NCBI RefSeq assembly: GCF_009828925.2
Contig: NZ_WUTY02000002.1
Coordinates: 310,001-374,000, forward strand
Reading direction: 5' to 3'
From: Methylicorpusculum oleiharenae
Lineage (GTDB): Bacteria > Pseudomonadota > Gammaproteobacteria > Methylococcales > Methylomonadaceae
DNA length: 64,000 nucleotides
Part shown: positions 1 to 64,000 of the stretch, one piece after another
Position numbering within the stretch: position 1 is the first letter of the stretch
Layout: each line of letters begins with the position of its first letter
Translations under genes and position numbers: made by a program
Notes under the pieces: model-generated
Seen by the model: the letters and a program-made list of their open reading frames with translations, nothing else
The model's database searches: none
What the model was told of the DNA's origin: nothing

Positions 1-2
1 CA

Positions 3-245
3 TCCTTACACTGTCCGCTGGGCGACGGTTACATGACCCCGGCCACCGTCCACTTCGACCAAGCGGCTATGGTATACCAAGCCCGCGCCAAAACTCTGGA
101 GACGGCTTTCCTCGCCAATCCTAAGCGATTCAAAGGAAAGTGCCCGCTGCCACCCGAGTTGCCCAACGCTGCTTGGATCAATCCGCCTACTAATACAAAA
201 GGAGAAACTTGGCCCATAAATACACATCAGCTAGATACTAAATAA
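3..245 (+). CDS. C-terminal part of an IS3-type transposase (integrase core), cut by the window edge
   Basis: The frame is open from the window start and ends at TAA 243-245. The stretch SLHCPLGDGYMTPATVHF, then a linker and ERF/KCPLPPELPNAAWINPP-like text, matches the usual tail of DDE transposases of the IS3 type, where a 'MTP.DVH' block is followed by '.ERF.GK.P.PP.LP..AWIN'. That family reading is from memory of the motif, not a search. The catalytic DDE residues would lie upstream, outside the window, so I cannot say whether the element is intact. No inverted repeat of the element could be recognised downstream. Confidence 0.6.
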   Translation, partial: SLHCPLGDGYMTPATVHFDQAAMVYQARAKTLETAFLANPKRFKGKCPLPPELPNAAWINPPTNTKGETWPINTHQLDTK

Positions 246-265
246 AACAACTGGGTGTCTCAAAG

Positions 266-541
266 TCATTGACACATTCCAGCCGTGTCATTACCGACAC
301 TAATAATCCCTCCTGTTCCTTCTAAATAAAAAATACCCACTGAACTCGCGTCGATTCTCATATTCCAGGCGTTACCTGGTAATAAGGGGGAAATGGCCTC
401 TGATTGTATGTCTAATGTCTGATCGGGGTGAGGAACGGTTTGTGCACTCGGGTTGAAAGTATAAGTACCAAAATATTTATCTCCGCTATTGAACAGCGAG
501 TGCCGCGATTCAAATTCTCCGGAAAAATAATACGTTAGCAT
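266..541 (-). CDS. Hypothetical 91-aa protein
   Basis: The ORF has an ATG start at 541 and TGA at 266. The protein is rich in Ser, Gly, Thr and aromatic residues (SGEFESRHSLFNSGDKYFGT; SSVGIFYLEGTGGIISVGND), a beta-rich composition seen in extracellular or PEP-CTERM-type proteins. It has no signal peptide or sorting motif. It may be a fragment of a longer exported protein truncated when the neighbouring transposase arrived. Function unknown. Confidence 0.35.
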   Translation of the reverse strand: MLTYYFSGEFESRHSLFNSGDKYFGTYTFNPSAQTVPHPDQTLDIQSEAISPLLPGNAWNMRIDASSVGIFYLEGTGGIISVGNDTAGMCQ

Positions 542-930
542 GCGAACTCACTAGCAACGCCAGGACATTCACTATCAAAGAAACGAGTGCTTGTTTGTAT
601 TTATGTAATAGTCATTGATCGGACCTCATAAGATTCAGTTGTTGCTATTGTTGATATTGAAAAAGACAGCCGACAGTCAAAAATTTTTGATTAGCAAGAT
701 ATTTCAGCTTAATTCATAAACCCGTCATGCCCGTCAAGAAATGAGCGTCCAGAGCCATAGATGGTAAGCTTCGAGCTATCAATGGGGTCTGGATTTCGGC
801 AATTCCCTGCTGAAATGACGTGATCGACAACCGATAAAGAGTTAGAACTGAAACAACTTGCTAATCAGGTCGATTTTAAATTTTGATTTAACGACAGCTC
901 CATCATAAAATCGACATCGGGCCAACCGCA
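542..930. other. Non-coding stretch with a degenerate REP-like inverted repeat (about 723-817)
   Basis: No gene is supported here. About 95 bp begin with CGTCATGCCCGTCAAGAAAT and end with CTGCTGAAATGACG. The two ends are imperfectly inverted, and the right half contains GGGTCTGGATTTCGGCAATT. This resembles the dispersed 'CGTCAT..TCCAGA / TCTGGATT..ATGACG' intergenic repeats common in gammaproteobacterial genomes; that comparison is from memory. The rest is AT-rich and presumably holds the promoter of the LuxR-type gene. Confidence 0.4.
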
Positions 931-946
931 TCACCCATATGGGTGA
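931..946. promoter_or_regulatory. Perfect 16-bp palindrome upstream of the LuxR-type regulator
   Basis: TCACCCATATGGGTGA is a perfect inverted repeat 30 bp before the preferred ATG (976) of the regulator; an alternative GTG (943) lies inside it. LuxR-type dimers bind 16-20 bp palindromes of this shape, so an autoregulatory site is a reasonable inference. It is not a canonical lux box. Confidence 0.45.
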
Positions 947-975
947 TCAATAAAATTGCGTTTTGGGGCAGCTTC

Positions 976-2094
976 ATGTCTGAAGAATCATTGGATCATG
1001 TTATTAGCGCGTTATATGAAGCGGTTCTCGAGCCCGATAAATGGCAGGAGGCTGTTGGGTTGTGTGGTCAATTTGCTGGGGGTATTGATGCGCAAATGTT
1101 AACCATCGACAAAATTCAAAATCGAGTGCTCTTTGCCGTGATAGCCGGAGAGGCCTTTCCTTTGCAATTTAATCTCGATTATGAACAGCACTATGTCAAG
1201 ATAGATCCACATGTAACTCTGCTGCGTAACGCGAAAGTCCATGAGTGGAATTTTTGCCAGCGAACGATATTCCCCGGTGTAGTCAATAGGAGTGAGTTTT
1301 ATCAGGATTTTTTACTGCCCCGAGGCCTTGGCTACGCGCTGCTGGCGGTGGTCGACGAAGATGAAAGTAGCATGACGTCTTTTGTTGCCATGCGGTCAAA
1401 TGAGATGCGACCCTTCGATTCCGACAATAAAATGGACGCGTTACGATTTAGTTCGCATCTGCAACGAGCAATACGGATGCAGCAAAAAATGACAGGTTTG
1501 CTAAACCAGGTCGACTTAGGTGCTATGGCTATTGATGCATTGGCCATGGCGATATTGATAGTGGATGATTCAGGCAGAATTTTGCATCTCAATCAGAAAA
1601 CGGAAGAGTTGTTTAAAGCCCCTGCCTCCGGTCTAAAAAGCCGTTTTGGATGCATCACGACTACTGAGCAAAACCAAAAGCACAAATTGAACAAATTGAT
1701 TTTCGATGCTACTCGAACGCCTGCCTTCGGAGGAGCTATGGAATTGGGTTTAGCCGAACCAAGACATCTTTATGTAATACCGATGTCTGCCAGTTCTCCA
1801 TTTATCCGAGATTGGCAAAGACCCCTTGCTTTAGTTGTAGTGACCGATAATCGAAACAATTTGTCAGCACTGACCTTAACAGGACGACTTTATAATTTAA
1901 CTCAAGCTGAATTGCGAGTTGCGTCTGCACTCCTGGCTGGTAATTCACCAGAAGAATACGCGTTAGAATTCGGTGTAAAGCTAAATACGGTTCGAACTCA
2001 GCTTAAAAGTTTGTTTTCAAAAACGGGAACGCGCAGGCAATCGGAATTAGTGGCTGTTTTAGGTCGAACGCCTCCGTTAAAAAACGGCGATTAA
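976..2094 (+). CDS. LuxR-family transcriptional regulator (C-terminal HTH)
   Basis: A predicted DNA-binding regulator of about 372 aa. The C-terminal 65 residues have LuxR/FixJ-type HTH features: LTQAELRVASALLAGNSPEE, then an LNTVRTQLKSLFSKTGTRRQ recognition region. The N-terminal ~180 residues look like the sensory region of regulators that start 'LDHVISALYEAVLEPDKW', and a PAS-like segment (MAILIVDDSGRILHLNQKTE) sits at about residues 190-215. I prefer ATG 976 because GGGG lies 8 nt upstream. GTG 943 is possible but overlaps the palindrome at 931-946. The gene stands alone and its ligand is unknown. Confidence 0.85.
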   Translation: MSEESLDHVISALYEAVLEPDKWQEAVGLCGQFAGGIDAQMLTIDKIQNRVLFAVIAGEAFPLQFNLDYEQHYVKIDPHVTLLRNAKVHEWNFCQRTIFPGVVNRSEFYQDFLLPRGLGYALLAVVDEDESSMTSFVAMRSNEMRPFDSDNKMDALRFSSHLQRAIRMQQKMTGLLNQVDLGAMAIDALAMAILIVDDSGRILHLNQKTEELFKAPASGLKSRFGCITTTEQNQKHKLNKLIFDATRTPAFGGAMELGLAEPRHLYVIPMSASSPFIRDWQRPLALVVVTDNRNNLSALTLTGRLYNLTQAELRVASALLAGNSPEEYALEFGVKLNTVRTQLKSLFSKTGTRRQSELVAVLGRTPPLKNGD

Positions 2095-2298
2095 ATTCAT
2101 TGTTATTGATTTGTTTTTCATCTGTTCAGGCCTGAAGATTTAACAAAGAGAGTTGTTCAGGTCTTTCAATCGGAACTGGGGTTCATAGCTATTAGTTTAT
2201 TTATATCCTCAGGCAAGACCGCTTAGATGACCGTGCGGCCGATAAAGTGCGTAACTACGGTCAGAATAAAATAAATAACTTTAATCTGTGTTTCCTAT

Positions 2299-2739
2299 TC
2301 AGCATATTCCGGACCGCACATCTTCACCTTGCTGGGCGCCAAGCTGTAAGCCCTGGTCGGTTATCAGCCAGCCTTTCAGGCCTTTCTTGATCCAGCCCAG
2401 TTCCGACAGGATGTAATTCATTTTATTGGGCGATAACTCGAAGTGTTTGCCAATAGCCGTTGCGGTAATGAACTTTTGATTCGATGCTTCAGCTTTTGGA
2501 GAGGGGCTACCCGCCGTTTGTCCGAAATTGAAATCGACATCGCTTGGCCAGGCCGCATATTTACCGTGTTTCCCGGTTAAATAGACGCCACCTAAGCTGA
2601 GACCTGTATCGGTTAACATCCATTGATCGTTTTCTTTTTTGAGCAAACCCTGTGTATTTAATTGGGCGAATAATTCGGTGGGGGTAATACCGCGTTGTTT
2701 GGCTAATTGGGTGGTGGAAAGTTTACTGACGTCTGTCAT
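2299..2739 (-). CDS. Small protein with two tandem winged-helix-like repeats
   Basis: The 146-aa product contains two similar ~45-residue units. The first (residues ~8-52) reads TTQLAKQRGITPTELFAQLN then LTDTGLSLGG. The second (residues ~88-135) reads TATAIGKHFELSPNKMNYIL then ITDQGLQLGA. Each looks like a DNA-binding helix-turn-helix plus wing, as in phage antirepressor or regulator domains. It lies 78 bp downstream of the helicase gene on the same strand and is probably co-transcribed. The role is unknown; a DNA-binding accessory of the helicase is inference. Confidence 0.7.
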   Translation of the reverse strand: MTDVSKLSTTQLAKQRGITPTELFAQLNTQGLLKKENDQWMLTDTGLSLGGVYLTGKHGKYAAWPSDVDFNFGQTAGSPSPKAEASNQKFITATAIGKHFELSPNKMNYILSELGWIKKGLKGWLITDQGLQLGAQQGEDVRSGIC

Positions 2740-2817
2740 CCTGGTAGTTCCTTAATATCCTCTGGTTAGCAATGCTGATGAGTGTAGTAAAAAAACTGAA
2801 AATACACCCTGTATCTT

Positions 2818-5800
2818 CTAGTGGATATGTTTAGCGGTTTTCAGATCAATGAACTGCTCAGTGTGCTTACAAGAAAACTCGGAATCTTTCCGGAAATGTG
2901 AACACCCCCAAAACTCGCCATAGGGACCTTTTCTGATGCTCATTTTTCCGCCACATGCAGGACAAACCGGCTCGACATAATCGCAGCGTTTGTTTTCGCA
3001 AACCCGGAACCGGCCTTTTTCACGCATGCCGCTGCCGCACCATTGGCAGGCTGTTTCGGTATGCGTGCACAGCGGATACTGGCTGCATCCAAAAAAACTG
3101 CCGTGCTTGCTGTCCCTGGCCACCATATAACCCGTTTCGCATTCACTGCACAGAATGTCGGCGATCTTGTCCTGAAAACCCTCTCCGGTAAATTCGTCAA
3201 CGTTAATCTCGTAGCACTGATCAACTAACTCGCGGACAAAATCAGAAGCCTTATTGGCATCGCTGATCAAATACACATGATGTCTCGCACGAGTCAGCGC
3301 GACATAGAACAAACGGCGTTCCTCGGCGTGAGCGAATTCTTCCGCCTTCGGCAAGAGCAGTTCCAATAACGGATGCGTCGCATTCTCCGAAGGTAAGCCG
3401 TGCTTGCCTTTTTCCAAGCCTAACACGACCACATAATCGGCTTCCTTGCCCTTCGAGCCGTGTACCGTCATAAACTGCAGTCTCAGATGAGGGAACTGTT
3501 GCTTCAAGCTTCGCAGCTCCGGTTTCTTGAAGTTGAACCGGGCTAAAATCAATACACTGGCCTGCTTTGTGGCTGTTGCTTTCGCGTTGATTGCCGATAA
3601 GGCGGCATCCAATCCCACCTGAACCTGATTGGTCTTGATTAACGAGACTGCAGCGCCTGCAATGACCGAGTGGCTTTGAATCTGTTTAGCAATTTGCGTC
3701 GGGTTTTGCATGACAAACCGGGAGGCCACCGCACCGATCTTGTTGTTGAACCGGAAGGTAAGATCCAGAATACTGATCGCAGTATCGCCAAAGTGCTGTT
3801 CAAACGCTTTGGTAAGGGTGACATCGCTCCCGGTAAAACGGTAAATCGACTGCCAGTCATCGCCCACGCAAAACAAGCCGCTGTCGGGGTTTTGCGCCAA
3901 TAAGCCCTTGACCAGTCTCGCCCGGTTCGCCGATATGTCCTGAAATTCGTCTACCAGAATATAGCTGTACGGCGACCGGTAACGCCCGGCTTCCACATAG
4001 TCTATGGCTTTGCCGACCATGTCATCAAAATCGATGGTGTCGGTATCGCGCAATTGCTGTTGATAGGCTTCATGAATCGGATCGAACAAAAATGCCGCCG
4101 CCTGCATGCGACTATGATCCTCATGCTGCCTAGCCAGAGCCACCAGACGTTTGATGTCCGAACCTGCGGCTTTGAACAAACCCAGCATCTGTGCCATCAA
4201 TTGACTGAATTGGGACACCTGCCCCAACTGGTTCAACTGATGAAGCAATTCATTATTGGGTACCGGATTAAACGCGACGCCAGCATCTTTGAGCCGCTGT
4301 TCCAGCGCTTGCGTCAATAGGCCTTGCTGTTTCTGATAACTGTAGGTTTCGATCAGGCGGGTTTTGTGTTTCAGATGCAAAGCCCGTTTCCAGGCCATCC
4401 CTTCCAAATACTTTTGCCGGTCGATAAACGGCGGCGTTTGGTTCTGTTCATTGACGGCAAAATGTTCGATATAAATGCCGTAATCGGGCAGATAGAAATC
4501 CGGTTGATACGCACGATAATCCGGCCCTGAGGTGTTCACCTGGTAATTGGCTTCATACTGATAAGCCACGCCTTGCCGGTACAGAAAGTTAGCGATTTCG
4601 CATTCCTCATAGCTTTTCACCAGCTCGCCCTGAAGCGTGCGTATATCGTTTTCCAGAATATACTGATTGTATTCGCCCAGGCTGTTAAAGTTAAAAACGC
4701 TTTTGAACGGATAACTGTAATACAGGAAATAAGACACTAACCGCGACTTATACTGCTCGTCCTGCAACAGCCGCTGAACCTGATCATCAACAAACTTAGC
4801 GCGCAAATGATCGTCTTCCGCCATCTTATTAATCTGCGGTACCACCCCTTCAACCTCAGCGATAATGTGCATGCCCAGACTGTGAAAGGTTTTCACTGTC
4901 AGCTTGTCGATGCGCAGCTTTGCCTGAATACGCTCATCCATTTCATCGGCAGCCTTACGCGCGTAGGCCAACATCAGGATTTGTTCTGGCTGTGCATGCC
5001 CGGCTTTGATTAAATAACCGGCCCGCCCGATCATGGTACTGGTTTTACCGGTACCTGCTCCGGCTAACACCAGATTATGCCGTTCATCAATCACGCAGGC
5101 CCGGCGCTGATTAGCCGTTAACGGATTGCTTTCCACACCATCGAAAAAAGCCCCGAATGACTTCATTTGACGCTCTACATAAACTTCGTTCAGCCGGTCA
5201 ATCGCAGCCTGGCCATGGTTTAACAGTGGCCGGATAAATTGCAGTTCCTGTGCCGCATCGGCAGGCAAAAAACGTTGCATGTCCTTGCGTTGTATTCCTC
5301 TGGCCACTACTTCATGAGCATTCAGCCATTGCCTGGCCACGGCCTGACGGATATAACGATGCCCGGAAAACAGCACCTGAGCTTGTTGAAAAGCCGTTTG
5401 TATTTCCGGAACCAAGCGTTGATAAAACTCGACGAGGTAATGTTGAGAGGCTTTATCCAAACCGGCTTTTAACCGGCGAGACTGCTTTTTATTTATACCC
5501 CCGATGCGGATAATCTTGCCGTTCTCCAGGTGAACCGCCAACACATCCCAGAAAAGGCCGCGCTCTACCACTATGCCCGTGCCTATGGCAAGGTAAGGTA
5601 CGTCCTTTCTGACGAGTCCATCCATCAATAAAATGCCGTCATCCACTACCGAAAATGAGTCATAGTCGCAATGTGCAGCGAATAAAGAGGCTAACCAGCT
5701 GATCGGGTAACTGGCGGTTGCGGTGGGTGATTTTTTCAAAGACAGTTCCTTTGCGTGTGTGCCTGGTAGGACGACTTGATAGTCATTTTTCGCGTGGTTC

Positions 5801-5892
5801 GAATTAATTATCGGAACCCGCTGGAGAGTATAGCAAACGGCTGTTTCTATCCGCCAAAACGCATGGTCATTACCCGCCCGATAAACACCCAC
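2818..5892 (-). CDS. UvrD/HelD-like superfamily 1 DNA helicase with C-terminal topoisomerase-type zinc ribbons
   Basis: A predicted ATP-dependent 3'-5' DNA helicase of 1024 aa. Visible motifs are Walker A AGAGTGKTSTMIGRA (residues ~275-290), Walker B YILVDEFQDIS (~643), motif V TVHGSKGKEADYVVVLGLEK (~800) and motif VI RRLFYVALTRAR (~865). After residue ~905 come three or four Cys-rich ribbons (CSEC..GCSQYPLC, CQWCG..CENKRCDY, CPACGG..GCSH) of the topoisomerase I type. E. coli helicase IV is the nearest classic relative but is about 340 aa shorter and lacks these ribbons. The first ~60 residues are poorly conserved-looking, so the true start may be later. The gene is divergent from umuDC. Confidence 0.88.
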   Translation of the reverse strand: MGVYRAGNDHAFWRIETAVCYTLQRVPIINSNHAKNDYQVVLPGTHAKELSLKKSPTATASYPISWLASLFAAHCDYDSFSVVDDGILLMDGLVRKDVPYLAIGTGIVVERGLFWDVLAVHLENGKIIRIGGINKKQSRRLKAGLDKASQHYLVEFYQRLVPEIQTAFQQAQVLFSGHRYIRQAVARQWLNAHEVVARGIQRKDMQRFLPADAAQELQFIRPLLNHGQAAIDRLNEVYVERQMKSFGAFFDGVESNPLTANQRRACVIDERHNLVLAGAGTGKTSTMIGRAGYLIKAGHAQPEQILMLAYARKAADEMDERIQAKLRIDKLTVKTFHSLGMHIIAEVEGVVPQINKMAEDDHLRAKFVDDQVQRLLQDEQYKSRLVSYFLYYSYPFKSVFNFNSLGEYNQYILENDIRTLQGELVKSYEECEIANFLYRQGVAYQYEANYQVNTSGPDYRAYQPDFYLPDYGIYIEHFAVNEQNQTPPFIDRQKYLEGMAWKRALHLKHKTRLIETYSYQKQQGLLTQALEQRLKDAGVAFNPVPNNELLHQLNQLGQVSQFSQLMAQMLGLFKAAGSDIKRLVALARQHEDHSRMQAAAFLFDPIHEAYQQQLRDTDTIDFDDMVGKAIDYVEAGRYRSPYSYILVDEFQDISANRARLVKGLLAQNPDSGLFCVGDDWQSIYRFTGSDVTLTKAFEQHFGDTAISILDLTFRFNNKIGAVASRFVMQNPTQIAKQIQSHSVIAGAAVSLIKTNQVQVGLDAALSAINAKATATKQASVLILARFNFKKPELRSLKQQFPHLRLQFMTVHGSKGKEADYVVVLGLEKGKHGLPSENATHPLLELLLPKAEEFAHAEERRLFYVALTRARHHVYLISDANKASDFVRELVDQCYEINVDEFTGEGFQDKIADILCSECETGYMVARDSKHGSFFGCSQYPLCTHTETACQWCGSGMREKGRFRVCENKRCDYVEPVCPACGGKMSIRKGPYGEFWGCSHFRKDSEFSCKHTEQFIDLKTAKHIH

Positions 5893-5912
5893 CTGAATTC
5901 TCTTTCACTCTC

Positions 5913-5944
5913 TTTTTGTTTGCTGGACAAAAACAAACTACAAT
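5913..5944 (+). promoter_or_regulatory. Probable umuDC promoter overlapped by an inverted-repeat operator
   Basis: TTGTTT (5916-5921), a 17-bp spacer and TACAAT (5939-5944) form a sigma70-like promoter reading toward umuD. A perfect inverted repeat TTTTTGT-N7-ACAAAAA (5913-5933) covers its -35 element and spacer, as a repressor site would. It is not the enterobacterial LexA box CTGT-N8-ACAG. A different SOS repressor specificity is a possibility, not shown. Confidence 0.45.
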
Positions 5945-5998
5945 AAGAACCAATAGAGAACATAATAGCGTTTTACACACCTCAAAACACGACATCCC

Positions 5999-6433
5999 AT
6001 GCACAGCTTTTCGGACAATATGCTCATCCCTGCACGAACACTGATGCCAGTGGCCTTGCCGCTGTTTTCCGGCAAAGTCGCTGCGGGCTTTCCTTCGCCC
6101 GCCGATGATTATGTCGAGAAAACGCTGGACTTAAACGAGCTGCTGGTACAAAAACCGGCCGCGACGTTCTTTGTGCGCGCGGAAGGCGAATCCATGCTCG
6201 GTGCCGGCATTCATCCCAACGATATTCTGGTGGTCGATCGCTCGCTGGAACCGGTGCCGGGAAGGATCGTGATTTGCGCGCTGAATGGGGAGTTGACGGT
6301 CAAACGCCTGGAGCGCAAAAACGAGCACTGGCAACTTAAAGCAGAGAATCCCAACTATCCGGATATTGTCATTTTCGATACCTTGGAGCTGGTTATTTGG
6401 GGTGTGGTCACCACTGTCATTCACCTGCTGTAA
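5999..6433 (+). CDS. umuD: UmuD-like SOS mutagenesis protein (S24 peptidase)
   Basis: Subunit of DNA polymerase V, activated by RecA-stimulated self-cleavage. The 144-aa length is typical. The catalytic serine lies in AEGESMLGAG (Ser65) and the catalytic lysine in ELTVKRLERK (Lys102). The N-terminal segment VAAGFPSPADDYVEKTLDLN has the usual UmuD cleavage-region look. The stop overlaps the start of umuC by one base (TAATG), so the two are translationally coupled. Confidence 0.93.
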   Translation: MHSFSDNMLIPARTLMPVALPLFSGKVAAGFPSPADDYVEKTLDLNELLVQKPAATFFVRAEGESMLGAGIHPNDILVVDRSLEPVPGRIVICALNGELTVKRLERKNEHWQLKAENPNYPDIVIFDTLELVIWGVVTTVIHLL

Positions 6434-7728
6434 TGCCGCCGCAACGGCTTATCGCCCTGGTCGACTGCAACAACTTCTATGTGAGTTGCGAGCGCGTATT
6501 CAGGCCCGACCTGATCGGCAAGCCGGTTGCCGTCCTCAGCAACAATGACGGCTGCGTCGTCGCCCGCAGCGCCGAAGTAAAGAAATTAGGGATCAAAATG
6601 GGGGTGCCGCTGTTTCAGATTCAGCAATTGGTTAACCAGCACCAGATCCAGCTTTTTTCATCTAATTATTCGTTATATGCCGACATGTCATCACGAGTGA
6701 TGTCTACGTTAGAAGAATTCGCCCCAAATCTTGAAGTGTATTCCATTGATGAGGGCTTCCTGGATTTAACCAGCGTTTACCCTTGTGGCAAAGACCCGAT
6801 TGCTTACGGCCAGCGGATTAGAACAACGGTGGTTCGCACCACCGGCATTCCGGTTTGTGTGGGTATGGGGCCGACCAAAACGCTTGCCAAACTCGCGAAT
6901 TTTGCCGCCAAAAAGTGGCAAAAGACGGACGGCGTGTTGGATCTGTCCGACCCGGTACGCAGGGAAAAACTGATGCGCATCGTGCCGGTCGGCGAAGTGT
7001 GGGGCATAGGTTCGCGCACGACGGCCAAGTTAAACCAGCTGGGCATTCATACCGTTTGGGACCTGGCGTCCCAATCCAGTAAGCGCATTCAAGCCCAGTT
7101 CAATGTTGTGGTGGCCAGAACCGTGATGGAATTGAACGGCATTGCTTGCCTGGCACTGGAAGAAATCGCCCCGGATAAACAGCAGATTGTCTGCTCCAGA
7201 AGTTTTAGCCGCCGCTTAACGGAATACAGCGAGCTGTCGCAGGCCATGGCCGAGTTCTGCAGCCGGGCCGCCGAAAAGCTCCGGAAGCAAGCCTCCGTGA
7301 CCGGCTGCGTTACGATATTTATCCGGACCAGTCCCTTCAACCCAGATGAACCGCAATATCAACGGGCGGCCAGTATCAAGCTGAATGCTGCTACACAAGA
7401 TACACGATCCATCATAGCTACCGCTAACCGTATGCTCAAAGAGCTATACAGGCCAGGCTATAACTATCAGAAATGCGGCGTCCAGCTGAGCCACATCCAA
7501 CCGGAAACCACGCCAGGGCAAATGGATGTATTTGACTCGATAGCTGACGGCCTATCCACTGAAAACCGCCACTTGATGAAAGCCATTGACCAGATCAATC
7601 GGCGCTTTCCGAGAGCTGTTTCTATCGCGGCTACAGGTTTTGATAAAAGCTGGAAGCCAAAGGCGGAGAGGATTTCGCAGCGCTATACAACGGATTGGAG
7701 GGAGTTGGTGGGGGTAAAGTGTGCGTGA
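6433..7728 (+). CDS. umuC: UmuC, Y-family DNA polymerase V catalytic subunit
   Basis: Translesion DNA polymerase of 431 aa. Signature elements are ALVDCNNFYVSCERVF at the N-terminus (metal-binding Asp), the catalytic block VYSIDEGFLDLT (residues ~105) and the PTKTLAKLANFAAKKW fingers/palm segment (~150). The start is ATG 6433; a TTG frame extension upstream only covers the end of umuD. Plasmid-borne umuDC usually protects the replicon and host after DNA damage, and its location next to a repair-type helicase fits. Confidence 0.95.
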   Translation: MPPQRLIALVDCNNFYVSCERVFRPDLIGKPVAVLSNNDGCVVARSAEVKKLGIKMGVPLFQIQQLVNQHQIQLFSSNYSLYADMSSRVMSTLEEFAPNLEVYSIDEGFLDLTSVYPCGKDPIAYGQRIRTTVVRTTGIPVCVGMGPTKTLAKLANFAAKKWQKTDGVLDLSDPVRREKLMRIVPVGEVWGIGSRTTAKLNQLGIHTVWDLASQSSKRIQAQFNVVVARTVMELNGIACLALEEIAPDKQQIVCSRSFSRRLTEYSELSQAMAEFCSRAAEKLRKQASVTGCVTIFIRTSPFNPDEPQYQRAASIKLNAATQDTRSIIATANRMLKELYRPGYNYQKCGVQLSHIQPETTPGQMDVFDSIADGLSTENRHLMKAIDQINRRFPRAVSIAATGFDKSWKPKAERISQRYTTDWRELVGVKCA

Positions 7729-7869
7729 AATAGATGGCTGTTGAGGACAAGTTGCGACCTATTGCTTCATGTATTCAATTACTGCAAACTCATCCTTACC
7801 GCCCAATAACACTTCTCTCCGGTGATATAATGGGAAACTTGTTAGGCTTCACACTCCACATTGAACACT

Positions 7870-8583
7870 ATGATTTACGATAATCCAGCCGAACGTCTTC
7901 ACAACATACTTGAGAAAGGCTGAACTATTAAAAACGACGCTCAATGTCGCCGAGCGTGGTGTGATTTGTTCGCTATTGACCCTAGCAACGCTGATGAATT
8001 CTTTTCAAAATTAGGGAAGGTCATGGCACTCCCGCGTGAAACGATAACCATACTCAACACAAACTTTCCTCGGCAAGTCAAAGCAGCTAACCACTGGCGT
8101 GCGCAGATTGATGCTGCTTTCAACAATCAAAATCTCGGAGGACAGTTGTCGACACTCATAAGTCATATCGATCACAACACAGTCAATCAGCTATCACTGA
8201 CCGCAGATCTCATTGAATCTAGAATTTCCTCAAAAATTGTAAGCGACCAAGAACTGAACGCTATCCTTGCAGATTTTGGAGAACTTATTAAAGCTATTGA
8301 CGAAAGTGACCTTTCTTCTTCTCTCAAAAATTACTTAACTAGAGAACTGACAGATTTGCAGTTCCACATCAAAGACTATGGTGTTTCTGGGGCGTTGCCA
8401 ATACTTAAGCAAGCCGAATCAATGATGGGCCATGTTTTAGTAGACCCAGAATACAAGTCTTTTTTGACAAACCATGACCTCGGGAAGCGTCTCCTCGAAA
8501 ATCTAAACGCAGCCGCAGCGTTGTTAACCATAGCACTACAACTTCCACAATTGGGGACGATTTTCTCAGTATTTATCAAGTAA
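7870..8583 (+). pseudogene. Hypothetical protein gene interrupted by an in-frame TGA at codon 18
   Basis: ATG 7870 begins MIYDNPAERLHNILEKG, then TGA (7921-7923), and the same frame continues TIKNDAQCRRAWCDLFAIDP for 220 more codons to 8583. The text on both sides of the stop reads as coherent protein, and no frame change is needed. I infer a nonsense mutation, a sequencing error or readthrough. A shorter protein could start at TTG 7966 (205 aa, mostly alpha-helical, hydrophobic C-terminus). No known function. Confidence 0.6.
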
Positions 8584-8599
8584 GGCATAACCTTATTCG

Positions 8600-9289
8600 T
8601 TAGGCATCGCACTTGACCTTTTTCGTACCGGTCTTCCTCCTGCAGGAGGTAGCAACCTCACGGACCTCAAGAACCGCAGGGTTCATACCACACACCTTCG
8701 CGTCAGATTTCTCAGCGACGATGGGCTCCCAACTAACCTTGATCGTGCAAAAGTAGTTGTATTCGCGGGAACGAGAGATGGGGCCAGTCCAACGTGCGTT
8801 TTCAGAGGACCGAACTACGCCAGCCTCATGTTCAGGCCCAATGTTGCGAGAGGAAATGAAGGTTCCAATCATTCGGTTACACCAGTCCGGCTGACCTTGA
8901 CCACCTGCCATCCAGCCGGATGAGCCTGTCACTTCCTGGTTGTACTTCCAGCCCTGCCTGCCGAAAGCTTCATTCCGACAAGTCTTTGGAGTTGCGGGGG
9001 TAACAACGTACTCTTCTCTCTTGGTACCGCATAGTTCTTTGTCGGTTACAAATTCGTAAACAGGCTCGTCGCACTCTTTTTGGATAACTGGCAGATGAAG
9101 AAAAAGTACGAGTAAGAGAAGTACGGGGCCGAACCACTTAAGGCGAGTGCGAGCTCTTTCCGAAAACTCTGGAATCTTAATGTTCCCGTAGTCGTGTCCT
9201 GCCGCGTAAGGAGCAATTGATACTATAAGTGCAAGCGTCAAGAGCAGAATTCCGAAATCGGATGGAAGATAGTCTGGAAATACCTTCAC
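8600..9289 (-). CDS. Hypothetical membrane-anchored protein, 229 aa
   Basis: Two hydrophobic segments lie near the N-terminus (residues ~13-31 and ~52-69). They are followed by a Cys-containing soluble part of ~155 residues (KECDEP, ELCGTK, KTCRNE, DWCNRM, YFCTIK, KVCGMN, TSCRRK), whose eight cysteines suggest disulfides in the periplasm. It is convergent with the 7870-8583 gene and lies downstream of another membrane protein on the same strand (9388-10044). I do not recognise the family. Confidence 0.6.
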   Translation of the reverse strand: MKVFPDYLPSDFGILLLTLALIVSIAPYAAGHDYGNIKIPEFSERARTRLKWFGPVLLLLVLFLHLPVIQKECDEPVYEFVTDKELCGTKREEYVVTPATPKTCRNEAFGRQGWKYNQEVTGSSGWMAGGQGQPDWCNRMIGTFISSRNIGPEHEAGVVRSSENARWTGPISRSREYNYFCTIKVSWEPIVAEKSDAKVCGMNPAVLEVREVATSCRRKTGTKKVKCDA

Positions 9290-9387
9290 TGTGACTCCAC
9301 TTGGAGGGTGAATGTGATACCTAACACTATGCTCAGGGGCAAAAAGGAGCGTAGCGTAGTTTTGTCCCTTGCAGCATGTTGTTATGA

Positions 9388-10044
9388 TTATTTAATGCGC
9401 TCAATCATATCTACAATTATATCCGTCTTTCTATATCCATCGATGAAGCTCCAGCCCGTAAATATCTCCCATAGAAAGCGACAAAAGGACTTAACATCGT
9501 CATACTCCGGCTTTGTTGACTCCATTCGGTGGATAATATGAGATAAATTGTTTAGAAACTGAAATACGTCTTCGTCGTGTATATCTATGGCGCTCCGAAC
9601 GAACTTTATTTCATCATTCAGAACTCTAAGTTCATATAGAATTTCACCCAAATAATACTCGTTATTTTGTATGCCATTTGCCACGGCATCCCATCTCTTT
9701 TCATTTTCTACATTGCTGTTCTTGAAGTAACGCTTGAATTCATCTTGATCCAAAAGCATTTCTCTGTGTTGATATTCTTGGGAACTGCTGAGTATAAGAA
9801 ATGTACCAATACAAGATTTCTTAAAATCTTCATATTGTCTTTTCATGCTCCTATAAATACGGCTTCTTTTCTGGCTCTCGGGCAAGTACACAACAATAAA
9901 GAAAAATATCGCGCTAATTACGAACCCCACACTCAATGTATTGACCAACAGAATATAGTCTTTGTCCGGAGCGGTTATCACACTAACAGTCAAGCAAACC
10001 ATAGTTGCAATGACCAAAAACCAAAGTATTTTTCTCTCAGGCAT
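9388..10044 (-). CDS. Hypothetical membrane protein, 218 aa
   Basis: Two N-terminal membrane helices (residues ~7-25 and ~33-54) are followed by a charged, probably cytoplasmic helical domain (RSRIYRSMKRQYEDFKKSCI; LYELRVLNDEIKFVRSAIDI). The region upstream of its start carries one copy of the 185-bp repeat also found before the beta-lactamase gene, so the two may share a promoter type. Codon use is AT-richer than the helicase/umuDC block. Function unknown. Confidence 0.6.
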   Translation of the reverse strand: MPERKILWFLVIATMVCLTVSVITAPDKDYILLVNTLSVGFVISAIFFFIVVYLPESQKRSRIYRSMKRQYEDFKKSCIGTFLILSSSQEYQHREMLLDQDEFKRYFKNSNVENEKRWDAVANGIQNNEYYLGEILYELRVLNDEIKFVRSAIDIHDEDVFQFLNNLSHIIHRMESTKPEYDDVKSFCRFLWEIFTGWSFIDGYRKTDIIVDMIERIK

Positions 10045-10070
10045 CCTCTATCCTACGTAGTACTCAAAAA

Positions 10071-10255
10071 CATAACAAGTTATTAAGCTGTTAACAGTAT
10101 ATCTATCACAAAACCTGGGTTTCAACACCAAATTTATGAACTGCAATGGTTTTTCACTTCCGTATACCATCCAAACTGCGCGAATAGGGGAAATTGGAGG
10201 CCGTCATGTTGACTGTTACCGCATCCCTAAGTCAGACCTTCGAGCCGCAGCTTAG
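10071..10255. repeat. Direct repeat copy 1 (about 185 bp), upstream of 9388-10044
   Basis: It begins CATAACAAGTTATTAAGCTG and ends in GCCGCAGCTTAG. The sequence matches 12591-12774 along its whole length with scattered changes; the first 34 bases are nearly identical. In both places it lies just upstream of a minus-strand gene start (27 and 10 bp). It contains no gene; a short frame, MLTVTASLSQTFEPQL, is shared by both copies. Confidence 0.8.
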
Positions 10256-10299
10256 CTTACGCAATATTCCGGATCAGCAACGCTCCGAAACCTGCTTAA

Positions 10300-10749
10300 T
10301 CAAAACATCCCCTCCAAAACCCCCGGTGTCGCAACCTTCCCTGCCCCACCGTAAAAACTCAACTCCACCGCCTCATCCCCCGGCCTTAGCCAAAACTGCA
10401 TCATCACCTCGCCCCGGATCGCGGTCAGCTTCAGATACTCTCGCAAATCCTCGGCTTTTGCATAATGCAGCTTAACCGTATCCCCGCCCCAAAGTACCGG
10501 GTGATAGGTTTCGATCTTGCTGACGTTGACCACCTTATCGGCATCCACATACAACTCACCCAAAAGGTAATAGCCATGGTTCGCCTTCAGGATTTCCACT
10601 AACCAGCGCAATGACCTGCCCTTCATGTCCACGCCCTGCGAGATAATCCGGAGTGGTTCGCTTTTAATCAGCACCGTGTCGACCGGATACAGGTTGTGGT
10701 GCATCTGGCTTTTGCCCACCGACCGGGCTTTACCGTGGTAATCGATCAT
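10300..10749 (-). CDS. Hypothetical protein, 149 aa
   Basis: The start is taken as ATG 10749 (MIDYHGKARSVGKSQMHH), because it overlaps the stop of the preceding minus-strand ORF in the form TGATG, an arrangement of coupled genes. A longer form from 10794 is possible. The protein is a compact mixed alpha/beta sequence with no membrane segment (LLGELYVDADKVVNVSKIET; WGGDTVKLHYAKAEDLREYL). No family recognised. Confidence 0.6.
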   Translation of the reverse strand: MIDYHGKARSVGKSQMHHNLYPVDTVLIKSEPLRIISQGVDMKGRSLRWLVEILKANHGYYLLGELYVDADKVVNVSKIETYHPVLWGGDTVKLHYAKAEDLREYLKLTAIRGEVMMQFWLRPGDEAVELSFYGGAGKVATPGVLEGMF

Positions 10750-10949
10750 CAAGCCGCCTTGCCAAGCCCCCAAAAACTGGACAGGTACAGGCAATATGCT
10801 CCAGGGTAAGACGTCAGCCGGCCAATATAGTTGACGCCAGACAGATGGCCAAAGCGCTTTTCCAGCGTGACCGAGATAAAGAATAAGGGCCTCCCAACTT
10901 TCGATGTCGGGATGTCAATGTCCGACATGAAAGAAAACAGGACCGCCAA
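10749..10949 (-). CDS. Small hydrophobic ORF coupled to the next gene, probably a remnant
   Basis: The frame reads back from TGA 10749-10751 through GRLTSYPGAYCLYLSSFWGL and GRPLFFISVTLEKRFGHLSG to ATG 10928 or TTG 10949. It continues upstream without a start until a stop inside the 38-bp palindrome at 11034-11071. The TGATG overlap with the next ORF argues that it was once a real gene, truncated at the palindrome. Function unknown. Confidence 0.35.
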   Translation of the reverse strand: MAVLFSFMSDIDIPTSKVGRPLFFISVTLEKRFGHLSGVNYIGRLTSYPGAYCLYLSSFWGLGKAA

Positions 10950-11033
10950 GCCCCAGGAAACGGGCGCAACCGGATATTCGAAGACTGCGGCCCGCCCAGG
11001 TTGAGTGCCGTGGAAAAGGCCGCATGGGTACCG

Positions 11034-11071
11034 GCTTTAATAGCGAATTGGTACCAATTCGCTATTAAAGC
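11034..11071. repeat. Perfect 38-bp palindrome centred on GGTACC
   Basis: The left arm is GCTTTAATAGCGAATTGGT and the right arm is its exact reverse complement, with no spacer. A second GGTACC lies at 11027-11032. Such a long spacer-free palindrome is rare. It could extrude as a cruciform, act as a dimeric binding or resolution site, or mark an inverted-duplication junction. It sits in the promoter region of the HU gene. Confidence 0.9.
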
Positions 11072-11219
11072 TGTTAACGATCGGAATCAGTATTAAAATG
11101 ACTCAGGATAAGCAAGGTAGTCACTGCGAAAAGAAAAATATTTAACCTGGCTAGCTGAAAATCGTATCATTGTGAGCTATAAATAAAGTTCTTTTTCAAT
11201 TCTACACAGGATCCGCAGC

Positions 11220-11495
11220 ATGAATAAATCCGAATTAATCGACGCCATCGCCCAGCACGGCCAATTAACCAAAGCCGATACAGCACGGGCATTAGATGGC
11301 TTGCTCAAAACCATCGAGATGACCTTAAAATCCGGGGATTCAGTCACCTTGGTCGGATTTGGCAGTTTTGAAGTTAAAGCTCGCGCCGAACGGACCGGTC
11401 GGAATCCACAAAACGGAAGCCCCATTACCATCCCGGCCGCCAATATCCCTGGTTTCAAACCTGGAAAAAACTTGAAGGACGCGGTTAACTCTTGA
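11220..11495 (+). CDS. HU-family histone-like DNA-binding protein
   Basis: A 91-aa nucleoid protein. The pattern is textbook: MNKSELIDAIA start, GFGSFEVKARAERTGRNPQ turn and arm region, and IPAANIPGFKPGKNLKDAVN end, including the Pro in the flexible arm. RBS AGGA lies shortly before the ATG. Plasmid-borne HU proteins help replication initiation, partition or recombination by bending DNA. It is close to HupB but I cannot assign alpha or beta type. Confidence 0.95.
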   Translation: MNKSELIDAIAQHGQLTKADTARALDGLLKTIEMTLKSGDSVTLVGFGSFEVKARAERTGRNPQNGSPITIPAANIPGFKPGKNLKDAVNS

Positions 11496-11804
11496 CCTGA
11501 GAGCCGCTGACGATATTGGCACCGTATTATTCGGATTCAATTTGCTTGCAACTTGTCCCTTCAAGTCTTTTGTTTCAGGTTGAATTCGCCCACTTTCATT
11601 CGCCAAGTATCACTGCCGACCCCTAATTGACACTCGAAGCTTTGTGCTTAATGCCAGTTGGTATATTCAATGAGCTGCCATTTAACGTAAAGCTAGGGGC
11701 GCGCCTTTCATGGAAGATTGACGAAGCCACTGAAGCTGGAAAAATGACAAACCTTCAAAAACCGCTACGAAAAGGCGCGTCCCATTTGAGCGTAATGTTA
11801 CGCA

Positions 11805-12581
11805 TTATTCGATGCCCCCCTTAGCTTGTAATGCTTTTTGCGTTAGCTTCTGACGTAAGGGCAAGTCTTTTTCGTCACGGACTTCAATATTCGTGGCAAA
11901 GAACCATACATCCTTTGGAGTTTCGACATGGCCCACATACCAGCCAACTTGCGGCTTTACTCTTGTTGCCCAGCCTGTCTTGGCCCACAGCGTAAAAGCC
12001 GGCGTTTGATCGACAAGCATGATTTGTCGTAGCGTTTCGTAGGCCGATGCACTGAAGGGGAGAGTCCGCAGATGAACTTTCTTGAGGAAATTCACTTGTT
12101 CAATTGCGCTGATTTGAAGCGAACCATCAAGCCAGAATGTTGTTTCCTCAAAAGGCTCGCGTAATGCTCCGTAAACTGACTTGCGTAAATAATTTCGATA
12201 CTTCTCCGCGCCGACCCGGCGTGCAAGCTCCTGAAAACACCAGACACAGGAAACCTTGAACGCACTTTCCAGCGTCTGGTCACGATTCCAATCTGGAAAA
12301 TCGTAAATATGCCCGTCCCATTTCAACACATCGTCTTTTCCGGATATGACTTTTTCTTCGAGCGAGATCAGCGTATTCAGTATCTTGAACGTGGATGCTG
12401 TCGAGAATCTCTGTTTTGCGCGGAGTTCGTTGTGGATGAATGTCTTTCCGTTGTGTAGCGACGAAATCACTATAGTCCCGTCAATACCTTGTTGGGCAAA
12501 GAGCTTGGCAAGTTCCTGATCTTCAGCGACTGCTGGTACCGACAATAGAAAGGCTAAAAAAGCGATGAAGAACTTACTCAT
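11805..12581 (-). CDS. Class D (OXA-type) beta-lactamase
   Basis: A predicted periplasmic serine beta-lactamase of 258 aa. The signal peptide FFIAFLAFLLSVPAVA is followed by E20. Active-site motifs are S63-T-F-K66 (nucleophile and carbamylated lysine), S111-C-V113 (the class D S-x-V) and K201-T-G203. The conserved tryptophan is present at W150 (FWLDGS). The usual Y-G-N is Y137-G-A139 here, a notable change in the class D motif 5' of the omega region. The gene is preceded by repeat copy 2 and is not part of a recognisable integron cassette. Confidence 0.92.
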   Translation of the reverse strand: MSKFFIAFLAFLLSVPAVAEDQELAKLFAQQGIDGTIVISSLHNGKTFIHNELRAKQRFSTASTFKILNTLISLEEKVISGKDDVLKWDGHIYDFPDWNRDQTLESAFKVSCVWCFQELARRVGAEKYRNYLRKSVYGALREPFEETTFWLDGSLQISAIEQVNFLKKVHLRTLPFSASAYETLRQIMLVDQTPAFTLWAKTGWATRVKPQVGWYVGHVETPKDVWFFATNIEVRDEKDLPLRQKLTQKALQAKGGIE

Positions 12582-12590
12582 GTGTTTTTA

Positions 12591-12774
12591 CATAACAAGT
12601 TATTAAGCTGTTAACAGTATATCTACCCCAAAACAGGGTTGTAATAATAAGTTTCTGAACTGCAGAGATTTTCCCCTTCCGTATATTATGCAAACTGAGC
12701 CAGTAGGTGAGATTGTAGGTTGTCATGCTGACCGTTACCGCATCCTTAAGTCAGGCGTTTGAGTCGCAGCTTAG
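12591..12774. repeat. Direct repeat copy 2 (about 184 bp), upstream of the beta-lactamase
   Basis: The partner of 10071-10255. The first 34 bases (CATAACAAGTTATTAAGCTG and onward) are almost unchanged and the last third (GTTACCGCATCC..AAGTCAG) is well kept, while the middle has diverged. It starts 10 bp before the beta-lactamase ATG, so it must hold that gene's promoter. 12775-12943 shows nothing further that I can identify. Confidence 0.8.
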
Positions 12775-12943
12775 GAATAAGCACAACATAAGACATTCAC
12801 CAAACTGTAAAGCTAAATCATACAAACAGAAAAATATGTGGCTTCAACCCCATTAGCCCTGGCTTAGAGCCGCATTCAACTCTTGTTTTGAGTCAGTAAG
12901 TAGTAAGCTACTTTTGTTAAAGTTCCTGTATATCAAGCGGGTA

Positions 12944-13075
12944 TTGGAATACTGGCCGGTCGACAGAGATGGTTTAGCCACTCAACAAGCCCAGGAAGGT
13001 CTTAATACCAGTGGTCCGAACCGTTTGTCATCGCCAAAAACGCGGGGGCCTTTACTTCGTTTTCTGCTAGGAGAA
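12944..13075 (+). pseudogene. Remnant of the N-terminus of a cation-transporting P-type ATPase
   Basis: The frame encodes YWPVDRDGLATQQAQEGLNT, then SGPNRLSSPKTRGPLLRFLL. This is the Cation_ATPase_N pattern ('GLs..eA..rl..yGPN.l...k..gpl..fl'). It stops matching exactly where a cytochrome gene begins (13080), so only ~45 residues of a ~900-residue protein remain. I read it as a deletion or recombination scar. Confidence 0.7.
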
Positions 13076-13079
13076 AAGT

Positions 13080-13538
13080 ATGAGCCAAAAAAATCGCTTG
13101 CTGTGGACGGTTGCGCTCTTAAGTGGCGCTTTGGTTGTCGTTCTTGGCGTGCGGCTCTTTGTCGAGGTTTGGCACTATGCCGGCGAATATGACAAGAATC
13201 CGTCTCAACGTAACTTGAAGAACCAATTGATGCGTCGAAAGTCAGACTCGATGCAAGATATCCTCGATGCGATCGTTCGGGGCAGATTCAACCGTGTCAA
13301 TGCCGCAGCCGTGGACATGGAAAGGTACGCCGCCACGATTGATGGCTATCTTTCCACAGACGTCTACGAGCAGCATGGCAAGTCCTTCAATGAAGCCATA
13401 CACGACCTGAAACGAGCAACGGCACAAAGCGATGCCGAACTGGCCAAGGAGGCAGCGCTTAGGCTCGAGCGATCCTGCTTGGAATGCCACATGCTGATTA
13501 ACGCGCACAAGGGCCAACAGGTGCAGGGCAACGAATGA
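13080..13538 (+). CDS. Membrane-anchored monohaem cytochrome c (cytochrome c'-like)
   Basis: 152 aa. One N-terminal hydrophobic helix (LLWTVALLSGALVVVLGVRL) would anchor it in the inner membrane with the rest in the periplasm. A helical domain follows, and a single haem motif C-L-E-C-H lies near the C-terminus (RSCLECHMLI). C-terminal CxxCH after four amphipathic helices is the cytochrome c' / c-556 layout, although the domain is short. RBS TAGGAGAA precedes the ATG. The adjacent P-type ATPase stub suggests it was imported with a larger piece of DNA. The electron partner is unknown. Confidence 0.75.
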   Translation: MSQKNRLLWTVALLSGALVVVLGVRLFVEVWHYAGEYDKNPSQRNLKNQLMRRKSDSMQDILDAIVRGRFNRVNAAAVDMERYAATIDGYLSTDVYEQHGKSFNEAIHDLKRATAQSDAELAKEAALRLERSCLECHMLINAHKGQQVQGNE

Positions 13539-13598
13539 GTGAAGGCCAAAAGATAGGAAATTGAAAGGCATTTTCGAACCTATTCTTGGGAACACGCC

Positions 13599-13616
13599 AC
13601 GCCAAGCCGGCGTTTT
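13599..13616 (+). terminator. Possible intrinsic terminator after the cytochrome gene
   Basis: ACGCC-AAGCC-GGCGT stem followed by TTT, about 60 bp after the stop codon. The stem is short (5 bp), so this is tentative. Confidence 0.35.
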
Positions 13617-14081
13617 GGTAAGCGCTTTTGTTCGTTTCCTCGGTTTCTGAGGATGTACAGTCTACTTGTGAACCAATAGGGTCAGACTCGATTGAAGAAT
13701 TCTATGCAATAAAATCAAGAACTCATGCCTTATATAATGAAAAAACTACTGACATTGCCTGTTTTCGAAATTGTAAACAATGACGGATTGGACGTCTGCT
13801 GTTGAGAAAATTTTCTAATTTCATTGAATTTCCAACGGTCTGTTTATGACAGAGTCCTGTCTGTGAGCTTCTCGAAATAGTGTCGGTCTGAATCTCAGTT
13901 ATACGGTATTCAACATGTGACAAGGCTCAATTGAAAGCTGTCTTTTCGTTGGTTTCAACAAGCCTTGAAACCAAGAATTGAAAAAATGAACCCTCCACTA
14001 GTCAACGCTTGCATATTTATAAAGTGGCAGATAATGGGTGAATAACTGGAATCATTAACCCCCATCCATAAACGAAAACGC
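13617..14081. other. 465-bp stretch without a supported gene
   Basis: AT-rich. Short frames on the minus strand (about 13723-13923) have no coding look. It presumably contains the promoter for the nuclease-helicase operon that starts at 14082. I see no repeat or RNA motif that I can name. Confidence 0.5.
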
Positions 14082-17000
14082 ATGTACATAAATTCATTAG
14101 ATCAACTTGTTTTCTCCCCGTCCGATCTCGTTCTCGCAATGCGATCTCCCTTCGCATCCTGGATGGAACGTCTAGCTATTGAATCTCCTGCTATGATAGC
14201 CGGCATTGAAAAGGATCACGATCCCATGATGGCTTTATTGGCCGCCAAGGGTAATACCCACGAAGCGAACTTTCTCAAATCTCTGCAGGATACGCACGGC
14301 AACAAAGCTATAGCGATGGTTAAAGGTCAATCCCATCACGACAGAGCAACTGAAACCTTCGGTTACATGCAGGCTGGCTATCCGTTCATCTATCAAGCCT
14401 ATTTGTCGCGAGATGGATTCGCCGGCAGAGCCGATTTTCTGGTCAAGGTTGAAGGCAAATCCAATTTGGGCGATTACCATTACGAAGCCTGGGATACCAA
14501 GCTCTCTCAAACCACACGCCCGTATTTTCTGATTCAGCTTTGTTGCTACAGTTGGATGCTGGCATCGATCCAAGGCGTCATGCCGATTGAGGCTGCCATT
14601 GTGCTGGGCGATCTGACTGAAGATCGTTTTCGTATCGCCCGCTATTACAGCTTCTTCGATCGCTTGAAACGCGACTTTCTGAATGCTCAAGACGCATTCA
14701 CCGCCGATTTCGCCTGCATGCCTGATCCTGCCTATTGCAGTGAACATGGTGCCTGGGCATCTTTCGCTACAGACTGGATCGAGAGAACCGATAGCTTGGC
14801 GCAGATCGCTGGTATCCGCAAAAGCCATATTCGTAAACTCCGTGCTGCCGGCGTTGATACTATGACTGATTTTGCCGTTAACGACATCAAACCGGTCAAA
14901 GGATTTCCTAATGCGACACTGATAAAACTGAAAGCCCAGGCCGAAATTCAACACGCCTCCCGAGGCCTTGAAAAACCGCTATTTAAGATCCTCCAAAACG
15001 ATAACGGTAAGGGTTTGTCCGCGTTGCCGCCGGCGTCTGCTTTGGACGTGTTTTTCGACATCGAGGGACATCCGTTGTATGACGGTGGTTTGGAATATCT
15101 ATGGGGCACCAGTTATCGCTGCCCCGATGCCGCCCAAGGGAAGCGCTATGCTTTCAAGGATTGGTGGGCGCATACGCCTGAACAAGAAAAAGCCGCATTC
15201 GAAGGCTTTATTGATTGGGTCTATGCTCGATGGAAACGCGACAACACCCTGCATGTCTACCACTATGCCAATTACGAAGTGGCTGCCATGCGCAAACTCT
15301 CTACCCGGTATGAAACCCGAATCAAAGAAGTTGCCGAAATGCTGGCCAACGGCGTCTTCGTTGATCTGTATAAGCTTGTCATAAACGGCCTAATTCTTGG
15401 GGAAAAGTCCTACAGCATTAAATGCGTCGAGCATCTGTACCGAGGCAAACGAACCACGCAAGTCGCTAATGGCGGCGAATCCGTCATTTTCTATGAAATG
15501 TGGCGAGAACAAGGCGGTGTTACCAACTGGAGTGACAACGCCAATGGCTATCAGTCTTGGCTAGCCGAACCCGCCGCTTTTGATTGGACACAATGGCCTG
15601 AATTGAAGGATATTCGTGATTACAACATCGACGACTGCGAAAGCACGCTGGAGTTGGTGGATTGGCTGCGTCAACAGCAATCATTGGCCGGTATCGACTT
15701 TAAGCCTAAAACGGAACCTGATGAGTCCAGCCAGGAAAAATCGGCTCGGCAAATCCAGGCAGCGGATAAAAAAAAGGCGCTGCGTGACTGGCAGGAACGT
15801 CTTTCGGAACGGTTTGAAGCCGAAGAATCTTTCAAGAACGACCCCATTGCCCAATTAGTCATGGATCTGATTGGATTTCACAACCGCGAGCGCAAGCCAA
15901 AAATCTGGGCCTATTTCGAGCGTCTGGAAAAACCCGAAGAGGAATTGTTCGACGATGATACCTGCCTGCACAATGCCGTCATCATCGATCAACAGCCATC
16001 CGATGACGGCGTTATTTTCCGTTACCTATTCGACAGCAAGCAACCGGTCAGAAAGGACAAGTTTGCCACCGGAACCATCAGGGGCACCGACATTCGAGTG
16101 AAAGGCATTCGTTTCCCTGAATCCGAAACGGATGCGCTGGTTGACTTCATCGCTGATCCGGATCAAATAGCAAAGCTTGGTACCGATTGCATCACGTTGT
16201 TCGCCGACGAGCCGTTTATCAACACCGAGACGTTGGAAACCAGGCTGTGCGAAGTGGCGGAAGCCTTGTTCGATGGCCGACTGCCCGGTGCAATTCAATC
16301 GATACTGAACCGAGAAAAGCCGGTTTTCAAAACGGATTTTGAGGGCAATAACCATTACTTGCCGATCACTCGCTCAAGATTCCTTGAAGACGACGGGTAT
16401 CTGCACGCCATCATTTCAGCGGTCGAAGCGATGGATAACAGTACGATGTGCATCCAGGGCCCTCCCGGTGCCGGTAAAACGTTCACCGCCAAGCACATCA
16501 TCACTGCTTTGGTGAAAGCAGGAAAACGTGTCGGCGTCATGAGTAATAGCCATGCTGCGATCATGAATCTTTTGGATGCCCTCCACGAACCCACCGAGCA
16601 CGCAAGGATTGCCAAAGTGGGTGGCTTTGGTTCGACACAGGACGCATTCAAGGAGAGATATTCCGAAGAGCATTTTCCGAATTACGTATACAGAGCCTCC
16701 ATGAATTTCACCAAACGCGAGCCTTATCATTCGTTTGCGGTGATCGGGGCAACCGCCTATGCCTTTGCCTCCAGTACCGCTTTTGAATCCCCTATCGATT
16801 ATCTTTTCGTTGATGAGGCCAGCCAAGTTGCCTTGGCCAATTTGATTGCCGTGGCAGGATGCGCAAGAAACTTGGTCCTCATGGGCGATCAAATGCAATT
16901 GGAGCAACCCATTCAAGGAAGTCATCCTGGGCGCTCGGGATTGTCAGTATTGGATTACATGCTTGGTGGACACGGCGTTATTCCTGAAGACATGGGAATC

Positions 17001-17606
17001 TTCCTGGAAAGGACGTATCGAATGCACCCGGCCGTGTGCCTCCCGTTATCTGAGGTGGTTTACGAAGGCAAACTCAAGGCAGCTACAAACAATGACCGGC
17101 AAAGGGTTTCGGTACCGGACTCCACGCTGATCAAGCAGACCCATGGGGTCATGGTGGTCAACGTTGATCACGATGGCAACCGACAAAGTAGCGAAGAGGA
17201 AGTGGATGTTATCCAGCGGCTCATCCATGACCTTAAAACGGGGTGTTTTACCTCTAAAAATGGCGAAGCTCGTCCAATCGCCGATGAAGATATCCTTGTT
17301 GTTTCGCCTTACAATATGCAGGTCAATTTGCTCAAAGATCTCCTCGGTGACCAAATTGCTATTGGCACAATAGACAAGTTCCAGGGTCAGGAAGCGCCTG
17401 TGGTGATCATTTCCATGGCCGTCAGTGATGTCGAGGAAAGCAGTCGAGGTCTTGATTTTCTTTTCGATATCAACCGGCTGAATGTTGCTGTCTCAAGAGC
17501 TCAGGCTTTGGCTATTATCGTTGCCAATCCGGGCTTGGAGTGTTGTCGGGTTTCATCGCTTCAGCAAATGGAAAAGGCCAGCTTTTATTCTCGCCTGGTG
17601 TCGTGA
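14082..17606 (+). CDS. TM0106-type RecB-like nuclease fused to a superfamily 1 DNA helicase
   Basis: 1174 aa. The N-terminal PD-(D/E)XK nuclease region shows GRADFLVKVEG (residues ~115) and HYEAWDTKLS (~135). A ribonuclease-H-like exonuclease region follows, with VFFDIEGHPLYDG (~324) and YNIDDCESTLELVDWL (~512). The C-terminal helicase has Walker A QGPPGAGKTFTAKHI (~790), Walker B YLFVDEASQV (~908), then GTIDKFQGQEAPVVIISMAV (~1097) and NRLNVAVSRAQ (~1131). Family knowledge: such Dna2-like proteins process DNA ends, and some work in phage defence. It heads an apparent operon with a small Cys/His ORF and a uracil-DNA glycosylase, so DNA repair or defence is inferred. Confidence 0.88.
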   Translation: MYINSLDQLVFSPSDLVLAMRSPFASWMERLAIESPAMIAGIEKDHDPMMALLAAKGNTHEANFLKSLQDTHGNKAIAMVKGQSHHDRATETFGYMQAGYPFIYQAYLSRDGFAGRADFLVKVEGKSNLGDYHYEAWDTKLSQTTRPYFLIQLCCYSWMLASIQGVMPIEAAIVLGDLTEDRFRIARYYSFFDRLKRDFLNAQDAFTADFACMPDPAYCSEHGAWASFATDWIERTDSLAQIAGIRKSHIRKLRAAGVDTMTDFAVNDIKPVKGFPNATLIKLKAQAEIQHASRGLEKPLFKILQNDNGKGLSALPPASALDVFFDIEGHPLYDGGLEYLWGTSYRCPDAAQGKRYAFKDWWAHTPEQEKAAFEGFIDWVYARWKRDNTLHVYHYANYEVAAMRKLSTRYETRIKEVAEMLANGVFVDLYKLVINGLILGEKSYSIKCVEHLYRGKRTTQVANGGESVIFYEMWREQGGVTNWSDNANGYQSWLAEPAAFDWTQWPELKDIRDYNIDDCESTLELVDWLRQQQSLAGIDFKPKTEPDESSQEKSARQIQAADKKKALRDWQERLSERFEAEESFKNDPIAQLVMDLIGFHNRERKPKIWAYFERLEKPEEELFDDDTCLHNAVIIDQQPSDDGVIFRYLFDSKQPVRKDKFATGTIRGTDIRVKGIRFPESETDALVDFIADPDQIAKLGTDCITLFADEPFINTETLETRLCEVAEALFDGRLPGAIQSILNREKPVFKTDFEGNNHYLPITRSRFLEDDGYLHAIISAVEAMDNSTMCIQGPPGAGKTFTAKHIITALVKAGKRVGVMSNSHAAIMNLLDALHEPTEHARIAKVGGFGSTQDAFKERYSEEHFPNYVYRASMNFTKREPYHSFAVIGATAYAFASSTAFESPIDYLFVDEASQVALANLIAVAGCARNLVLMGDQMQLEQPIQGSHPGRSGLSVLDYMLGGHGVIPEDMGIFLERTYRMHPAVCLPLSEVVYEGKLKAATNNDRQRVSVPDSTLIKQTHGVMVVNVDHDGNRQSSEEEVDVIQRLIHDLKTGCFTSKNGEARPIADEDILVVSPYNMQVNLLKDLLGDQIAIGTIDKFQGQEAPVVIISMAVSDVEESSRGLDFLFDINRLNVAVSRAQALAIIVANPGLECCRVSSLQQMEKASFYSRLVS

Positions 17607-17821
17607 TGACCGCAATTCCAATTGGCGTCGCTTGCAAGCATAACTGGTACTCTGCGCCTGGCGGGTGTTTGGGCAAGCCATACCCGCACAGTCATTGTCG
17701 GCATTTTCAACAGGACATACCTACCGTCGTTGAAAAACTGGTGGGCTGTGACGGCACCAAAAGTACACGCTGGATTCGTAGCGAAGTGCCGGCTGGCTGT
17801 CCAACTTTTGCAGGGAGGTAG
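17606..17821 (+). CDS. Small Cys/His-rich protein coupled to the nuclease-helicase gene
   Basis: The ATG overlaps the upstream stop as TGATG, so it is likely translated by coupling. The 71-aa product begins MTAIPIGVACKHNWYSAPGG and has five Cys and several His residues (ACKHNW, GGCLGK, HSHCRHF, VGCDGT, AGCPTF), the look of a small zinc-binding protein. It ends one base into the strong RBS of the next small ORF. No family recognised; an adaptor of the nuclease is possible. Confidence 0.55.
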   Translation: MTAIPIGVACKHNWYSAPGGCLGKPYPHSHCRHFQQDIPTVVEKLVGCDGTKSTRWIRSEVPAGCPTFAGR

Positions 17822-17824
17822 AAA

Positions 17825-17923
17825 ATGACCACAATCCCATCACCTTGTGAAAATATGTCTGGACATCAATCACAATCGATTAATGAACCGATACTAATTA
17901 AAGGAGAACTAAATGCAGCCTAA
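17825..17923 (+). CDS. Possible 32-aa leader peptide upstream of the uracil-DNA glycosylase
   Basis: ATG 17825 has a strong Shine-Dalgarno (GGGAGG, 6 nt spacing) that overlaps the stop of the previous ORF. The frame (MTTIPSPCENMSGHQSQSIN..) runs into the start of the next gene by 11 bases, and that gene has its own GGAG at 17903-17906. It may be a real small protein or a coupling leader. Confidence 0.4.
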   Translation: MTTIPSPCENMSGHQSQSINEPILIKGELNAA

Positions 17924-18551
17924 TCATGATTTAGCAAAACGACTCATTGAAACTCTACCATACGGCTTGACTGGACTTTTCAATCCCTGGAGAGACCGCT
18001 GTGAACACCAGACCGCTATTAATGACTCAAATTCTAGATTTTTGCGGCTTTCTTATCATTTAGCATGCACCCCTGAATTTATCTTCATAGGCGAAGCAGC
18101 TGGTTATCAAGGATGTCGTTATAGCGGTATTGCTTTTACCAGTGAGCGATTGATACTGGAAGGCGCAATTCCTCGCATTCCCTCTGTACCGGGTCGGCTT
18201 TCAAGCAGAAAACTCCCTTTTTCTGAACCTTCTGCAACCATTGTTTGGAAGACACTTTATAGGCTGGGGATCGCAGAACAAAGTATCCTTTGGAATGCCG
18301 TTCAACTGCATCCCTACACAGAAGGCAAACCTTGGTCTAATCGAACACCAACTCAGGAGGAAATAGCCCTTGGGGTTCCGGCAATACGTATTCTGAAACA
18401 AAGCTTTCCTAATGCAAAGATGGTTGCAGTAGGTAAAAAGTCCGCTGTACTATTAGCAGGTATGGGGGTCGAAGTCACGTCAACTGTGCGACATCCTGCT
18501 AATGGCGGTGCTACGGAATTTGCGAGAGGTATTGACACGCTTATCGTTTGA
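17913..18551 (+). CDS. Uracil-DNA glycosylase superfamily protein
   Basis: 212 aa. Removes uracil or related bases from DNA, judging by the family motifs: the first motif region FIFIGEAAGYQGCRYSGIAF (residues ~51-70, the 'GEAPG' water-activating loop with A for P) and the second motif region WNAVQLHPYTEG (~128-139), which corresponds to the 'N..PLHPH' loop. A GKKSAVLL segment follows. It is close to the prokaryotic proteins reading 'GEAPGYRGC..TG..FTSERL'. It lies in the operon behind the nuclease-helicase. Whether it acts on uracil or a modified base is not decided by sequence. Confidence 0.85.
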   Translation: MQPNHDLAKRLIETLPYGLTGLFNPWRDRCEHQTAINDSNSRFLRLSYHLACTPEFIFIGEAAGYQGCRYSGIAFTSERLILEGAIPRIPSVPGRLSSRKLPFSEPSATIVWKTLYRLGIAEQSILWNAVQLHPYTEGKPWSNRTPTQEEIALGVPAIRILKQSFPNAKMVAVGKKSAVLLAGMGVEVTSTVRHPANGGATEFARGIDTLIV

Positions 18552-18563
18552 TGGGAGGTTATC

Positions 18564-18953
18564 TTGAGTTACTATTTTGCAGCATTCAAGAAATACAGCG
18601 TCTTTAAAGGCCGTGCCACCCGAAGTGAATATTGGTATTTCACGCTGTTCAATATTCTCGCTGTCGGATTATTTGGCCTAATTGATCAGCTCATGGGTAC
18701 TTTTAACTTTGACGCCGGCTATGGGCCACTGAGCGCGATATATACTTTGGCGATGATTCTTCCTGGTCTTGGCGTTTCCATCAGACGCTTGCATGACACA
18801 GGCCGATCTGCGTGGTGGTTTTTGATTACCGCCATCCCTGTGTTAGGTCTACTGGTATTTTTTTATTTCGCTTTCCTTGATAGCGACCCGGATTCCAATG
18901 ATTATGGTCTCTCGCCAAAATGGAATTACACCATTCAAAATATTCCCCACTGA
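18564..18953 (+). CDS. DUF805 family inner-membrane protein
   Basis: 129 aa, with three or four membrane helices. DUF805 hallmarks are KYSVFKGRATRSEYWYFTLF at the start, then GLGVSIRRLHDTGRSAWW, and the D-rich end. The start is TTG 18564 with a good RBS (GGGAGG) directly after the glycosylase stop. Function of the family is unknown. Membership of this operon may be incidental. Confidence 0.9.
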   Translation: MSYYFAAFKKYSVFKGRATRSEYWYFTLFNILAVGLFGLIDQLMGTFNFDAGYGPLSAIYTLAMILPGLGVSIRRLHDTGRSAWWFLITAIPVLGLLVFFYFAFLDSDPDSNDYGLSPKWNYTIQNIPH

Positions 18954-19005
18954 TCATTCGTGGTGATCAACTGTAGGAAGGAAATAAAGATTCTTACTGA
19001 ACAAG

Positions 19006-19197
19006 TCATTGCTTCATTTTTTCCAAGATGGCGTATTTTTCGCCGGTCGATAAGGATTTCACCTTTTCGGCCAGCGCCACGTACTCAGCGATCCGCTTGC
19101 CCGGCTCCATATCATCGACCATATCTGCAATTTCATCGTGCAAATAATCCACCATCAACGTGTCAATAAATGACCAGCTCAGTACGTCGGTAACCAT
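19006..19197 (-). CDS. Hypothetical 63-aa acidic protein
   Basis: Compact, helical, acidic (VDYLHDEIADMVDDMEPGKR; EKVKSLSTGEKYAILEKMKQ). It is convergent with the DUF805 gene. The 280 bp upstream contain only a Lys-rich frame without a start codon. No known family. Confidence 0.5.
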   Translation of the reverse strand: MVTDVLSWSFIDTLMVDYLHDEIADMVDDMEPGKRIAEYVALAEKVKSLSTGEKYAILEKMKQ

Positions 19198-19475
19198 CTT
19201 TAGCTAGTCATCTGAAAGCGAAATTGGCGTACTTAAAACAATACGCCAAAGCGGTCGCAAACTTCGGATAACTGACCAGCAGCCTACGCATCCGGTTTTG
19301 ATTTCAAAACTCGCTCAACGGCTGGCGACTTGTACGCCGTAAACGCCTTACTCTTCTTCTTATCGTCCTTATCATCACTCCTAACTCACCAATCTTAATA
19401 AATTTAATTGCAAAATATTATTATAAAATATAATAAATACTTTAATATTTTGTTATTAGATCATGGTTATTAAAG

Positions 19476-20375
19476 ATGGACATCAATAGCGTAAAAATTA
19501 GTTTGTGCGATAAGCTTTTTTATTTAACAACATCTTTAGTTTGTTCAGCAGGTTTTACATCTTGTTTGGCGCTCATAGTGGATTACATAACAGATAAACC
19601 ATCCGAAAATTTTTTACGGGAATGGTTAATTGTGGGTTATGTGCTTTCATTGTGCCTTTATTGCGCCATTATTAAATTACAAAAAAAAGCGCGTTATACC
19701 TACATTGTCTACAATTTAATCGACGAAGCATTATTTGTTTTTAGATCAAATGATTTAACCAATGAAAATCTAAATAAAAAGATTAAAGCTGTAATTAATA
19801 TTGCTGATGACGTTATTTGTTATGTCAAAAATTTCAACAAAAGTTCTGAAGGGTTTGAATTCATTTACGATACTTACAATACCTATCTCGCCAAGATCGC
19901 TCAGTTAATTCAAACCTATGAGCGAATTGAAGGGGGTCAGCTTGATGCCAGTGATTACCCTGGGCTTGAGGCAGAGCTTAATGCTTTGCTGGATGTTGTA
20001 AAGGCCCAGTTGATCCTGAAAAACACAATAGTAGACGAAAATCATGCTCTGCGCATCATCAAATCATCATCCTACAACGCCAATAAAGAGATAAGCAAAA
20101 AAATTAAAAATTTAATAGCTATTTTGTCCGATATAAACAGCGCCTATTTACACAAGACAAACAATACCGATCAAACCAGGAAAAAAGTGATTGAAATTGT
20201 AACACGGCAGATTGCCCGAGTACTTCAAACCCATGATCGAATTGAAAGAGGTCAGCTTGATCCAAGTGATTACCCAGGGCTTGAGGCAGAGCTTAATGCT
20301 TTGCTGGATGTTGTAAAGGCCGAATTAATCCTGCAGAGCAAGGAGTTGATTAGACATGCTTCTATTCAGATTTAA
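19476..20375 (+). CDS. Hypothetical membrane protein with a duplicated 32-residue segment
   Basis: 299 aa, AT-rich. Two N-terminal membrane helices (residues ~12-33 and ~48-66) precede a long helical cytoplasmic part. Two nearly identical segments occur, starting at residues ~146 and ~251, each containing SDYPGLEAELNALLDVVKA; the coding DNA repeats over 96 bp (19911-20006 and 20226-20321). The high identity at DNA level says the duplication is recent. The reading frame is intact. No family recognised. Confidence 0.65.
   Translation: MDINSVKISLCDKLFYLTTSLVCSAGFTSCLALIVDYITDKPSENFLREWLIVGYVLSLCLYCAIIKLQKKARYTYIVYNLIDEALFVFRSNDLTNENLNKKIKAVINIADDVICYVKNFNKSSEGFEFIYDTYNTYLAKIAQLIQTYERIEGGQLDASDYPGLEAELNALLDVVKAQLILKNTIVDENHALRIIKSSSYNANKEISKKIKNLIAILSDINSAYLHKTNNTDQTRKKVIEIVTRQIARVLQTHDRIERGQLDPSDYPGLEAELNALLDVVKAELILQSKELIRHASIQI
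19911..20006 (+). repeat. In-gene direct repeat, first copy (second at 20226-20321)
   Basis: The two 96-bp copies are 315 bp apart, a multiple of three, so the frame is kept. Both contain CTTGAGGCAGAGCTTAATGC and end in GTTGTAAAGGC. Differences are few and partly synonymous. Confidence 0.85.
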
Positions 20376-20566
20376 TTCAAAGTCCTTCAGGTAGCGCGTC
20401 ACACTGTCAGCGCTGGTTCGGGCTATGCGTTCGATGTTCTTGTGCGCCAAGCCCAGTGCCTTAAGGTAGGAACATGCAGCTTTTTCTTGGTCGGCGTTGA
20501 TAGATGCTCCATGAATTGTTGGTACACTTCGTCAATGGCCTTTTCGGAAAAGTCGATCTTTAGCAT
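20373..20566 (-). pseudogene. Frameshifted N-terminal fragment of an IS630-type transposase
   Basis: From ATG 20566 the minus strand reads MLKIDFSEKAIDEVYQQFME, then HLSTPTKKKLHV. One base appears to be missing, and the next frame continues YLKALGLAHKNIERIARTSA, then DSVTRYLKDFELN. This is the helix-turn-helix N-terminal domain of an IS630-like transposase; the rest is absent because the neighbouring gene ends at 20375. A decayed insertion sequence. Confidence 0.7.
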
Positions 20567-20768
20567 GTCTGGCTTTACGCTTAAATTTGCGTATTATACC
20601 GCTTCATATTCCGCAAATGCGGCCACGCTGCATATTCTGATTAATTTGAACACTGATTCTGGACGAACTTGAACAGTTAAACATGGCAGTCCATGAGATA
20701 AATGGCTACTTGCGTTCTGATTTCCAACCTCAGAATGCTAATAGCCGAAGTATAAAGTTTCGTTCTGC

Positions 20769-21167
20769 TCAATCCAAAGCAAATACAAATATCGAAATGA
20801 ATAGTTTTAATAGTAAAAGTAAATTAAATAATATCGCTGGCATTGTTGCAAAAATGTACCAGTCACCGGGGTTCCATGCATAAGCAAACCCTGACACACC
20901 TACAATAGGGTTCCAGGACAGCGTACTTGTAAAGCGTTCCCCGATTTTATATTCTGTATGCCCTGTATTAACTTTTTGATAGTCCCCATTATCAAACTTA
21001 ACAGTCGCAAACCAGGAAGATGAACGTCCTTTCGATTCGAATGCAGACAAGACGATACCGCCTTGCGGTTTTGCATACGTTGGCCCTTTTAAGTATATCT
21101 GATACTCACCATACCCAACGATAAAAGCTATCGTAGCTATTAAAACTAACCGAATTACTTTTTTCAC
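20769..21167 (-). CDS. Hypothetical membrane protein, 132 aa
   Basis: An N-terminal hydrophobic helix (KKVIRLVLIATIAFIVGYG), a central ~75-residue beta-rich exported part (GGIVLSAFESKGRSSSWFAT; GHTEYKIGERF) and a C-terminal hydrophobic helix. It is the last gene of a minus-strand series that begins with dnaN. RBS GGAGAA lies before the start. Family not recognised. Confidence 0.6.
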   Translation of the reverse strand: MKKVIRLVLIATIAFIVGYGEYQIYLKGPTYAKPQGGIVLSAFESKGRSSSWFATVKFDNGDYQKVNTGHTEYKIGERFTSTLSWNPIVGVSGFAYAWNPGDWYIFATMPAILFNLLLLLKLFISIFVFALD

Positions 21168-21274
21168 TGCATTCTCCTTTTTACTCTCGGAAAATTGGCC
21201 CGATACCTTCTCATTTTGAAAATAGCCGAATTAAATGGCAAAAGTACATTGCACAGACACCGACTAACCATTAA

Positions 21275-21496
21275 TTAAAACAGCCACCGCCAGACCCCGA
21301 TTGAACTCGTCACCGTAAACCCCAATTGCATAGCCACTATCGACCAGGTTCTGGTTTTAATGCCGTAGCTGAGCCAAGCCGCATTCGATAGAAGAAACGC
21401 CACAAAACCCCAACCAGAGAATGAGGTGTTAAGCCCGAGGACAAGACTTCCAAGCATTCCGGTAATTGATCCAAACCATTCAACAAATTTGAGCAT
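21275..21496 (-). CDS. Small three-helix membrane protein
   Basis: The start is set to ATG 21496 (MLKFVEWFGSITGMLGSLVL), which has GGGA shortly upstream; a longer frame from 21538 would overlap the previous gene. About 73 aa form three hydrophobic helices (GSITGMLGSLVLGL, WGFVAFLLSNAAWLSYGI, SIVAMQLGFTVTSSIGVW). It resembles half-transporters of the SemiSWEET/PQ-loop size class, but no PQ motif is visible, so no function is claimed. Confidence 0.55.
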   Translation of the reverse strand: MLKFVEWFGSITGMLGSLVLGLNTSFSGWGFVAFLLSNAAWLSYGIKTRTWSIVAMQLGFTVTSSIGVWRWLF

Positions 21497-21510
21497 TAGT
21501 TCCCTGATAA

Positions 21511-21852
21511 TTAAATTGGCAGGTGATTGTCTAGCCAAAAATCGTTAAAAATATCTTTCTGGCTCAATGCGTTATCATTTTTATCAATCGCGGCTTTAAA
21601 ATAATCCTCAACGAAATTTATTGCTTCAACGTGAGCATTCTTGTAGCCGTATTTCTTGTACGAAAAACACTGTTCTGGCTCACCCTCTATTCTCGCAACT
21701 ACTTTATTGCCGTCTATGTGCCTAAAAACTCTAGCCTGCGGCTTTCTATCAGCATGCAGCTTCGCTGTTGGATTCAACCCCACGTTATACTCCAATGATT
21801 CTTTTCCCCCATACAGGCCATACCAATTACCGCCGATACAATCAATATCCAT
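21511..21852 (-). CDS. Hypothetical protein, 113 aa
   Basis: A soluble, mixed alpha/beta protein (MDIDCIGGNWYGLYGGKESL; KKYGYKNAHVEAINFVEDYF) without recognisable motifs. It lies in the minus-strand series behind dnaN, 14 bp after the 83-aa ORF. No family recognised. Confidence 0.55.
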   Translation of the reverse strand: MDIDCIGGNWYGLYGGKESLEYNVGLNPTAKLHADRKPQARVFRHIDGNKVVARIEGEPEQCFSYKKYGYKNAHVEAINFVEDYFKAAIDKNDNALSQKDIFNDFWLDNHLPI

Positions 21853-21866
21853 CTCTAAACTCCAAA

Positions 21867-22118
21867 TTATTCAACATTGCTAGTTTCGATAACGAATTCA
21901 ATGAAATTTGCAGGCACATTGCTAGTTCGCGCTGATATTCCACAGCAATCGCATGGATCGAATGCCAGATACGAACCTTTCGGGCTCTGTTCAGTTATTG
22001 TCGCCAAACTCCCTGCTGAGATTTTCAAAAACGCGTTTAAAACATCTTTTGTCGTCCTGACTCTTTTTCCCCTGTAATCACGTTTCAACTTTGGATGCGG
22101 CATAGTTTTAATAGGCAT
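21867..22118 (-). CDS. Hypothetical protein with a DPCDCCG motif, 83 aa
   Basis: A basic N-terminus (HPKLKRDYRGKRVRTTKDVL) is followed by a small SH3-like beta segment (SAGSLATITEQSPKGSYLAF) and then DPCDCCGIS, a possible metal-binding cluster. A very good RBS (GGAGGGA) supports ATG 22118. It lies 12 bp after dnaN and is surely co-transcribed. Function unknown. Confidence 0.65.
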   Translation of the reverse strand: MPIKTMPHPKLKRDYRGKRVRTTKDVLNAFLKISAGSLATITEQSPKGSYLAFDPCDCCGISARTSNVPANFIEFVIETSNVE

Positions 22119-22130
22119 TTTCCCTCCAAC

Positions 22131-23231
22131 TCAGATACGCATCGGCATCACAAGGTACCAAAACAGAGAATCACTTTGACCCTCAATAAAACAAACGCTG
22201 GTATTTTCGGCAACCGTCATCTTGACGTCTTTGCCATCTATATTATTCACCGCATCGAGCATGTATTTTGCGTTGAAGGCTATTGAAATAGGATCGCCGT
22301 GATAATCGACAACCAAGTCTTCCTCTGCTTCATCATGCTCTGGGTTATCGGTACTTATCTTCAACGAAGCACTTTTTATATCAAAGCTCACTCCTTTGTA
22401 TTTTTCGTTGGAAAGTACCTCAACCCGCTTTATCGAGTCTTTTAACAACCCGCGATCTACGATTATCGGTTTCAAAAATAATTGATTCACTATGCGATCA
22501 AAATTCGGAAACTTATCAGCCACCAACTTAGAAGAAAAAACAACGTTTTTATATAAAGCCTCAAGGGTGTTTCTCGAAACTCTAATTTCTACATCTTCTT
22601 CCAATCCATCAAGTAAACAACTTAATTCTTGAACCGCCTTTTTGGGCACTATGATTTTTGCGTTGAGCCCTGTTGACCCAATATCTTCCTTGTAAACAGC
22701 CAAGCGATTACCATCTGATGCTACTAGCTTGAGCATGGAGTCATTGATAGTCATTTCTATCCCGTTTAGGTAATTCCTCTCACTGTTGATCGCCATGCAA
22801 AAAGCCGTTTTATCAAGGCCGCCTTTCAATTTACCTGCATTTACAATGAAGCAAGTGTCTGCTTCCGTGTGATTGAATTCCGGAAAATCATCAGCGGGTA
22901 GCGTGTTCAGTATATAAGTGCAACTTCCTGATGACAGATTGATCTTGTCACCCTCCAAATCAAAATGGATGTCGCTACCGGTAGGTAACAGCCTGCAAAT
23001 ATCCAGTACCTTTCGCGCATCTAAAGTTATATTGCCTTCTACGCGGATATCGTTCAGATTCAATTGAATGACGATCTTAACTTCAAGATCTGTAGCCGTG
23101 ATAACCAATTTGCTATCACGACATTGGAGAAGTACATTCGAAAGGATCGTACAGGCCTGCCTTTTATCAATGATGCGAGCTATTTGTTGCAGTGGACCTA
23201 CTATCTGCTCTCGGTTTACGGAGAATTTCAT
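22131..23231 (-). CDS. dnaN: DNA polymerase III beta subunit (sliding clamp)
   Basis: 366 aa, the standard clamp length. The N-terminal MKFSVNREQIVGPLQQIARI and the middle TAFCMAINSERNYLNGIEMT, then LVASDGNRLAVYK, are clear DnaN signatures (compare 'R.YLNG....' and 'ATDGHRLA'). The C-terminus MPMRI matches the usual 'MPMRL'. It clamps replicative polymerase to DNA. A second clamp gene on a plasmid-like replicon is uncommon; it is not next to dnaA or recF, so this is not the chromosomal copy's usual setting. RBS GGGAAA precedes the ATG. Confidence 0.96.
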   Translation of the reverse strand: MKFSVNREQIVGPLQQIARIIDKRQACTILSNVLLQCRDSKLVITATDLEVKIVIQLNLNDIRVEGNITLDARKVLDICRLLPTGSDIHFDLEGDKINLSSGSCTYILNTLPADDFPEFNHTEADTCFIVNAGKLKGGLDKTAFCMAINSERNYLNGIEMTINDSMLKLVASDGNRLAVYKEDIGSTGLNAKIIVPKKAVQELSCLLDGLEEDVEIRVSRNTLEALYKNVVFSSKLVADKFPNFDRIVNQLFLKPIIVDRGLLKDSIKRVEVLSNEKYKGVSFDIKSASLKISTDNPEHDEAEEDLVVDYHGDPISIAFNAKYMLDAVNNIDGKDVKMTVAENTSVCFIEGQSDSLFWYLVMPMRI

Positions 23232-23300
23232 CGGTTTTTCCCTTTTTTCTAAATTGGTTTCATTCCATTTTATGGACTAATTCAATAATGCAAGCCCATT

Positions 23301-23576
23301 TCAGTCCGTTTTCGCCAAGCGATTTAATTCACTGACCACGCAGCCAGAAACCGAAAAACCATCCACCCATTCGTCTTTTAAATGGCATTCGAATACGCTT
23401 TCGTGCGGCTTATGAATCAGACGATCCAGCAGCAAATACACGATATTTCCCTGCTTGTCTTTTTTAAAATCAAGTGCCTTAGCTTCAATGGCAGACGAGT
23501 TTTCCCGAAACTGAATTACTAGATCGCGGCTTGCTTCGTTTAGGCTGATGTTTTTAACTACGCGATTGTTGGTCAT
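23301..23576 (-). CDS. Hypothetical protein, 91 aa
   Basis: A soluble charged protein (NISLNEASRDLVIQFRENSS; YLLLDRLIHKPHESVFECHL) just upstream of dnaN on the same strand and probably the first gene of that series. No motif is recognised. Confidence 0.55.
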   Translation of the reverse strand: MTNNRVVKNISLNEASRDLVIQFRENSSAIEAKALDFKKDKQGNIVYLLLDRLIHKPHESVFECHLKDEWVDGFSVSGCVVSELNRLAKTD

Positions 23577-23739
23577 ATTTTAATTTTAATATTCGAAATG
23601 AGTCAGTTGGAAAGACGCGCTTTTTCGGCCTCTTTCGTAGTTTTTGATTCTTTATTCAAGCCGCAAGCTTTTTCAAAGCGTCAATTCGTTCCTTTAGCTC
23701 AGGGATTGAATTTAAAAAACGGTACACGAACGCATCAAG

Positions 23740-24075
23740 ATGCCGGCCCAAGTACACGATGATGACAAACTGTTGGTCGATCTAAGCGGGCCTTGTGTGA
23801 ATTAGGAAGCGGTGCTGCATCGAATCGAGCGTGAAGTCATTAAAGAACAAAAAGAAAAAGTCGAAAGAGCTTTCGAGAAATGCCGTTGTGATGGCGAAGC
23901 CAAATGTTTGAAGCCGTTCGATTTTGAAGGGTTGGAAAAAGTCACCGATGAAGAAAAAATCTCCATGAAGGTGGATGAATGTCTTTGCAAAAATGGAGGC
24001 TCAAGACCAATGTCATTCGTCGGTAATTTCGTGGTCGATAAAAACGATCCGAGACTGCCGAAAGTGATTTTTTGA
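23740..24075 (+). pseudogene. Cys-containing hypothetical ORF with an in-frame TAG
   Basis: ATG 23740 starts MPAQVHDDDKLLVDLSGPCV, then N and TAG (23803-23805). The same frame continues EAVLHRIEREVIKEQKEKVE to 24075. A shorter protein could start at GTG 23812 (87 aa, with a CRCDGEAKC cluster and a later CLCKNGG). The opposite strand around 23656-23765 also reads as a protein tail (FLNSIPELKERIDALKKLAA), so this stretch may be a junction of two broken genes. Confidence 0.4.
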
Positions 24076-24134
24076 GACTTGCATTCCTGGCAACCTGTTT
24101 TAACCTGTTTCCAACACACTAACAGGAAGCTGAA

Positions 24135-24272
24135 ATGACTATGACATCTGAATCAATCAAATCGACGATTCAATCACGCCTGCTCGAAATGGTCGAATCG
24201 CGACACGAGTTAATCAAGCATGCGAAATTTTTATCCCATTTAGGTATTTCCTTTAAAGAATCCAGGCTTTGA
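24135..24272 (+). CDS. Small 45-aa helical protein
   Basis: ATG 24135 has RBS AGGAAG at 7 nt. The product (MTMTSESIKSTIQSRLLEMV..) is one charged amphipathic helix ending in SHLGISFKESRL. It stops about 90 bp before tnpB and directly before the presumed left end of that element. Possibly a gene truncated by the insertion. Confidence 0.45.
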   Translation: MTMTSESIKSTIQSRLLEMVESRHELIKHAKFLSHLGISFKESRL

Positions 24273-24309
24273 GGGAGCACAGGACGTGAGACGCCCCCCT
24301 AGCGAGACC

Positions 24310-24336
24310 GCGTTCGCTTTTCTTAGTGGCGAGCGC
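24310..24336 (+). other. Hairpin upstream of tnpB, candidate left end of an IS605-type element
   Basis: GCGTTCGC pairs with GCGAGCGC around an 11-nt loop (one G-U pair). IS200/IS605 elements carry subterminal hairpins at their ends instead of inverted repeats, so this is the likely left-end structure. The exact boundary cannot be placed by eye. Confidence 0.4.
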
Positions 24337-24362
24337 GAGGGTAATTTATATAGGCATGAGAC

Positions 24363-25700
24363 ATGACAATTCGCGCATACAAACAGGAAATCAGACCGAA
24401 TGCCATGCAAAGGGCTGAACTAAACCAGTATTTTGGTGCTGGCCGATGGGCTTTTAATTTTGGGTTGGACATGATCAGCAAGGCTTATGCTCGCCGGAAA
24501 GATGGCGTCAATTATATTGGCGTGTCCAAGCTGATAACAAAACTGAAAAAAACCAGCCGTTACGCATGGCTTAATGAAATCCCATCCGACGTGGTATCGC
24601 AAAAGCTAAGAGATTTGGATAGGGCTTTTCAAAATTTCTTTGCGGGTCGCGCGAAATATCCGAGATTTAGAAAGCGCAAAGCGAGTGCTTCAATCCGGTT
24701 TAATTTTGATCCGCGTCACTGTGGCAAGGTGAAGGCATGGGCGAATGGCGAGATGGTTCTACCTAAACTTGGAAAAATCAAGTTGACCGAAAAGCTGCCA
24801 GCTGGCATGCCAAAGCTGATTACGATCAGCACCGACGGCACAGGAAGATATTACGCCAGTTATGCGGTCGATCAGGTGATTCAGTTTAAGCCAAAGACCA
24901 GCTCAATGGTGGGTATTGATATGGGCCTGAATCATCTGGCAACACTGTCTGATGGCCAAAAAATCGAGAACCCCAAGTTTTTAAAATCCTTGCTCAAAAC
25001 CTTGCGAATCCGGCAAAAAAGCCTATCCAGAAAGCGAAAAGGGTCTGAGCGATGGAAATATCAAGCCAGGCGTGTGGCTAAAGTGCATGCAAGAATACGG
25101 GATAGTAGACGTGATTATTTACATAAAGCGACCACGGCAATAGTCGAGAACCAAGACGTTATATTTGTCGAATCCCTTCATGTGAAAGGCATGGCCAGGA
25201 ATCCGAAGCTATCCCGTACCATCCACGATACCAGCATGGGCGAATTTTTATCCATGCTCAGGTACAAGTGCGAATGGTACGGAAAAGAGTTCATCGAAGT
25301 TGACCAATGGTATCCGTCATCAAAGACGTGTTCCTGTTGCGGTCATCGATTAGATGAATTGGATTTATCAACCCGAAGCTGGACGTGTCCGAAGTGCAAG
25401 GCGGAACACGACCGGGACGTTAACGCGTCTCGTAACATCCTCGCTGAAGGGTTGCGAATACGGGCGGGGAGCCCGGATTTTAAGCGCGTGGAGAATCGAG
25501 CGCTGGCTTCCAATCAATCATTGAACGGAAGTGAAACTCGTATCAATGAAGCGCGAATTGTAGGCGAACCGAAAATCCCGTATGGAACGGGATCGAGGGG
25601 GCGCATGACGAATTCCAGGGTGGCATTCTTGATGCTCAATAGCGAAGGTGATGCCGCGGATAAGGTGGTTGAGAAAACAGGCTTGCAGGAGGAGGTATGA
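24363..25700 (+). CDS. tnpB: TnpB, RNA-guided nuclease of an IS200/IS605-type element
   Basis: 445 aa. The RuvC-type active site is complete: D186 in MVGIDMGLNH, E270 in IFVESLHVKG and D352 in HDRDVNASRN. A zinc ribbon is present (CSCCGH .. CPKCKAEH). Family knowledge: TnpB cleaves DNA next to a target motif using an RNA from the element's right end. No tnpA is nearby, so mobility would depend on a transposase elsewhere. The frame runs ~75 residues past the RuvC domain, through the region where the guide RNA is normally encoded, so the C-terminal tail is unlikely to fold as part of the enzyme. Confidence 0.93.
   Translation: MTIRAYKQEIRPNAMQRAELNQYFGAGRWAFNFGLDMISKAYARRKDGVNYIGVSKLITKLKKTSRYAWLNEIPSDVVSQKLRDLDRAFQNFFAGRAKYPRFRKRKASASIRFNFDPRHCGKVKAWANGEMVLPKLGKIKLTEKLPAGMPKLITISTDGTGRYYASYAVDQVIQFKPKTSSMVGIDMGLNHLATLSDGQKIENPKFLKSLLKTLRIRQKSLSRKRKGSERWKYQARRVAKVHARIRDSRRDYLHKATTAIVENQDVIFVESLHVKGMARNPKLSRTIHDTSMGEFLSMLRYKCEWYGKEFIEVDQWYPSSKTCSCCGHRLDELDLSTRSWTCPKCKAEHDRDVNASRNILAEGLRIRAGSPDFKRVENRALASNQSLNGSETRINEARIVGEPKIPYGTGSRGRMTNSRVAFLMLNSEGDAADKVVEKTGLQEEV
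25575..25593 (+). ncRNA. Stem-loop inside the 3' part of tnpB, candidate omega-RNA element
   Basis: ATCCCGT-ATGGA-ACGGGAT is a 7-bp perfect hairpin within the last 130 bp of the tnpB frame. In characterised elements the omega-RNA overlaps the tnpB end and its right-end hairpins form the scaffold. The guide would be read from sequence beyond the element's right end, near or after 25700. Confidence 0.4.
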
Positions 25701-25713
25701 TGCTAGCGCGCTT

Positions 25714-28086
25714 TTATGGGCGGTACCTAAGTACAAAAAGTCCATCAATCCCTCGCAGGGGGGAAGGGGTGCTGGGTCCGAGAATGAAGCGGGCTGGTTC
25801 GCGAACATAGTGAGTGGCGCCTTCTCCGGAGACATAAAATGCATCGTTGCCGATAGCCACGGCTTTTGCTGCCCCTTCAAGAAAGGTGTGCCAGAAGAAG
25901 AGGCCATCTGCGGCATTCAAAGAAAATACCACGCCTTCCTGAAAAAAACTTGCAGTATTGAAGGGGGTAGCCGGTCCAGCGCCAGTGGGAGCCGCCCAGG
26001 AGGATTCGGCATAGCCGGTAATCACTAATGCTCCGGTATCCGTGAGTTTGAGGTCCGCAAGTTCATCCCTGTCAGCTGAGCCATAATATCCGTGCCATTG
26101 GTATTCGCCGTCTTCGGAATATTTCGTGACGAAGATGTCATGAGAACCGTGAAACGGCTCCAAAGGTTTGCTGCCGTCAGGTCCGAGCCGCGCGGCGTCA
26201 GCCGTGCCTGAAATCAAAACGCTTCGGTCAGTATCAGCAACGACTCTCATCCTTCGCCCGGCGCTGCTGTTGATCAGTGTGGCTAAACTTGCATCCTGGA
26301 AACTATGCCAAAGATAGCTGCCGTCGCTTTTCAATTTCAACAGGAATAAATCCGCTACCACTTCCGAATCGCTGCTTATGGGATGCAAGGGCATGGTGCC
26401 TTTGGCGCCTGGCCAACCCACGTTAGCCAGTCCGGAGACGTAGATGTTCCCATCACTGTCGATAGCCAGGCCACCGGCGTAAGCGCTGCTGTTTCTGTTG
26501 CGACCATAAAATGTATGCCATTGATATTGGCCCTTACCATCCAGCTTCGCCACGAAGGGGGCGAAGGAACCAGCCCCGGCCAGGTGGCTGGGTACCTGAA
26601 GGCTGCGGTTGAGTGGAGCACCTCCGCCATCCTGATTCCATTCCAGAGTGCTTTCACCGGTAACGTAAACGGCATCCGATGCGTCAACGGCGATGTCGTA
26701 AATAGCATCGTGCCCCAGATTGGTCCCTCCGCCGATAAAGCGATGCCATTGGTACTCGCCGGACTGATCCAGTTTAAGAACAAAGCCGTCGAGATTTCCT
26801 CCATGGAAGGCGCTTAGCGGATTTTGTCCCAAAGGCCCTCGCCAATTGGCACTGCTAGCCCCTCCGATATAGATATTGTTAGCGCGATCTAGCGCAAGCC
26901 TGAGGTGGTTGTAGCCCGAAACGGTATTAGTACTGCCCAGGAAGGTGTGCCAGAGATAATTCCCTTGGGAATCAAGTTTGAGCACCCAAAGGTTTCGCAC
27001 AGCGGTGTAAGCATTGATGGGCGCCGCGCCGATATCGCCTGGCCACGCGCCGAACGCGATGCCGGCCACAATCAGGTTGCCGTCATTATCGACCACTGAG
27101 GTCTGGGTTTCCGGATTTCCCTCTTCCGGCTGGCCACCATAAAACGTATGCCAGACATAGGCTGGGGTTACAGCTGTCCCGGCCTGGCTGCACGTGTAGG
27201 ACAGGTCGGTTACGTCTGCCTGAACTACGGTTCCGCTAGCCAATGAGGGAGTACAGATCTGCCCTGCAGGTTGGGCTGCGATCGTGATCGTAAACCCGGT
27301 ACCCACGGATAGTCGGTCCGGGAATGCGAAGGATCCATTCGCCTTGATCGAAAAAGCCACGCCATTGTTCAGCTTCAGGGATAGTTCGCCACCCGCAAGC
27401 CCTGAAACAGTACCCCCAACCGTCGACCGGTCGCTAACAAGCGTTTTCGAAGCAGTGACCAGAGCTTCAACCATCACATTGATATGTCCTGCGAGATCGA
27501 TAGGCGTTCGACCGACATAAGTGATGCCGGCTTTTTGTGCCCGACGGAGATGGCTACCCACAGCCGCCTCGAATTTTCTTTGAGCCCTGTTGAGGGCGTT
27601 GGTAAGTTTGCCGGCATTGACCTTGGCGGCGTTGGCAGCTTGGGCATTCAACGCCGAGGCACAATAAGTGGCAACACTGGAAATGAGGTTCGAATAGAGC
27701 CGTTTGCTCGATGCGTTGGAGTTGTCCCAAGCCGTCAGTACTTCACTCGTCAGGTCTTCAATTTGCTGGGACTGAACCCCAACGACTCCTGCCCCATCAA
27801 GGTCAACCCAACACGCTCCACCTTTTTTCCGTTCACGGGTTACTGCTCGATTCCAGGCCGATGTAAACGACGAGTAAGCCTTAGCCAGGCAAGCCTCACG
27901 CTTGGCGACGGCACTACCCTTGGCAAAGTTCAGAACGTAGCTGCTCTCGCAAGCCGACACTTTGGCACAGAGCTTCGCAGACACAGCCAATTGCGCTGAT
28001 TGGCATGTGGCCGTTGAAGCCTGGGTGGCTGTGCACGCTAAGGCAAACACCACTCCGACGAATATGCTAGTTCTAAAATTTTCCAT
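25714..28086 (-). CDS. Secreted SBBP-type beta-propeller repeat protein, 790 aa
   Basis: The signal peptide (FVGVVFALACTATQAS) is followed by a Cys/Ala-rich helical domain to ~residue 215. A small beta domain comes next (LKLNNGVAFSIKANGSFAFP .. QPAGQICTPSLASGTV), then seven or so repeats of the form 'YQWHTFYG......I.D..GN.YV.G.......G..P........F..KL...G.Y.WH'. These are SBBP repeats, which form propeller-like blades in exported bacterial proteins. The function of such proteins is mostly unknown; surface binding is inferred. The stop codon is 13 bp from the end of tnpB, so the tnpB element probably inserted just behind this gene. Confidence 0.8.
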   Translation of the reverse strand: MENFRTSIFVGVVFALACTATQASTATCQSAQLAVSAKLCAKVSACESSYVLNFAKGSAVAKREACLAKAYSSFTSAWNRAVTRERKKGGACWVDLDGAGVVGVQSQQIEDLTSEVLTAWDNSNASSKRLYSNLISSVATYCASALNAQAANAAKVNAGKLTNALNRAQRKFEAAVGSHLRRAQKAGITYVGRTPIDLAGHINVMVEALVTASKTLVSDRSTVGGTVSGLAGGELSLKLNNGVAFSIKANGSFAFPDRLSVGTGFTITIAAQPAGQICTPSLASGTVVQADVTDLSYTCSQAGTAVTPAYVWHTFYGGQPEEGNPETQTSVVDNDGNLIVAGIAFGAWPGDIGAAPINAYTAVRNLWVLKLDSQGNYLWHTFLGSTNTVSGYNHLRLALDRANNIYIGGASSANWRGPLGQNPLSAFHGGNLDGFVLKLDQSGEYQWHRFIGGGTNLGHDAIYDIAVDASDAVYVTGESTLEWNQDGGGAPLNRSLQVPSHLAGAGSFAPFVAKLDGKGQYQWHTFYGRNRNSSAYAGGLAIDSDGNIYVSGLANVGWPGAKGTMPLHPISSDSEVVADLFLLKLKSDGSYLWHSFQDASLATLINSSAGRRMRVVADTDRSVLISGTADAARLGPDGSKPLEPFHGSHDIFVTKYSEDGEYQWHGYYGSADRDELADLKLTDTGALVITGYAESSWAAPTGAGPATPFNTASFFQEGVVFSLNAADGLFFWHTFLEGAAKAVAIGNDAFYVSGEGATHYVREPARFILGPSTPSPLRGIDGLFVLRYRP

Positions 28087-28296
28087 CAGATTACGACTCG
28101 CCGACTAAAGTTTTGAAGAGCTAAGTCCAGAAATCCTGCAATGAATTCCTGCATACGCCAGCACGTTATAGCGAACGACTTGATACGCTCTCTTTGGAAT
28201 GTATAGGAATTTCAACAACCTTTTTCTAATTATTGAAAAATCAGAACGTAACACAAATGAAATCAATTTTGCAAGAATCCATGCTAAGGCGCTCAC

Positions 28297-28835
28297 TGAG
28301 AGAGCATATTCAGCTCTTGGTGGTTTTTGGGGTGAAAAGGGAAACTCTCCCAGTTAGAATGGTTAGCTGGCAATGGCGTCGGGAGCCAATTATTTCATAG
28401 TCTGGTCAAACTCAAATTCAGGTAACATTCAGACTTTGAGCAAAAAGGATACAGCATCAATCACACACGGATTAAAAAGGTGCGGCCCAGACTTTTAACA
28501 GTGGTAAGTCGTTGCAACCATACGACCATCCTAAGTGCAATCTAAAAAATTCATCGAGGTGAAAGACGCGCTAAAAACGCCCCTTTTGATTTGATTTACG
28601 GAGTTCGCCTTAAATTTCTCAATGTTGAACAGACACCCAACAAAAAATTAAAAAACCCCCATTCATAAAAAGCCACCGGCCGTTTTACAAAAAAATGAGA
28701 TGACTTTTCACCCCGGTGAGATTTGACTGACGCCTCAATCGGCAGGGTTAAAAGAAGGATAAAATAAGGTTAAAAGGATAAGGGCGAAAAAAACACTGTT
28801 TAATGAATATTAATCAATTACTTACAAAATTAACC
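28297..28835. other. Non-coding flank of the replication origin
   Basis: About 540 bp with no supported gene. It includes a hairpin-like tract GAGGTGAAAGACGCGCTAAA (28556-28575) that recurs before rep (30222) and in altered form in the L-elements, and a run of short GGATAA/AAGGTTAAAA repeats (28748-28788). The last 40 bp before the iterons are strongly AT-rich and could be the melting region. No perfect DnaA box (TTATCCACA) is seen. Confidence 0.5.
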
Positions 28836-29111
28836 CGCGACCTATACCTACCGAATGGTGCTGTATTAAGGCCAATTTTTACCAACCTGCGACATATTCC
28901 TACCTATGCCGCGACCTAAACCTACCGAAAAAAAGACGACACGCGACCTATACCTACCGAAAAAACTGCGAACCGCGACCTATACCTACCGACTCACTTG
29001 TGATTTTTTAGTTAAAAACCAGTGAAAAAATCATGCCGCGACCTAAACCTACCGATATCCGCGACCTAAACCTACCGAAAAAGGCTTTAACCCGCGACCT
29101 ATACCTACCGT
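28836..29111 (-). repeat. Plasmid origin: seven iterons, consensus CGCGACCTAWACCTACCGA
   Basis: Seven 19-bp direct repeats begin at 28836, 28910, 28942, 28974, 29037, 29060 and 29093, and a degenerate one lies near 28889. Four carry CCTATACC and three CCTAAACC at the centre; only the last differs at its final base. Start-to-start spacings of 32, 32, 63 and 33 bp are close to whole helical turns. The last copy overlaps the 3' end of rep. Iterons are binding sites for the initiator and set copy number. Confidence 0.93.
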
Positions 29112-30163
29112 TCTGTCATACATTTTCTATTATTAACTCGTTTGTTTGCTGCTCTTACTTCAGAGGAAAATTTAGCTGTTGGTGTCAATGTATAAATAAC
29201 GTCCTCAATTAGCTGTCTTGGACCAACGATTTTTTCATGATTGATTGTAAGAAGCAGTCCGTTTGCTTTTAACTCGCTCAAGGCATCAGTCATTGCCTCA
29301 ATTGCATCCCGTTTTCTTCCATAGTTATCAAGTAGCGAACTTTCTCTTTTTACGGTGGTGAAACGAATTATGAAGGTTTTACCTACTTGTGCGTAAGTAA
29401 ATTTGATGACTAGGTATTTGTGCAACCAGCGAGTTAGTTGCGTCTCGTGAGACATCATAAGTTCATAATTAAACTGTCGATAATCAGTTGAGCGGAGCGC
29501 CTTAGTTATTAGTGGGTGGAATTCAACATACCATTTGGCGTCTGGATCTTCGCCGAGATCAACTCTTGAAACCGAAGATAACCGACGGAAATAATTGCTA
29601 GCGTCATAAATCTTTGTTTGGTTGTTTTCTGTGCTGATCTCTATTGAACTGCGCGCCATGATGCGAAGGCTCAATACAATTTCTGGATAGGATCTAGCAT
29701 GCCCCCTGTTCTTCAGTTCTTTTCGCAACTGATAAATTGAAAATGTTACCCCGTAACTGGGGACGGATTCGTCGTAGTAGCCATGATGCTGCATGGTCGC
29801 AATTTTACGAAGTGCCGCTTCGATCAGTTCCTCATTGCCACCTGGATAGTATTCAGTCACAACGCCCTCTTCAATGATTCTTGCCGGCTGGATTTCGATT
29901 GAAATCTCTCTGCCTTGATACATGCTCGATCTATGCAACAATTTAGGAAAAGTCCCTTCCTTTCGCATTTTGTTGGCTGATTGACGGGATATTGAGTAAA
30001 GCGGAAGGCAATCCCATAGCGGAAATGTATTGGACATCCTTTTGCGCTGCTCATCGTCATTGCATAGAAAGGTCTGAAAAAGGTCGATCTGCTTGCAACT
30101 GAACGCCTCCTTTGAGGGTGGGTCAAATTTGTTTTCTTTATCAGGTTTTTCAGAAGATTGCAT
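29105..30163 (-). CDS. Plasmid replication initiator protein (iteron-binding Rep)
   Basis: 352 aa. The central segment (TFPLWDCLPLYSISRQSANK; VVTEYYPGGNEELIEAALRK; YGVTFSIYQLRKELKNRGHA) followed by a second helical half (LTRWLHKYLVIKFTYAQVGK; RKRDAIEAMTDALSELKANG) reads as a two-domain winged-helix initiator. The iteron array beginning at its stop codon is the strongest support. I cannot name the incompatibility group. The gene points toward the iterons, the reverse of the arrangement in which iterons precede rep. A hairpin tract and AT-rich DNA lie upstream. Confidence 0.85.
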   Translation of the reverse strand: MQSSEKPDKENKFDPPSKEAFSCKQIDLFQTFLCNDDEQRKRMSNTFPLWDCLPLYSISRQSANKMRKEGTFPKLLHRSSMYQGREISIEIQPARIIEEGVVTEYYPGGNEELIEAALRKIATMQHHGYYDESVPSYGVTFSIYQLRKELKNRGHARSYPEIVLSLRIMARSSIEISTENNQTKIYDASNYFRRLSSVSRVDLGEDPDAKWYVEFHPLITKALRSTDYRQFNYELMMSHETQLTRWLHKYLVIKFTYAQVGKTFIIRFTTVKRESSLLDNYGRKRDAIEAMTDALSELKANGLLLTINHEKIVGPRQLIEDVIYTLTPTAKFSSEVRAANKRVNNRKCMTER

Positions 30164-30305
30164 AACGGCGAAACGGATTGCTTTTACAGTCTTCTATGGT
30201 AAGGAAGGTTTTACATGTGTGTCGGGGTGAAAGACGCGCTAAAAACACCTCTTTTGATTTTTTTTGGCCTCATTTCTTAATAACCATAGGCAAATATTCA
30301 AGTTT

Positions 30306-30520
30306 CAAACAAAAGGCGTGCTAAAAATGGCGTCTTTCGAATTTCACAGCCAGCCGGTATCGTGCATAATGTTCATACCGTCTTCCCAGAATGTTCTTTT
30401 AGAGTGCATTGTGGAAAGACGGAATTTTTGTAGTTCTCTAAGAGAGCTCAAAAGCAAGTGCCCATTCAGCACTCAAAATAAAGAACCTGTTAAGCGCCTT
30501 CGGCGTGATTTTTACTTTTA
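30306..30520 (+). promoter_or_regulatory. L-element copy 1: hairpin, sigma70 promoter and structured leader
   Basis: A first hairpin (AAAGGCG..CGTCTTT) is followed by promoter TTCACA (30343-30348), 16 bp, CATAAT (30365-30370). The leader can form GTTCTTT:AAAGAAC enclosing GAGTGC:GCACTC, with a TTCTCT..AGAGAG hairpin inside and a C-UUCG-G capped hairpin at the end (GCGCCTTCGGCG). GCACT can pair instead with a local AGTGC. Near-identical copies are at 40373 and 46539, and a partial one at 38579. It drives the AAA ATPase operon. Confidence 0.8.
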
Positions 30521-30593
30521 CCCACCGGGGAAACACTTCTCCCGGTATGGGCGCTGGTGTTTCCCCTTTTTTTCTTGAATTAGGAGAAACACC
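30521..30593 (+). promoter_or_regulatory. Alternating-block leader before the AAA ATPase gene
   Basis: Blocks run CCC-ACC-GGGGAAACAC .. CCC-GGTAT-GGG .. GTGTTTCCCC, then seven T and GGAG. GGGGAAACAC and GTGTTTCCCC pair perfectly. GGTGTTTCCCC also pairs with GGAGAAACACC, the Shine-Dalgarno and upstream-of-start segment, at 10 of 11 positions. The two pairings exclude each other. Confidence 0.8.
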
Positions 30594-31565
30594 ATGAATG
30601 TAAAAAAATTCCCTATCGGCCAAACTTTCGCCATTGCCGCACCTGCAGCGATGACTGTTGACGGCTTTGAAGATGCTTCGCATCCTTCAATTCCGGCAAG
30701 AAAAGATTACGTGTTCAGAAATGAACATCTCAGGGATATCTTGGCGTACATCGCCAACCCTGTTGGCGACGCGTTGTATTTGACCGGTCCTACCGGTTCC
30801 GGAAAAACATCATTGATCTCCCAAGTTGCTGCCCGTTTGAACTGGCCAGTTCAACAAGTCACCTGTCATGGTCGTCTTGAGCTGAACGATTTGATCGGTC
30901 AATTCATGCTGGTTAACGGCTCTATGTCTTTTATCCATGGGCCTTTGGCTCAGGCCGTCCGAGACGGACATCTGTTGATCTTGAATGAGATCGATTTGAT
31001 GGATCCCTCTGAACTGTCTGGTTTGAACGATATTATCGAAGGGCAACCTTTGGTCATTCCTCAAAACGGTGGCGAAATCATCAATCCTCACCCGAAATTT
31101 CGTTTGATTGCTACCGGCAACTCCGCTGGTCAAGGCGATCAATCCGGACTTTATCAAGGTGTCATGCAGCAAAACCTCGCTTTCCTCGATCGATTCAGAT
31201 TAATGGAAGTGAGTTACCCAGATGCATCTATCGAGCAATCCATTCTCAAGTCTGTTTTGACCGGAATGGGCGTTCCTTTCGATTCTGTCATGGAAAATTT
31301 GACCGAAAAGATGATTCAAGTGGCCAATGAAATTCGTCGACTCTTTGTCGGTGGAACTGACGGTTCTGGCGAACTCAGTGTAACCATGTCTACTCGGACG
31401 CTTGTTCGCTGGACAAACTTGATGATTGCTTATAAGCGTGCTCCCAATGCGCTGGCGTATTCGTTGGATCGTGCGCTCACCTTGCGTGCAGAGCCTGCTC
31501 AGCGCGAAGCCATTCACAGGATTGCCAAAGATGTATTTGGTGATACCTGGGGAGATGATGCGTAA
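30594..31565 (+). CDS. CobS/MoxR-like AAA+ ATPase
   Basis: 323 aa. Walker A LTGPTGSGKTSLI (residues ~63-75), Walker B HLLILNEIDLMD (~125) and sensor 1 RLIATGNSAGQG (~165) are present. The order and length match the CobS type of the MoxR branch. Family knowledge: such ATPases work with a VWA-domain partner, here most likely the CobT-like protein at 36628. The genuine CobS partner is in cobalt chelation, but no cobalamin genes are present, so a chaperone-like role on another substrate is inferred. The stop overlaps the next gene (TAATG). Confidence 0.87.
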   Translation: MNVKKFPIGQTFAIAAPAAMTVDGFEDASHPSIPARKDYVFRNEHLRDILAYIANPVGDALYLTGPTGSGKTSLISQVAARLNWPVQQVTCHGRLELNDLIGQFMLVNGSMSFIHGPLAQAVRDGHLLILNEIDLMDPSELSGLNDIIEGQPLVIPQNGGEIINPHPKFRLIATGNSAGQGDQSGLYQGVMQQNLAFLDRFRLMEVSYPDASIEQSILKSVLTGMGVPFDSVMENLTEKMIQVANEIRRLFVGGTDGSGELSVTMSTRTLVRWTNLMIAYKRAPNALAYSLDRALTLRAEPAQREAIHRIAKDVFGDTWGDDA

Positions 31566-32299
31566 TGACGGCTGCTTTAGCTTACGATCTGTATCGCTTC
31601 ACTAATCCGGATCGTTCAACCAAAGATTGGGCTGTTCGTGATAACGGTGATGGTACCTATACCTCTCGTTGGGGCAAAACGGGTACCCGGCTTCAGGCCA
31701 AGACCTTCGCTAAAAATAGGCTTTCCATGAATGAGCATATCAGATCAAAGGTCTCAAAAGGGTACAAGTCCATTGGCCAGGTATTGATTGATGACGACGG
31801 TACAATTTCGTCAGCAGATTCCAAACCACTTGACCAGGACTCGTCTCCAACCGAAGAATCTTGTCTATTTTGGCGCCTAAAGATCAAACAGACAGATCTT
31901 TCAGACACTCAAGCCATTGGGACATTTCATGCAAATGTTTTGGCAATGAGCAGTGCAATTACCGACTGCTTTGGTCCTTCTGTCTGGATTAAAGAGTTCC
32001 TGCACGCCATGCTTAATGGCCATTTGTCTAATGCAGGAAAGCTATTCAAGCAACAAGGTGTCGCTTCATTATTGCTTTTTATGGCTATGATGAAAGTTGC
32101 GCCCAAACAAGTTAGCATTCATTTATCCCATGATGATGGTGTTGACATCAGTAACAAGATAAAGCTCGAATCCAAAGCGTTGTCAATATTCGATACCGAT
32201 TTGGAAAGTGTCCGACCTGTTGCCGAATCACTCGGTCTTCTTGAGAAGCGCATCGATTTATCGCTTGTCTCATCTTCTCAGGACGATTTTTACTTTTAA
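31565..32299 (+). CDS. WGR-domain protein, 244 aa
   Basis: The N-terminal ~75 residues have the WGR pattern: a Tyr/Phe-rich start (YDLYRFTNPDRSTKDWAVRD), then TYTSRWGKTGTRLQAKTF, and a helical 'K..KGY' end. The rest is unrecognised. WGR domains bind nucleic acid or accompany PARP and MolR-type proteins. Coupled by TAATG to the AAA ATPase gene, so equimolar expression is likely. Confidence 0.8.
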   Translation: MTAALAYDLYRFTNPDRSTKDWAVRDNGDGTYTSRWGKTGTRLQAKTFAKNRLSMNEHIRSKVSKGYKSIGQVLIDDDGTISSADSKPLDQDSSPTEESCLFWRLKIKQTDLSDTQAIGTFHANVLAMSSAITDCFGPSVWIKEFLHAMLNGHLSNAGKLFKQQGVASLLLFMAMMKVAPKQVSIHLSHDDGVDISNKIKLESKALSIFDTDLESVRPVAESLGLLEKRIDLSLVSSSQDDFYF

Positions 32300-32315
32300 C
32301 TTATAACTTTTGCTT

Positions 32316-32389
32316 ATCCCTAAAGGGGCAGTCTATCGCCCCATTGGGTCGTGTGCTGCCTCATATTTATTCATTTTTTGGAGGTAGTT
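32316..32389 (+). promoter_or_regulatory. Alternating-block leader before the DUF3150 gene
   Basis: CCC-TAAA-GGGGCAG .. GCCCC-ATT-GGG .. CTGCCTC, T-run, GGAGGTAG. CTGCCTC pairs with GGGGCAG upstream (one G-U) or with GAGGTAG of the Shine-Dalgarno (one G-U), 7 of 7 in either state. Confidence 0.75.
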
Positions 32390-33658
32390 ATGTCACACAA
32401 GGCAGAAATGATTTTGGACCAAATCGATGTCGTTAAACTCGACATTAATCTTTGGACCAGCTCAAAAAAATTAAGACCTGAGGATCTTGTGTTAGCCGAT
32501 GGTTCCAAACTTCCGCCGGAAGATTTGGCTTATCTCGGTACCAAAAAGACCATTGATCCCGACAAGCTGAAAGAATTCAACCGCATCAAAAAGGAAGCGG
32601 AAAGAATTTGCCTTCAGTCAGGTACTCGTTTCCTCGGTGGCTTTGCTAATCCGCGGGATGAAATTCCTCGAATTACTCAAGAGCTGGATGAGTTGTCTAA
32701 AGAGTTTAGCAAAGCCCGTGACCAGCTTCTGTCCACGTACCATCAGGACACAGAAGAATGGATAGCGCGTCATGCTGAATTTGGTGATGCAATTCGTCGT
32801 GCCATTGAGCCAGTTGATTCCGTTGCGGCAAAGTTGCGATTCGATTACGTTGTCTTTCGCGTAACCGTTCCTCAATCCGAGGTGGTTTTGCCGGATTCAA
32901 CGCCGGCAGCTGTCGAGTCTCTGACGCGTCGCACCCATTCCATGAGCGACCAGCTTTTCCATGAAATCGCTCAGGAAGCCAGTCAACTTATCGATCGATC
33001 TTTCGTCGGTAAGGACACGGTGACCGGTCGATCCCTCAATGCTTTTCGGAGAATGCGGGATAAGTTGGACAGTCTCGGTTTTCTTGATCATCGGTGTATG
33101 CCGGTTGTCGATAGAATCGATGTTGTATTGGATGCCTTGCCCAAACAAGGCCCGTATAACGGCAGTCCTTTTAACAGCTTGTTTCACCTGGGTTTGCTGC
33201 TGTCCGATCCGGACAAGATCAAACGTCATGGCAGTGGTTTGTTGCAAATGGAATCAATCTCGGTTTCAGATGCAATGGCTATGACCGGATCTGATGGAGA
33301 AGATGACGATGCAGTAATGCCCGATTCATCCCCTACTGACGTTGCCAATGAAGTGCCTGTCGAAGCACCCGTTGCCGTAACATCCGCTGTTACTTCCGAA
33401 GAAGATAATGATCTTCCCGGTTTTGACTTCCTCTCTAACTACCATCCCTCAAAGGATGTATTTGATAGCGCACCTTCTGTCGAAGTTGCTCAAGATGTTC
33501 TGAATCCGGCTCCTGAAGCAAGCACCTTTATGGCTTCTGTCAAAGAAACTGTAAAAGTTGCCTCTGAAACCGCTTCAACATCATCAGTTCCTGTTCTCAT
33601 TGAGGACGAGCCTGAAACGCCATCTGCTGCAAAAGTAGTTGAAGATTTCTGGTTCTAA
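32390..33658 (+). CDS. DUF3150-type protein, 422 aa
   Basis: The start is ATG 32390 behind GGAGG; an upstream in-frame start would cover the leader. The region LDQIDVVKLDINLWTSSKKL .. KKTIDPDKLKEFNRIKKEAE .. GTRFLGGFANP is the DUF3150 signature as I remember it. A long acidic, Pro/Ser/Val-rich tail follows from ~residue 300. Family knowledge: DUF3150 genes accompany CobS-like and CobT-like genes on phages and large plasmids, exactly as here. Function unproven. Confidence 0.8.
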   Translation: MSHKAEMILDQIDVVKLDINLWTSSKKLRPEDLVLADGSKLPPEDLAYLGTKKTIDPDKLKEFNRIKKEAERICLQSGTRFLGGFANPRDEIPRITQELDELSKEFSKARDQLLSTYHQDTEEWIARHAEFGDAIRRAIEPVDSVAAKLRFDYVVFRVTVPQSEVVLPDSTPAAVESLTRRTHSMSDQLFHEIAQEASQLIDRSFVGKDTVTGRSLNAFRRMRDKLDSLGFLDHRCMPVVDRIDVVLDALPKQGPYNGSPFNSLFHLGLLLSDPDKIKRHGSGLLQMESISVSDAMAMTGSDGEDDDAVMPDSSPTDVANEVPVEAPVAVTSAVTSEEDNDLPGFDFLSNYHPSKDVFDSAPSVEVAQDVLNPAPEASTFMASVKETVKVASETASTSSVPVLIEDEPETPSAAKVVEDFWF

Positions 33659-33664
33659 TTTTTC

Positions 33665-33736
33665 TTCCCTGGCGGACGCAATTCATTCCGCATGGGATGT
33701 TTGCCTCCTCCTCCATTTCTCTTTTTTGGAGGCCCT
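33665..33736 (+). promoter_or_regulatory. Alternating-block leader before the 33737 ORF
   Basis: CCC-T-GGCGGACGCA .. CC-GCAT-GG .. TGTTTGCCTCC, TTTTTT, GGAGG. The 3' arm pairs with GGCGGAC (with G-U pairs), and GCCTCC is complementary to GGAGGC at the start region. Confidence 0.6.
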
Positions 33737-33943
33737 GTGGCTAATAATTATTCTCAAGCAACGGTTTCACCGGTTCTTCCTGTAGCTGCGGGGAGTCGCT
33801 ATTTTTGCGAAAGCTTGTTTTGGGCATCCCAGCCCAATCAAGCAGCAAAAATTACGCGACCACTGATGCCTCCGGCGGCCCCGATTCGTCCGCGTCGCCT
33901 CGTTTCGACCCAACAAGGGGTCGAAACATTGGCTCTCGCATGA
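33737..33943 (+). CDS. Possible 68-aa protein (GTG start)
   Basis: The start codon is chosen because GGAGG and a standard leader precede GTG 33737. The product (MANNYSQATVSPVLPVAAGS..) is low in charge and Pro/Ala-rich with no recognisable fold. Its last third overlaps a strong hairpin (33902-33927), so part or all of this frame may be non-coding. Confidence 0.35.
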   Translation: MANNYSQATVSPVLPVAAGSRYFCESLFWASQPNQAAKITRPLMPPAAPIRPRRLVSTQQGVETLALA

Positions 33944-34070
33944 CTTAACGCCGTTTCGCGATGCCTTGCAGGTTTTCTCCGCAAGCTCCGAAAACCCGCC
34001 CGGCGCTACGGCTATCGGGGACTAAAAATCTTCACTTCGCTAAAGCTCCGTTTCCAAGATTTTCAGCGCT
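33902..34070 (+). ncRNA. Cluster of strong hairpins between two ORFs, possible structured RNA
   Basis: Three perfect stems occur in 170 nt: GTTTCGACCC-AACAAG-GGGTCGAAAC (approximately 33902-33927), GGTTTTC-N12-GAAAACC (33971-33996), and AAAATCTT .. AAGATTTT (in 34020-34065), the last enclosing smaller complementary pieces. The density of pairing exceeds that of neighbouring coding DNA. It may be a regulatory RNA or a long 5' leader for the next gene. Confidence 0.4.
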
Positions 34071-34683
34071 TGTTACTGATTTTGAAATAGTCCTGCTCAA
34101 CGCGTATGGATTTCATTTCGAAACACACGTATCCAACGGTGAGCGCTCCTACTATTTCTACGTTTCTGACGGCGAAAGCGATGAACTCGGTCATTTTGAC
34201 CTTGATTTGATCGAAGAGTATGCCAAGCAAGACGATGAACTCGCCCTTGATTTACGGCAATACATTCTCGAAAACGGCGATGGTGACATTGACCAACACA
34301 TTTCATTTAATTACAGCTGGCCTTTATTGTTCCAGCGCATCCTTAACAAACCGGGATGCACGATTGATGAAATTGTTGTCGAAGGCGCTTTTTATTGTGA
34401 CAAGTTACGAGAAGGTGAGTTTGGTGGCTGGATTACCAGAATTACCCGGTTTACTGTCCAGCACGGTGGTACTCAGGCCATGTTGATTCAAATGCAACAA
34501 GAGTCTGCTTTCTTGGAGGCTCTTGATACTGTTTATCAATTGGCTTCGGCTAATTGTGCCGACAATGAACACGATCCTGAAGATCCGCTGTTGGATGAAT
34601 GCTTGTCTGAAGACTGTCGCAAACAACGCGCTGCGCTCGACCTCATCCACGATTATTACGTCAATCATGAATTGAATCGTTAA
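33961..34683 (+). CDS. Hypothetical acidic protein, up to 240 aa (start uncertain)
   Basis: From about residue 40 the sequence is good protein (DFEIVLLNAYGFHFETHVSN; DGDIDQHISFNYSWPLLFQR; FGGWITRITRFTVQHGGTQA). The first ~38 residues are Pro/Arg-rich and are read from the hairpin cluster, and no RBS precedes ATG 33961. The gene also lacks the usual alternating-block leader. I suspect that the true start is a non-ATG codon further in. Function unknown. Confidence 0.5.
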   Translation: MPCRFSPQAPKTRPALRLSGTKNLHFAKAPFPRFSALVTDFEIVLLNAYGFHFETHVSNGERSYYFYVSDGESDELGHFDLDLIEEYAKQDDELALDLRQYILENGDGDIDQHISFNYSWPLLFQRILNKPGCTIDEIVVEGAFYCDKLREGEFGGWITRITRFTVQHGGTQAMLIQMQQESAFLEALDTVYQLASANCADNEHDPEDPLLDECLSEDCRKQRAALDLIHDYYVNHELNR

Positions 34684-34685
34684 TT

Positions 34686-34752
34686 AACCCTCTAGGGGCA
34701 ATCGTGCTCCTTTTGGGATTATGACTTACCTCTTGTTTTACTGGAGCAGTTT
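34686..34752 (+). promoter_or_regulatory. Alternating-block leader before 34753
   Basis: CCC-TCTA-GGGGCAATCGT .. CTCC-TTTT-GGGA .. ATGACTTACCTC, TTGTTTT, GGAG. Block order is kept, but the outer arms pair less well than in the other copies. Confidence 0.5.
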
Positions 34753-35232
34753 ATGAAAAGAATTCTTACTCCTGATCAGGCAATTGCTTATTTTTCTATT
34801 GTTTTGGATGAGCTAAGTATTGACCCATTCAATGAAAGTTCTGTTTTCTGTTCGGAATATATCAATTTGGATTTTGCTGGTATTGCAATGCCGGCTATTC
34901 AAATAGATCCACCGCTGACTTATGAGCAACGTGCTTTAATCGGCCAATTGTGTGACAAAAATCGATCTTCACAAAAATATCGGTTTGCGAAACTCTTGCG
35001 TCATTTCCGGCACAAGATATCGAACTATCTTAATTCCAAGAACCTTCAAGATGCCCACTATGCATGGAGAAGAGATCCTTTGAATGTCGGTCTCGATTTT
35101 TCTTTAAGTCCACGAGGCATTGCAGAAATGCGATTCCTAAAACGGGTCCGGAGGGCATCCAATAACTCTATTCCCGGCATAGTTGGAAAGAGCTACACAG
35201 AATATCTAAATGGTGTTTTTGCCAGAATTTAA
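34753..35232 (+). CDS. Hypothetical protein, 159 aa
   Basis: A soluble protein with no recognised motif (MKRILTPDQAIAYFSIVLDE; PPLTYEQRALIGQLCDKNRS; basic C-terminal half RFLKRVRRASNNSIPGIVGK). Start ATG 34753 follows GGAG at 9 nt. One of the leader-bearing small genes of the array. Confidence 0.6.
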   Translation: MKRILTPDQAIAYFSIVLDELSIDPFNESSVFCSEYINLDFAGIAMPAIQIDPPLTYEQRALIGQLCDKNRSSQKYRFAKLLRHFRHKISNYLNSKNLQDAHYAWRRDPLNVGLDFSLSPRGIAEMRFLKRVRRASNNSIPGIVGKSYTEYLNGVFARI

Positions 35233-35247
35233 CTTTTAATCTTTATT

Positions 35248-35310
35248 AACCCTTGAGGTGAACCATTTGCCTCTCGGGCCCATGGTTTGCCTCTTTTATG
35301 GAGAATGACT
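35248..35310 (+). promoter_or_regulatory. Alternating-block leader before 35311
   Basis: CCC-TT-GAGGTGAACCAT .. GCC-TCTC-GGGC .. ATGGTTTGCCTC, TTTT, GGAG. All 12 positions of the outer arms pair if two G-U pairs are allowed. Nearly identical to the copy at 36562, in which a base of the arm differs and pairing is kept. Confidence 0.8.
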
Positions 35311-35808
35311 ATGAAAAAAGAATTGTTCGAATCAGAACTGCCCAATGGCAATGTCATCAAATATGCTCGATTGCCTTCAGACACCTGTTACCACCAGGAA
35401 ACGCCCGATCAAGTAATCCGCCTTTTGGAGAACCTTCAAAAATGCGGCACTGAAGTCAGGATTTTTTATGGCGATACTCAAACAGGTCAGTCTTGGCATG
35501 ATGAATTTGATATGGTTGGTCGAATTGGACGTTCAACGGGAAGCATCAAAATTCCATTGATAGTGCCCAAGGGAGACTCTGGCGGTCCTGCTTTACTGGA
35601 TCACTGCATTATCCGTATCGATACTCGTATGGAAACGCTCTATCAGCACAAGAAGTTTCGTGTTGGTGACATGACGTTAGCTCAAGGTAATGACAACCAA
35701 CTACCCTGGGAAGTGTTTATCGACAGAGCTCTGCATGCTCGATTTGTACTGAATGCTGAAGCGACTAAATTCATGAGCTTCTTGCAAGGCAACTTGTTTG
35801 CGATGTGA
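35311..35808 (+). CDS. Hypothetical protein, 165 aa
   Basis: Start ATG 35311 is 7 nt after GGAG; earlier in-frame starts lie in the leader. Soluble (MKKELFESELPNGNVIKYAR; IPLIVPKGDSGGPALLDHCI; HARFVLNAEATKFMSFLQGN). The PKGDSGGP stretch superficially recalls the serine-protease 'GDSGGP' motif, but no His/Asp partners are evident, so no protease is claimed. Confidence 0.6.
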   Translation: MKKELFESELPNGNVIKYARLPSDTCYHQETPDQVIRLLENLQKCGTEVRIFYGDTQTGQSWHDEFDMVGRIGRSTGSIKIPLIVPKGDSGGPALLDHCIIRIDTRMETLYQHKKFRVGDMTLAQGNDNQLPWEVFIDRALHARFVLNAEATKFMSFLQGNLFAM

Positions 35809-35816
35809 GGTCTCTT

Positions 35817-36149
35817 ATGTATTCGCAAGAAATTATTTTCTTCATTATTCAAAACCTCCTTCAATCAAACCGTTGGAGTAATTTTGAACCGCCATCAACC
35901 GCTTTGTCATTCAAGTTATATGACACAGCTGTTGGTAAAAAAGAGGCGCAAGTCTATTTTTCTACTGGCGATGAATATAATTGGGTTTTATCAGGCCTTT
36001 ATGAAAGTCAAGGTCATAACATTCTTTCCACTGCTTCCGTTCTAATCCAAAAGGATTGCTCGATTGCAAATTTGATTGAGAGTTGCACCCAATTTTTAAC
36101 GGATGTCGAATCGCGTATATCTCAAAGCTATGCCGTGAGATTGCTTTGA
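35817..36149 (+). CDS. Hypothetical protein, 110 aa
   Basis: ATG 35817 lies 8 bp after the previous stop with GAGG overlapping that stop, so it is coupled to the preceding gene and has no leader of its own. Soluble (MYSQEIIFFIIQNLLQSNRW; LYESQGHNILSTASVLIQKD). No motif recognised. Confidence 0.55.
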   Translation: MYSQEIIFFIIQNLLQSNRWSNFEPPSTALSFKLYDTAVGKKEAQVYFSTGDEYNWVLSGLYESQGHNILSTASVLIQKDCSIANLIESCTQFLTDVESRISQSYAVRLL

Positions 36150-36163
36150 CCCAATCTATTTTT

Positions 36164-36228
36164 AAACCCCTGAGGGAAACTATTTTTCCTCATGGATCAT
36201 GGTTTTCCTCTTTTTTGAGAGTAAAACC
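36164..36228 (+). promoter_or_regulatory. Alternating-block leader before 36229
   Basis: CCCC-T-GAGGGAAACTAT .. TCC-TCAT-GGA .. ATGGTTTTCCTC, TTTTTT, GAGAGTAAAACC. The outer arms pair throughout with G-U pairs. The 3' arm also matches GAG..AAAACCAT at the start codon with a short internal loop. Confidence 0.75.
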
Positions 36229-36546
36229 ATGGATACAGATTTGATCACAAAGGTTACCCAGGTTATCCCAAGGCAAGACGGTTCTGAACTTAAAATTGTT
36301 GTTGAACAGATGACTGGCCTTGGTTTGCATGGCTCCCTATGGATTTATGTTCATCGTCGCGAAACGATTGATCACCCTTGGATATTGCTTAGCGATAAGC
36401 CTCATCCTAATTGGCGATCTATGTCCGTAAATGACTATATTGAGCATGGTCGTTCTGAAATTTTCCAATCAGTTTCTCCTGGAGAAATCCTTAAATTGAT
36501 CCACATGATTGGCAAACCAATGACTTCATTACAAGTCACTGTGTAA
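36229..36546 (+). CDS. Hypothetical protein, 105 aa
   Basis: A compact beta-rich soluble protein (MDTDLITKVTQVIPRQDGSE; LGLHGSLWIYVHRRETIDHP). ATG 36229 is set by the leader. No family recognised. Confidence 0.55.
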   Translation: MDTDLITKVTQVIPRQDGSELKIVVEQMTGLGLHGSLWIYVHRRETIDHPWILLSDKPHPNWRSMSVNDYIEHGRSEIFQSVSPGEILKLIHMIGKPMTSLQVTV

Positions 36547-36561
36547 TTTTTTAAATTTTAT

Positions 36562-36627
36562 TAACCCTTGAGGTAAACCATTTGCCTCTCGGGCCCATGG
36601 TTTGCCTCTTTTATGGAGATACACACC
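36562..36627 (+). promoter_or_regulatory. Alternating-block leader before the CobT-like gene
   Basis: CCC-TT-GAGGTAAACCAT .. GCC-TCTC-GGGC .. ATGGTTTGCCTC, TTTT, GGAG. The outer arms pair over 12 positions. ATGGT of the 3' arm is also complementary to ACCAT at the start codon. Confidence 0.8.
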
Positions 36628-38430
36628 ATGAACAATCAAGACTTGAATAACGCCTTTCCAATCGTTGCTGCTGCTTTGGGCAACAAATTTGGCGTCAAAG
36701 TTTCTGTTGGCGGAGACGATGCTTATACAACTGGGGATCGCATTCACCTTCCAGCCTTAGACACGGAAGATAACAATATCAAGGATATTGCCTGGGGTTA
36801 TTTGGCGCATGAAGCTGCGCACGTTCGTTTCACTGATTTTGGTGAGTTTCGAAACGCCGCAACAAATCCGTTACGTAAAAACATCGTTAATATCCTGGAA
36901 GATATCCGCATCGAGAAATCCATGCAGGATCCCTATCCAGGTACAAAACGGACTACGGAAAAAGTGGTTGAATACTTGGTGAAAACGGGTGGTTTTGGCT
37001 TTGTCACAAAAGATCAAGATCCTCATCCAGCCAAAGTGCTATCGCAATTCATGTTGTTCCGTTTAAGACACGATATTCTGGGTCAAAAAGCCTTGGCTTC
37101 GTTCGCGGATTCTGCTGAATCGCTATTGGAAGAAACTTTCCCAACCGGCGCGGTTACCCGATTGTTTGGCCTTTTGTCCGATGTGCCTCATTTGAATGAA
37201 ACCCGTGATTGCGTTCGGCTTGCCGATCAGATTTTGCGGATGATTCAAGAAGAGCAAGAAAAGGCTGAAGAAGAAGCCAGGCATCAACAGTCGCAACAAT
37301 CACCGAGCAGCGCTGGTGGACAATCAGATCCGTCTGATGACGCCACCGACGATCAAAGTGATGATTTATCGTCTGATACTGATGATTCTCAACAGAATCA
37401 ACAGTCGCAGCCCGATAACGCCAATGGCCAATCAGATACGTCTGATCCTGCCGATGACAACTCGGATCAACAGTCTGGACAGGGTGCAACATCATCCCAT
37501 TCGGGTGCCGATGACCCCTCTCAGGATGCCGAACAATTGGCGCAAATCTTGTCTTCCCTGCTTTCAGCCAGTCAAGATGATTTGCCTGATGATTTGTTTG
37601 AAGCCGTGCAAGAGTTGTTGGGTAATCAGCCAAGAAACAGTTACGACTCTGATATTCATTTGCCCCTGGCGATGGAATCGGCGCGTAATCCGTCGATTGG
37701 CAATGCGATATTGAATCGAGCCCTTTCTGAATCCGGCAAAATCCGGGCTTCGTTACAAGGCCTGATTCAATCCAGCCGTTATGAACGTCCGATCAACAAA
37801 CGATCTGGTAACAGAATCGATGGTCGTAAGCTGGTTCGATTGTCTCAAGGGGATTCTCGTGTTTTCGAACGCAGAACTCACAAGCAGGCGCCCAATACGG
37901 CTTTACACTTGTTGGTTGATGCGTCGGGTTCGATGAATCGTTGTATCAGCTTGAATTCATCGATCACCCTGGCAGATCTGGCTATGGATTCGGCAGTTGC
38001 TTTGGCTTTGGCGCTTGAAGGCATTTCGGGTGTCAATCCGGCGATAACACGTTTCCCACATGAAGATACTGACAACGTCACTCCATTGTTGAAGCATGGC
38101 CAAAAGGTTCGTCCCAATGCGGCTGTGTTTTCTGCAATTACCAATGGAGGAACGCCGCTTCATACCGCAATTTGGTATGCCGCTGCGAGTGTTATGGCAA
38201 CCAAGGAAGATCGCAAGGTCATCATGGTTCTCACCGACGGTGAGCCTGATGATTTCGATGCCACCAAGTCAGTTATCCGGCGCTGTCAAGCGACTGGTAT
38301 TGAATTGGTGGGTGTGGGAATCTGTATCGACATCCGTCATCTGTTTGATCATTCGATCTGCATCAACAATGTGTCCGATCTGCGTTCAGAGCTGTTCAGA
38401 ATCAGCAAGGATTTGTTGTTGGCTGCTTGA
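36628..38430 (+). CDS. CobT-like protein: HExxH metal-site domain plus VWA domain
   Basis: 600 aa. The N-terminal domain contains H61-E-A-A-H65 (LAHEAAHVRFTDFG) and, about 25 residues on, NILEDIRIEK with E91, the spacing of a zinc metallopeptidase site. Residues ~215-310 are a low-complexity Gln/Ser/Asp linker. The C-terminal VWA domain has a MIDAS motif D-A-S-G-S (LLVDASGSMNRC, ~430) and later NGGTPLHTA and LTDGEPDDF. With the CobS-like ATPase and DUF3150 protein upstream it forms a MoxR/VWA-type pair. No cobaltochelatase CobN is present, so a substrate other than hydrogenobyrinate is likely. Confidence 0.85.
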   Translation: MNNQDLNNAFPIVAAALGNKFGVKVSVGGDDAYTTGDRIHLPALDTEDNNIKDIAWGYLAHEAAHVRFTDFGEFRNAATNPLRKNIVNILEDIRIEKSMQDPYPGTKRTTEKVVEYLVKTGGFGFVTKDQDPHPAKVLSQFMLFRLRHDILGQKALASFADSAESLLEETFPTGAVTRLFGLLSDVPHLNETRDCVRLADQILRMIQEEQEKAEEEARHQQSQQSPSSAGGQSDPSDDATDDQSDDLSSDTDDSQQNQQSQPDNANGQSDTSDPADDNSDQQSGQGATSSHSGADDPSQDAEQLAQILSSLLSASQDDLPDDLFEAVQELLGNQPRNSYDSDIHLPLAMESARNPSIGNAILNRALSESGKIRASLQGLIQSSRYERPINKRSGNRIDGRKLVRLSQGDSRVFERRTHKQAPNTALHLLVDASGSMNRCISLNSSITLADLAMDSAVALALALEGISGVNPAITRFPHEDTDNVTPLLKHGQKVRPNAAVFSAITNGGTPLHTAIWYAAASVMATKEDRKVIMVLTDGEPDDFDATKSVIRRCQATGIELVGVGICIDIRHLFDHSICINNVSDLRSELFRISKDLLLAA

Positions 38431-38578
38431 TCTTAAAAAACCGTAGCCATTCATGTTTGAGTGGCTATTTCCTTTCCAGACATTGAGTGCTTTCCTTGTG
38501 AAAGCCTCTTTGTCTATTTTTCCCAAGAGGACGTTTTGGAAAGCGTTTAATAGTTTTTCTGATCATTTTTCAAAACGT

Positions 38579-38667
38579 TTTTTTGTAGTTCTCTAAGAGA
38601 ACTCAAAAGCAAGTGCCCATTCAGCACTCAAAATAAAGAACCTGTTAAGCGCTTCGGCGTGATTTCT
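38579..38667 (+). repeat. L-element copy 2, truncated (leader part only)
   Basis: It matches the last ~85 bp of the other copies, from TTTTTGTAGTTCTCTAAGAG to the C-UUCG-G hairpin (GCGCTTCGGCG). The promoter half is missing. In its place 38531-38580 holds another hairpin (ACGTTTTG .. CAAAACGT). This gene group may thus be read from upstream. Confidence 0.8.
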
Positions 38668-38736
38668 AAACCCACTTGGGAAACACATCCCCGGTGGGGT
38701 CTGTGTTTCTCTTATTTTATTTTTGGAGAACATAAA
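38668..38736 (+). promoter_or_regulatory. Alternating-block leader before 38737
   Basis: CCC-ACTT-GGGAAACACA .. CCCC-GGT-GGGG .. TGTGTTTCTC, T-rich, GGAGAACATA. The outer arms pair over 10 positions (one G-U). The 3' arm pairs with GAGAA and CATA of the Shine-Dalgarno region around one bulged base. Confidence 0.75.
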
Positions 38737-39456
38737 ATGACGTCAAACATTCTATCTAAAGGAGTAGAAAAATCCCCTCGGATTGCTTTAATTACCTTAT
38801 CTTCAGGTGATTGTGGATTGATTTTCAATGAACGTGTCATCATGACCGCTGATCCGAATTTCGAGCCTGTTGACCAGGTTGAGACCGTTGCATTTAATCT
38901 TGCCAATGCATTGCCATGTGACATCAATGTTTTCACTATGCCTGTGCCACTGAAAGAAGATTGGAATTGGAGTGATGTTTTGTCTCTTCATCTCAGACCC
39001 GATCTTAAGCTTTATCGAGTGGCATATCATGAAGAAATGGGTAACAAGGCCATCTTGCAATTCGATTGTTTTGCTTCTGATCCAGAGCATGCCATTGAGC
39101 AAGCAGAAGATGCTTATCCTGGCTCAGAGATTCTTTTTGCTGCTGAATTCGTTGCCACTGAGGATTGCTATCTATGGACGATTCGTGAGGCTTTGGAACA
39201 ATCGAGGGCAGCATTGCCTGATCAAGCTTTTGCTAGGCAATATAGTGTTCAGCCTGACTTGATTTGCCGAATCAATTCAGCATTGGATGACGTTTCGGAT
39301 GACGAACATCTCTTGCGACTGCTGACTGAAGCAAGAATTGCTTTGCCATTAGCTTGGAAAAATCAGGGCGGTTGTGATTTGAAATTACTCAGATCGATCG
39401 ACTTGGTATTGCAGTCAAACGTCTTGCCAGTTCGTGAGTCTGTTATTGTCGAATAA
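38737..39456 (+). CDS. Hypothetical protein, 239 aa
   Basis: Start ATG 38737 behind GGAG. A soluble, acidic protein (LITLSSGDCGLIFNERVIMT; PVPLKEDWNWSDVLSLHLRP; SDPEHAIEQAEDAYPGSEIL). The AIEQAEDAYPG segment resembles the 'A...A...FPG' helix of small DpnD/PcfM-like or DUF-type proteins, too weakly to name. Function unknown. Confidence 0.6.
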   Translation: MTSNILSKGVEKSPRIALITLSSGDCGLIFNERVIMTADPNFEPVDQVETVAFNLANALPCDINVFTMPVPLKEDWNWSDVLSLHLRPDLKLYRVAYHEEMGNKAILQFDCFASDPEHAIEQAEDAYPGSEILFAAEFVATEDCYLWTIREALEQSRAALPDQAFARQYSVQPDLICRINSALDDVSDDEHLLRLLTEARIALPLAWKNQGGCDLKLLRSIDLVLQSNVLPVRESVIVE

Positions 39457-39472
39457 TTAATTCTATTAGTTT

Positions 39473-39546
39473 CAACCCATCGGGGAACATTATTTCCCGA
39501 CTGGGCATGGTGTTTCCCGTTTCTTTTGTTTAATTGGAGAAATACT
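39473..39546 (+). promoter_or_regulatory. Alternating-block leader before 39547
   Basis: CCC-ATC-GGGGAACATTAT .. CCC-GACT-GGG .. ATGGTGTTTCCC, T-rich, GGAGAAATACTATG. The outer arms pair over 12 positions with G-U pairs. The 3' arm pairs with GAGAAATACTAT at 11 of 12, covering Shine-Dalgarno and start. This is one of the clearest switch examples. Confidence 0.82.
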
Positions 39547-40365
39547 ATGACTACCCGTCAAAAAACAATTAATTTGGTTATTCACCTTGAAGGCGGTTTA
39601 ATTCATGCGGTTTACACCGATTCGCCTCTCAATATCCGTGTTGCTATACAGGATCTCGATGTTGAAGGAGCAGACTTGGACGAAATCGCAACTTTTCCAG
39701 ACGGAACCGAGTTTGTCGGAAGTATCCAATCGGCTGTTTTCAATAGCATGTGTATTGATGAGGTATTTTCCGCTCTGGATTCGTCTTTTTTAACCGAATC
39801 CAAAACAGCCGATCCTCAACAGGAAAACTACATCAAAATGCACGCCAAATTCTGTCCAAACTGTGGCTCTGCAAACATTGAGTCTTACGGCGCGATGGAG
39901 GCAGATGGCGATCTGGCTTGGTCACATGTGACTTGCGCCAATTGCTCTTCAACTTGGCAAGACAACTATCGTTTGGAATCATTTTCTGAACTTAATGCTA
40001 CTGCTCTAAAGGTCATTAAGTCTGATTCTGAGCGAGGCTATTGGTCTAATGGTCAGGGATGGGTTTTTGATGTTGCTTCTGCTACTAAATTTTCCATTTC
40101 AAGGCTTAGTCTTTATTTGCCAGCTGCCTCTGCTATGGACGCTGAATACATCCATCTTTCTGATGCTACAGACTACATCCCCAATGAAATTAATGTTGGT
40201 GATCAGGTTTTTTGGAATGACCCTGACCAAGGGCTAAGTAGCGGTATCTACACCATAGATGCCGTCCTGACCGAAAACGGTAAATTGCTCCACGGTAGCG
40301 ACATCTGCCTTCTTAAAAATGATGTAGGCTCGCAAGCAGAAGTCTTTGCCCATGAGCTAAGTTAA
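39547..40365 (+). CDS. Hypothetical protein with a central zinc ribbon, 272 aa
   Basis: A four-cysteine ribbon at residues ~102-138 (FCPNCGSANIES .. VTCANCSSTW) is flanked by unrecognised parts. The C-terminal part (GVLxYIPNEINVGDQVFWND-like, at ~210) looks like a small beta-barrel. Zinc ribbons of this type often bind nucleic acid. Start ATG 39547 behind GGAG. Confidence 0.65.
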   Translation: MTTRQKTINLVIHLEGGLIHAVYTDSPLNIRVAIQDLDVEGADLDEIATFPDGTEFVGSIQSAVFNSMCIDEVFSALDSSFLTESKTADPQQENYIKMHAKFCPNCGSANIESYGAMEADGDLAWSHVTCANCSSTWQDNYRLESFSELNATALKVIKSDSERGYWSNGQGWVFDVASATKFSISRLSLYLPAASAMDAEYIHLSDATDYIPNEINVGDQVFWNDPDQGLSSGIYTIDAVLTENGKLLHGSDICLLKNDVGSQAEVFAHELS

Positions 40366-40372
40366 CATTCGA

Positions 40373-40573
40373 ACGAAAGGCACGCTAAAACAGGTGTCTT
40401 TCGAATTTCACAGCCAGACGGTATCGTGCATAATGTTCATACCGTCTTCCCAGAATGTTCTTTCAGAGTGCATTGTGGAAAGACGGAATTTTTGCAGTTC
40501 TCTAAGAGAGCTCAAAAGCAAGTGCCCATTCAGCACTCAAAATAAAGAACCTGTTAAGCGCTTCGGCGTGATG
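40373..40573 (+). promoter_or_regulatory. L-element copy 3, upstream of ssb
   Basis: A hairpin CGAAAGGCAC .. GTGTCTTTCG (one G-U pair) opens the element. Promoter TTCACA (40407-40412), 16 bp, CATAAT (40429-40434) follows. The leader stems GTTCTTT:AAAGAAC and GAGTGC:GCACTC and the end hairpin CGC-UUCG-GCG are all conserved. A further small hairpin (ACGGC-ATT-GCCGT, 40580-40592) precedes the next leader. Confidence 0.85.
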
Positions 40574-40597
40574 TTTTTAACGGCATTGCCGTATTTT

Positions 40598-40671
40598 AAC
40601 CCTCTGGGAGACTATTTCCTTTGAGGGTAATGGTCTCCATTTTTACTTTACTGTTATTAAGGAGCACCATC
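40598..40671 (+). promoter_or_regulatory. Alternating-block leader before ssb
   Basis: CCC-TCT-GGGAGACTAT .. TTCC-TTTGA-GGG .. ATGGTCTCC, T-rich, GGAGCACCAT. GGAGACTAT and ATGGTCTCC pair fully (one G-U). ATGGTCTCC also pairs with GGAG-C-ACCAT with one bulge. Confidence 0.78.
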
Positions 40672-41121
40672 ATGTACAACAAATCGCAATTAATTGGACG
40701 TTTAGGCCGTGATCCAGAAGTTCGCTTTACGGCGGAAGGCAAAGCAGTTGCCAACTTAGCCGTTGCGACCAAGGAATCATGGAAAGATAAAGCCTCAGGC
40801 GAGCGTAAGGAAAGTACGGAATGGCATCGAGTCGTTCTGTTCGGAAAGCTTGCTGAAATTGCGCGTGATTATCTTCATAAAGGCGCATTAGTTATGCTTG
40901 AAGGTCCTATCCGGACCCGCAAGTGGCAGAAAGATGGCGTTGATCAATTTACGACTGAAATTCATGCCGACACAATGAAAATGCTAGGAGGCAAAAATGA
41001 TAATTCTTCTGGATCATCAACTTCCTCTATTCGTACAGCTAATTCATCCCCGTCATCATCTAAACAAGAACCTGCTTACAGCGCAGATTTTGACGATGAT
41101 TTTGACGATATCCCGTTCTAG
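40672..41121 (+). CDS. ssb: Single-stranded DNA-binding protein
   Basis: 149 aa. The OB-fold is typical ([60 protein letters not shown]). It is followed by a Ser-rich linker and the acidic tip DDFDDIPF, which recruits partner proteins. It protects ssDNA during replication and recombination and is the natural partner of the Bet annealing protein that follows. Confidence 0.97.
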
Positions 41122-41184
41122 GAGTCACCTTAGACGCAAATTAGCCTGAACACTGTTCCGTCTTTTTTGAGCGTCGCTAACTAT

Positions 41185-41265
41185 TAACCTTTGCCCTTTG
41201 GGACATCATTTGTCCCCTTGGGATTCGTGATGTTCCTTCCTTTTTTATCTTTTAGGAGTTACACC
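41185..41265 (+). promoter_or_regulatory. Alternating-block leader before bet
   Basis: CCC-TTT-GGGACATCAT .. GTCCCC-TT-GGG .. GTGATGTTCC, TTTTTT, GGAG. The outer arms pair over 10 positions with G-U pairs. Complementarity to the Shine-Dalgarno is partial. Confidence 0.72.
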
Positions 41266-42204
41266 ATGACTGTTAGTAAACAATCCCTGTTCAAGAAATT
41301 CGCCGATAAATTCAACTTTACCGACGAAAAAAAGCTCACCGACACGCTGAAAGCCACGGCTTTCAAGGTTAAAGACGGTGAAGTAACTGATGAACAAATG
41401 ACGGCTTTGTTGATCGTTGCTGATCAATATGGGCTGAATCCTTTCACCAAAGAAATATTTGCTTATCCCGATAAGCAAAATGGCATTGTCCCTGTCGTAT
41501 CAGTTGATGGTTGGTCTCGCATCATCAATCAGCACCCCGATATGGATGGTCTGGAATTCGTCTATGACAGCACCTGGATCACTGATCTTCCAGGCGCTAA
41601 ACCCTGTCCGGCGTCGATCGAATGCGTCATTTATCGGAAGGGCAGAACTCATCCGGTTCGTATCAAGGAGTTTTTAGATGAAGTCTACCGGCCGCCGTTT
41701 CAAGGTACTAAAAATAATCAGCCCTATTCGATCAGCGGGCCTTGGCAATCTCATACCAAGCGTCTGCTTCGGCACAAGGCCTTGATTCAATGCTCTCGTA
41801 TTGCCTTTGGTTTCACCGGTATTTATGACCAGGATGAAGCTGATCGTATTATCGAAGGCCAGGCAGAAGTTATTATCAATCCTGCTTCAGATCCAAGTGA
41901 CAATGCCAAGCGCATTCTTCCCAAGCTCATCAAAAGAGCTTCTGAAAACGCTTCATGGCAAGCGGCAATTGATTACGCCGGCGAAAATTTCGCTGGCATT
42001 GATTTGAATTTCATTACGCAGGAACTCAATAAGGCTAAAGCAGCTGCTGAAGCCGTATTGCTTGATGCTCAGAATGAAACTCAATTGCCACTGGAACAAG
42101 GCGATTCGGCTCCCCATGAGAAAACCATGCCTCCATCGGGAGCCACTGACCCAAAAAAGCCAAACAGTCAGCATTTTACTAAAGCGCGCGAGGCTTTAAG
42201 CTGA
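41266..42204 (+). CDS. bet: Bet/RecT-type single-strand annealing protein
   Basis: 312 aa. The family core is clear: EQMTALLIVADQYGLNPFTK, EIFAYPDKQNGIVPVVSVDG, then WSRIINQHPDMDG and GPWQSHTKRLLRHKALIQCS. Such proteins anneal complementary single strands and, with a 5'-3' exonuclease, carry out Red-type recombination. The YqaJ exonuclease two genes downstream completes the pair. The tail is variable and charged. Start ATG 41266 behind AGGAG. Confidence 0.94.
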   Translation: MTVSKQSLFKKFADKFNFTDEKKLTDTLKATAFKVKDGEVTDEQMTALLIVADQYGLNPFTKEIFAYPDKQNGIVPVVSVDGWSRIINQHPDMDGLEFVYDSTWITDLPGAKPCPASIECVIYRKGRTHPVRIKEFLDEVYRPPFQGTKNNQPYSISGPWQSHTKRLLRHKALIQCSRIAFGFTGIYDQDEADRIIEGQAEVIINPASDPSDNAKRILPKLIKRASENASWQAAIDYAGENFAGIDLNFITQELNKAKAAAEAVLLDAQNETQLPLEQGDSAPHEKTMPPSGATDPKKPNSQHFTKAREALS

Positions 42205-42223
42205 TTGTTTCGTTCTAACACTT

Positions 42224-42291
42224 AACCCTAATGGGCATCCTTTATGCCCATTTTGGGAATACAGGGTGCCTCTTTCTTTTGGAGAGTCATC
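42224..42291 (+). promoter_or_regulatory. Alternating-block leader before 42292
   Basis: CCC-TAAT-GGGCATCCT .. GCCC-ATTTT-GGG .. AGGGTGCCT, T-rich, GGAG. The outer arms pair over nine positions with G-U pairs. Pairing to the Shine-Dalgarno is weak. Confidence 0.7.
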
Positions 42292-42465
42292 ATGATTAAA
42301 AAGTTATTTCTTAACAAAATACCGGTAAAAAAAATATCGCCTGACGTGTTTGTCAGACGCAATTACGACAAGTACGACCAACCAACCGTGATCCGTCGTC
42401 ACGGCATGTATTTTCGAGAAAAACTTTGGAAGGTCAAAAAGTCAGATCATCATAAGGGAGATTGA
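42292..42465 (+). CDS. Small basic protein, 57 aa
   Basis: A basic peptide (MIKKLFLNKIPVKKISPDVF; VIRRHGMYFREKLWKVKKSD) between bet and the exonuclease gene, with its own leader. The exonuclease start follows two bases after the stop. A nucleic-acid-binding accessory is plausible; the family is unknown. Confidence 0.6.
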   Translation: MIKKLFLNKIPVKKISPDVFVRRNYDKYDQPTVIRRHGMYFREKLWKVKKSDHHKGD

Positions 42466-42467
42466 TC

Positions 42468-43532
42468 ATGAAAGTGATCAGTCTCACGCAGCGAACGCCA
42501 GACTGGCATGCGTGGAGAAATTCGGGTATTTCAGCATCGGAAGCCGATATCGTCTTAGGACTCAATTCTTACAAGACAAGGTATCGTCTCTGGGCAGAAA
42601 AAAAGGGACTGATCCTACCTGAAAATCTAGATCGAAATCCCCATGTTCGGCGCGGCATTCGATTGGAACCAGTCGCTCGTCGAGCTTTTGAAGATCGCCA
42701 CAACACCCTGCTGTTACCCCTGTGTGCGGAATCCGATGAGCACCCGTTCCTGCGTGCTTCATTTGATGGTATTGACGACAACGGTATCCCTGTTGAAATC
42801 AAAGCACCAACGGAAGCCAACTTTCGTGACGCCCATTGTGTTGACGATCCTGAAACATCATCGTCCATCATTTCAGAAGAAGATTTTCGCGATGCTCAAC
42901 AAAATCGAAAGGAATCCAAGTTATACAAGCGCTATTACTTTCAAGTTCAGCAACAGATAGTGGTTGCGAATTCGGACAGGGCTTGGCTTTCGCTTTATCT
43001 CAATGAGCGCGAGTATTTGGATATTCCGATTCCTCGTGATGACGCGATCATCAACACGATCATTTTCGAAGCAAGAAAGTTTTGGGAATGCTTGAAGACC
43101 AATACACCTCCTGAGAGAGATCCCACTAGAGATGTTTTTATTCCATCTGGTGTAGAGCTCGATCACTGGAATACATTGTCTTTCTCATACCACAATGCCG
43201 AGGCAATGATTTTCGATTACAAGTCGAAAATTAAGGCGCTTGAAGAAGAACAATCTCAAATCGAAAGCAACTTGCTGCAATTGATGGGAGATTTTGCGCA
43301 TGCTGAAAGTGCTGGTTTGCGTGTTAGTCGTTTTCTGCAGCAAGGCACCATTGATTACAGAGCAGCCCTCAAATCATTGGCTCCTGATCTTGATCCCGCT
43401 TTTTTGGAGCAGTTCAGGAAATCGCCTTCCGAGCGTTCTCGCTTCACGAGAAAAGATGAAGGCCATGCGTCTGTGCCTTATTCCATGGAAGAAATCATGT
43501 CTTCAATTCAACAAGATGATTACTGGTTTTAA
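42468..43532 (+). CDS. YqaJ/lambda-type 5'-3' exonuclease
   Basis: 354 aa. YqaJ viral recombinase fold: RTPDWHAWRNSGISASEADI start, RRGIRLEPVARRAFE, then catalytic D100 (ASFDG) and E110-x-K112 (PVEIKAP), and YYFQVQQQIVVAN, the conserved 'Y..Q.Q..'. It digests one strand of double-stranded DNA to give substrate for Bet. The C-terminal ~130 residues include a coiled coil (YKSKIKALEEEQSQIESNLL). ATG 42468 is preferred over TTG 42462 because GGGAG lies 8 nt upstream. Confidence 0.92.
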   Translation: MKVISLTQRTPDWHAWRNSGISASEADIVLGLNSYKTRYRLWAEKKGLILPENLDRNPHVRRGIRLEPVARRAFEDRHNTLLLPLCAESDEHPFLRASFDGIDDNGIPVEIKAPTEANFRDAHCVDDPETSSSIISEEDFRDAQQNRKESKLYKRYYFQVQQQIVVANSDRAWLSLYLNEREYLDIPIPRDDAIINTIIFEARKFWECLKTNTPPERDPTRDVFIPSGVELDHWNTLSFSYHNAEAMIFDYKSKIKALEEEQSQIESNLLQLMGDFAHAESAGLRVSRFLQQGTIDYRAALKSLAPDLDPAFLEQFRKSPSERSRFTRKDEGHASVPYSMEEIMSSIQQDDYWF

Positions 43533-43557
43533 CTGACCATCAGTCATTTTTTCATTT

Positions 43558-43622
43558 ACCCACCGGGGAACCTCGTCCCCGTTTGGGCACGCACGTTCCC
43601 CTTGTTTTTTTGGAGGTGTCAT
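43558..43622 (+). promoter_or_regulatory. Alternating-block leader before 43623
   Basis: CCC-ACC-GGGGAAC .. TCCCC-GTTT-GGG .. GTTCCCC, seven T, GGAGG. The GGGGAAC and GTTCCCC arms pair perfectly. Confidence 0.75.
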
Positions 43623-43976
43623 GTGCGCAAAACCTACTTCAAAGGGAAAGACCGCTCTTTCAATTTGGATTTATTTGACGATTGGGACTGGCTATTTGGT
43701 CCGGAACCTGTCGTTGAGGAAATTCCCTTGTGGTCGGAACAAGACATCATGGACATCAGCGAATGTCTTCTAGAGGATTCGTTGAGGAACCTGTTCGATA
43801 CGCGATGTTCGATGAAAACCGTTGCGGAAATTCATCAATGGATGATCGCTATCAACGATCCCAATCCATTTAGTTTTGTGAATTGCTGCAAACTAGCCGG
43901 CCTTGATGCCGACGAACTTCGAGATACGATCCTTGATCGCTTGAAACGAATTCGTCGTACTATTCATTTACATTAA
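43623..43976 (+). CDS. Hypothetical protein, 117 aa (GTG start)
   Basis: GTG 43623 overlaps an out-of-frame ATG (43621) as ATGTG. The GTG frame is the long coding one (MRKTYFKGKDRSFNLDLFDD; DIMDISECLLEDSLRNLFDT; DADELRDTILDRLKRIRRTI), while the ATG frame ends after 50 poor-looking codons. Acidic N-terminal half, basic end. No family recognised. Confidence 0.6.
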   Translation: MRKTYFKGKDRSFNLDLFDDWDWLFGPEPVVEEIPLWSEQDIMDISECLLEDSLRNLFDTRCSMKTVAEIHQWMIAINDPNPFSFVNCCKLAGLDADELRDTILDRLKRIRRTIHLH

Positions 43977-44057
43977 CCCATACCGGGGAAACACGCTTTC
44001 CCCTATCGATGGGCATTGTGGTGTTTCCCCTTTTTTTCTTGAATTAGGAGAAACACC
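43975..44057 (+). promoter_or_regulatory. Alternating-block leader before 44058
   Basis: CCC-ATACC-GGGGAAACAC .. CCCC-TATCGAT-GGG .. GTGTTTCCCC, seven T, GGAGAAACACC. The last 38 bases are the same as in the leader of the AAA ATPase gene (30521), showing recent copying or strong selection. The 3' arm has the same two alternative partners. Confidence 0.82.
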
Positions 44058-44555
44058 GTGTCCGAAATGAAAAATTTCGCCGTCACCTACACCATCGACT
44101 ATCAACATCGCGTGGTTGTTGGTGTTTCGGCTTTGAATACCGAATCCGCCATCGAAATTGCCACCAAAGCATTTGATGATGGTGTGATTTGGGACGATAC
44201 GCCTGAGATGCCGCTTCTTTTCGATGATTACGAAGAAGTTGAAGGCGAAACACTGCAATTTTCTGCTGAAGCAATTCAGGCTTTTCCAGAACCCGATTCT
44301 TCGGTCACACAGATCAAAGCCCATCAGTTTGCGTTTTATTGCGCACAGGCTTTGTTGGCTGGCGAAACAACGACAGCGCTTGAATTTGCAAACAAGGCTT
44401 TGCCCCAAGTCGTTCCTTCCCAACCGGAAGAATCGACCTGGCAAGTTAAAAGCAAAAATGGTTGCGAGCCTTTCGATGTGACCGCTGTTAATCAGGAAGA
44501 AGCGCTTCGTGACGCTTTGTTCGCCATTGGCTGGTCAGTTTCACCCAAAACGTGA
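44058..44555 (+). CDS. Hypothetical protein, 165 aa
   Basis: GTG start behind GGAG. The N-terminal half (FAVTYTIDYQHRVVVGVSAL; ESAIEIATKAFDDGVIWDDT) resembles small alpha/beta plasmid proteins. The segment FAFYCAQALLAGETTTALEF, then ANKALP, recurs in the next gene (FAYQACQSILAGD .. AAIDYAKKAFP), so the two share a domain. Function unknown. Confidence 0.6.
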   Translation: MSEMKNFAVTYTIDYQHRVVVGVSALNTESAIEIATKAFDDGVIWDDTPEMPLLFDDYEEVEGETLQFSAEAIQAFPEPDSSVTQIKAHQFAFYCAQALLAGETTTALEFANKALPQVVPSQPEESTWQVKSKNGCEPFDVTAVNQEEALRDALFAIGWSVSPKT

Positions 44556-44587
44556 TCTGTCACTGGTTGTACTCATTTTTTTTAATT

Positions 44588-44654
44588 AACCCATTGGGGA
44601 GATGTTTTGCTCCCTCAGGGTGCTGCATCTCTCTGTTCATTTAGGGAGAAATCC
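44588..44654 (+). promoter_or_regulatory. Alternating-block leader before 44655
   Basis: CCC-ATT-GGGGAGATG .. GCTCCC-TCA-GGG .. GCATCTCTC, T-rich, GGGAGAAAT. The outer arms pair over GAGATG:CATCTC plus G-U. CATCTCTC also pairs with GAGAAAT at 6 of 7. Confidence 0.7.
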
Positions 44655-45115
44655 ATGCCCAACGAAATCATTGAAAATGCCTTTGCGTATCAAGCCTGCC
44701 AGTCGATTTTGGCCGGCGATCAAAAGCCGCAATTGACTACGCCAAAAAAGCATTTCCATCGCTACTGGATGAGCCAGAAACCGCTTGTTTGACTACTGTG
44801 CAGTTGCTTGATCTTGCTCAAGATCATCATCTTGATATTTCACTGTCTTTAAACGGGGGCTATCGCACAGGGTTTTATTTGGGGGCAAAATCGCCACTAG
44901 GCCTTCATAACCATAAAGGATTCGATGGACTGTCTCATCAAGTACTGCCTGTCGAGCTATTGCGTTATTACCCAAATCCGCTTGAAAAGGTTTGGCGTAT
45001 CGATCGTAAAACGCCCGCAAAATCGGTCTATCGGACTCTATCCAGTCTTCGTCAATCGATAGTTAAGCGATTTATCAGCCTCTCGTATTGTTCGCCGCTG
45101 ATTTACTTCTATTAA
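44655..45115 (+). pseudogene. Hypothetical gene with a -1 frameshift near 44720
   Basis: ATG 44655 reads MPNEIIENAFAYQACQSILA, then GDQK, and the frame then ends at 44792. Shifting -1 at CAA-AAG (44720-44725) gives KAAIDYAKKAFPSLLDEPET, then ACLTTVQLLDLAQDHHLDIS, and so on to 45115. The joined text matches the paralogous segment in the preceding gene, so both pieces belong to one protein of ~153 aa. It is either a mutation or a programmed frameshift at A-AAG; the sequence does not decide. Confidence 0.65.
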
Positions 45116-45135
45116 CGCGATTGATTTTAATCTTT

Positions 45136-45206
45136 AACCCAATAGAGGGACGACCTATTTCCCTCTATCGGAAATTGGGCGTCACTCTTCATTTTAGGAG
45201 AGCAAC
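45136..45206 (+). promoter_or_regulatory. Alternating-block leader before 45207
   Basis: CCC-AATA-GAGGGACGACC .. TCCC-TCTATC-GG .. GGGCGTCACTC, T-rich, GGAG. The outer arms pair with two mismatches. CGTCAC of the 3' arm is exactly complementary to GTGACG, the start codon and second codon of the gene. Confidence 0.65.
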
Positions 45207-45470
45207 GTGACGCTTAACTTGCAGACATCGATTGTTTCAAAAGAGACCGGATCATTTCTCGTTCGGAAAGTACCCAGTATTTTTACTAATCGTACTGGCA
45301 AACTCGACATTGTGATTCACAAAGAAACCGACGGAAGTTGGGGCGCTTTGTATGATGGCAAGCGCTATTTCATTGCGATGATTTTTGAAGCCGAAACCTA
45401 TCGGCCTATTCGATCCAGTCATTCGGTTCCGAAAGAACTACTGGATAATCTGGTTGCATGGGGATTTTGA
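45207..45470 (+). CDS. Hypothetical protein, 87 aa (GTG start)
   Basis: GTG 45207 follows AGGAG. A compact beta-rich soluble protein (SFLVRKVPSIFTNRTGKLDI; KETDGSWGALYDGKRYFIAM). The next gene begins 2 bp after its stop. No family recognised. Confidence 0.6.
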   Translation: MTLNLQTSIVSKETGSFLVRKVPSIFTNRTGKLDIVIHKETDGSWGALYDGKRYFIAMIFEAETYRPIRSSHSVPKELLDNLVAWGF

Positions 45471-45472
45471 TC

Positions 45473-45706
45473 ATGAAAGCCAGACTCGAAGACGGCTCGA
45501 TCGTCACCCTCGAAAAAGACTGTCGTTGCATCGATCACGAAGGACCTCATTGGCTCCATTCCGATCACGTGTACCGCCAACTGAATCTTCAGTTGCTCGG
45601 TCAAGGTATGTTGCAAACACAGGCTTTTGCCATCGAAGAGCGCGCCCGGTTAACGCGCAAACTTTCTATTATGAAAGCTAAACGCATCGCCGAACTGCTC
45701 GCATAA
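45473..45706 (+). CDS. Hypothetical protein, 77 aa
   Basis: ATG 45473 follows the previous stop by two bases and has no leader of its own. The product (MKARLEDGSIVTLEKDCRCI; DHEGPHWLHSDHVYRQLNLQ) has a His/Cys-containing middle and a basic helical end. Function unknown. Confidence 0.6.
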   Translation: MKARLEDGSIVTLEKDCRCIDHEGPHWLHSDHVYRQLNLQLLGQGMLQTQAFAIEERARLTRKLSIMKAKRIAELLA

Positions 45707-45735
45707 CCGTATTCCTATCCAGGAATAGTGCCGTT

Positions 45736-45805
45736 AACCCTCGCGGGATCATTTCCGCCCGGGAATGACGCCGCGAATTATAATTTTCAATTCAAGGAGT
45801 CATCC
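45736..45805 (+). promoter_or_regulatory. Alternating-block leader before 45806
   Basis: CCC-T-CGCGGGATCATT .. GCCC-GGG .. AATGACGCCGCG, AT-rich, GGAGTCATCC. The outer arms pair with two mismatches. ATGACGCC pairs with GGAGTCAT of the Shine-Dalgarno at 7 of 8. Confidence 0.68.
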
Positions 45806-46444
45806 ATGTCTCACACCCTTTCTTACAAACATTTGGTCATCAAATTCCCGCATGAAACAGTGCAGGAACAACTGGCTGATTTTCCGCATTCCTTTTGGCG
45901 AGATCTGTTCATCTTGCTCGAACTCTGTGGTCCCAGCAATTGCACGACTTTTCATCCGCTCACAGGGCGAGAAGTTTATGCCAGAAACTGGACCACTCGC
46001 GCCATAGGCGATGCCACTGAAATCATCGAAGAAGCCTGCCGTTCAGCTGCGTATTGCGAAGGCCGGAATCTGCGCTTCTACAGAGAACGCGAGACAACCC
46101 CTGAACGCTATATCCGTCGGGTTCGAAGTGCTTTGTCTGCACCGGTATCCGTTCAAGAAGCGAACTATTGGGGAATTTCATTGCACGTTCAACTCGATCA
46201 AAAGCTCGTCAAAGACGCCCCGTATGCGATTGACCTACTCAATCAGCATGCGTCCTGGCACGAGAACGATGCCAACGAACGCTATTGGATGTTGTACCCG
46301 TTAACGTCCTTAAAGGATGCCGCCATCTTGTTCAAATTTCGGTTTTTACCTTTGTCGTCATGGTGCTTTATAGAAACCAACGGCCCTTGTTTTGAACATG
46401 AAGCCCGTGGACTTTTTTCATCATCAAATTCACGCGCTGCCTAA
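45806..46444 (+). CDS. Hypothetical protein, 212 aa
   Basis: A soluble protein with conserved-looking aromatic and Arg residues (PHETVQEQLADFPHSFWRDL; FHPLTGREVYARNWTTRAIG; NQHASWHENDANERYWMLYP). Start ATG 45806 behind AAGGAG. No motif that I can name. It is the last gene before L-element copy 4. Confidence 0.6.
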   Translation: MSHTLSYKHLVIKFPHETVQEQLADFPHSFWRDLFILLELCGPSNCTTFHPLTGREVYARNWTTRAIGDATEIIEEACRSAAYCEGRNLRFYRERETTPERYIRRVRSALSAPVSVQEANYWGISLHVQLDQKLVKDAPYAIDLLNQHASWHENDANERYWMLYPLTSLKDAAILFKFRFLPLSSWCFIETNGPCFEHEARGLFSSSNSRAA

Positions 46445-46538
46445 ATGCTTGGGGTTTCAATTTTTTATTAAATTCGTCTGCAGTTTTGGCTTGTTCCTCA
46501 AGAACGCCCTAACTTAACTAGACAAAATTTTCATGCCA

Positions 46539-46745
46539 CCGAAAGACGACCTTATTCAGGCGTCTTTCGAATTTCACAGCCTGACGGTATCGCGCATAAT
46601 GCTCATACCGTCTTCCCAGAATGTTCTTTCAGAGTGCATTGTGGAAAGACCGAATTTTTGTAGTTCTCTAAGAGAGCTCAAAAGCAAGTGCCCATTCAGC
46701 ACTCAAAATAAAGAACCTGTTAAGCGCCTTTGGCGTGATTTTTAC
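46539..46745 (+). promoter_or_regulatory. L-element copy 4, upstream of the GHKL ATPase gene
   Basis: A perfect 9-bp hairpin CGAAAGACG .. CGTCTTTCG, then promoter TTCACA (46573-46578), 16 bp, CATAAT (46595-46600), and the same foldable leader. The end hairpin here is C-CTTTG-G type (GCGCCTTTGGCG) with the stem kept. The few changes relative to copies 1 and 3 leave the stems intact. Confidence 0.85.
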
Positions 46746-46749
46746 TTTT

Positions 46750-46824
46750 ACCCATCGGGAACAATTCAATTCCCATGGGGAATATTTTGTCTCCCGATTT
46801 TTTACTTAAATTTGGAGATAAGTC
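46750..46824 (+). promoter_or_regulatory. Alternating-block leader before 46825
   Basis: CCC-ATC-GGGAACAATTC .. TTCCC-ATG-GGGAA .. TTTTGTCTCCC, TTTTTT, GGAGATAA. GGGA-ACAA pairs with TTGT-TCCC around one unpaired base. TTGTCTCC pairs with GGAGATAA at 8 of 8 (one G-U). Confidence 0.75.
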
Positions 46825-48432
46825 ATGAAACAAGTTGCCATGAAAGTTAATCAATCCAACCTGGTCAAAAGCTTGAAATTCAGCTTTACCAATAAGACCA
46901 CGGTTCTGGGTGAACTCATGCAAAACGCCCGACGCGCAGGCGCAACTTCAGTAAATTTCGATTTTGCACCCGAGACTAAGATTCTTCGCGTGACAGACAA
47001 CGGTTGTGGCATCGATTCTATCGAGACGTTGTTGACTGTCGCAGAATCGGGTTGGGACGCTGATGTTGTGGCTCAAGAGCATCCATTCGGCATAGGATTT
47101 TTGTCGGCTTTGTTTGCCTGCCGACATATCACTGTCGTCAGTAAAAGCGGAAGAATATCCGTCAATACCGATGATGTTCTGTCATTCAAACCGGTTGAAA
47201 TAACACCTGTCCCAGAATGGGACAACGTAACAACCATTACCATGGTTGCTGTTGATCTTGAATTGAGCCGTGTCGAACATGAACTTAAGCGTCTTGCTTC
47301 GGCGTTTCCCATAGCTGTTCTGTTCAATGGCACCGAACTCGATCGTCCTCATGCGATAAATTCCGGTCTTAAATTTTTAGAGACTGAAGTTGGCCTGATT
47401 TCTCTTGCTTGTTTTGATCAGCCGAACGTGAACAACTATGCCTATGTCATGTATTTACAGGGCCTACCTATCTACAAGTCCTCAAGCTATGGATCATTTG
47501 GTTCGCCTGGTTATCATGTTATTCACCTTGACTCGTCAAAGTTTTTCGGCCGGTTACCTGATCGAGACGAATTGGTTGACAAAGATGAAGTGGTAAATTT
47601 GGCAAAGGCTGCTTTAAAAGGCGAAATAGAGAAACACTTGCTGTTAATGAAGTCCAGTATGCCTTTCGAAACATTTGTTGCTTATTACGACATGATCAGT
47701 GAATGGGGTTTGTTATCAATTCTCAACGATGTGCCGGTAATTCCCATCAAAGCGTTAACCGAATATTCATCCTATCCGAATTGCTCTGAAGAAAGCTTTG
47801 GTGAATTTGAAACTCGTCCAGCTAAACCCATACATCAAAACGAGGTAATCTCTGGCCAAGTCCAGTTGGTAACTTTCGATGAATGTATCGAAGCAGAAGG
47901 ATCTGCTCTGTCGATGTATGTATTTAAAAAAGGATTCTACGTCTATCCTGCAGGTTCAAAAAAACTGGATGAAGGCCATTGGCTGCTCAATCATCTACGA
48001 GATCTCAACCAAGAATCCGTTCGTATTGAACTTATCAATGAATCTCATCGCGCTTATTTCGATGGGCAATTTATTTGTATTAATGCGGTTTTTTGTCAGT
48101 CCTATCAGATTTGGGTTGGTGACGATAATGCCGAAATTGACGATGACGCCATGTTTGATGGTTCCAACGCCATTGTTCCCGAAAAGGATACAACTGGCTC
48201 TGTTGTAACGCAGGCTTCTTCGTTCCGGGATGAAGGCGATTTTCAACAGTCTGCTTACGATCAAGATGAATATGATTTCTCGCAGTTTGTTGTCGCAAAT
48301 ACCTCATCGGATCCTGCCCATGCCTTGAAGCAATTGCTGCCTGGTTTTAGCGCCTGTCCTTCGGTATTTGGCAAATCATTCGTTGTTACGCTTGATGAAA
48401 ATGGTCGTGTTGCCTCAGTAACATCTGCCTAA
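46825..48432 (+). CDS. GHKL-type ATPase (Hsp90/MutL-like ATP-binding protein), 535 aa
   Basis: The N-terminal ATP-binding fold is complete: N-box VLGELMQNARRAGATSVNFD (residues ~29-48), G1 box RVTDNGCGIDSIE (~57-69) and G2 PFGIGFLSALFACR (~89). The rest lacks MutL or Hsp90 C-terminal signatures. A low-complexity Asp-rich segment (GDDNAEIDDDAMFD) lies near residue 435. Role unknown; ATP-driven conformational change in DNA repair, restriction or chaperoning is typical for the fold. It starts a new transcription unit behind an L-element. Confidence 0.82.
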   Translation: MKQVAMKVNQSNLVKSLKFSFTNKTTVLGELMQNARRAGATSVNFDFAPETKILRVTDNGCGIDSIETLLTVAESGWDADVVAQEHPFGIGFLSALFACRHITVVSKSGRISVNTDDVLSFKPVEITPVPEWDNVTTITMVAVDLELSRVEHELKRLASAFPIAVLFNGTELDRPHAINSGLKFLETEVGLISLACFDQPNVNNYAYVMYLQGLPIYKSSSYGSFGSPGYHVIHLDSSKFFGRLPDRDELVDKDEVVNLAKAALKGEIEKHLLLMKSSMPFETFVAYYDMISEWGLLSILNDVPVIPIKALTEYSSYPNCSEESFGEFETRPAKPIHQNEVISGQVQLVTFDECIEAEGSALSMYVFKKGFYVYPAGSKKLDEGHWLLNHLRDLNQESVRIELINESHRAYFDGQFICINAVFCQSYQIWVGDDNAEIDDDAMFDGSNAIVPEKDTTGSVVTQASSFRDEGDFQQSAYDQDEYDFSQFVVANTSSDPAHALKQLLPGFSACPSVFGKSFVVTLDENGRVASVTSA

Positions 48433-48445
48433 TCTTTTTTTCTTT

Positions 48446-48512
48446 AACCCGACCGGGGATCATTCTCCGTTTCGGATTGATGGTCACCGGTCATTTTTAT
48501 AAGGAATTATTT
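48446..48512 (+). promoter_or_regulatory. Alternating-block leader before 48513
   Basis: CCC-GA-CCGGGGATCAT .. TCC-GTTTC-GGA .. ATGGTCACCGG, T-rich, AAGGAA. The outer arms pair with one mismatch. No useful match to the Shine-Dalgarno. Confidence 0.6.
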
Positions 48513-48803
48513 ATGAATCTGTCCCTTAGTAACCCAGTCGTTCAATCTCAAGTTGCTTCCGATTTGTTTTTAAAGCAAGCCCGTTATGACCGGCTTCATC
48601 ATTTGAGACGACTTCAATGGCTTAGCCAGCAAGAACCATGCTGGTCATGTGGAACGCCTGTGTCACCGTCCGATGTTTACCAAATGATCAGGGCGAGCAA
48701 GCTTGTCCTAGATATGCCTCCAATGGCTTTTAACCATTGCGACATCAACAATAGCCACTACGTTGCTTTACTCGATCAATTCGCATTGAAAAACGCTCTT
48801 TAA
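48513..48803 (+). CDS. Hypothetical protein, 96 aa
   Basis: Start ATG 48513 after AAGGAA. The product (MNLSLSNPVVQSQVASDLFL; RLQWLSQQEPCWSCGTPVSP) has a CWSCG pair that may be half of a zinc site, with later His and Cys (NHCDINNSH). No family recognised. Confidence 0.55.
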   Translation: MNLSLSNPVVQSQVASDLFLKQARYDRLHHLRRLQWLSQQEPCWSCGTPVSPSDVYQMIRASKLVLDMPPMAFNHCDINNSHYVALLDQFALKNAL

Positions 48804-48832
48804 TGAAGCATTTATAAGAGTAATTACTAATT

Positions 48833-48986
48833 TAACCCCATCTGGGAGAACTCAATCTCCCATTCGGGCGCATGTTTTCTCTTGGATGGTTTTCCTTCCT
48901 GGCGGCCGGGGCTTAGTTGATGTTCCCCGACATACGGAGGGCATCAAGTAAGTCTCGGTTGTTGGGACATTACTAGGAGAAAAATC
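48833..48986 (+). promoter_or_regulatory. Long alternating-block leader before 48987
   Basis: CCCC-ATCT-GGGAGAAC .. TCCC-ATTC-GGG .. GTTTTCTC starts the element. It is extended by about 90 bp with further complementary blocks (GGCCGGGGC, GATGTTCCCCGACAT, GGAGGGCATC) before AGGAG. It may contain two switches in series. Confidence 0.55.
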
Positions 48987-49214
48987 ATGTTTTACCACGC
49001 TATAAAAATTGGGACTAAAGTTCGTCCCTTTTGTGAAGATGCACTTCCTGATGTCACTACTGATTCTATAGGCGAAGTTATTATGTTTAAAGAAATCGGT
49101 CGCAACCGGAGAGATTTTTACACCATCATTCGCTGGGATAACGGAACAGAATCTTTCCTGAATGCCAGGTTCTTCTTCAAAGCCGTAACGGTCGTCGAAG
49201 AGGTGGTGGTATGA
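48987..49214 (+). CDS. Hypothetical protein, 75 aa
   Basis: A compact, beta-rich protein (MFYHAIKIGTKVRPFCEDAL; YTIIRWDNGTESFLNARFFF). Its stop overlaps the start of the primase-like gene (ATGA), so the two are translated together. Family unknown. Confidence 0.6.
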   Translation: MFYHAIKIGTKVRPFCEDALPDVTTDSIGEVIMFKEIGRNRRDFYTIIRWDNGTESFLNARFFFKAVTVVEEVVV

Positions 49215-50281
49215 ATACATCGACCCTAAAATCGCACCGTGTTAGAGATTCGGCTCGCGGTGATTGGCTGTCTGTTTTGGATGCCCTTGCCCCAGAGTTG
49301 CAAATCGCTATTGATAAACCGGGTCGGCACATGGCCTGCCCTGTTCATGGCGGTAAAGATGGCTTCAGGCTTTTTCGTGATGCCAATCTTTCCGGTGGGG
49401 GCGTTTGTAATACCTGCGGGTTCAAACCCGATGGGTTTTCATTATTGATGTGGTTAAGAGATTGGAGTTTTCCAGAAGCGTTGTCGGCTGTTGCCAATGA
49501 GCTTGGCCTATTAACTGATTCCAATTACAAAAAGCCTGTTGTTAGACGTAAGCCTTTTGATCATTCAAAATCCGTTGTGGATGATGAACAATTGAAAGTA
49601 ATCTTTCGGAAAATATTGCAGGGATCTAAACCGATCAGTCATGCTAGCTCCAAACCTCTTCGACTTTATTTACAGTCGCGTGGGTTGGATAGCGCTATCC
49701 CGGATTGGCCAGCTATTCGATTTCATCCCAATATGCAGTTCAAGGATGAAGACGGAACCGTCATTGGGCATTTCCCCGCCATGCTGGCATTGGTCGAAAA
49801 AGGTAATGAGTTGATTACCATCCATCGAACCTTCCTGACGCAAGAGGGATGCAAAGCCCCGGTCGATTCACCTAAAAAAATCATGCCGGTGCCGTCTAAA
49901 AAGCTTCTTGCCGGTTCCGCTGTTCGTTTAGGTTGGCCTGGTCGAGTTCTTGGTGTGACTGAGGGCATTGAAACGGCTTTTGCTGTTATCGAGGCAACCG
50001 GCATGGTCACATGGCCTTTGATCTCTTCCTCGATCATGCCTCAGTTTTCCATTCCTATGGGGGTTGAAAAGCTGATTATTTGGTCTGATCTAGATCGCTT
50101 GTTTGTGGGTTCTTTTGCGGCTCAAAAACTTGCCGAATGTGCTGAAGCCCAAGGTATTGAAGTGGTCATACATGAGCCCAAAGGCCCTTTGCCTGCCGAT
50201 ATTAAAAGCATTGATTGGCTGGATGTCTTTAATGAGGTCGGTCCGAATGCTTTTGCGCTTCGGTCTTGTTCTTCACTATAG
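49211..50281 (+). CDS. Toprim/zinc-finger primase-like protein, 356 aa
   Basis: The N-terminal zinc-binding motif ACPVHGGKDGFRLFRD .. GGGVCNTCGF (residues ~39-68) is of the phage/P4-type primase kind. A Toprim domain follows: GVTEGIETAFAVIEATG (~252-268, with its Glu) and EKLIIWSDLDRLFVGS (~285-300, with its Asp pair). Both parts together indicate a primase or helicase-primase fragment without a helicase domain. It would prime replication of this replicon. A partner helicase is not in the window. Confidence 0.85.
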   Translation: MNTSTLKSHRVRDSARGDWLSVLDALAPELQIAIDKPGRHMACPVHGGKDGFRLFRDANLSGGGVCNTCGFKPDGFSLLMWLRDWSFPEALSAVANELGLLTDSNYKKPVVRRKPFDHSKSVVDDEQLKVIFRKILQGSKPISHASSKPLRLYLQSRGLDSAIPDWPAIRFHPNMQFKDEDGTVIGHFPAMLALVEKGNELITIHRTFLTQEGCKAPVDSPKKIMPVPSKKLLAGSAVRLGWPGRVLGVTEGIETAFAVIEATGMVTWPLISSSIMPQFSIPMGVEKLIIWSDLDRLFVGSFAAQKLAECAEAQGIEVVIHEPKGPLPADIKSIDWLDVFNEVGPNAFALRSCSSL

Positions 50282-50290
50282 GAGGTATTC

Positions 50291-50569
50291 ATGAGTCGGT
50301 ATGTCTTTAATGCTTATCAGCTGGATACGACTCCTGGCAATCTATCGTCGCCCTTTTCTCCTTCATTGGATTGGACAGGCGACGATAATGCCTATCTTCT
50401 TTGGCTAAGAGAGCGGTTCCGGTCAAGCCCTGAAGTCAGGGAAAGACTTGGCCTTGCGCACAGAGCTAACCGTCGTGCCGATCAGGAACTTGATATTGTC
50501 GGTCCTTACCGCCAGGTTCTTCGCTATGCCATCGATAATTATGGAAAAGCCAAGCAGGTAAGTCTGTGA
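50291..50569 (+). CDS. Hypothetical protein, 92 aa, end of the array
   Basis: ATG 50291 is 9 bp after the primase-like gene with GGAGG just upstream. The product (MSRYVFNAYQLDTTPGNLSS; AYLLWLRERFRSSPEVRERL) is mostly helical. An intrinsic terminator follows at 50588, so this is the last gene of the unit. Confidence 0.65.
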   Translation: MSRYVFNAYQLDTTPGNLSSPFSPSLDWTGDDNAYLLWLRERFRSSPEVRERLGLAHRANRRADQELDIVGPYRQVLRYAIDNYGKAKQVSL

Positions 50570-50587
50570 ATCTGCTTTCCTCAACCC

Positions 50588-50625
50588 AAAACCGAACCTG
50601 ATTCTTTCAGTGTTCGGTTTTTTTT
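50588..50625 (+). terminator. Intrinsic terminator closing the gene array
   Basis: AAAACCGAAC (50588-50597) pairs with GTTCGGTTTT (50612-50621) over 10 bp and the T-run continues to 50625. A textbook rho-independent terminator, 19 bp after the last stop. Confidence 0.9.
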
Positions 50626-50745
50626 ACTCAAAATTCTTGAAATCAAAACAAAAGGCACATCAAAAAGCTTGTCTTTCGATGCGGTGGAAGCCTCATTTTT
50701 TCTTTTTAATGCATATAACTTTACCAATCAATTTAGTTTTTGCTT

Positions 50746-51180
50746 ATGAAATCCATGAATCAGATAGTTAATATTTCCAGGCACAACTATTTATTTTTTA
50801 TCTTTTTTTTGTTCTTTTCAATGCCAAGCAGTTCAGCTCAAACACAGCAATCAGGCACACAATCGCTCAATGAAAGCAGCTCATCTGAAAACCTTACTAA
50901 CAATGCTCAGACTCAAATTGAAGAAGCGGCCGAACACTTCGATTCGTTCGCTCTGCTGATGCCACAAGTGTTGAATTCGAAACTCCAGTCTTTTTTAAAG
51001 CACGGTTTCAAAGTGTTTTTACTCGAAGACCCTCAAACAAAACCTGCTGAAGAGCAGATGATTGACTCTTTGATCAAAGGGCTACAAGCATTGGGCAACT
51101 CACTCTCAGAGGATTTAGCGAATAACCCTATTCATCAAGACGTTAAGCCAATACCTAAAAAGCCTAATCCTAAACAGTAA
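50746..51180 (+). CDS. Small exported protein, paralog A, 144 aa
   Basis: A signal peptide-like start (YLFFIFFLFFSMPSSSA) is followed by a Ser/Gln/Asn-rich linker. A conserved domain then reads EHFDSFALLMPQVLNSKLQS .. KHGFKVFLLEDPQTKPAEEQ .. MIDSLIKGLQALG. The same domain is in the protein at 52833. A Pro/Lys tail ends it. Start ATG 50746 has no strong RBS; ATG 50755 is an alternative. Function unknown; a periplasmic partner of the neighbouring membrane protein is inferred. Confidence 0.65.
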   Translation: MKSMNQIVNISRHNYLFFIFFLFFSMPSSSAQTQQSGTQSLNESSSSENLTNNAQTQIEEAAEHFDSFALLMPQVLNSKLQSFLKHGFKVFLLEDPQTKPAEEQMIDSLIKGLQALGNSLSEDLANNPIHQDVKPIPKKPNPKQ

Positions 51181-51186
51181 TAGACA

Positions 51187-51750
51187 ATGACACCTGTTGG
51201 ACACTTGATCACTGCTGCATCAATGGCAACGGCATTCATGCGTGTCAATAGTTTATCCTGGACTCATGGAATTGCAGGTCTTCCTGACTTCTTTGTTGTC
51301 AATTCATCACTGGCTATGTCCTCTTCCTCTGGGTTGACTTTAATCAGTCTCGGCATGGTTCTCGGCGCCAGAGGTCCGGATCGTCTTGAGTTTCCTGTTT
51401 TTAATCGATTAACCAAGGTCAGACGATCATTAATCCCGCATCGCACATTGACGCATTGGCCTGGCTTTTGGATATTGGCTACGGTAATTTCTTGCACTTC
51501 ATTTTTTGCAATGGATGACATCCTTTTCCAGACGATTGCATGTGTCGCAATCGGATTTTGCAGCGCGTCATGGCTTCATTTGATCATGGATATCATGACA
51601 CCCACAGGGATTCCTTTGCTCACGCCTTTTGGGAAGCGAACAACGCTTAATCTTTACAAAACCGGATCCTTTGGTGAATGGTTGTATATTTTGGTTTTTT
51701 TAATATCCTCTCAGTTGTTAGCAAGCTTGCTTTCCAGTTTTTTCGCGTGA
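51187..51750 (+). CDS. YdjM-type membrane-bound metal-dependent hydrolase family protein
   Basis: 187 aa with about four membrane helices. Family motifs are MTPVGHLITAASM, GARGPDRLEFP (usually 'GallPDiD'), HRTLTHWPGFW and HLIMDIMTPTGIPLLTPFGK. His/Asp residues in these motifs line a metal site. Family knowledge: E. coli YdjM is SOS-regulated and little understood. The gene starts 6 bp after paralog A and is probably co-transcribed. Confidence 0.85.
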   Translation: MTPVGHLITAASMATAFMRVNSLSWTHGIAGLPDFFVVNSSLAMSSSSGLTLISLGMVLGARGPDRLEFPVFNRLTKVRRSLIPHRTLTHWPGFWILATVISCTSFFAMDDILFQTIACVAIGFCSASWLHLIMDIMTPTGIPLLTPFGKRTTLNLYKTGSFGEWLYILVFLISSQLLASLLSSFFA

Positions 51751-51803
51751 AATAGATTAAGCAATTCGTCATATCGTCATAAATTCATCTGTAGGAATAA
51801 ATA

Positions 51804-52586
51804 ATGGCTTTGGATACTTTAACTGTTTATGCTGCTTCGAAAACTGAACATTCCGATCATATACTTGTTCGTGTTTATTGGATGACTGGCAAGAATCGTC
51901 GCAAAGCGATCGATGTCTCCTTTCCATTGAGTTGCCATGATTACCTGGCTGCCGCTGAAGCTGTAGCCATTCGTTATCTACTTAGCGAGGCGAACATTTT
52001 TAATGTCAATCGAACGGGCCTAAACTTAAAGCTTGTCTTTTCAAAAGGCGCAATCAAAAAAATGGCCAAAAATGCGGCAAACAGAAAGAGCTCCCTCAAC
52101 AATCGAGATCTTTATGAATACGGCTACCCAATCTATACTCGCTATGCTGAAGCCCAGATAGAGGTGTCAAAAGATAAATCTTGGTTCCCAATCCAGGAAG
52201 AAATTACTGAGGTCCCGGTTGTCAATAGCCAAGAACTTAAAGGCATCGAAAAGATTGATACAGATTCCTTGGGCGTTATAGCCATAACCCGACATGCCAT
52301 GGAAAAATATGGTGTGCATTGCGGTACGATCGACATGAACGCAACCTGGAAAAACATCAATCGTCGATTTAAGTCTGGGAAAATCGAGCAGATTGAATTG
52401 CCGTCAAAGGTTTTAGCCCACAAATTGAAAAAATATGGCTCAGCCCCGGAAGTATGGAAGCATCCAGACAATCCACTGCATTATGTTTTTTGTAATCGCA
52501 CTAATCACAAACTCCTTGTGACAGTATTCAAAAAGGATCCTGATGAACTAGTCACATTTAATCCCTCCTTATATAATAAAATCTGA
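51804..52586 (+). CDS. Hypothetical protein, 260 aa
   Basis: RBS AGGA before ATG 51804. Soluble (YAASKTEHSDHILVRVYWMT; ITRHAMEKYGVHCGTIDMNA; HPDNPLHYVFCNRTNHKLLV). The segment 'RHAMEKYG....' with the later basic part has the look of a small nuclease- or toxin-like fold, too weakly to call. It follows YdjM with a ~50 bp gap. Confidence 0.55.
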   Translation: MALDTLTVYAASKTEHSDHILVRVYWMTGKNRRKAIDVSFPLSCHDYLAAAEAVAIRYLLSEANIFNVNRTGLNLKLVFSKGAIKKMAKNAANRKSSLNNRDLYEYGYPIYTRYAEAQIEVSKDKSWFPIQEEITEVPVVNSQELKGIEKIDTDSLGVIAITRHAMEKYGVHCGTIDMNATWKNINRRFKSGKIEQIELPSKVLAHKLKKYGSAPEVWKHPDNPLHYVFCNRTNHKLLVTVFKKDPDELVTFNPSLYNKI

Positions 52587-52660
52587 CTAAATTATAGAAA
52601 TACGATCTCGCTGTTTTCTACGGTTAGCACCCTAGACTATCACCGTAGTTAGGAATTTCT

Positions 52661-52760
52661 GTGACAGATAAAGGCAAACCAGTTGTGAGGCTGAGACGCA
52701 AAGTCACCGATCCATGGCATTATGTCAGGGGCAGCGGGATTACCAGAGTCGCGTGACTAC
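52661..52760 (+). promoter_or_regulatory. Cyclic di-GMP class I riboswitch (GEMM-I)
   Basis: The conserved strings of the GEMM-I aptamer are present in order: AGGCAAACC (52672-52680), a GUGA-capped stem, GAGACGCAAAGTC (approximately 52693-52705), then the second hairpin ending GGGGCAGCGGGATTACC (compare GGTAGCGGGGTTACC). This matches the family from memory in sequence and spacing. It is 70-75 nt upstream of paralog B, whose Shine-Dalgarno lies in a hairpin. Confidence 0.85.
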
Positions 52761-52807
52761 CATAATAATAGGCTAGTCCTCCACGATCTATGAATAACCT
52801 CAAAGTC

Positions 52808-52830
52808 CCTGTCTCAAAATAGGAGACAGG
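52808..52830 (+). promoter_or_regulatory. Hairpin sequestering the Shine-Dalgarno of paralog B
   Basis: CCTGTCTC (52808-52815) pairs exactly with GAGACAGG (52823-52830). The GGAG Shine-Dalgarno (52822-52825) is half buried in it, and the ATG follows at 52833. It is the likely expression platform of the riboswitch, acting on translation. Confidence 0.6.
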
Positions 52831-52832
52831 AA

Positions 52833-53252
52833 ATGTTCACTTTAGCAAAAGCAATAATTGCTTCAGGCGCATTGATTTACGGTGCTGCCAATATCGATCC
52901 AGTTACCCCTCCAGAAAACACTGGTTTTTCATCAAAACCAGCTACAACTAAGTTCCTTTTTGCTCCAGATCAAAAAGCCCCTGACACTTTTGCTCGTAAT
53001 GGTAGCGACATTGAAGCCAATGTCGAACAAGGCTCAGAGCACTTCGATGACATTGCGATGCAATTTCCTGGTGTTTTGGGAAAAAAACTTCAATCTGTCA
53101 TGAAGCACGGTTCTAAAGCAATCCTCATGGAGGACTCAGAAACCAAAGCTGCCGAAGAAAAAATGATTGGTTCTTTGGTTCAAGGTCTAAGACATATTGG
53201 CGATGCGATGGCCGCAGATATGGTTCGTTCCGCACAAAAGGCTCGCGGCTAG
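52833..53252 (+). CDS. Small exported or anchored protein, paralog B, 139 aa, under c-di-GMP riboswitch control
   Basis: A hydrophobic N-terminus (FTLAKAIIASGALIYGAANI) precedes the conserved domain EHFDDIAMQFPGVLGKKLQS .. KHGSKAILMEDSETKAAEEK .. MIGSLVQGLRHIG shared with paralog A (50746). No enzymatic motif. c-di-GMP-controlled genes commonly act in attachment, matrix or pilus function, so a surface-related role is inferred. Confidence 0.72.
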   Translation: MFTLAKAIIASGALIYGAANIDPVTPPENTGFSSKPATTKFLFAPDQKAPDTFARNGSDIEANVEQGSEHFDDIAMQFPGVLGKKLQSVMKHGSKAILMEDSETKAAEEKMIGSLVQGLRHIGDAMAADMVRSAQKARG

Positions 53253-53261
53253 AAATTTGGG

Positions 53262-53514
53262 CTATTTGCATTCTGGGGTTGGAAATCAGAACGATACATG
53301 TTTTTTAATCGCGCAGTTTTGTGCAAAACAGGGTTGGATCGTTGATGAGCGAGGTTACTTGTTATGTGCAATAGTCGGTTGTGCTGTCAATGCTCGTTAC
53401 CGGCCATCACTTGTCGGTCGGGATGACTATTCAATTTCAACGATTAATACATTCTATAATCCAGTCGAATGTCCGGTATCCGGCGAGCAAATTGAAATTA
53501 TCACTGTGTCATAA
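53262..53514 (+). CDS. Possible 83-aa ORF after paralog B
   Basis: The frame from TTG 53262 (LGYLHSGVGNQNDTCFLIAQ; DERGYLLCAIVGCAVNARYR) shows a plausible protein, but no ATG/GTG and no convincing RBS. It may be the tail of a gene truncated by the repeat starting at 53512. Confidence 0.3.
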
Positions 53515-53623
53515 CGACCCATTTTTGCCACTCGCGCTTCTCCAAAGCGGTCATTCGGCCAAATCCAGATCCTGCGAACTAGAAAGCTACAAAGCAGTCA
53601 TTGGCGACCTCAACCAATCGGCC
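53512..53623. repeat. Inverted-repeat element, left copy (partner 56532-56640)
   Basis: The sequence CGACCCATTTTTGCC .. CTTCTCCAAAGCGG .. GGCGACCTCAACCAATCGGC is found in reverse orientation at 56532-56640 with roughly 85% agreement by eye. It contains many GGCC/CGGCC short palindromes, like dispersed intergenic repeats. The two copies bracket the HupE-TonB gene. Confidence 0.75.
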
Positions 53624-53847
53624 AAAACCGGCCACTGAGGATGCAGGCGAAATTTTCCATTCCTAAGTTCAGCGAATGGCAGCTTTTCGGCGAGCAATTT
53701 TGCGTTCTCTTTGGCTTGACCCGGCCAAAACCGGACATTTAGTTTTGTCCTTTTTCATGTAAGACAGTGTCGAATATTTGTCGATATAGAGTCTCTAAAA
53801 TGCTATAAATAATCATCACTTTATATTTATGATGATCCAGGGATTTT

Positions 53848-56463
53848 ATGCGCATCAATCAAAAGACTCTGCTGTGCCTTTTGGGGCTGCTGCTGTCTCT
53901 ATCACCCTCACTCGTCCAGGCCCATACCGGCAGCCTGACACTGAGTGGCTGGACTAACGGCTTCAATCATCCTCTGCACGGCTGGGACCATCTTTTAACT
54001 ATGCTCGCCGTTGGCGTATGGGCGGCGCAATTGGGTGGCCGGGCGGTTTGGCAGCTTCCCCTTGCCTTCGTCGGGGTGATGAGTCTCGGTGGGCTGGCCG
54101 GCATGATGGGGGTGTCCGTGCCGGGCGTGGAAACGATGATTCTGCTGTCCGTGTTGGTTTTCGGTTTTCTGGTCGTCCGCAGCATCCGCTTTCAAGCAGT
54201 GATCAGCGTGCTCATCGTGGTTTTTTTCGCCTTTTTTCATGGCCATGCGCACGGTCAGGAAATGCCCACTTCGGCCAGTCTGCTGTCATTCGCGCTCGGC
54301 TTCATGTTGGCGACCTTACTATTGCATGGTGCGGGCATCCTGGCCGCGCGTCTGGTTATCCTAGCCTTCGCCTATTCTCTGGGCAACAGCGCTTACGCAG
54401 AACCGTCTGACAACGCTTCAACCGATAAACCCAACGCCCAAGTTACCAACGGGGAACCGGTGACACTCTCAGAAATGATCGTGACTGAACGCGCCGATTC
54501 AATGGTCGGTTATGCCGACAGCGCCTCACAAGGCAATGTGGGGCAGGCGCAGTTGGAATATCGGCCTATTAACCGGCCCGGTGAAATTCTCGAAACAGTG
54601 CCGGGCCTCATTACTACTCAACACAGTGGCGAAGGCAAGGCGAACCAGTATTATTTGCGCGGCTTTAATCTCGATCACGGTACGGATTTTCTGACCCAGA
54701 TCGAGGGTGTGCCGGTCAACCAGGTCTCCAACGCGCACGGACAAGGCTGGACGGATACCAACTTTCTCATTCCCGAATTGATCAAGACCCTCAACTATCA
54801 AAAGGGTAATTACTACGCCGAAAACGGAGACTTTTCCAGTACCGGCGCGGCCAATATCAAGTACTTCAACGACCTGCCCGACAACATCGTTAAATTTACC
54901 GGCGGCAGTTTCGATTACTATCGGGGTTTAGCGGCGGGATCAAGCAAACTGGGTGATGATAGCAGCCTGCTTTATGCTGGCGAAGTCGTCAATAACGGTG
55001 GCCCGTGGACGGTCAGCAATGATTATCTTAAATTTAATGGCGTGCTCCGTTACAGTAAAGAACTTGAAGATTCCGGCTGGAGCGTCACAGCCATGGCTTA
55101 TCAGGCCGATTGGCAATCAACCGATCAGATCCCCAGGCGCGCAGTTGATTCCGGCGTGATTGGCCGGTACGGGACTCTAGATCCAACTGATGGGGGTAGT
55201 AGCCAACGTTACAGCCTGACGGCCGAATGGCATCGTCAGGACGCCGCCGGTGCTACCCGGCTGATGGCGTATGGACTTTATAGCGAAATGGCTTTGTATT
55301 CGAATTTCACCTATTTCCTGAATGATCCGGTTCGCGGCGATCAATTTGCCCAACCCGACCAACGCTGGACCTCCGGTCTCAAAGCAAGTCATACTTTTTT
55401 TCATCAACTCGGCGCTGCCGATTCCGAGACTACCCTCGGGCTGCAAATCCGAAACGATACTATCGAAAACGGCCTGCTCTTAACCCAAGCCCGAGTAAGT
55501 TATGACACCGTTCGAGCAGATGATGTCTGGGTGACCAGTGCCAGTCCCTACGCGGAAAACAAAACGCGCTGGAATGACTGGCTACGCACCACTTTTGGTG
55601 TACGCTTCGACGGCTTTCGCTTTAATGTGGACAATAGCAATATCCCGGAAAACAACGGCAACACTACCGACGGCTTGGTCAGTCCAAAACTCGGCATCGT
55701 CTTCGGACCTTGGGCGGATACGGAGCTTTACCTCAATGGCGGCCTCGGTTTTCACAGTAACGATGCCCGCGGCGTGAACACACGCGTTGACCCCGCTAGC
55801 GGTAAATCGGTCGATGCCGACGGAAATCCCGTCAAACCGGCAGCCCCGCTAGCCCGCACGTATGGCGCGGAAACCGGGCTACGCACCACTTGGGTCAAGG
55901 GCTTGCACAGCACGTTGGCGCTATGGTGGCTGGATATTGATTCAGAACTCTTGTTCGTGGGCGATGCCGGCACCACCGAAGCCAGTCGTCCCAGTCGACG
56001 CTACGGCGTGGAGTGGGCTAATTACTACTCACCGACTGATTGGTTGACATTCGATGCGGATTTCAGTTTTTCCAGGTCACGTTTTCGAGATGATGCGCCG
56101 GAAGGTAATCATATTCCTGGGTCAGTGGAAACGGTCATCGCCTCCGGCGCTACGTTTCATGACCTCTATGGCGGCTTTTTTGGCGGTCCGCGTCTGCGCT
56201 ATTTTGGCCCGCGATCACTGATCGAAGATAACAGCGTCCGTTCAGACTCAACTATTCTTCTGTCTGCAATGCTTGGCTACGCAGTCAACAAGAACTGGAC
56301 TGTACAGGCGGAGATGTTTAATCTTCTGGATAGAAAAGACAGCGCCATTGACTACTACTACCCATCCCGGCTGCCCGGCGAAGACGCTGCCGGCATCGAT
56401 GATGTTCACTTTCATCCGGTCGAACCGATGAGTTTCCGTATCAGTTTGAAAGCAGCATTCTGA
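53848..56463 (+). CDS. HupE/UreJ-like permease fused to a TonB-dependent outer-membrane receptor
   Basis: 871 aa. Residues 1-~190 look like HupE/UreJ, an inner-membrane nickel/cobalt permease: signal-like start, metal motif H41-P-L-H-G-W-D-H48, several hydrophobic helices, and HGHAHGQE (~131). Its last helix ends NSAYA|EPSD, which could act as an internal signal peptide. A TonB receptor follows: TonB-box-like SEMIVTERAD, plug EILETVPGLITTQHSGEG .. YYLRGFNLDHGTDFL, then a barrel to RISLKAAF. The two halves belong in different membranes, so cleavage at ~190 is the simplest inference. With the efflux operon downstream, metal uptake and export appear co-located. Confidence 0.85.
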   Translation: MRINQKTLLCLLGLLLSLSPSLVQAHTGSLTLSGWTNGFNHPLHGWDHLLTMLAVGVWAAQLGGRAVWQLPLAFVGVMSLGGLAGMMGVSVPGVETMILLSVLVFGFLVVRSIRFQAVISVLIVVFFAFFHGHAHGQEMPTSASLLSFALGFMLATLLLHGAGILAARLVILAFAYSLGNSAYAEPSDNASTDKPNAQVTNGEPVTLSEMIVTERADSMVGYADSASQGNVGQAQLEYRPINRPGEILETVPGLITTQHSGEGKANQYYLRGFNLDHGTDFLTQIEGVPVNQVSNAHGQGWTDTNFLIPELIKTLNYQKGNYYAENGDFSSTGAANIKYFNDLPDNIVKFTGGSFDYYRGLAAGSSKLGDDSSLLYAGEVVNNGGPWTVSNDYLKFNGVLRYSKELEDSGWSVTAMAYQADWQSTDQIPRRAVDSGVIGRYGTLDPTDGGSSQRYSLTAEWHRQDAAGATRLMAYGLYSEMALYSNFTYFLNDPVRGDQFAQPDQRWTSGLKASHTFFHQLGAADSETTLGLQIRNDTIENGLLLTQARVSYDTVRADDVWVTSASPYAENKTRWNDWLRTTFGVRFDGFRFNVDNSNIPENNGNTTDGLVSPKLGIVFGPWADTELYLNGGLGFHSNDARGVNTRVDPASGKSVDADGNPVKPAAPLARTYGAETGLRTTWVKGLHSTLALWWLDIDSELLFVGDAGTTEASRPSRRYGVEWANYYSPTDWLTFDADFSFSRSRFRDDAPEGNHIPGSVETVIASGATFHDLYGGFFGGPRLRYFGPRSLIEDNSVRSDSTILLSAMLGYAVNKNWTVQAEMFNLLDRKDSAIDYYYPSRLPGEDAAGIDDVHFHPVEPMSFRISLKAAF

Positions 56464-56531
56464 ACAGGGAGTATTCCAATCCGCCTATCAAATAATCACT
56501 ATCAGAATGTATATATCGAATGACCGCAATG

Positions 56532-56640
56532 GGCCGATTGGTTGAGGTCGCCAATGGCGGCTTTATAGTCCTTCAATCCCAGAATATGGCTTCGGCCGAA
56601 TGGCCGCTTTGGAGAAGCGTGAGCGGCAAAAATGGGTCGC
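56532..56640. repeat. Inverted-repeat element, right copy (partner 53512-53623)
   Basis: The reverse complement of the left copy: GGCCGATTGGTTGAGGTCGC .. CCGCTTTGGAGAAGCG .. GGCAAAAATGGGTCG. The remaining DNA to 56869 has GC-rich repeat-like text and then the AT-rich promoter region of the response-regulator gene. No gene is supported in 56464-56869. Confidence 0.75.
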
Positions 56641-56869
56641 TCGGCGACCGTCCGCTCATCAGATTCATCGCCGAAAAGCTGTCATTGAATTCCGATTCCC
56701 GAAAGCTGCCGTTCGTCACTGTGTCAAACCGACCCCAAGCCGCCGTTGATCAACTCCAATAACGAACGACCGTTATCGATACCTTCCCGAACATTCGAAG
56801 TGCCTTAACTATTACTTAAATCTTGATCATTTACACTGTTGGCCAGATGAACATACTTTAAAGGTCAAC

Positions 56870-57535
56870 ATGCGTTTGATATTAGCGGAAGACGATCCGA
56901 TGATCGGCCAGTCGATCCGGGATGGATTGCAGTTGGATGGCTTCGTGGTCGATTGGGTAAAAGACGGGGAACAAGCCAAACAAGCTCTATCACATGCGGC
57001 GAGCGAGTACGCTTTATTGTTGCTCGACTTAGGGCTTCCGCGCCTATCCGGCCAGGAGCTGCTGGTCGAACTTCGTAAATCAGGCAACGCCATCCCGGTG
57101 TTAATCCTAACGGCACGCGATGGGCTTAGTGATCGAGTCCTCGGTCTCAATAGCGGTGCGGACGATTACCTGGTTAAACCTTTTGCCTTGGAAGAACTCG
57201 TTGCCCGTATTCATGCGCTGGTACGCAGAAGTGCTGGACGCGGCACTTCAGAGATTGAATACGGCGCCTTACGCATTAATCCGCTGCGTCACGAGGCCTG
57301 GTTGCGCGAAACCTTAGTAGACTTATCCGCTCGCGAGTTCGCATTGCTGCATGCTTTGATGGAACAGCCGGGCGCTGTCCTGTCCCGTCCGCAATTGGAA
57401 GAGCGCCTCTATGGATGGGGCCAGGAAGTGGCGAGTAATGCGGTCGATGTCCACCTGCACAATCTGCGCCGCAAACTCGGTGTTGATATTATTTTTAATG
57501 TCCGTGGCGTCGGTTTTAAAGTGGTGAAGCCATGA
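56870..57535 (+). CDS. OmpR-family response regulator
   Basis: 221 aa. The receiver domain has the acidic pair AEDDP (D8, D9), phosphoacceptor D53 (LLLLDLGLPRLSG) and the lysine of DDYLVKPF (~105). The C-terminal winged helix ends VDVHLHNLRRKLGVDIIFNV .. GVGFKV. The stop overlaps the kinase start (ATGA). Probable activator of the efflux operon in response to a metal; close relatives in sequence style are QseB/PmrA/CusR. Confidence 0.95.
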   Translation: MRLILAEDDPMIGQSIRDGLQLDGFVVDWVKDGEQAKQALSHAASEYALLLLDLGLPRLSGQELLVELRKSGNAIPVLILTARDGLSDRVLGLNSGADDYLVKPFALEELVARIHALVRRSAGRGTSEIEYGALRINPLRHEAWLRETLVDLSAREFALLHALMEQPGAVLSRPQLEERLYGWGQEVASNAVDVHLHNLRRKLGVDIIFNVRGVGFKVVKP

Positions 57536-58857
57536 ACACCTCTATTCGTAAACGGCTAACTTATTGGTTAATGCTCGTCCTACTGGTTGCCGGTATCGCG
57601 TTTGCCGTGCCGACTTGGCTGAACGTTCACGAAGAAATTGACGAACTATTCGACAAGGTGTTGCGTGAAGCAGCTTATTCCTTGTCTCATTCAAGCAGCT
57701 TGCAAGATGTTAAGCCCAACACAAATAGCTCTGGTTTAAACAGCGATGGGATTGATTTAGTCAGTCAGATCCGTGGCCCGAATGGTCGAATTCTGTTTCG
57801 ATCCCATTCGTTTTCATCATTACCGCAAGGCGGAAATCTGGGATACGACACGGTTAACTGGCAGAACCAAGATTGGCGAGTATTTAATTTAAAAACCGAT
57901 AGTGGATTTGTCCAGGTCGCTCAAACGACGCAAGAACGCCGTGAAACCGCCAACGAAGTTGCCTTGCATGTATTGACGCCGTTACTGATTTTACTGCCGG
58001 GATTAGCTTTATGGGTTGGCTGGGCGATTGGTCGCGGTTTAGCGCCATTGGCTCATGTGGCTGAAGCTGTGGCGTGTCGCAATCCTCATTCATTAGATCC
58101 GATCCCGAATAAGGGCTTACCGGAAGAAGTTGGCATCCTAGTTAGCGCAATAAACACGCTGCTGAGTCAATTGGATCAGGCACTGGCGGCGCAGCGCCAG
58201 TTTACTGCTGATGCGGCGCACGAACTGCGTAGTCCACTCACTGCACTGTCCTTGCAAGCACAACTGGCCGAGCGTGCCACTGAACCCGTTCAGCGTGATC
58301 TAACTATGCAAACTTTACGACAAGGTATAGCCCGTGCCAGTCATCTGGTTCAGCAATTGCTGATCTTGGCTCGGCTCGATCCGGAGGCTGGCGATTATCC
58401 GCTCACGCCGCTATTTTTGGATGATTTGGCGCGGAACGTGGTAGCCGATTTTGCCCCACAAGCCGCCCATAGCCACATTGATCTCGGCCTGTCGCACGCG
58501 GATCATGTCAGGGTTGCCGGCACCGAAGAGGCGCTGCGCATTCTCCTCGGCAATCTGCTCGATAACGCCATCCGCTATTCACCAGCAGATGCACGGATTG
58601 ACGTCAGTGTCACCGGCGAAGCCACTGCGATTCGTCTGGAAGTCAACGACACCGGGCCAGGCATTGCCTTGGATGAGCGGGCTCGCGTGTTCGACCGATT
58701 CTACCGCGTATTGAATAGCGCCGAATCAGGCAGTGGTCTTGGCTTATCCATTGTGCGGCGAATAACCGAGCAGCATCAGGCTGATATTAGGCTGGCCGAT
58801 GGGGATGGCGGCATTGGCCTCAAGGTGATTGTGACGTTCCCGGAGGCGAGCGCATGA
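57532..58857 (+). CDS. Sensor histidine kinase
   Basis: 441 aa. Two membrane helices (residues ~12-30 and ~145-170) flank a periplasmic sensor of ~115 residues. The H-box is FTADAAHELRSPLTALSLQA with H230, the N-box GNLLDNAIRYSPADARI, and ATP-binding glycines in NDTGPGIALDERARVFDRFY and SGSGLGLSIVRRI. QseC/PmrB-like. Coupled to the regulator upstream and the outer-membrane component gene downstream by ATGA overlaps, so the whole set is one operon. Confidence 0.95.
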   Translation: MNTSIRKRLTYWLMLVLLVAGIAFAVPTWLNVHEEIDELFDKVLREAAYSLSHSSSLQDVKPNTNSSGLNSDGIDLVSQIRGPNGRILFRSHSFSSLPQGGNLGYDTVNWQNQDWRVFNLKTDSGFVQVAQTTQERRETANEVALHVLTPLLILLPGLALWVGWAIGRGLAPLAHVAEAVACRNPHSLDPIPNKGLPEEVGILVSAINTLLSQLDQALAAQRQFTADAAHELRSPLTALSLQAQLAERATEPVQRDLTMQTLRQGIARASHLVQQLLILARLDPEAGDYPLTPLFLDDLARNVVADFAPQAAHSHIDLGLSHADHVRVAGTEEALRILLGNLLDNAIRYSPADARIDVSVTGEATAIRLEVNDTGPGIALDERARVFDRFYRVLNSAESGSGLGLSIVRRITEQHQADIRLADGDGGIGLKVIVTFPEASA

Positions 58858-60176
58858 CGCCTTTTGCTTCCAGTCGTTTTCCAATAACGCTTCTCGCTTT
58901 GTCGTTGACTGCCTGTACCCCGCAAGGCAAGGGTTTGAGTGACGTCGCTAACGATCTGGAACAACGTACAGGTCAGCATTTTGCCGAAACCGGTGCCGAC
59001 GAAACCGCATGGCCCGCCAATATCTCATTAAATGACGGCTTATCCGATGACGAGTTGGTCAGTTTGGCGCTATGGAACAATCCGGCCTTTCACGCGACCT
59101 TGGCGGATTTAGGCCTGTCTCGCGCCGATCTCGTGCAAGCTGGGATGCTGCCCAATCCCACCCTCTCGATGCTGATGCCGTTTGGTGCCAAACCTTTAGA
59201 AATGACATTGATTTATCCGCTGGAAATTTTCTGGCTACGCCCGCAACGGATCGAAACGGCAAAGCTGGATGTTGAACAGACCGCACATCGTTTGGTTCAG
59301 ACAGGCTTGGACTTGATCCGCGACGTGCGGGTCGCCCATGCTGAATTGACCTTGGCCAAGGAGCGCCTGAAATTGGCTCACTCCTCCGTTACACTGAATC
59401 AGAACATAGCCGAGCTGACTCATGCGCGATTGCGAGCCGGCGACGCTAGTGAACTGGAAGTCACCAATGCCCAAGTCGATTCCCTTCAAGCACAGGAACA
59501 ACAAGGTCGATTCCGGCACGATTGCGAGATAGCAAAAGAGCGGTTACGTAATTTGGCTGGGTTGAGTCTGGAACAGTGGCCTGAAAACATTAGTGCGGAA
59601 AAGTTACCCGATAGTAATAAGTTCGATGCTGAAAAACTGCTGACCGAAGCTTTAAATGCTCGTCCCGACCTGCGTGCCGCAGAAATCAACGTCGAATCAG
59701 CAGCCGAACGTATCGGCTTGGCGAAGGCTGAGGTATTTAAACTCACCGCCAGCCTCAACGCCAAGCAAGTGAACGGGCCCTTATTGGCAGGACCAGGCTT
59801 AGACGTGACATTGCCTATCGTTAATCAAAATCAAGGTGGTATCGCGCAAGCGCAGGCACGCTTCGATAAGGCCGCCAGGCAATATGTCGCCACCCGACAA
59901 CGGATTGCCTTGGATGTCCGAGAAGCCCATGCCCGATTGCAACAGGCCAGTGAAAGCCTGAAACAGTGGCAACAGACTATCCTGCCGCCGCTGCGAATTG
60001 CCATACAGGATGCTGAAAACGCCTATGCGGCCGGTAATGTCACCTACCTCTTCGTACTCGAAACCCAACGCCGTTGGCTGGACGCGCAATTGAAAACCGC
60101 GCAAGCCGCCGCCGATTTACGCCGCGCCCGCGCAGAACTGGAACGCAGCGTCGGCCAGCGTCTGAAGCCTGCTTAA
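58854..60176 (+). CDS. TolC-family outer-membrane efflux protein
   Basis: 440 aa. A lipoprotein-like start (LLALSLTACTPQGKG, Cys20-region) suggests lipid anchoring. Two long helical repeats follow: LSDDELVSLALWNNPAFHAT, then GLDLIRDVRVAHAELTLAKE, and in the second half LTEALNARPDLRAAEINVES and LDVREAHARLQQASESLKQW, the usual TolC duplication. It forms the outer channel for the RND pump encoded next. Confidence 0.92.
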   Translation: MTPFASSRFPITLLALSLTACTPQGKGLSDVANDLEQRTGQHFAETGADETAWPANISLNDGLSDDELVSLALWNNPAFHATLADLGLSRADLVQAGMLPNPTLSMLMPFGAKPLEMTLIYPLEIFWLRPQRIETAKLDVEQTAHRLVQTGLDLIRDVRVAHAELTLAKERLKLAHSSVTLNQNIAELTHARLRAGDASELEVTNAQVDSLQAQEQQGRFRHDCEIAKERLRNLAGLSLEQWPENISAEKLPDSNKFDAEKLLTEALNARPDLRAAEINVESAAERIGLAKAEVFKLTASLNAKQVNGPLLAGPGLDVTLPIVNQNQGGIAQAQARFDKAARQYVATRQRIALDVREAHARLQQASESLKQWQQTILPPLRIAIQDAENAYAAGNVTYLFVLETQRRWLDAQLKTAQAAADLRRARAELERSVGQRLKPA

Positions 60177-60210
60177 CTTAGACATTACTGGACTCCAAGG
60201 TCGGATATTT

Positions 60211-61257
60211 ATGAACCCCGCACATCCAAACCACAAGTCATCGACTTGTCGGCTCCTGCTGTCAGTTTTATTACTAATGACCGGCAACCTACCGGCCGCC
60301 GAATCAACATCGCCGCCGCCTGCCAAAATCGAACATCCCGTTAAGGAAAGTGATCTGACCAAAGTTGTCTTGACAGCGGAAGCCGTCAACCGGCTAGGCA
60401 TCGTTACCACGACGGTTGAAAAACGGGGGCTGATGCGCACGCGCTTGTTCGGCGGCGAAATCACACTGCCGGCGCTGAATGCTTCAGCAAACAGTAACAG
60501 CCAATCGGTTTATACCATCCTGCCATCGCTGGCACCGGCAGAGCTCGTGCGTTTGGCGCAATCGCAAATTGATGCCGACGGTCAGGTGGAGCAGGCCAAG
60601 GTGCAAGTGCAAGCCGCGCAGATAGCCTTGAATCGCACCGAACAGATGCGCCGCGACAAGGTGGGCACCGAACGCTCGGTCGATGATGCGCGAATACAGC
60701 TAGGCTTGGCCGAGGCCAATCTAAAAACCGCGTACGAACGCCGCGATTTGCTTGGTCCAGCGCTGTTAGACGTCAACAACCGGAGCACGTTTTGGGTGCG
60801 GGTGCCGGTCTATGTCGATGATGTATCGGGATTGAACACCACAGCCCAAGCCCGTGTTGGCGGGCTGAAAGATTCGCCTGAAAATGTCTCTCGTCCTGCC
60901 GTGCCGGTCGCTGCGCCGCCTTCCGCCAATCCGGCTGCCGCCACGGTCGATCTGTTCTATGCGGTGAAAAATTCGGATACCTCATTACGCCCCGGTCAGC
61001 GGGTCGGTGTTTCAATCCCGCTGCGTAGCGATGACGAAAATCTCGTCGTACCCTGGTCGGCGATTGTGCATGACGTAAGTGGTGGCAGCTGGATATATCA
61101 AGTGTTGGAAACCAATAGGTATATGCGCCGACGGGTACAGGTACTGCGGGTGGTTGACGATCAAGCCGCCATAACGGGCGACATCATGGCGGGTATCGAA
61201 GTGGTTACTTCCGGTGTGGCCGAATTGTACGGCACCGAATTTGGAGTCGGCAAATGA
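60211..61257 (+). CDS. HlyD/CusB-type periplasmic adaptor subunit
   Basis: 348 aa. Signal peptide ([18 protein letters not shown]). A barrel-sandwich start ([20 protein letters not shown]), a helical hairpin ([40 protein letters not shown]) and a beta-barrel with [20 protein letters not shown] complete the family pattern. It links the inner-membrane pump to the TolC channel. The lipoyl-side segment is short compared with CusB. The stop overlaps the pump start (ATGATG region). Confidence 0.9.
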
Positions 61258-64000
61258 TGCGCTGGTTGATTACTGTTGCCTTACGCCAACGTCTATTAGT
61301 GTTGGCCTTGGCTGTGGTACTGGTGATATTGGGTGTGCAAGCCGCCCGGCAAATGCCGTTGGACGTGTTCCCGGAATTCGCGCCGCCGCTGGTGGAAATC
61401 CAGACTGAAGCACCCGGATTGTCCACAGAGGAAGTGGAGAGCCTGATCACCGTACCCTTGGAAAACGCGGTCAACGGCACGGCCTGGCTCAAAACCCTTC
61501 GTTCCAAGTCGGTGTTGGGTCTGTCGTCAGTGGTCTGTATCTTTCAGGAGGGCACGGATTTGATGCGGGCCAGACAGTTGGTGCAGGAGCGCGTCGCCAC
61601 CGTCACACCACGACTACCGGCTGTGGCTCGCGCTCCGGTGATGTTATCGCCGTTATCGTCCACCAGTCGGGCGCTGAAGATTGGCGTTACATCGAAAAAA
61701 CTGTCGCAAATGGAATTGTCCGAATTGGCTTTGTGGACCATTCGCCCACGCTTGATGGCGGTGCCTGGTGTGGCCAACGTAGCCATTTGGGGGCAACGTG
61801 ATCGGCAGTTACAGGTACTGGTCGATCCTGATCGCCTGGCCGCCAACGGCGTGACGCTGGATGCGGTGGTGCGTGCGGCGGGCGATGCGGCCACCGTATC
61901 GGCTGGCGGCTTTGTTGATCTACCCAATCAACGCCTGCCGGTGACCCATGTGTCTTCGCTGCAAACACCGGACGATATGGCGCGCACCGTGGTGCAGTTC
62001 ACTGGCGGTGCGCCTTTGCGCCTGGGCGATGTGGCTGAAATCGTTGAAGGTCATCCGCCGCCGATTGGCGATGCGGTGATCAACGATGGGCCGGGCTTAC
62101 TGCTGATTGTCGAAAAACAACCCTGGGGCAATACCTTGGATGTGACTCGCAAGGTCGAAGCGACATTGGCGGCTTTGCAACCCGGTCTGCAGGAGGTCGA
62201 CATCGATCCGACTATCTTTCGTCCGGCAACCTTCATCGAACGTTCGATAAATAATTTAAGTGATGCACTGATATTGGGTTGCGTGCTAGTCGCTGTAATT
62301 CTGATCGCCTTTTTGTTCGAGTGGCGAACTGCCGTGATCAGCCTGTCGGCGATTCCGCTGTCGCTGCTGACGGCTGCGGTGGTGCTTTATTTGCGCGGCG
62401 GCACGCTCAACACCATGGTACTGGCCGGCTTGGTGATTGCGGTTGGTGAAGTGGTCGATGATGCGATTATCGACGTCGAAAACATTATGCGGCGGCTGCG
62501 GTTGAACCGAGAGGCAGTCCATCCGCTGTCGACATTCCGCGTAGTCTTGAAGGCCTCGCTGGAAGTCCGCAGCGCGGTGGTGTATGCCAGTTTGATCGTA
62601 GCGCTGGTGTTCGTACCGGTGTTTTTCCTGGACGGCTTGGCCGGTACCTTTTTTAGGCCGCTGGCGTTTTCCTATTTGTTGGCGATTTTGGCTTCGCTGC
62701 TGGTGGCGCTGACCGTAACGCCGGCTTTGTGCCTGATGCTGCTGCCGAATGCTAAGCCGCGAGAAGACGACGCACCGCTGACGCGGGTTTTAAAGCGGCA
62801 TTATCGCCAGCTCTTGCCGGCTATCGTCAGACGTCCGCAATGGGCAACAGGTTTCCTGCTGGTGGCTTTTCTATCAACGGCCATCGCGTTACCGCGACTC
62901 GGTGAGTCGTTTCTGCCCAACTTCAAGGAAACCGATTTTTTGATGCACTGGGTCGAAAAGCCCGGTACCTCGCTGGAAGCCATGCGCCGCATTACCGTGC
63001 AAGTTAGTAAGGAACTGCGGGCGATTCCCGGTGTGCGTAATTTCGGTTCGCACATTGGCCGAGCTGAAGTGGCCGACGAAGTGGTAGGGCCGAACTTTAC
63101 CGAGTTATGGATTAGTTTAGATACGGCGGTCGACTACGACAGCACCGTGGCGAAAATCCAGGCAGTTGTCGAAGGTTATCCGGGCCTGTACCGCGATGTG
63201 TTGACTTATCTGCGTGAACGGATCAAGGAAGTGCTGACCGGTGCCAGTGCGACAGTGGTGGTGCGCTTGTTCGGACCTGACTTGGATGTGCTACGAGATA
63301 AGGCTGCCGAAGTCAGTAAAACCATCACTGATGTGCCCGGCATCGCCAACCTAAAGGTGGAGCCGCAAATATTGGTACCGCAGATACAGATACGGCTTAA
63401 GCCTGACGTGGCGGCCAACTTTGGTTTGACAGCCGGTCAGGTGCGCAGGGCTGCCGGTACGCTAATCAAAGGCAGTAAGGTCGGCGAAATTTACCGTGAC
63501 CAAAAAGTCATCGACGTGACGGTTTGGGGTGCTGAGCGGGTCCGTCATGATCTCGCTGCACTCAGGCAATTAACTATAGATACGCCATCCGGGGCACGCG
63601 TGCCGTTGGGCGATGTGGCGGACATCTACATTGCACCTACGTCGAATGAAATCAAACGAGAAAACGCCTCGCGCCGAATCGACGTTACCTGCAATGTCAG
63701 TGGCAACGATTTAGGCGGCGTGGCGAGGGAAATTGAAAACCGCGTGAAAAACCTGACGTTTGCGCAAGGCTATCACCCGGAGTTTCTGGGCGAATACGCA
63801 GCACGACAAGCGTCTAGCGAACGGCTGGCGTGGTTGAGTTTGGCTTCATTGCTGGGCATCCTGGTGTTACTGCATGTTGATTTTCGCTCGTTGCGCTTGG
63901 TGCTTTTAGTGGCGTTAACCTTGCCGTTTGCGTTGATCGGCGGCGTTGTCGGAGCGTTTTTAAGTGGCGGGGTACTGTCGCTTGGCTCGCTGGTCGGTTT
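61254..64000 (+). CDS. CzcA/CusA-type RND efflux pump, partial at the window end
   Basis: 915 codons are present, open at the right edge. The N-terminus ([40 protein letters not shown]) is the heavy-metal efflux (HME) RND signature. The helix-4 charge-relay region reads [20 protein letters not shown] with paired Asp and Glu. Later segments ([26 protein letters not shown]) fit the porter domains. Substrate is probably a divalent or monovalent metal cation; the exact metal cannot be read from this. Proton-driven export across both membranes with the two upstream genes. Confidence 0.93.

Follow-up and report, generated by a model that had tools for sequence, protein, structure and literature searches.

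What could one foldable leader design do before almost every gene of a recombination array? The question is raised by the window (the whole stretch of DNA that was analysed, 64,000 nucleotides long), which holds a plasmid-like DNA-recombination gene array with leaders of the same kind before almost every gene.

The array, its leaders and their pairings

An earlier note on this DNA had claimed about twenty leaders of one design, and all 20 are present where it placed them, each with the order C1-G1-C2-G2-C3-SD-start (SD, Shine-Dalgarno sequence). Between 30594 and 50569 we placed 28 genes by eye, with a few ends out by one or two bases. The 20 genes with a leader lie at least 69 nt from the previous gene (30594 being the first gene), and the eight without one (31565, 33961, 35817, 42468, 44789, 45473, 49211 and 50291) all have upstream gaps of at most 17 nt. 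Beyond the array end, the ORF at 50740 is without a leader despite a 170-nt gap.

Two covariance models find most of the leaders. R1, built from the cobT/VWA leaders of 42 loci with one window row included, finds 17 of the 20 at E≤0.32 and 14 at E≤0.01, missing 33665, 45736 and 48446. R2, whose training set of 150 leaders includes 7 window rows, finds 19 with a threshold of E≤0.22 and 17 with one of E≤0.008, misses 33665, and recovers 12 of the 13 window leaders absent from its training set. The non-leader position 7032 scores like the weakest R2 leaders (E 0.21) and is one of two additional matches in the window, the other being at 13037.

All 20 leaders lie on the + strand. That of the MoxR/CbbQ-type AAA ATPase gene (30518–30596, ATG 30594) scores 50.7 bits with R2, with pairing scores of 26.5 for G1:C3 and 27 for C3:SD; that of the DUF3150 gene (32316–32392, ATG 32390) scores 41.7 bits. 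The leader at 33665–33739 (GTG 33737), missed by both models, pairs with scores of 18 (G1:C3) and 17 (C3:SD), and its neighbour at 34686–34755 (ATG 34753; R2 41.3 bits) is weak in both pairings (G1:C3 12.5, C3:SD 9). Those at 35246–35313 (ATG 35311) and 36164–36231 (ATG 36229; G1:C3 23, C3:SD 23.5) reach 40.8 and 46.1 bits with R2, and the leader of the CobT/VWA gene (36561–36630, ATG 36628), whose orthologues are aligned below, reaches 45.7 bits with R1, being itself in the R1 training set. The leader at 38668–38739 (ATG 38737; R2 38.8 bits) belongs to the first gene after a repeated upstream region. Also with R2, the leader at 39473–39549 (ATG 39547) scores 52.1 bits, that of ssb (40597–40674, ATG 40672) 26.9 bits, that of the RecT/Bet gene (41191–41268, ATG 41266), the same gene as at the SXT attenuator discussed below, 39 bits, and that of a small gene before the YqaJ exonuclease (42223–42294, ATG 42292) 23.8 bits. 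The leader at 43558 (43556–43625; R2 36.4 bits) probably serves the likely start GTG 43623, a homologue in locus L110 beginning with the same residues. Further along, the leader at 43975–44060 (GTG 44058) scores 32.2 bits with R2 (G1:C3 26, C3:SD 26.5), 44587–44657 (ATG 44655) 31.3 bits, 45136–45209 (GTG 45207) 16.6 bits (E 0.044; G1:C3 29), 45736–45808 (ATG 45806) 13.5 bits (E 0.22; C3:SD weak, 7.5), the HATPase_c_3 gene leader (46748–46827, ATG 46825) 30.1 bits and 48446–48515 (ATG 48513) 19.9 bits (C3:SD weak, 10.5). The last, at 48833–48989 (ATG 48987; R2 22.7 bits over 48834–48989), is a long variant with extra sequence, including an extra hairpin, between C3 and SD; its gene overlaps the Toprim gene.

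Three sequence-based helices can be drawn in the leaders. H1, composed of an outer C1:G2 and an inner G1:C2 pairing, is compatible with C3:SD/start, and G1:C3 is incompatible with both G1:C2 and C3:SD. Across the 20 window leaders, G1:C3 scores 21.3 with its own partner against 14.3 when partners are swapped (z 9.4, p≤0.0005). C3:SD/start scores 16.1 against 13.7 (z 3.9, p≤0.0015), with four start codons set one base early in the window pairing scores; 12 of the 20 reach 15 or more, which agrees with the proposed complementarity in at least a dozen, and 8 pair more weakly. A descriptor requiring all three pairings gives 16 matches on the + strand of the window (13 inside the array) and 6 on the − strand, and on the reversed window sequence 1 and 4, respectively.

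Carriers beyond the window and conservation of the pairings

The leader design is not confined to the window replicon: judged by descriptor matches, it precedes gene arrays in many mobile elements, conjugative plasmids among them. The earlier note, which took the leaders for a switch of a single replicon, had missed these other plasmids and integrative elements (ICEs). Among its carriers are plasmids of the IncC group and of Methylomonas, Comamonas and Azospirillum, together with an SXT/R391 ICE and an array of a second type, and the design is common to arrays that share few genes. Locus selection kept 80 of 146 loci at one step, and L001–L004 and L006 were excluded from the 93-locus set; H2/L006, considered as an array relative, was a repeat match instead. 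Across the 93 loci, a descriptor for H1 alone gave 821 matches before ORFs on the + strands and 106 on the − strands, with 12 (+) and 24 (−) on reversed controls. Because the reverse complement of H1 has the same layout, some of the 106 are mirror images; spacer ranges are limited by the descriptor bounds. Within one 41.8-kb IncC stretch, 24 leader matches all fall in the bet-exo-cobT-toprim part, with none over the transfer genes at its start. The cobT/VWA start was found in 91 of the 93 loci, 75 of them carrying a leader that satisfies the strict descriptor. The genome that hosts the window carries two other arrays. Counts from own-genome searches, in which the best 150 of 685 and the best 150 of 577 candidates were scored, and from searches over 40 genomes with stricter filters are lower bounds. 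Scanning viral contigs with the cobT alignment gave 57 pattern matches, with no relative among them.

Removing identical cores reduced the 821 matches to 582, and removing similar ones to 320 leaders from 52 loci, 3 of these leaders being from the window. In this non-redundant set, own partners far exceed swapped ones for G1:C3 (z 37.4), for the G1 tail alone against C3 (z 23.9) and for C3:SD (z 29.5, or 27.8 with the first four bases left out), and the excess holds separately for Methylococcales, for all others and for two IncC-typed plasmids. A single C3 stretch serves both pairings in 192 of the 211 leaders that have both. It can do so because G1 is similar to the SD/start segment of the gene it precedes, a likeness above that to the segments of other genes (z 10.9).

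Orthologous leaders tell a similar story. The cobT/VWA alignment A3 covers 42 of 91 loci, near-duplicates having been dropped by eye; it omits L011, L013, L031 and L090, in which no clear leader was seen by eye (L011 gives weak R2 matches despite this), and L018 and L019, whose starts are misplaced, and its rows for L046 and L094 are without C1 and those for L026 and L050 without its first base. Double-change cells in A3 number 29 for G1:C3 against 9.6 in shuffles (0/500), 23 for H1 against 14.0 (0/500; one slid register scores higher covariation, 0.253 against 0.230) and 20 for C3:SD against 13.9 (12/500), the last with no excess over shuffles in both-sides-changed pairs (59/500) or pair types (218/500). 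Among 150 leaders aligned with a model that lacks G1:C3, C1:G2 and G1:C3 together have 169 such cells against 84 (0/500). The covariation proposed from one molecule is matched by compensatory changes in orthologues. These comparisons show that G1:C3 and C3:SD, as predicted complementarities, clearly exceed swapped controls whether one looks across genes, across replicons or across bacterial orders.

A proposed translational switch and its rivals

Considering pairing, position and spread, we put at about 75% the probability that the leaders are a family of cis-acting translational attenuators on mobile elements, standing before almost every array gene. In the OFF state, H1 and C3:SD/start would form together and hide the ribosome site; in the ON state, G1:C3 would form and leave the SD free, and C1:G2 may persist as a pseudoknot. 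Among the 266 leaders with a G1:C3 score of at least 16, 214 have OFF as their minimum when nested pairs alone are counted, and by our reading G1:C3 is the minimum instead in 6 of the 20 window leaders. Because OFF is the minimum for most leaders, the default would be low translation even under strong operon transcription. When the stretch from SD to start is held open, G1:C3 becomes the minimum in 256 of all 320 leaders, against 55–60 of 320 chimeras. Opening of the SD, or release of G1 from C2, would then allow G1 to take C3 and keep the leader in its ON state. The trigger may be a ribosome, a host factor or an element protein, or folding kinetics only. Nested folding masks the SD in 191 of the same 266 leaders and in 423 of 740 control genes, with a cost to free it of 5.8 and 4.1 kcal/mol, respectively; such masking is common in ordinary genes too. 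Coupling to an upstream ribosome is not a requirement: an upstream ORF ends within 150 nt of 239 of the 320 leaders, with a broad spread and a median of 23 nt, but 81 have none, and four window leaders follow a repeated upstream region instead.

Part of the earlier interpretation stands, namely the exclusive folds sharing C3, which can compete and both exceed swapped controls, the covariation, the array-wide set and the lack of an Rfam family, whereas general termination and an RNA that acts in trans on a shared core do not. That the leaders are transcription attenuators, with G1:C3 plus a T-run as intrinsic terminator, H1 as antiterminator and read-through gated gene by gene, now seems quite improbable. 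The G1:C3 stem is G+C-rich, and 39 of 107 leaders from Methylococcales have TTTTT within 10 nt, but a T-run directly after the stem is found in only 54 of the 266 leaders overall and in 15 of 159 outside Methylococcales, which makes it a local trait and not the usual component that had been supposed. Nor would termination explain why C3 matches the SD spacer and the start region of its own gene, and bet and exo of SXT are described as highly transcribed yet translationally attenuated (PMC4542580). A trans-acting RNA is unlikely on sequence grounds, the longest string in over half of the window leaders being TTAACCC (11 of 20).

Passive insulation, in which SDs are merely hidden and G1:C3 is a folding safeguard, would be a sub-case of the attenuators without a trigger. 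It fits the frequent OFF minimum, and neither a trigger nor a conserved binding core was found, but a pure mask has no use for a G1 mimic, and the tail of G1, which H1 leaves unpaired, nevertheless matches its own C3; we find it doubtful. We think it unlikely that a single RNA-binding protein, encoded by the element or by the host, binds the leaders and controls the whole array as repressor or activator. Such a protein would suit the uniform layout and an unpaired AA before C1 that is conserved in part (A at 76% and 61%, against 37% before CCC generally), but the first operon gene, a candidate for the factor, looks by eye like a small membrane-anchored protein in five plasmid arrays, and in the part of the proteins scanned we noticed no RNA-binding family that the arrays share. 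CsrA is an unlikely regulator, fewer than half of the leaders (139 of 320) having GGA close to G1 and its single genome copy lying on a different contig, far from the other two arrays. DNA structures acting in a single-stranded stage, such as conjugative transfer or priming, are highly improbable. The leaders do sit in mobile elements near ssb and recombination genes, and STAXI RNAs were once discussed likewise (PMC2864571), but their position is tied to the SD and start codon, and single-stranded DNA gives C3 no reason to match its own SD spacer.

If the leaders are translational attenuators, they would place one common brake on recombination and DNA-metabolism genes on top of transcriptional control. 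More tentatively, and with the odds somewhat against it, they may form a new, horizontally spread family of RNA switches in which a decoy copy of the start site competes for a shared antisense segment and the whole array answers one signal. Arrival in a new host is one conceivable signal and DNA damage another, and the regulon would be united by RNA design and not by common sequence.

Comparison with known systems

In the sequences searched, the leaders match no family in Rfam 15, in line with what the earlier note had supposed. At gathering score, nothing lies over a leader in the window, L005 or L014, and searches by E-value of window positions 29000–53000, L057, L101, L103–L105, L107 and L113–L115 gave no leader match at gathering. 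A U6atac match below gathering (20.2 bits against a cut-off of 33) is on the strand opposite the L105 leader.

Attenuators of the erm type pass from 1:2 + 3:4 to 2:3 upon ribosome stalling at a leader peptide. They share with the leaders two exclusive folds that hide or free the SD, whereas window-type leaders would go from 1:2 + 3:4 to 1:3. PreQ1-I and SAM-II are small pseudoknot riboswitches and likewise have an H-type pseudoknot adjoining the SD. The leaders differ in their widely varying arms, in the lack of an evident conserved ligand pocket (outside the helices, only the AA before C1 is conspicuous), in their roughly 20 copies per array and in having no Rfam match. STAXI (RF01728) is, as described in PMC2864571, likewise a pseudoknot near ssb, topoisomerase and antirestriction genes. 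It has two or usually three tandem pseudoknots, whereas the leaders are single units per gene, and RF01728 had no match in the carriers searched, so that we reject membership. STAXI matched in 0 of 274 genomes, of which R1 matched at least 10, a weak test in that STAXI control genomes also gave none.

The closest likeness is to a strong translational attenuator before bet in SXT, reported by Garriss et al. in 2013 as cited in PMC4542580, whose relevant passages state that it hinders expression and is present in IncA/C plasmids too. In ICEMprChn1, an SXT/R391 ICE (L057, M. profundimaris D104), the leader at 4267 precedes Bet and fits the design, with a C3 able to pair with G1 or the SD; this is the same gene in the same element family as the SXT attenuator (PMC4542580). 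A leader directly upstream of bet occurs in this one SXT/R391 ICE and in the IncC-typed L014 (at 16283). Sequestration of the SD by upstream leader sequence is possible in the leaders at large, given the C3:SD excess and compensatory changes. The likeness, drawn through the ICEMprChn1 leader and the review description and not through SXT's mapped element, means that the window design may be kin to the SXT bet attenuator. Earlier reports appear to cover this single site only: the passages of PMC4542580 on it report one site and do not speak of leaders before further genes, of a G1 mimic or covariation, or of other elements, those of PMC4344509 nowhere mention attenuator, leader, hairpin or translation, and we found no array-wide leader family in the open-licence literature. 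PMC4542580 describes IncC plasmids and SXT/R391 ICEs as major vehicles of bacterial gene spread; its passages on them place their control chiefly at the level of transcription and note the one translational attenuator before bet. Our findings suggest that translational control by one RNA design covers many genes per mobile element. No alignment is needed to test the shared-antisense decoy layout, and the old puzzle of bet and exo, transcribed yet poorly translated, becomes testable on many genes.

Leader anatomy in the array

The leader-bearing array of Methylicorpusculum oleiharenae (genome of 5.85 Mb in three contigs) occupies about 30.5 to 50 kb of the window on the plus strand. Its products include a MoxR/CbbQ-type AAA ATPase, DUF3150, a CobT/VWA protein, SSB, RecT/Bet, a YqaJ exonuclease, a HATPase protein and a Toprim/primase-zinc-ribbon protein, plus unknowns. 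All 20 leaders listed in the earlier note were recovered in the window. The order from 5' to 3' is C1 (CCC, often preceded by TTAA), G1, made of a G-run (for example GGGG or GAGG) and a variable tail, then C2, G2 (GGG) and C3; a spacer then leads to the Shine-Dalgarno (SD) sequence and the start codon. In the first hairpin, H1, C1:G2 would form the outer and G1:C2 the inner helix.

A wider set was drawn from relatives of the CobT/VWA protein. Bacterial genomes yielded 146 loci, of which 80 were used; with 12 plasmid stretches and the window they make 93 loci and 2.12 Mb. Selection required only H1, an SD and a reading frame of 40 codons or more, and made no use of C3 or its pairings. This gave 821 matches on the plus and 106 on the minus strand, versus 12 and 24 in reversed controls, and a redundancy filter on the plus-strand matches left 320 leaders from 52 loci. 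In these, within the ranges that the H1 descriptor permits, spacings are mostly 2-5 nt for C1-G1, 6-12 nt for the G1-C2 loop and 1-5 nt for C2-G2; the two bases preceding C1 are A in 76% and 61%. Across 266 leaders, C3 and the SD lie a median 10 nt apart.

Several other features lie beside this design. The gene overlapping the Toprim gene has a long-variant leader with extra sequence between C3 and the SD (48870-48975), and its leader is also longer in two relatives (L111, 13397-13493; L005, 35607). In IncC and Pseudoalteromonas plasmids the Toprim gene is preceded by a leader of another kind, a longer inverted repeat (L014, 37957-38041; L013, 16130-16213), with the string GTCGGGGTTTCCTTAA common to both. 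Four upstream regions (about 30300-30515, 38570-38665, 40370-40575 and 46545-46745) contain a near-identical stretch; its 57-base core has four copies in the genome, each directly before a leader, so a single promoter or activator site may serve several array operons. An insert of about 290 bases that resembles a repeat (about 33793-34079) lies within or after the gene starting at 33737, whose homologue in locus L110 (start 19659) diverges from about the insert onward; the insert matches a Methylomonas plasmid, with nine match places for the query in the plasmid record. Downstream of the array, a c-di-GMP-I riboswitch aptamer (52663-52747; Rfam, 56 bits) stands ahead of a small gene at 52833, and an 871-aa ORF (53848-56463) matches HupE/UreJ and then a TonB-dependent receptor plug and barrel, a combination that looked unusual. 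The second contig, on which the window lies, carries a DNA polymerase III beta-clamp gene (22134-23231, minus strand).

Two partners for one arm

The leaders are most likely translational attenuators with a decoy. C3 would be antisense to the start region and G1 would mimic that region: with G1 held by C2, C3 would cover the start (OFF; H1 + C3:SD), and with G1 free, C3 would be removed from it (ON; G1:C3).

In each of the 20 window leaders the 5' segment was scored against the downstream segment of that leader and, as swapped partners, against the downstream segments of the remaining 19. Own partners exceeded swapped ones both for G1:C3 (21.3 versus 14.3, z 9.4) and for C3 with the SD/start (16.1 versus 13.7, z 3.9). 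Among the 320 leaders, the downstream segment D scored 20.0 with its own versus 13.9 with swapped G1 (z 37.4), and 18.0 versus 13.4 likewise with the SD (z 29.5). Tails alone gave z 23.9 for G1 without its G-run and z 27.8 for D:SD without the first four SD bases, and the excess persists when Methylococcales (n=129), the remaining leaders (n=191) and two IncC-typed plasmids (n=27) are each analysed on their own. One C3 stretch serves both partners in 192 of the 211 leaders having both pairings.

Covariation was assessed in 42 orthologous cobT leaders. There 83% of G1:C3 cells were paired, against 46-63% in slid registers, and 29 cells had both partners changed versus 9.6 in shuffles (0/500). 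C3:SD gave 68% paired (24-50% slid) and 20 double changes versus 13.9 (12/500), and H1 gave 75% (51-70% slid) and 23 versus 14.0 (0/500), although one slid register of H1 had a higher covariation score; in further pair types, C3:SD and H1 did not exceed shuffles. An alignment spanning many genes (150 leaders, 144 of them distinct), made by a model without G1:C3, had 169 double-change cells for C1:G2 + G1:C3 versus 84 (0/500 shuffles), with 79% of cells paired versus 44-66% slid; C3:SD was also strong there, though the alignment itself leans to C3:SD.

In nested folding, the unconstrained energy minimum was H1 + C3:SD for 214 of the 266 leaders and G1:C3 for 31. When the SD-to-start segment was held single-stranded, G1:C3 became the minimum in 256/320 leaders, versus just 55, 57 and 60 of 320 chimeras whose H1 and C3-SD part came from different leaders. 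Unconstrained, chimeras were OFF at least as often as own leaders (284-291 versus 258 of 320), as expected because the cognate C3:SD is retained. By our reading, 14 of the 20 window leaders are predicted to be OFF and six to adopt G1:C3 (36562, 41185, 43558, 45736, 48446 and 48833). SD masking by itself does not set the leaders apart, occurring in 191/266 leaders versus 423/740 control genes.

Other modes of control fit less well. The earlier note proposed that the G1:C3 stem and a T-run may terminate transcription, yet only 54 of 266 leaders have a T-run. Against its trans-acting RNA reading a common core, no core other than TTAACCC is shared by a majority of the 20 window leaders. Evidence also counted against CsrA as regulator. 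Upstream stop codons lie at scattered distances from the leader and are often absent, so the proposed attenuators do not in general require coupling to upstream translation.

Leaders on mobile elements

With the best 150 of 577 candidates scored, a second covariance model, trained on 150 leaders, gave 38 matches at E<=0.1 in the M. oleiharenae genome. Of these, 15 lie in this array, 5 at 1983-1993 kb and 17 at 3703-3733 kb of the main contig, and one is isolated. Judged by start sequences, both main-contig clusters contain genes of the same kind as the array. With these two further leader-bearing arrays, the genome has three related regions. At the thresholds used, and counting the M. oleiharenae genome each time, leader matches occurred in 10/41 relatives, 10/274 genomes of the class and 8/398 of the phylum.

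An IncC-typed plasmid stretch (L014; 41.8 of 166 kb) has 24 matches; all of them lie on the coding strand from 13213 to 40111, and the transfer genes at its start have none. A second array type (L113-L115), with topoisomerase, DUF3577, RadC, DUF3275, DUF6094, DUF6573 and SNF2-type helicase genes in one or more of three genomes, is also leader-bearing; from gene content, we take these arrays for putative mobile elements. Where its neighbourhood was identifiable, the leader accompanies mobile-element gene arrays.

Relation to known attenuators

In SXT, a strong translational attenuator is reported upstream of bet (review PMC4542580). The bet leader of the SXT/R391 element ICEMprChn1 in Marinomonas profundimaris D104 matches the H1 descriptor, and its C3 can pair with either G1 or the bet SD; its score with the second model is weak (E 0.07). 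The 191-base stretch around it occurs in 7 of 5426 E. coli genomes (98% identity in the five listed), and 722 plasmid records contain the IncC bet leader region, of which 714 show 90-95% identity. No Rfam family covers the leaders at gathering score, in keeping with the earlier view that no named RNA family has this layout. Within an open-licence library, the literature yielded the single bet attenuator and no other such leader. SD sequestration by alternative folding is already known and one site, bet, already reported; within the literature searchable, neither the leader family nor its decoy design nor its placement ahead of almost all genes in arrays of several elements appears to have been described.
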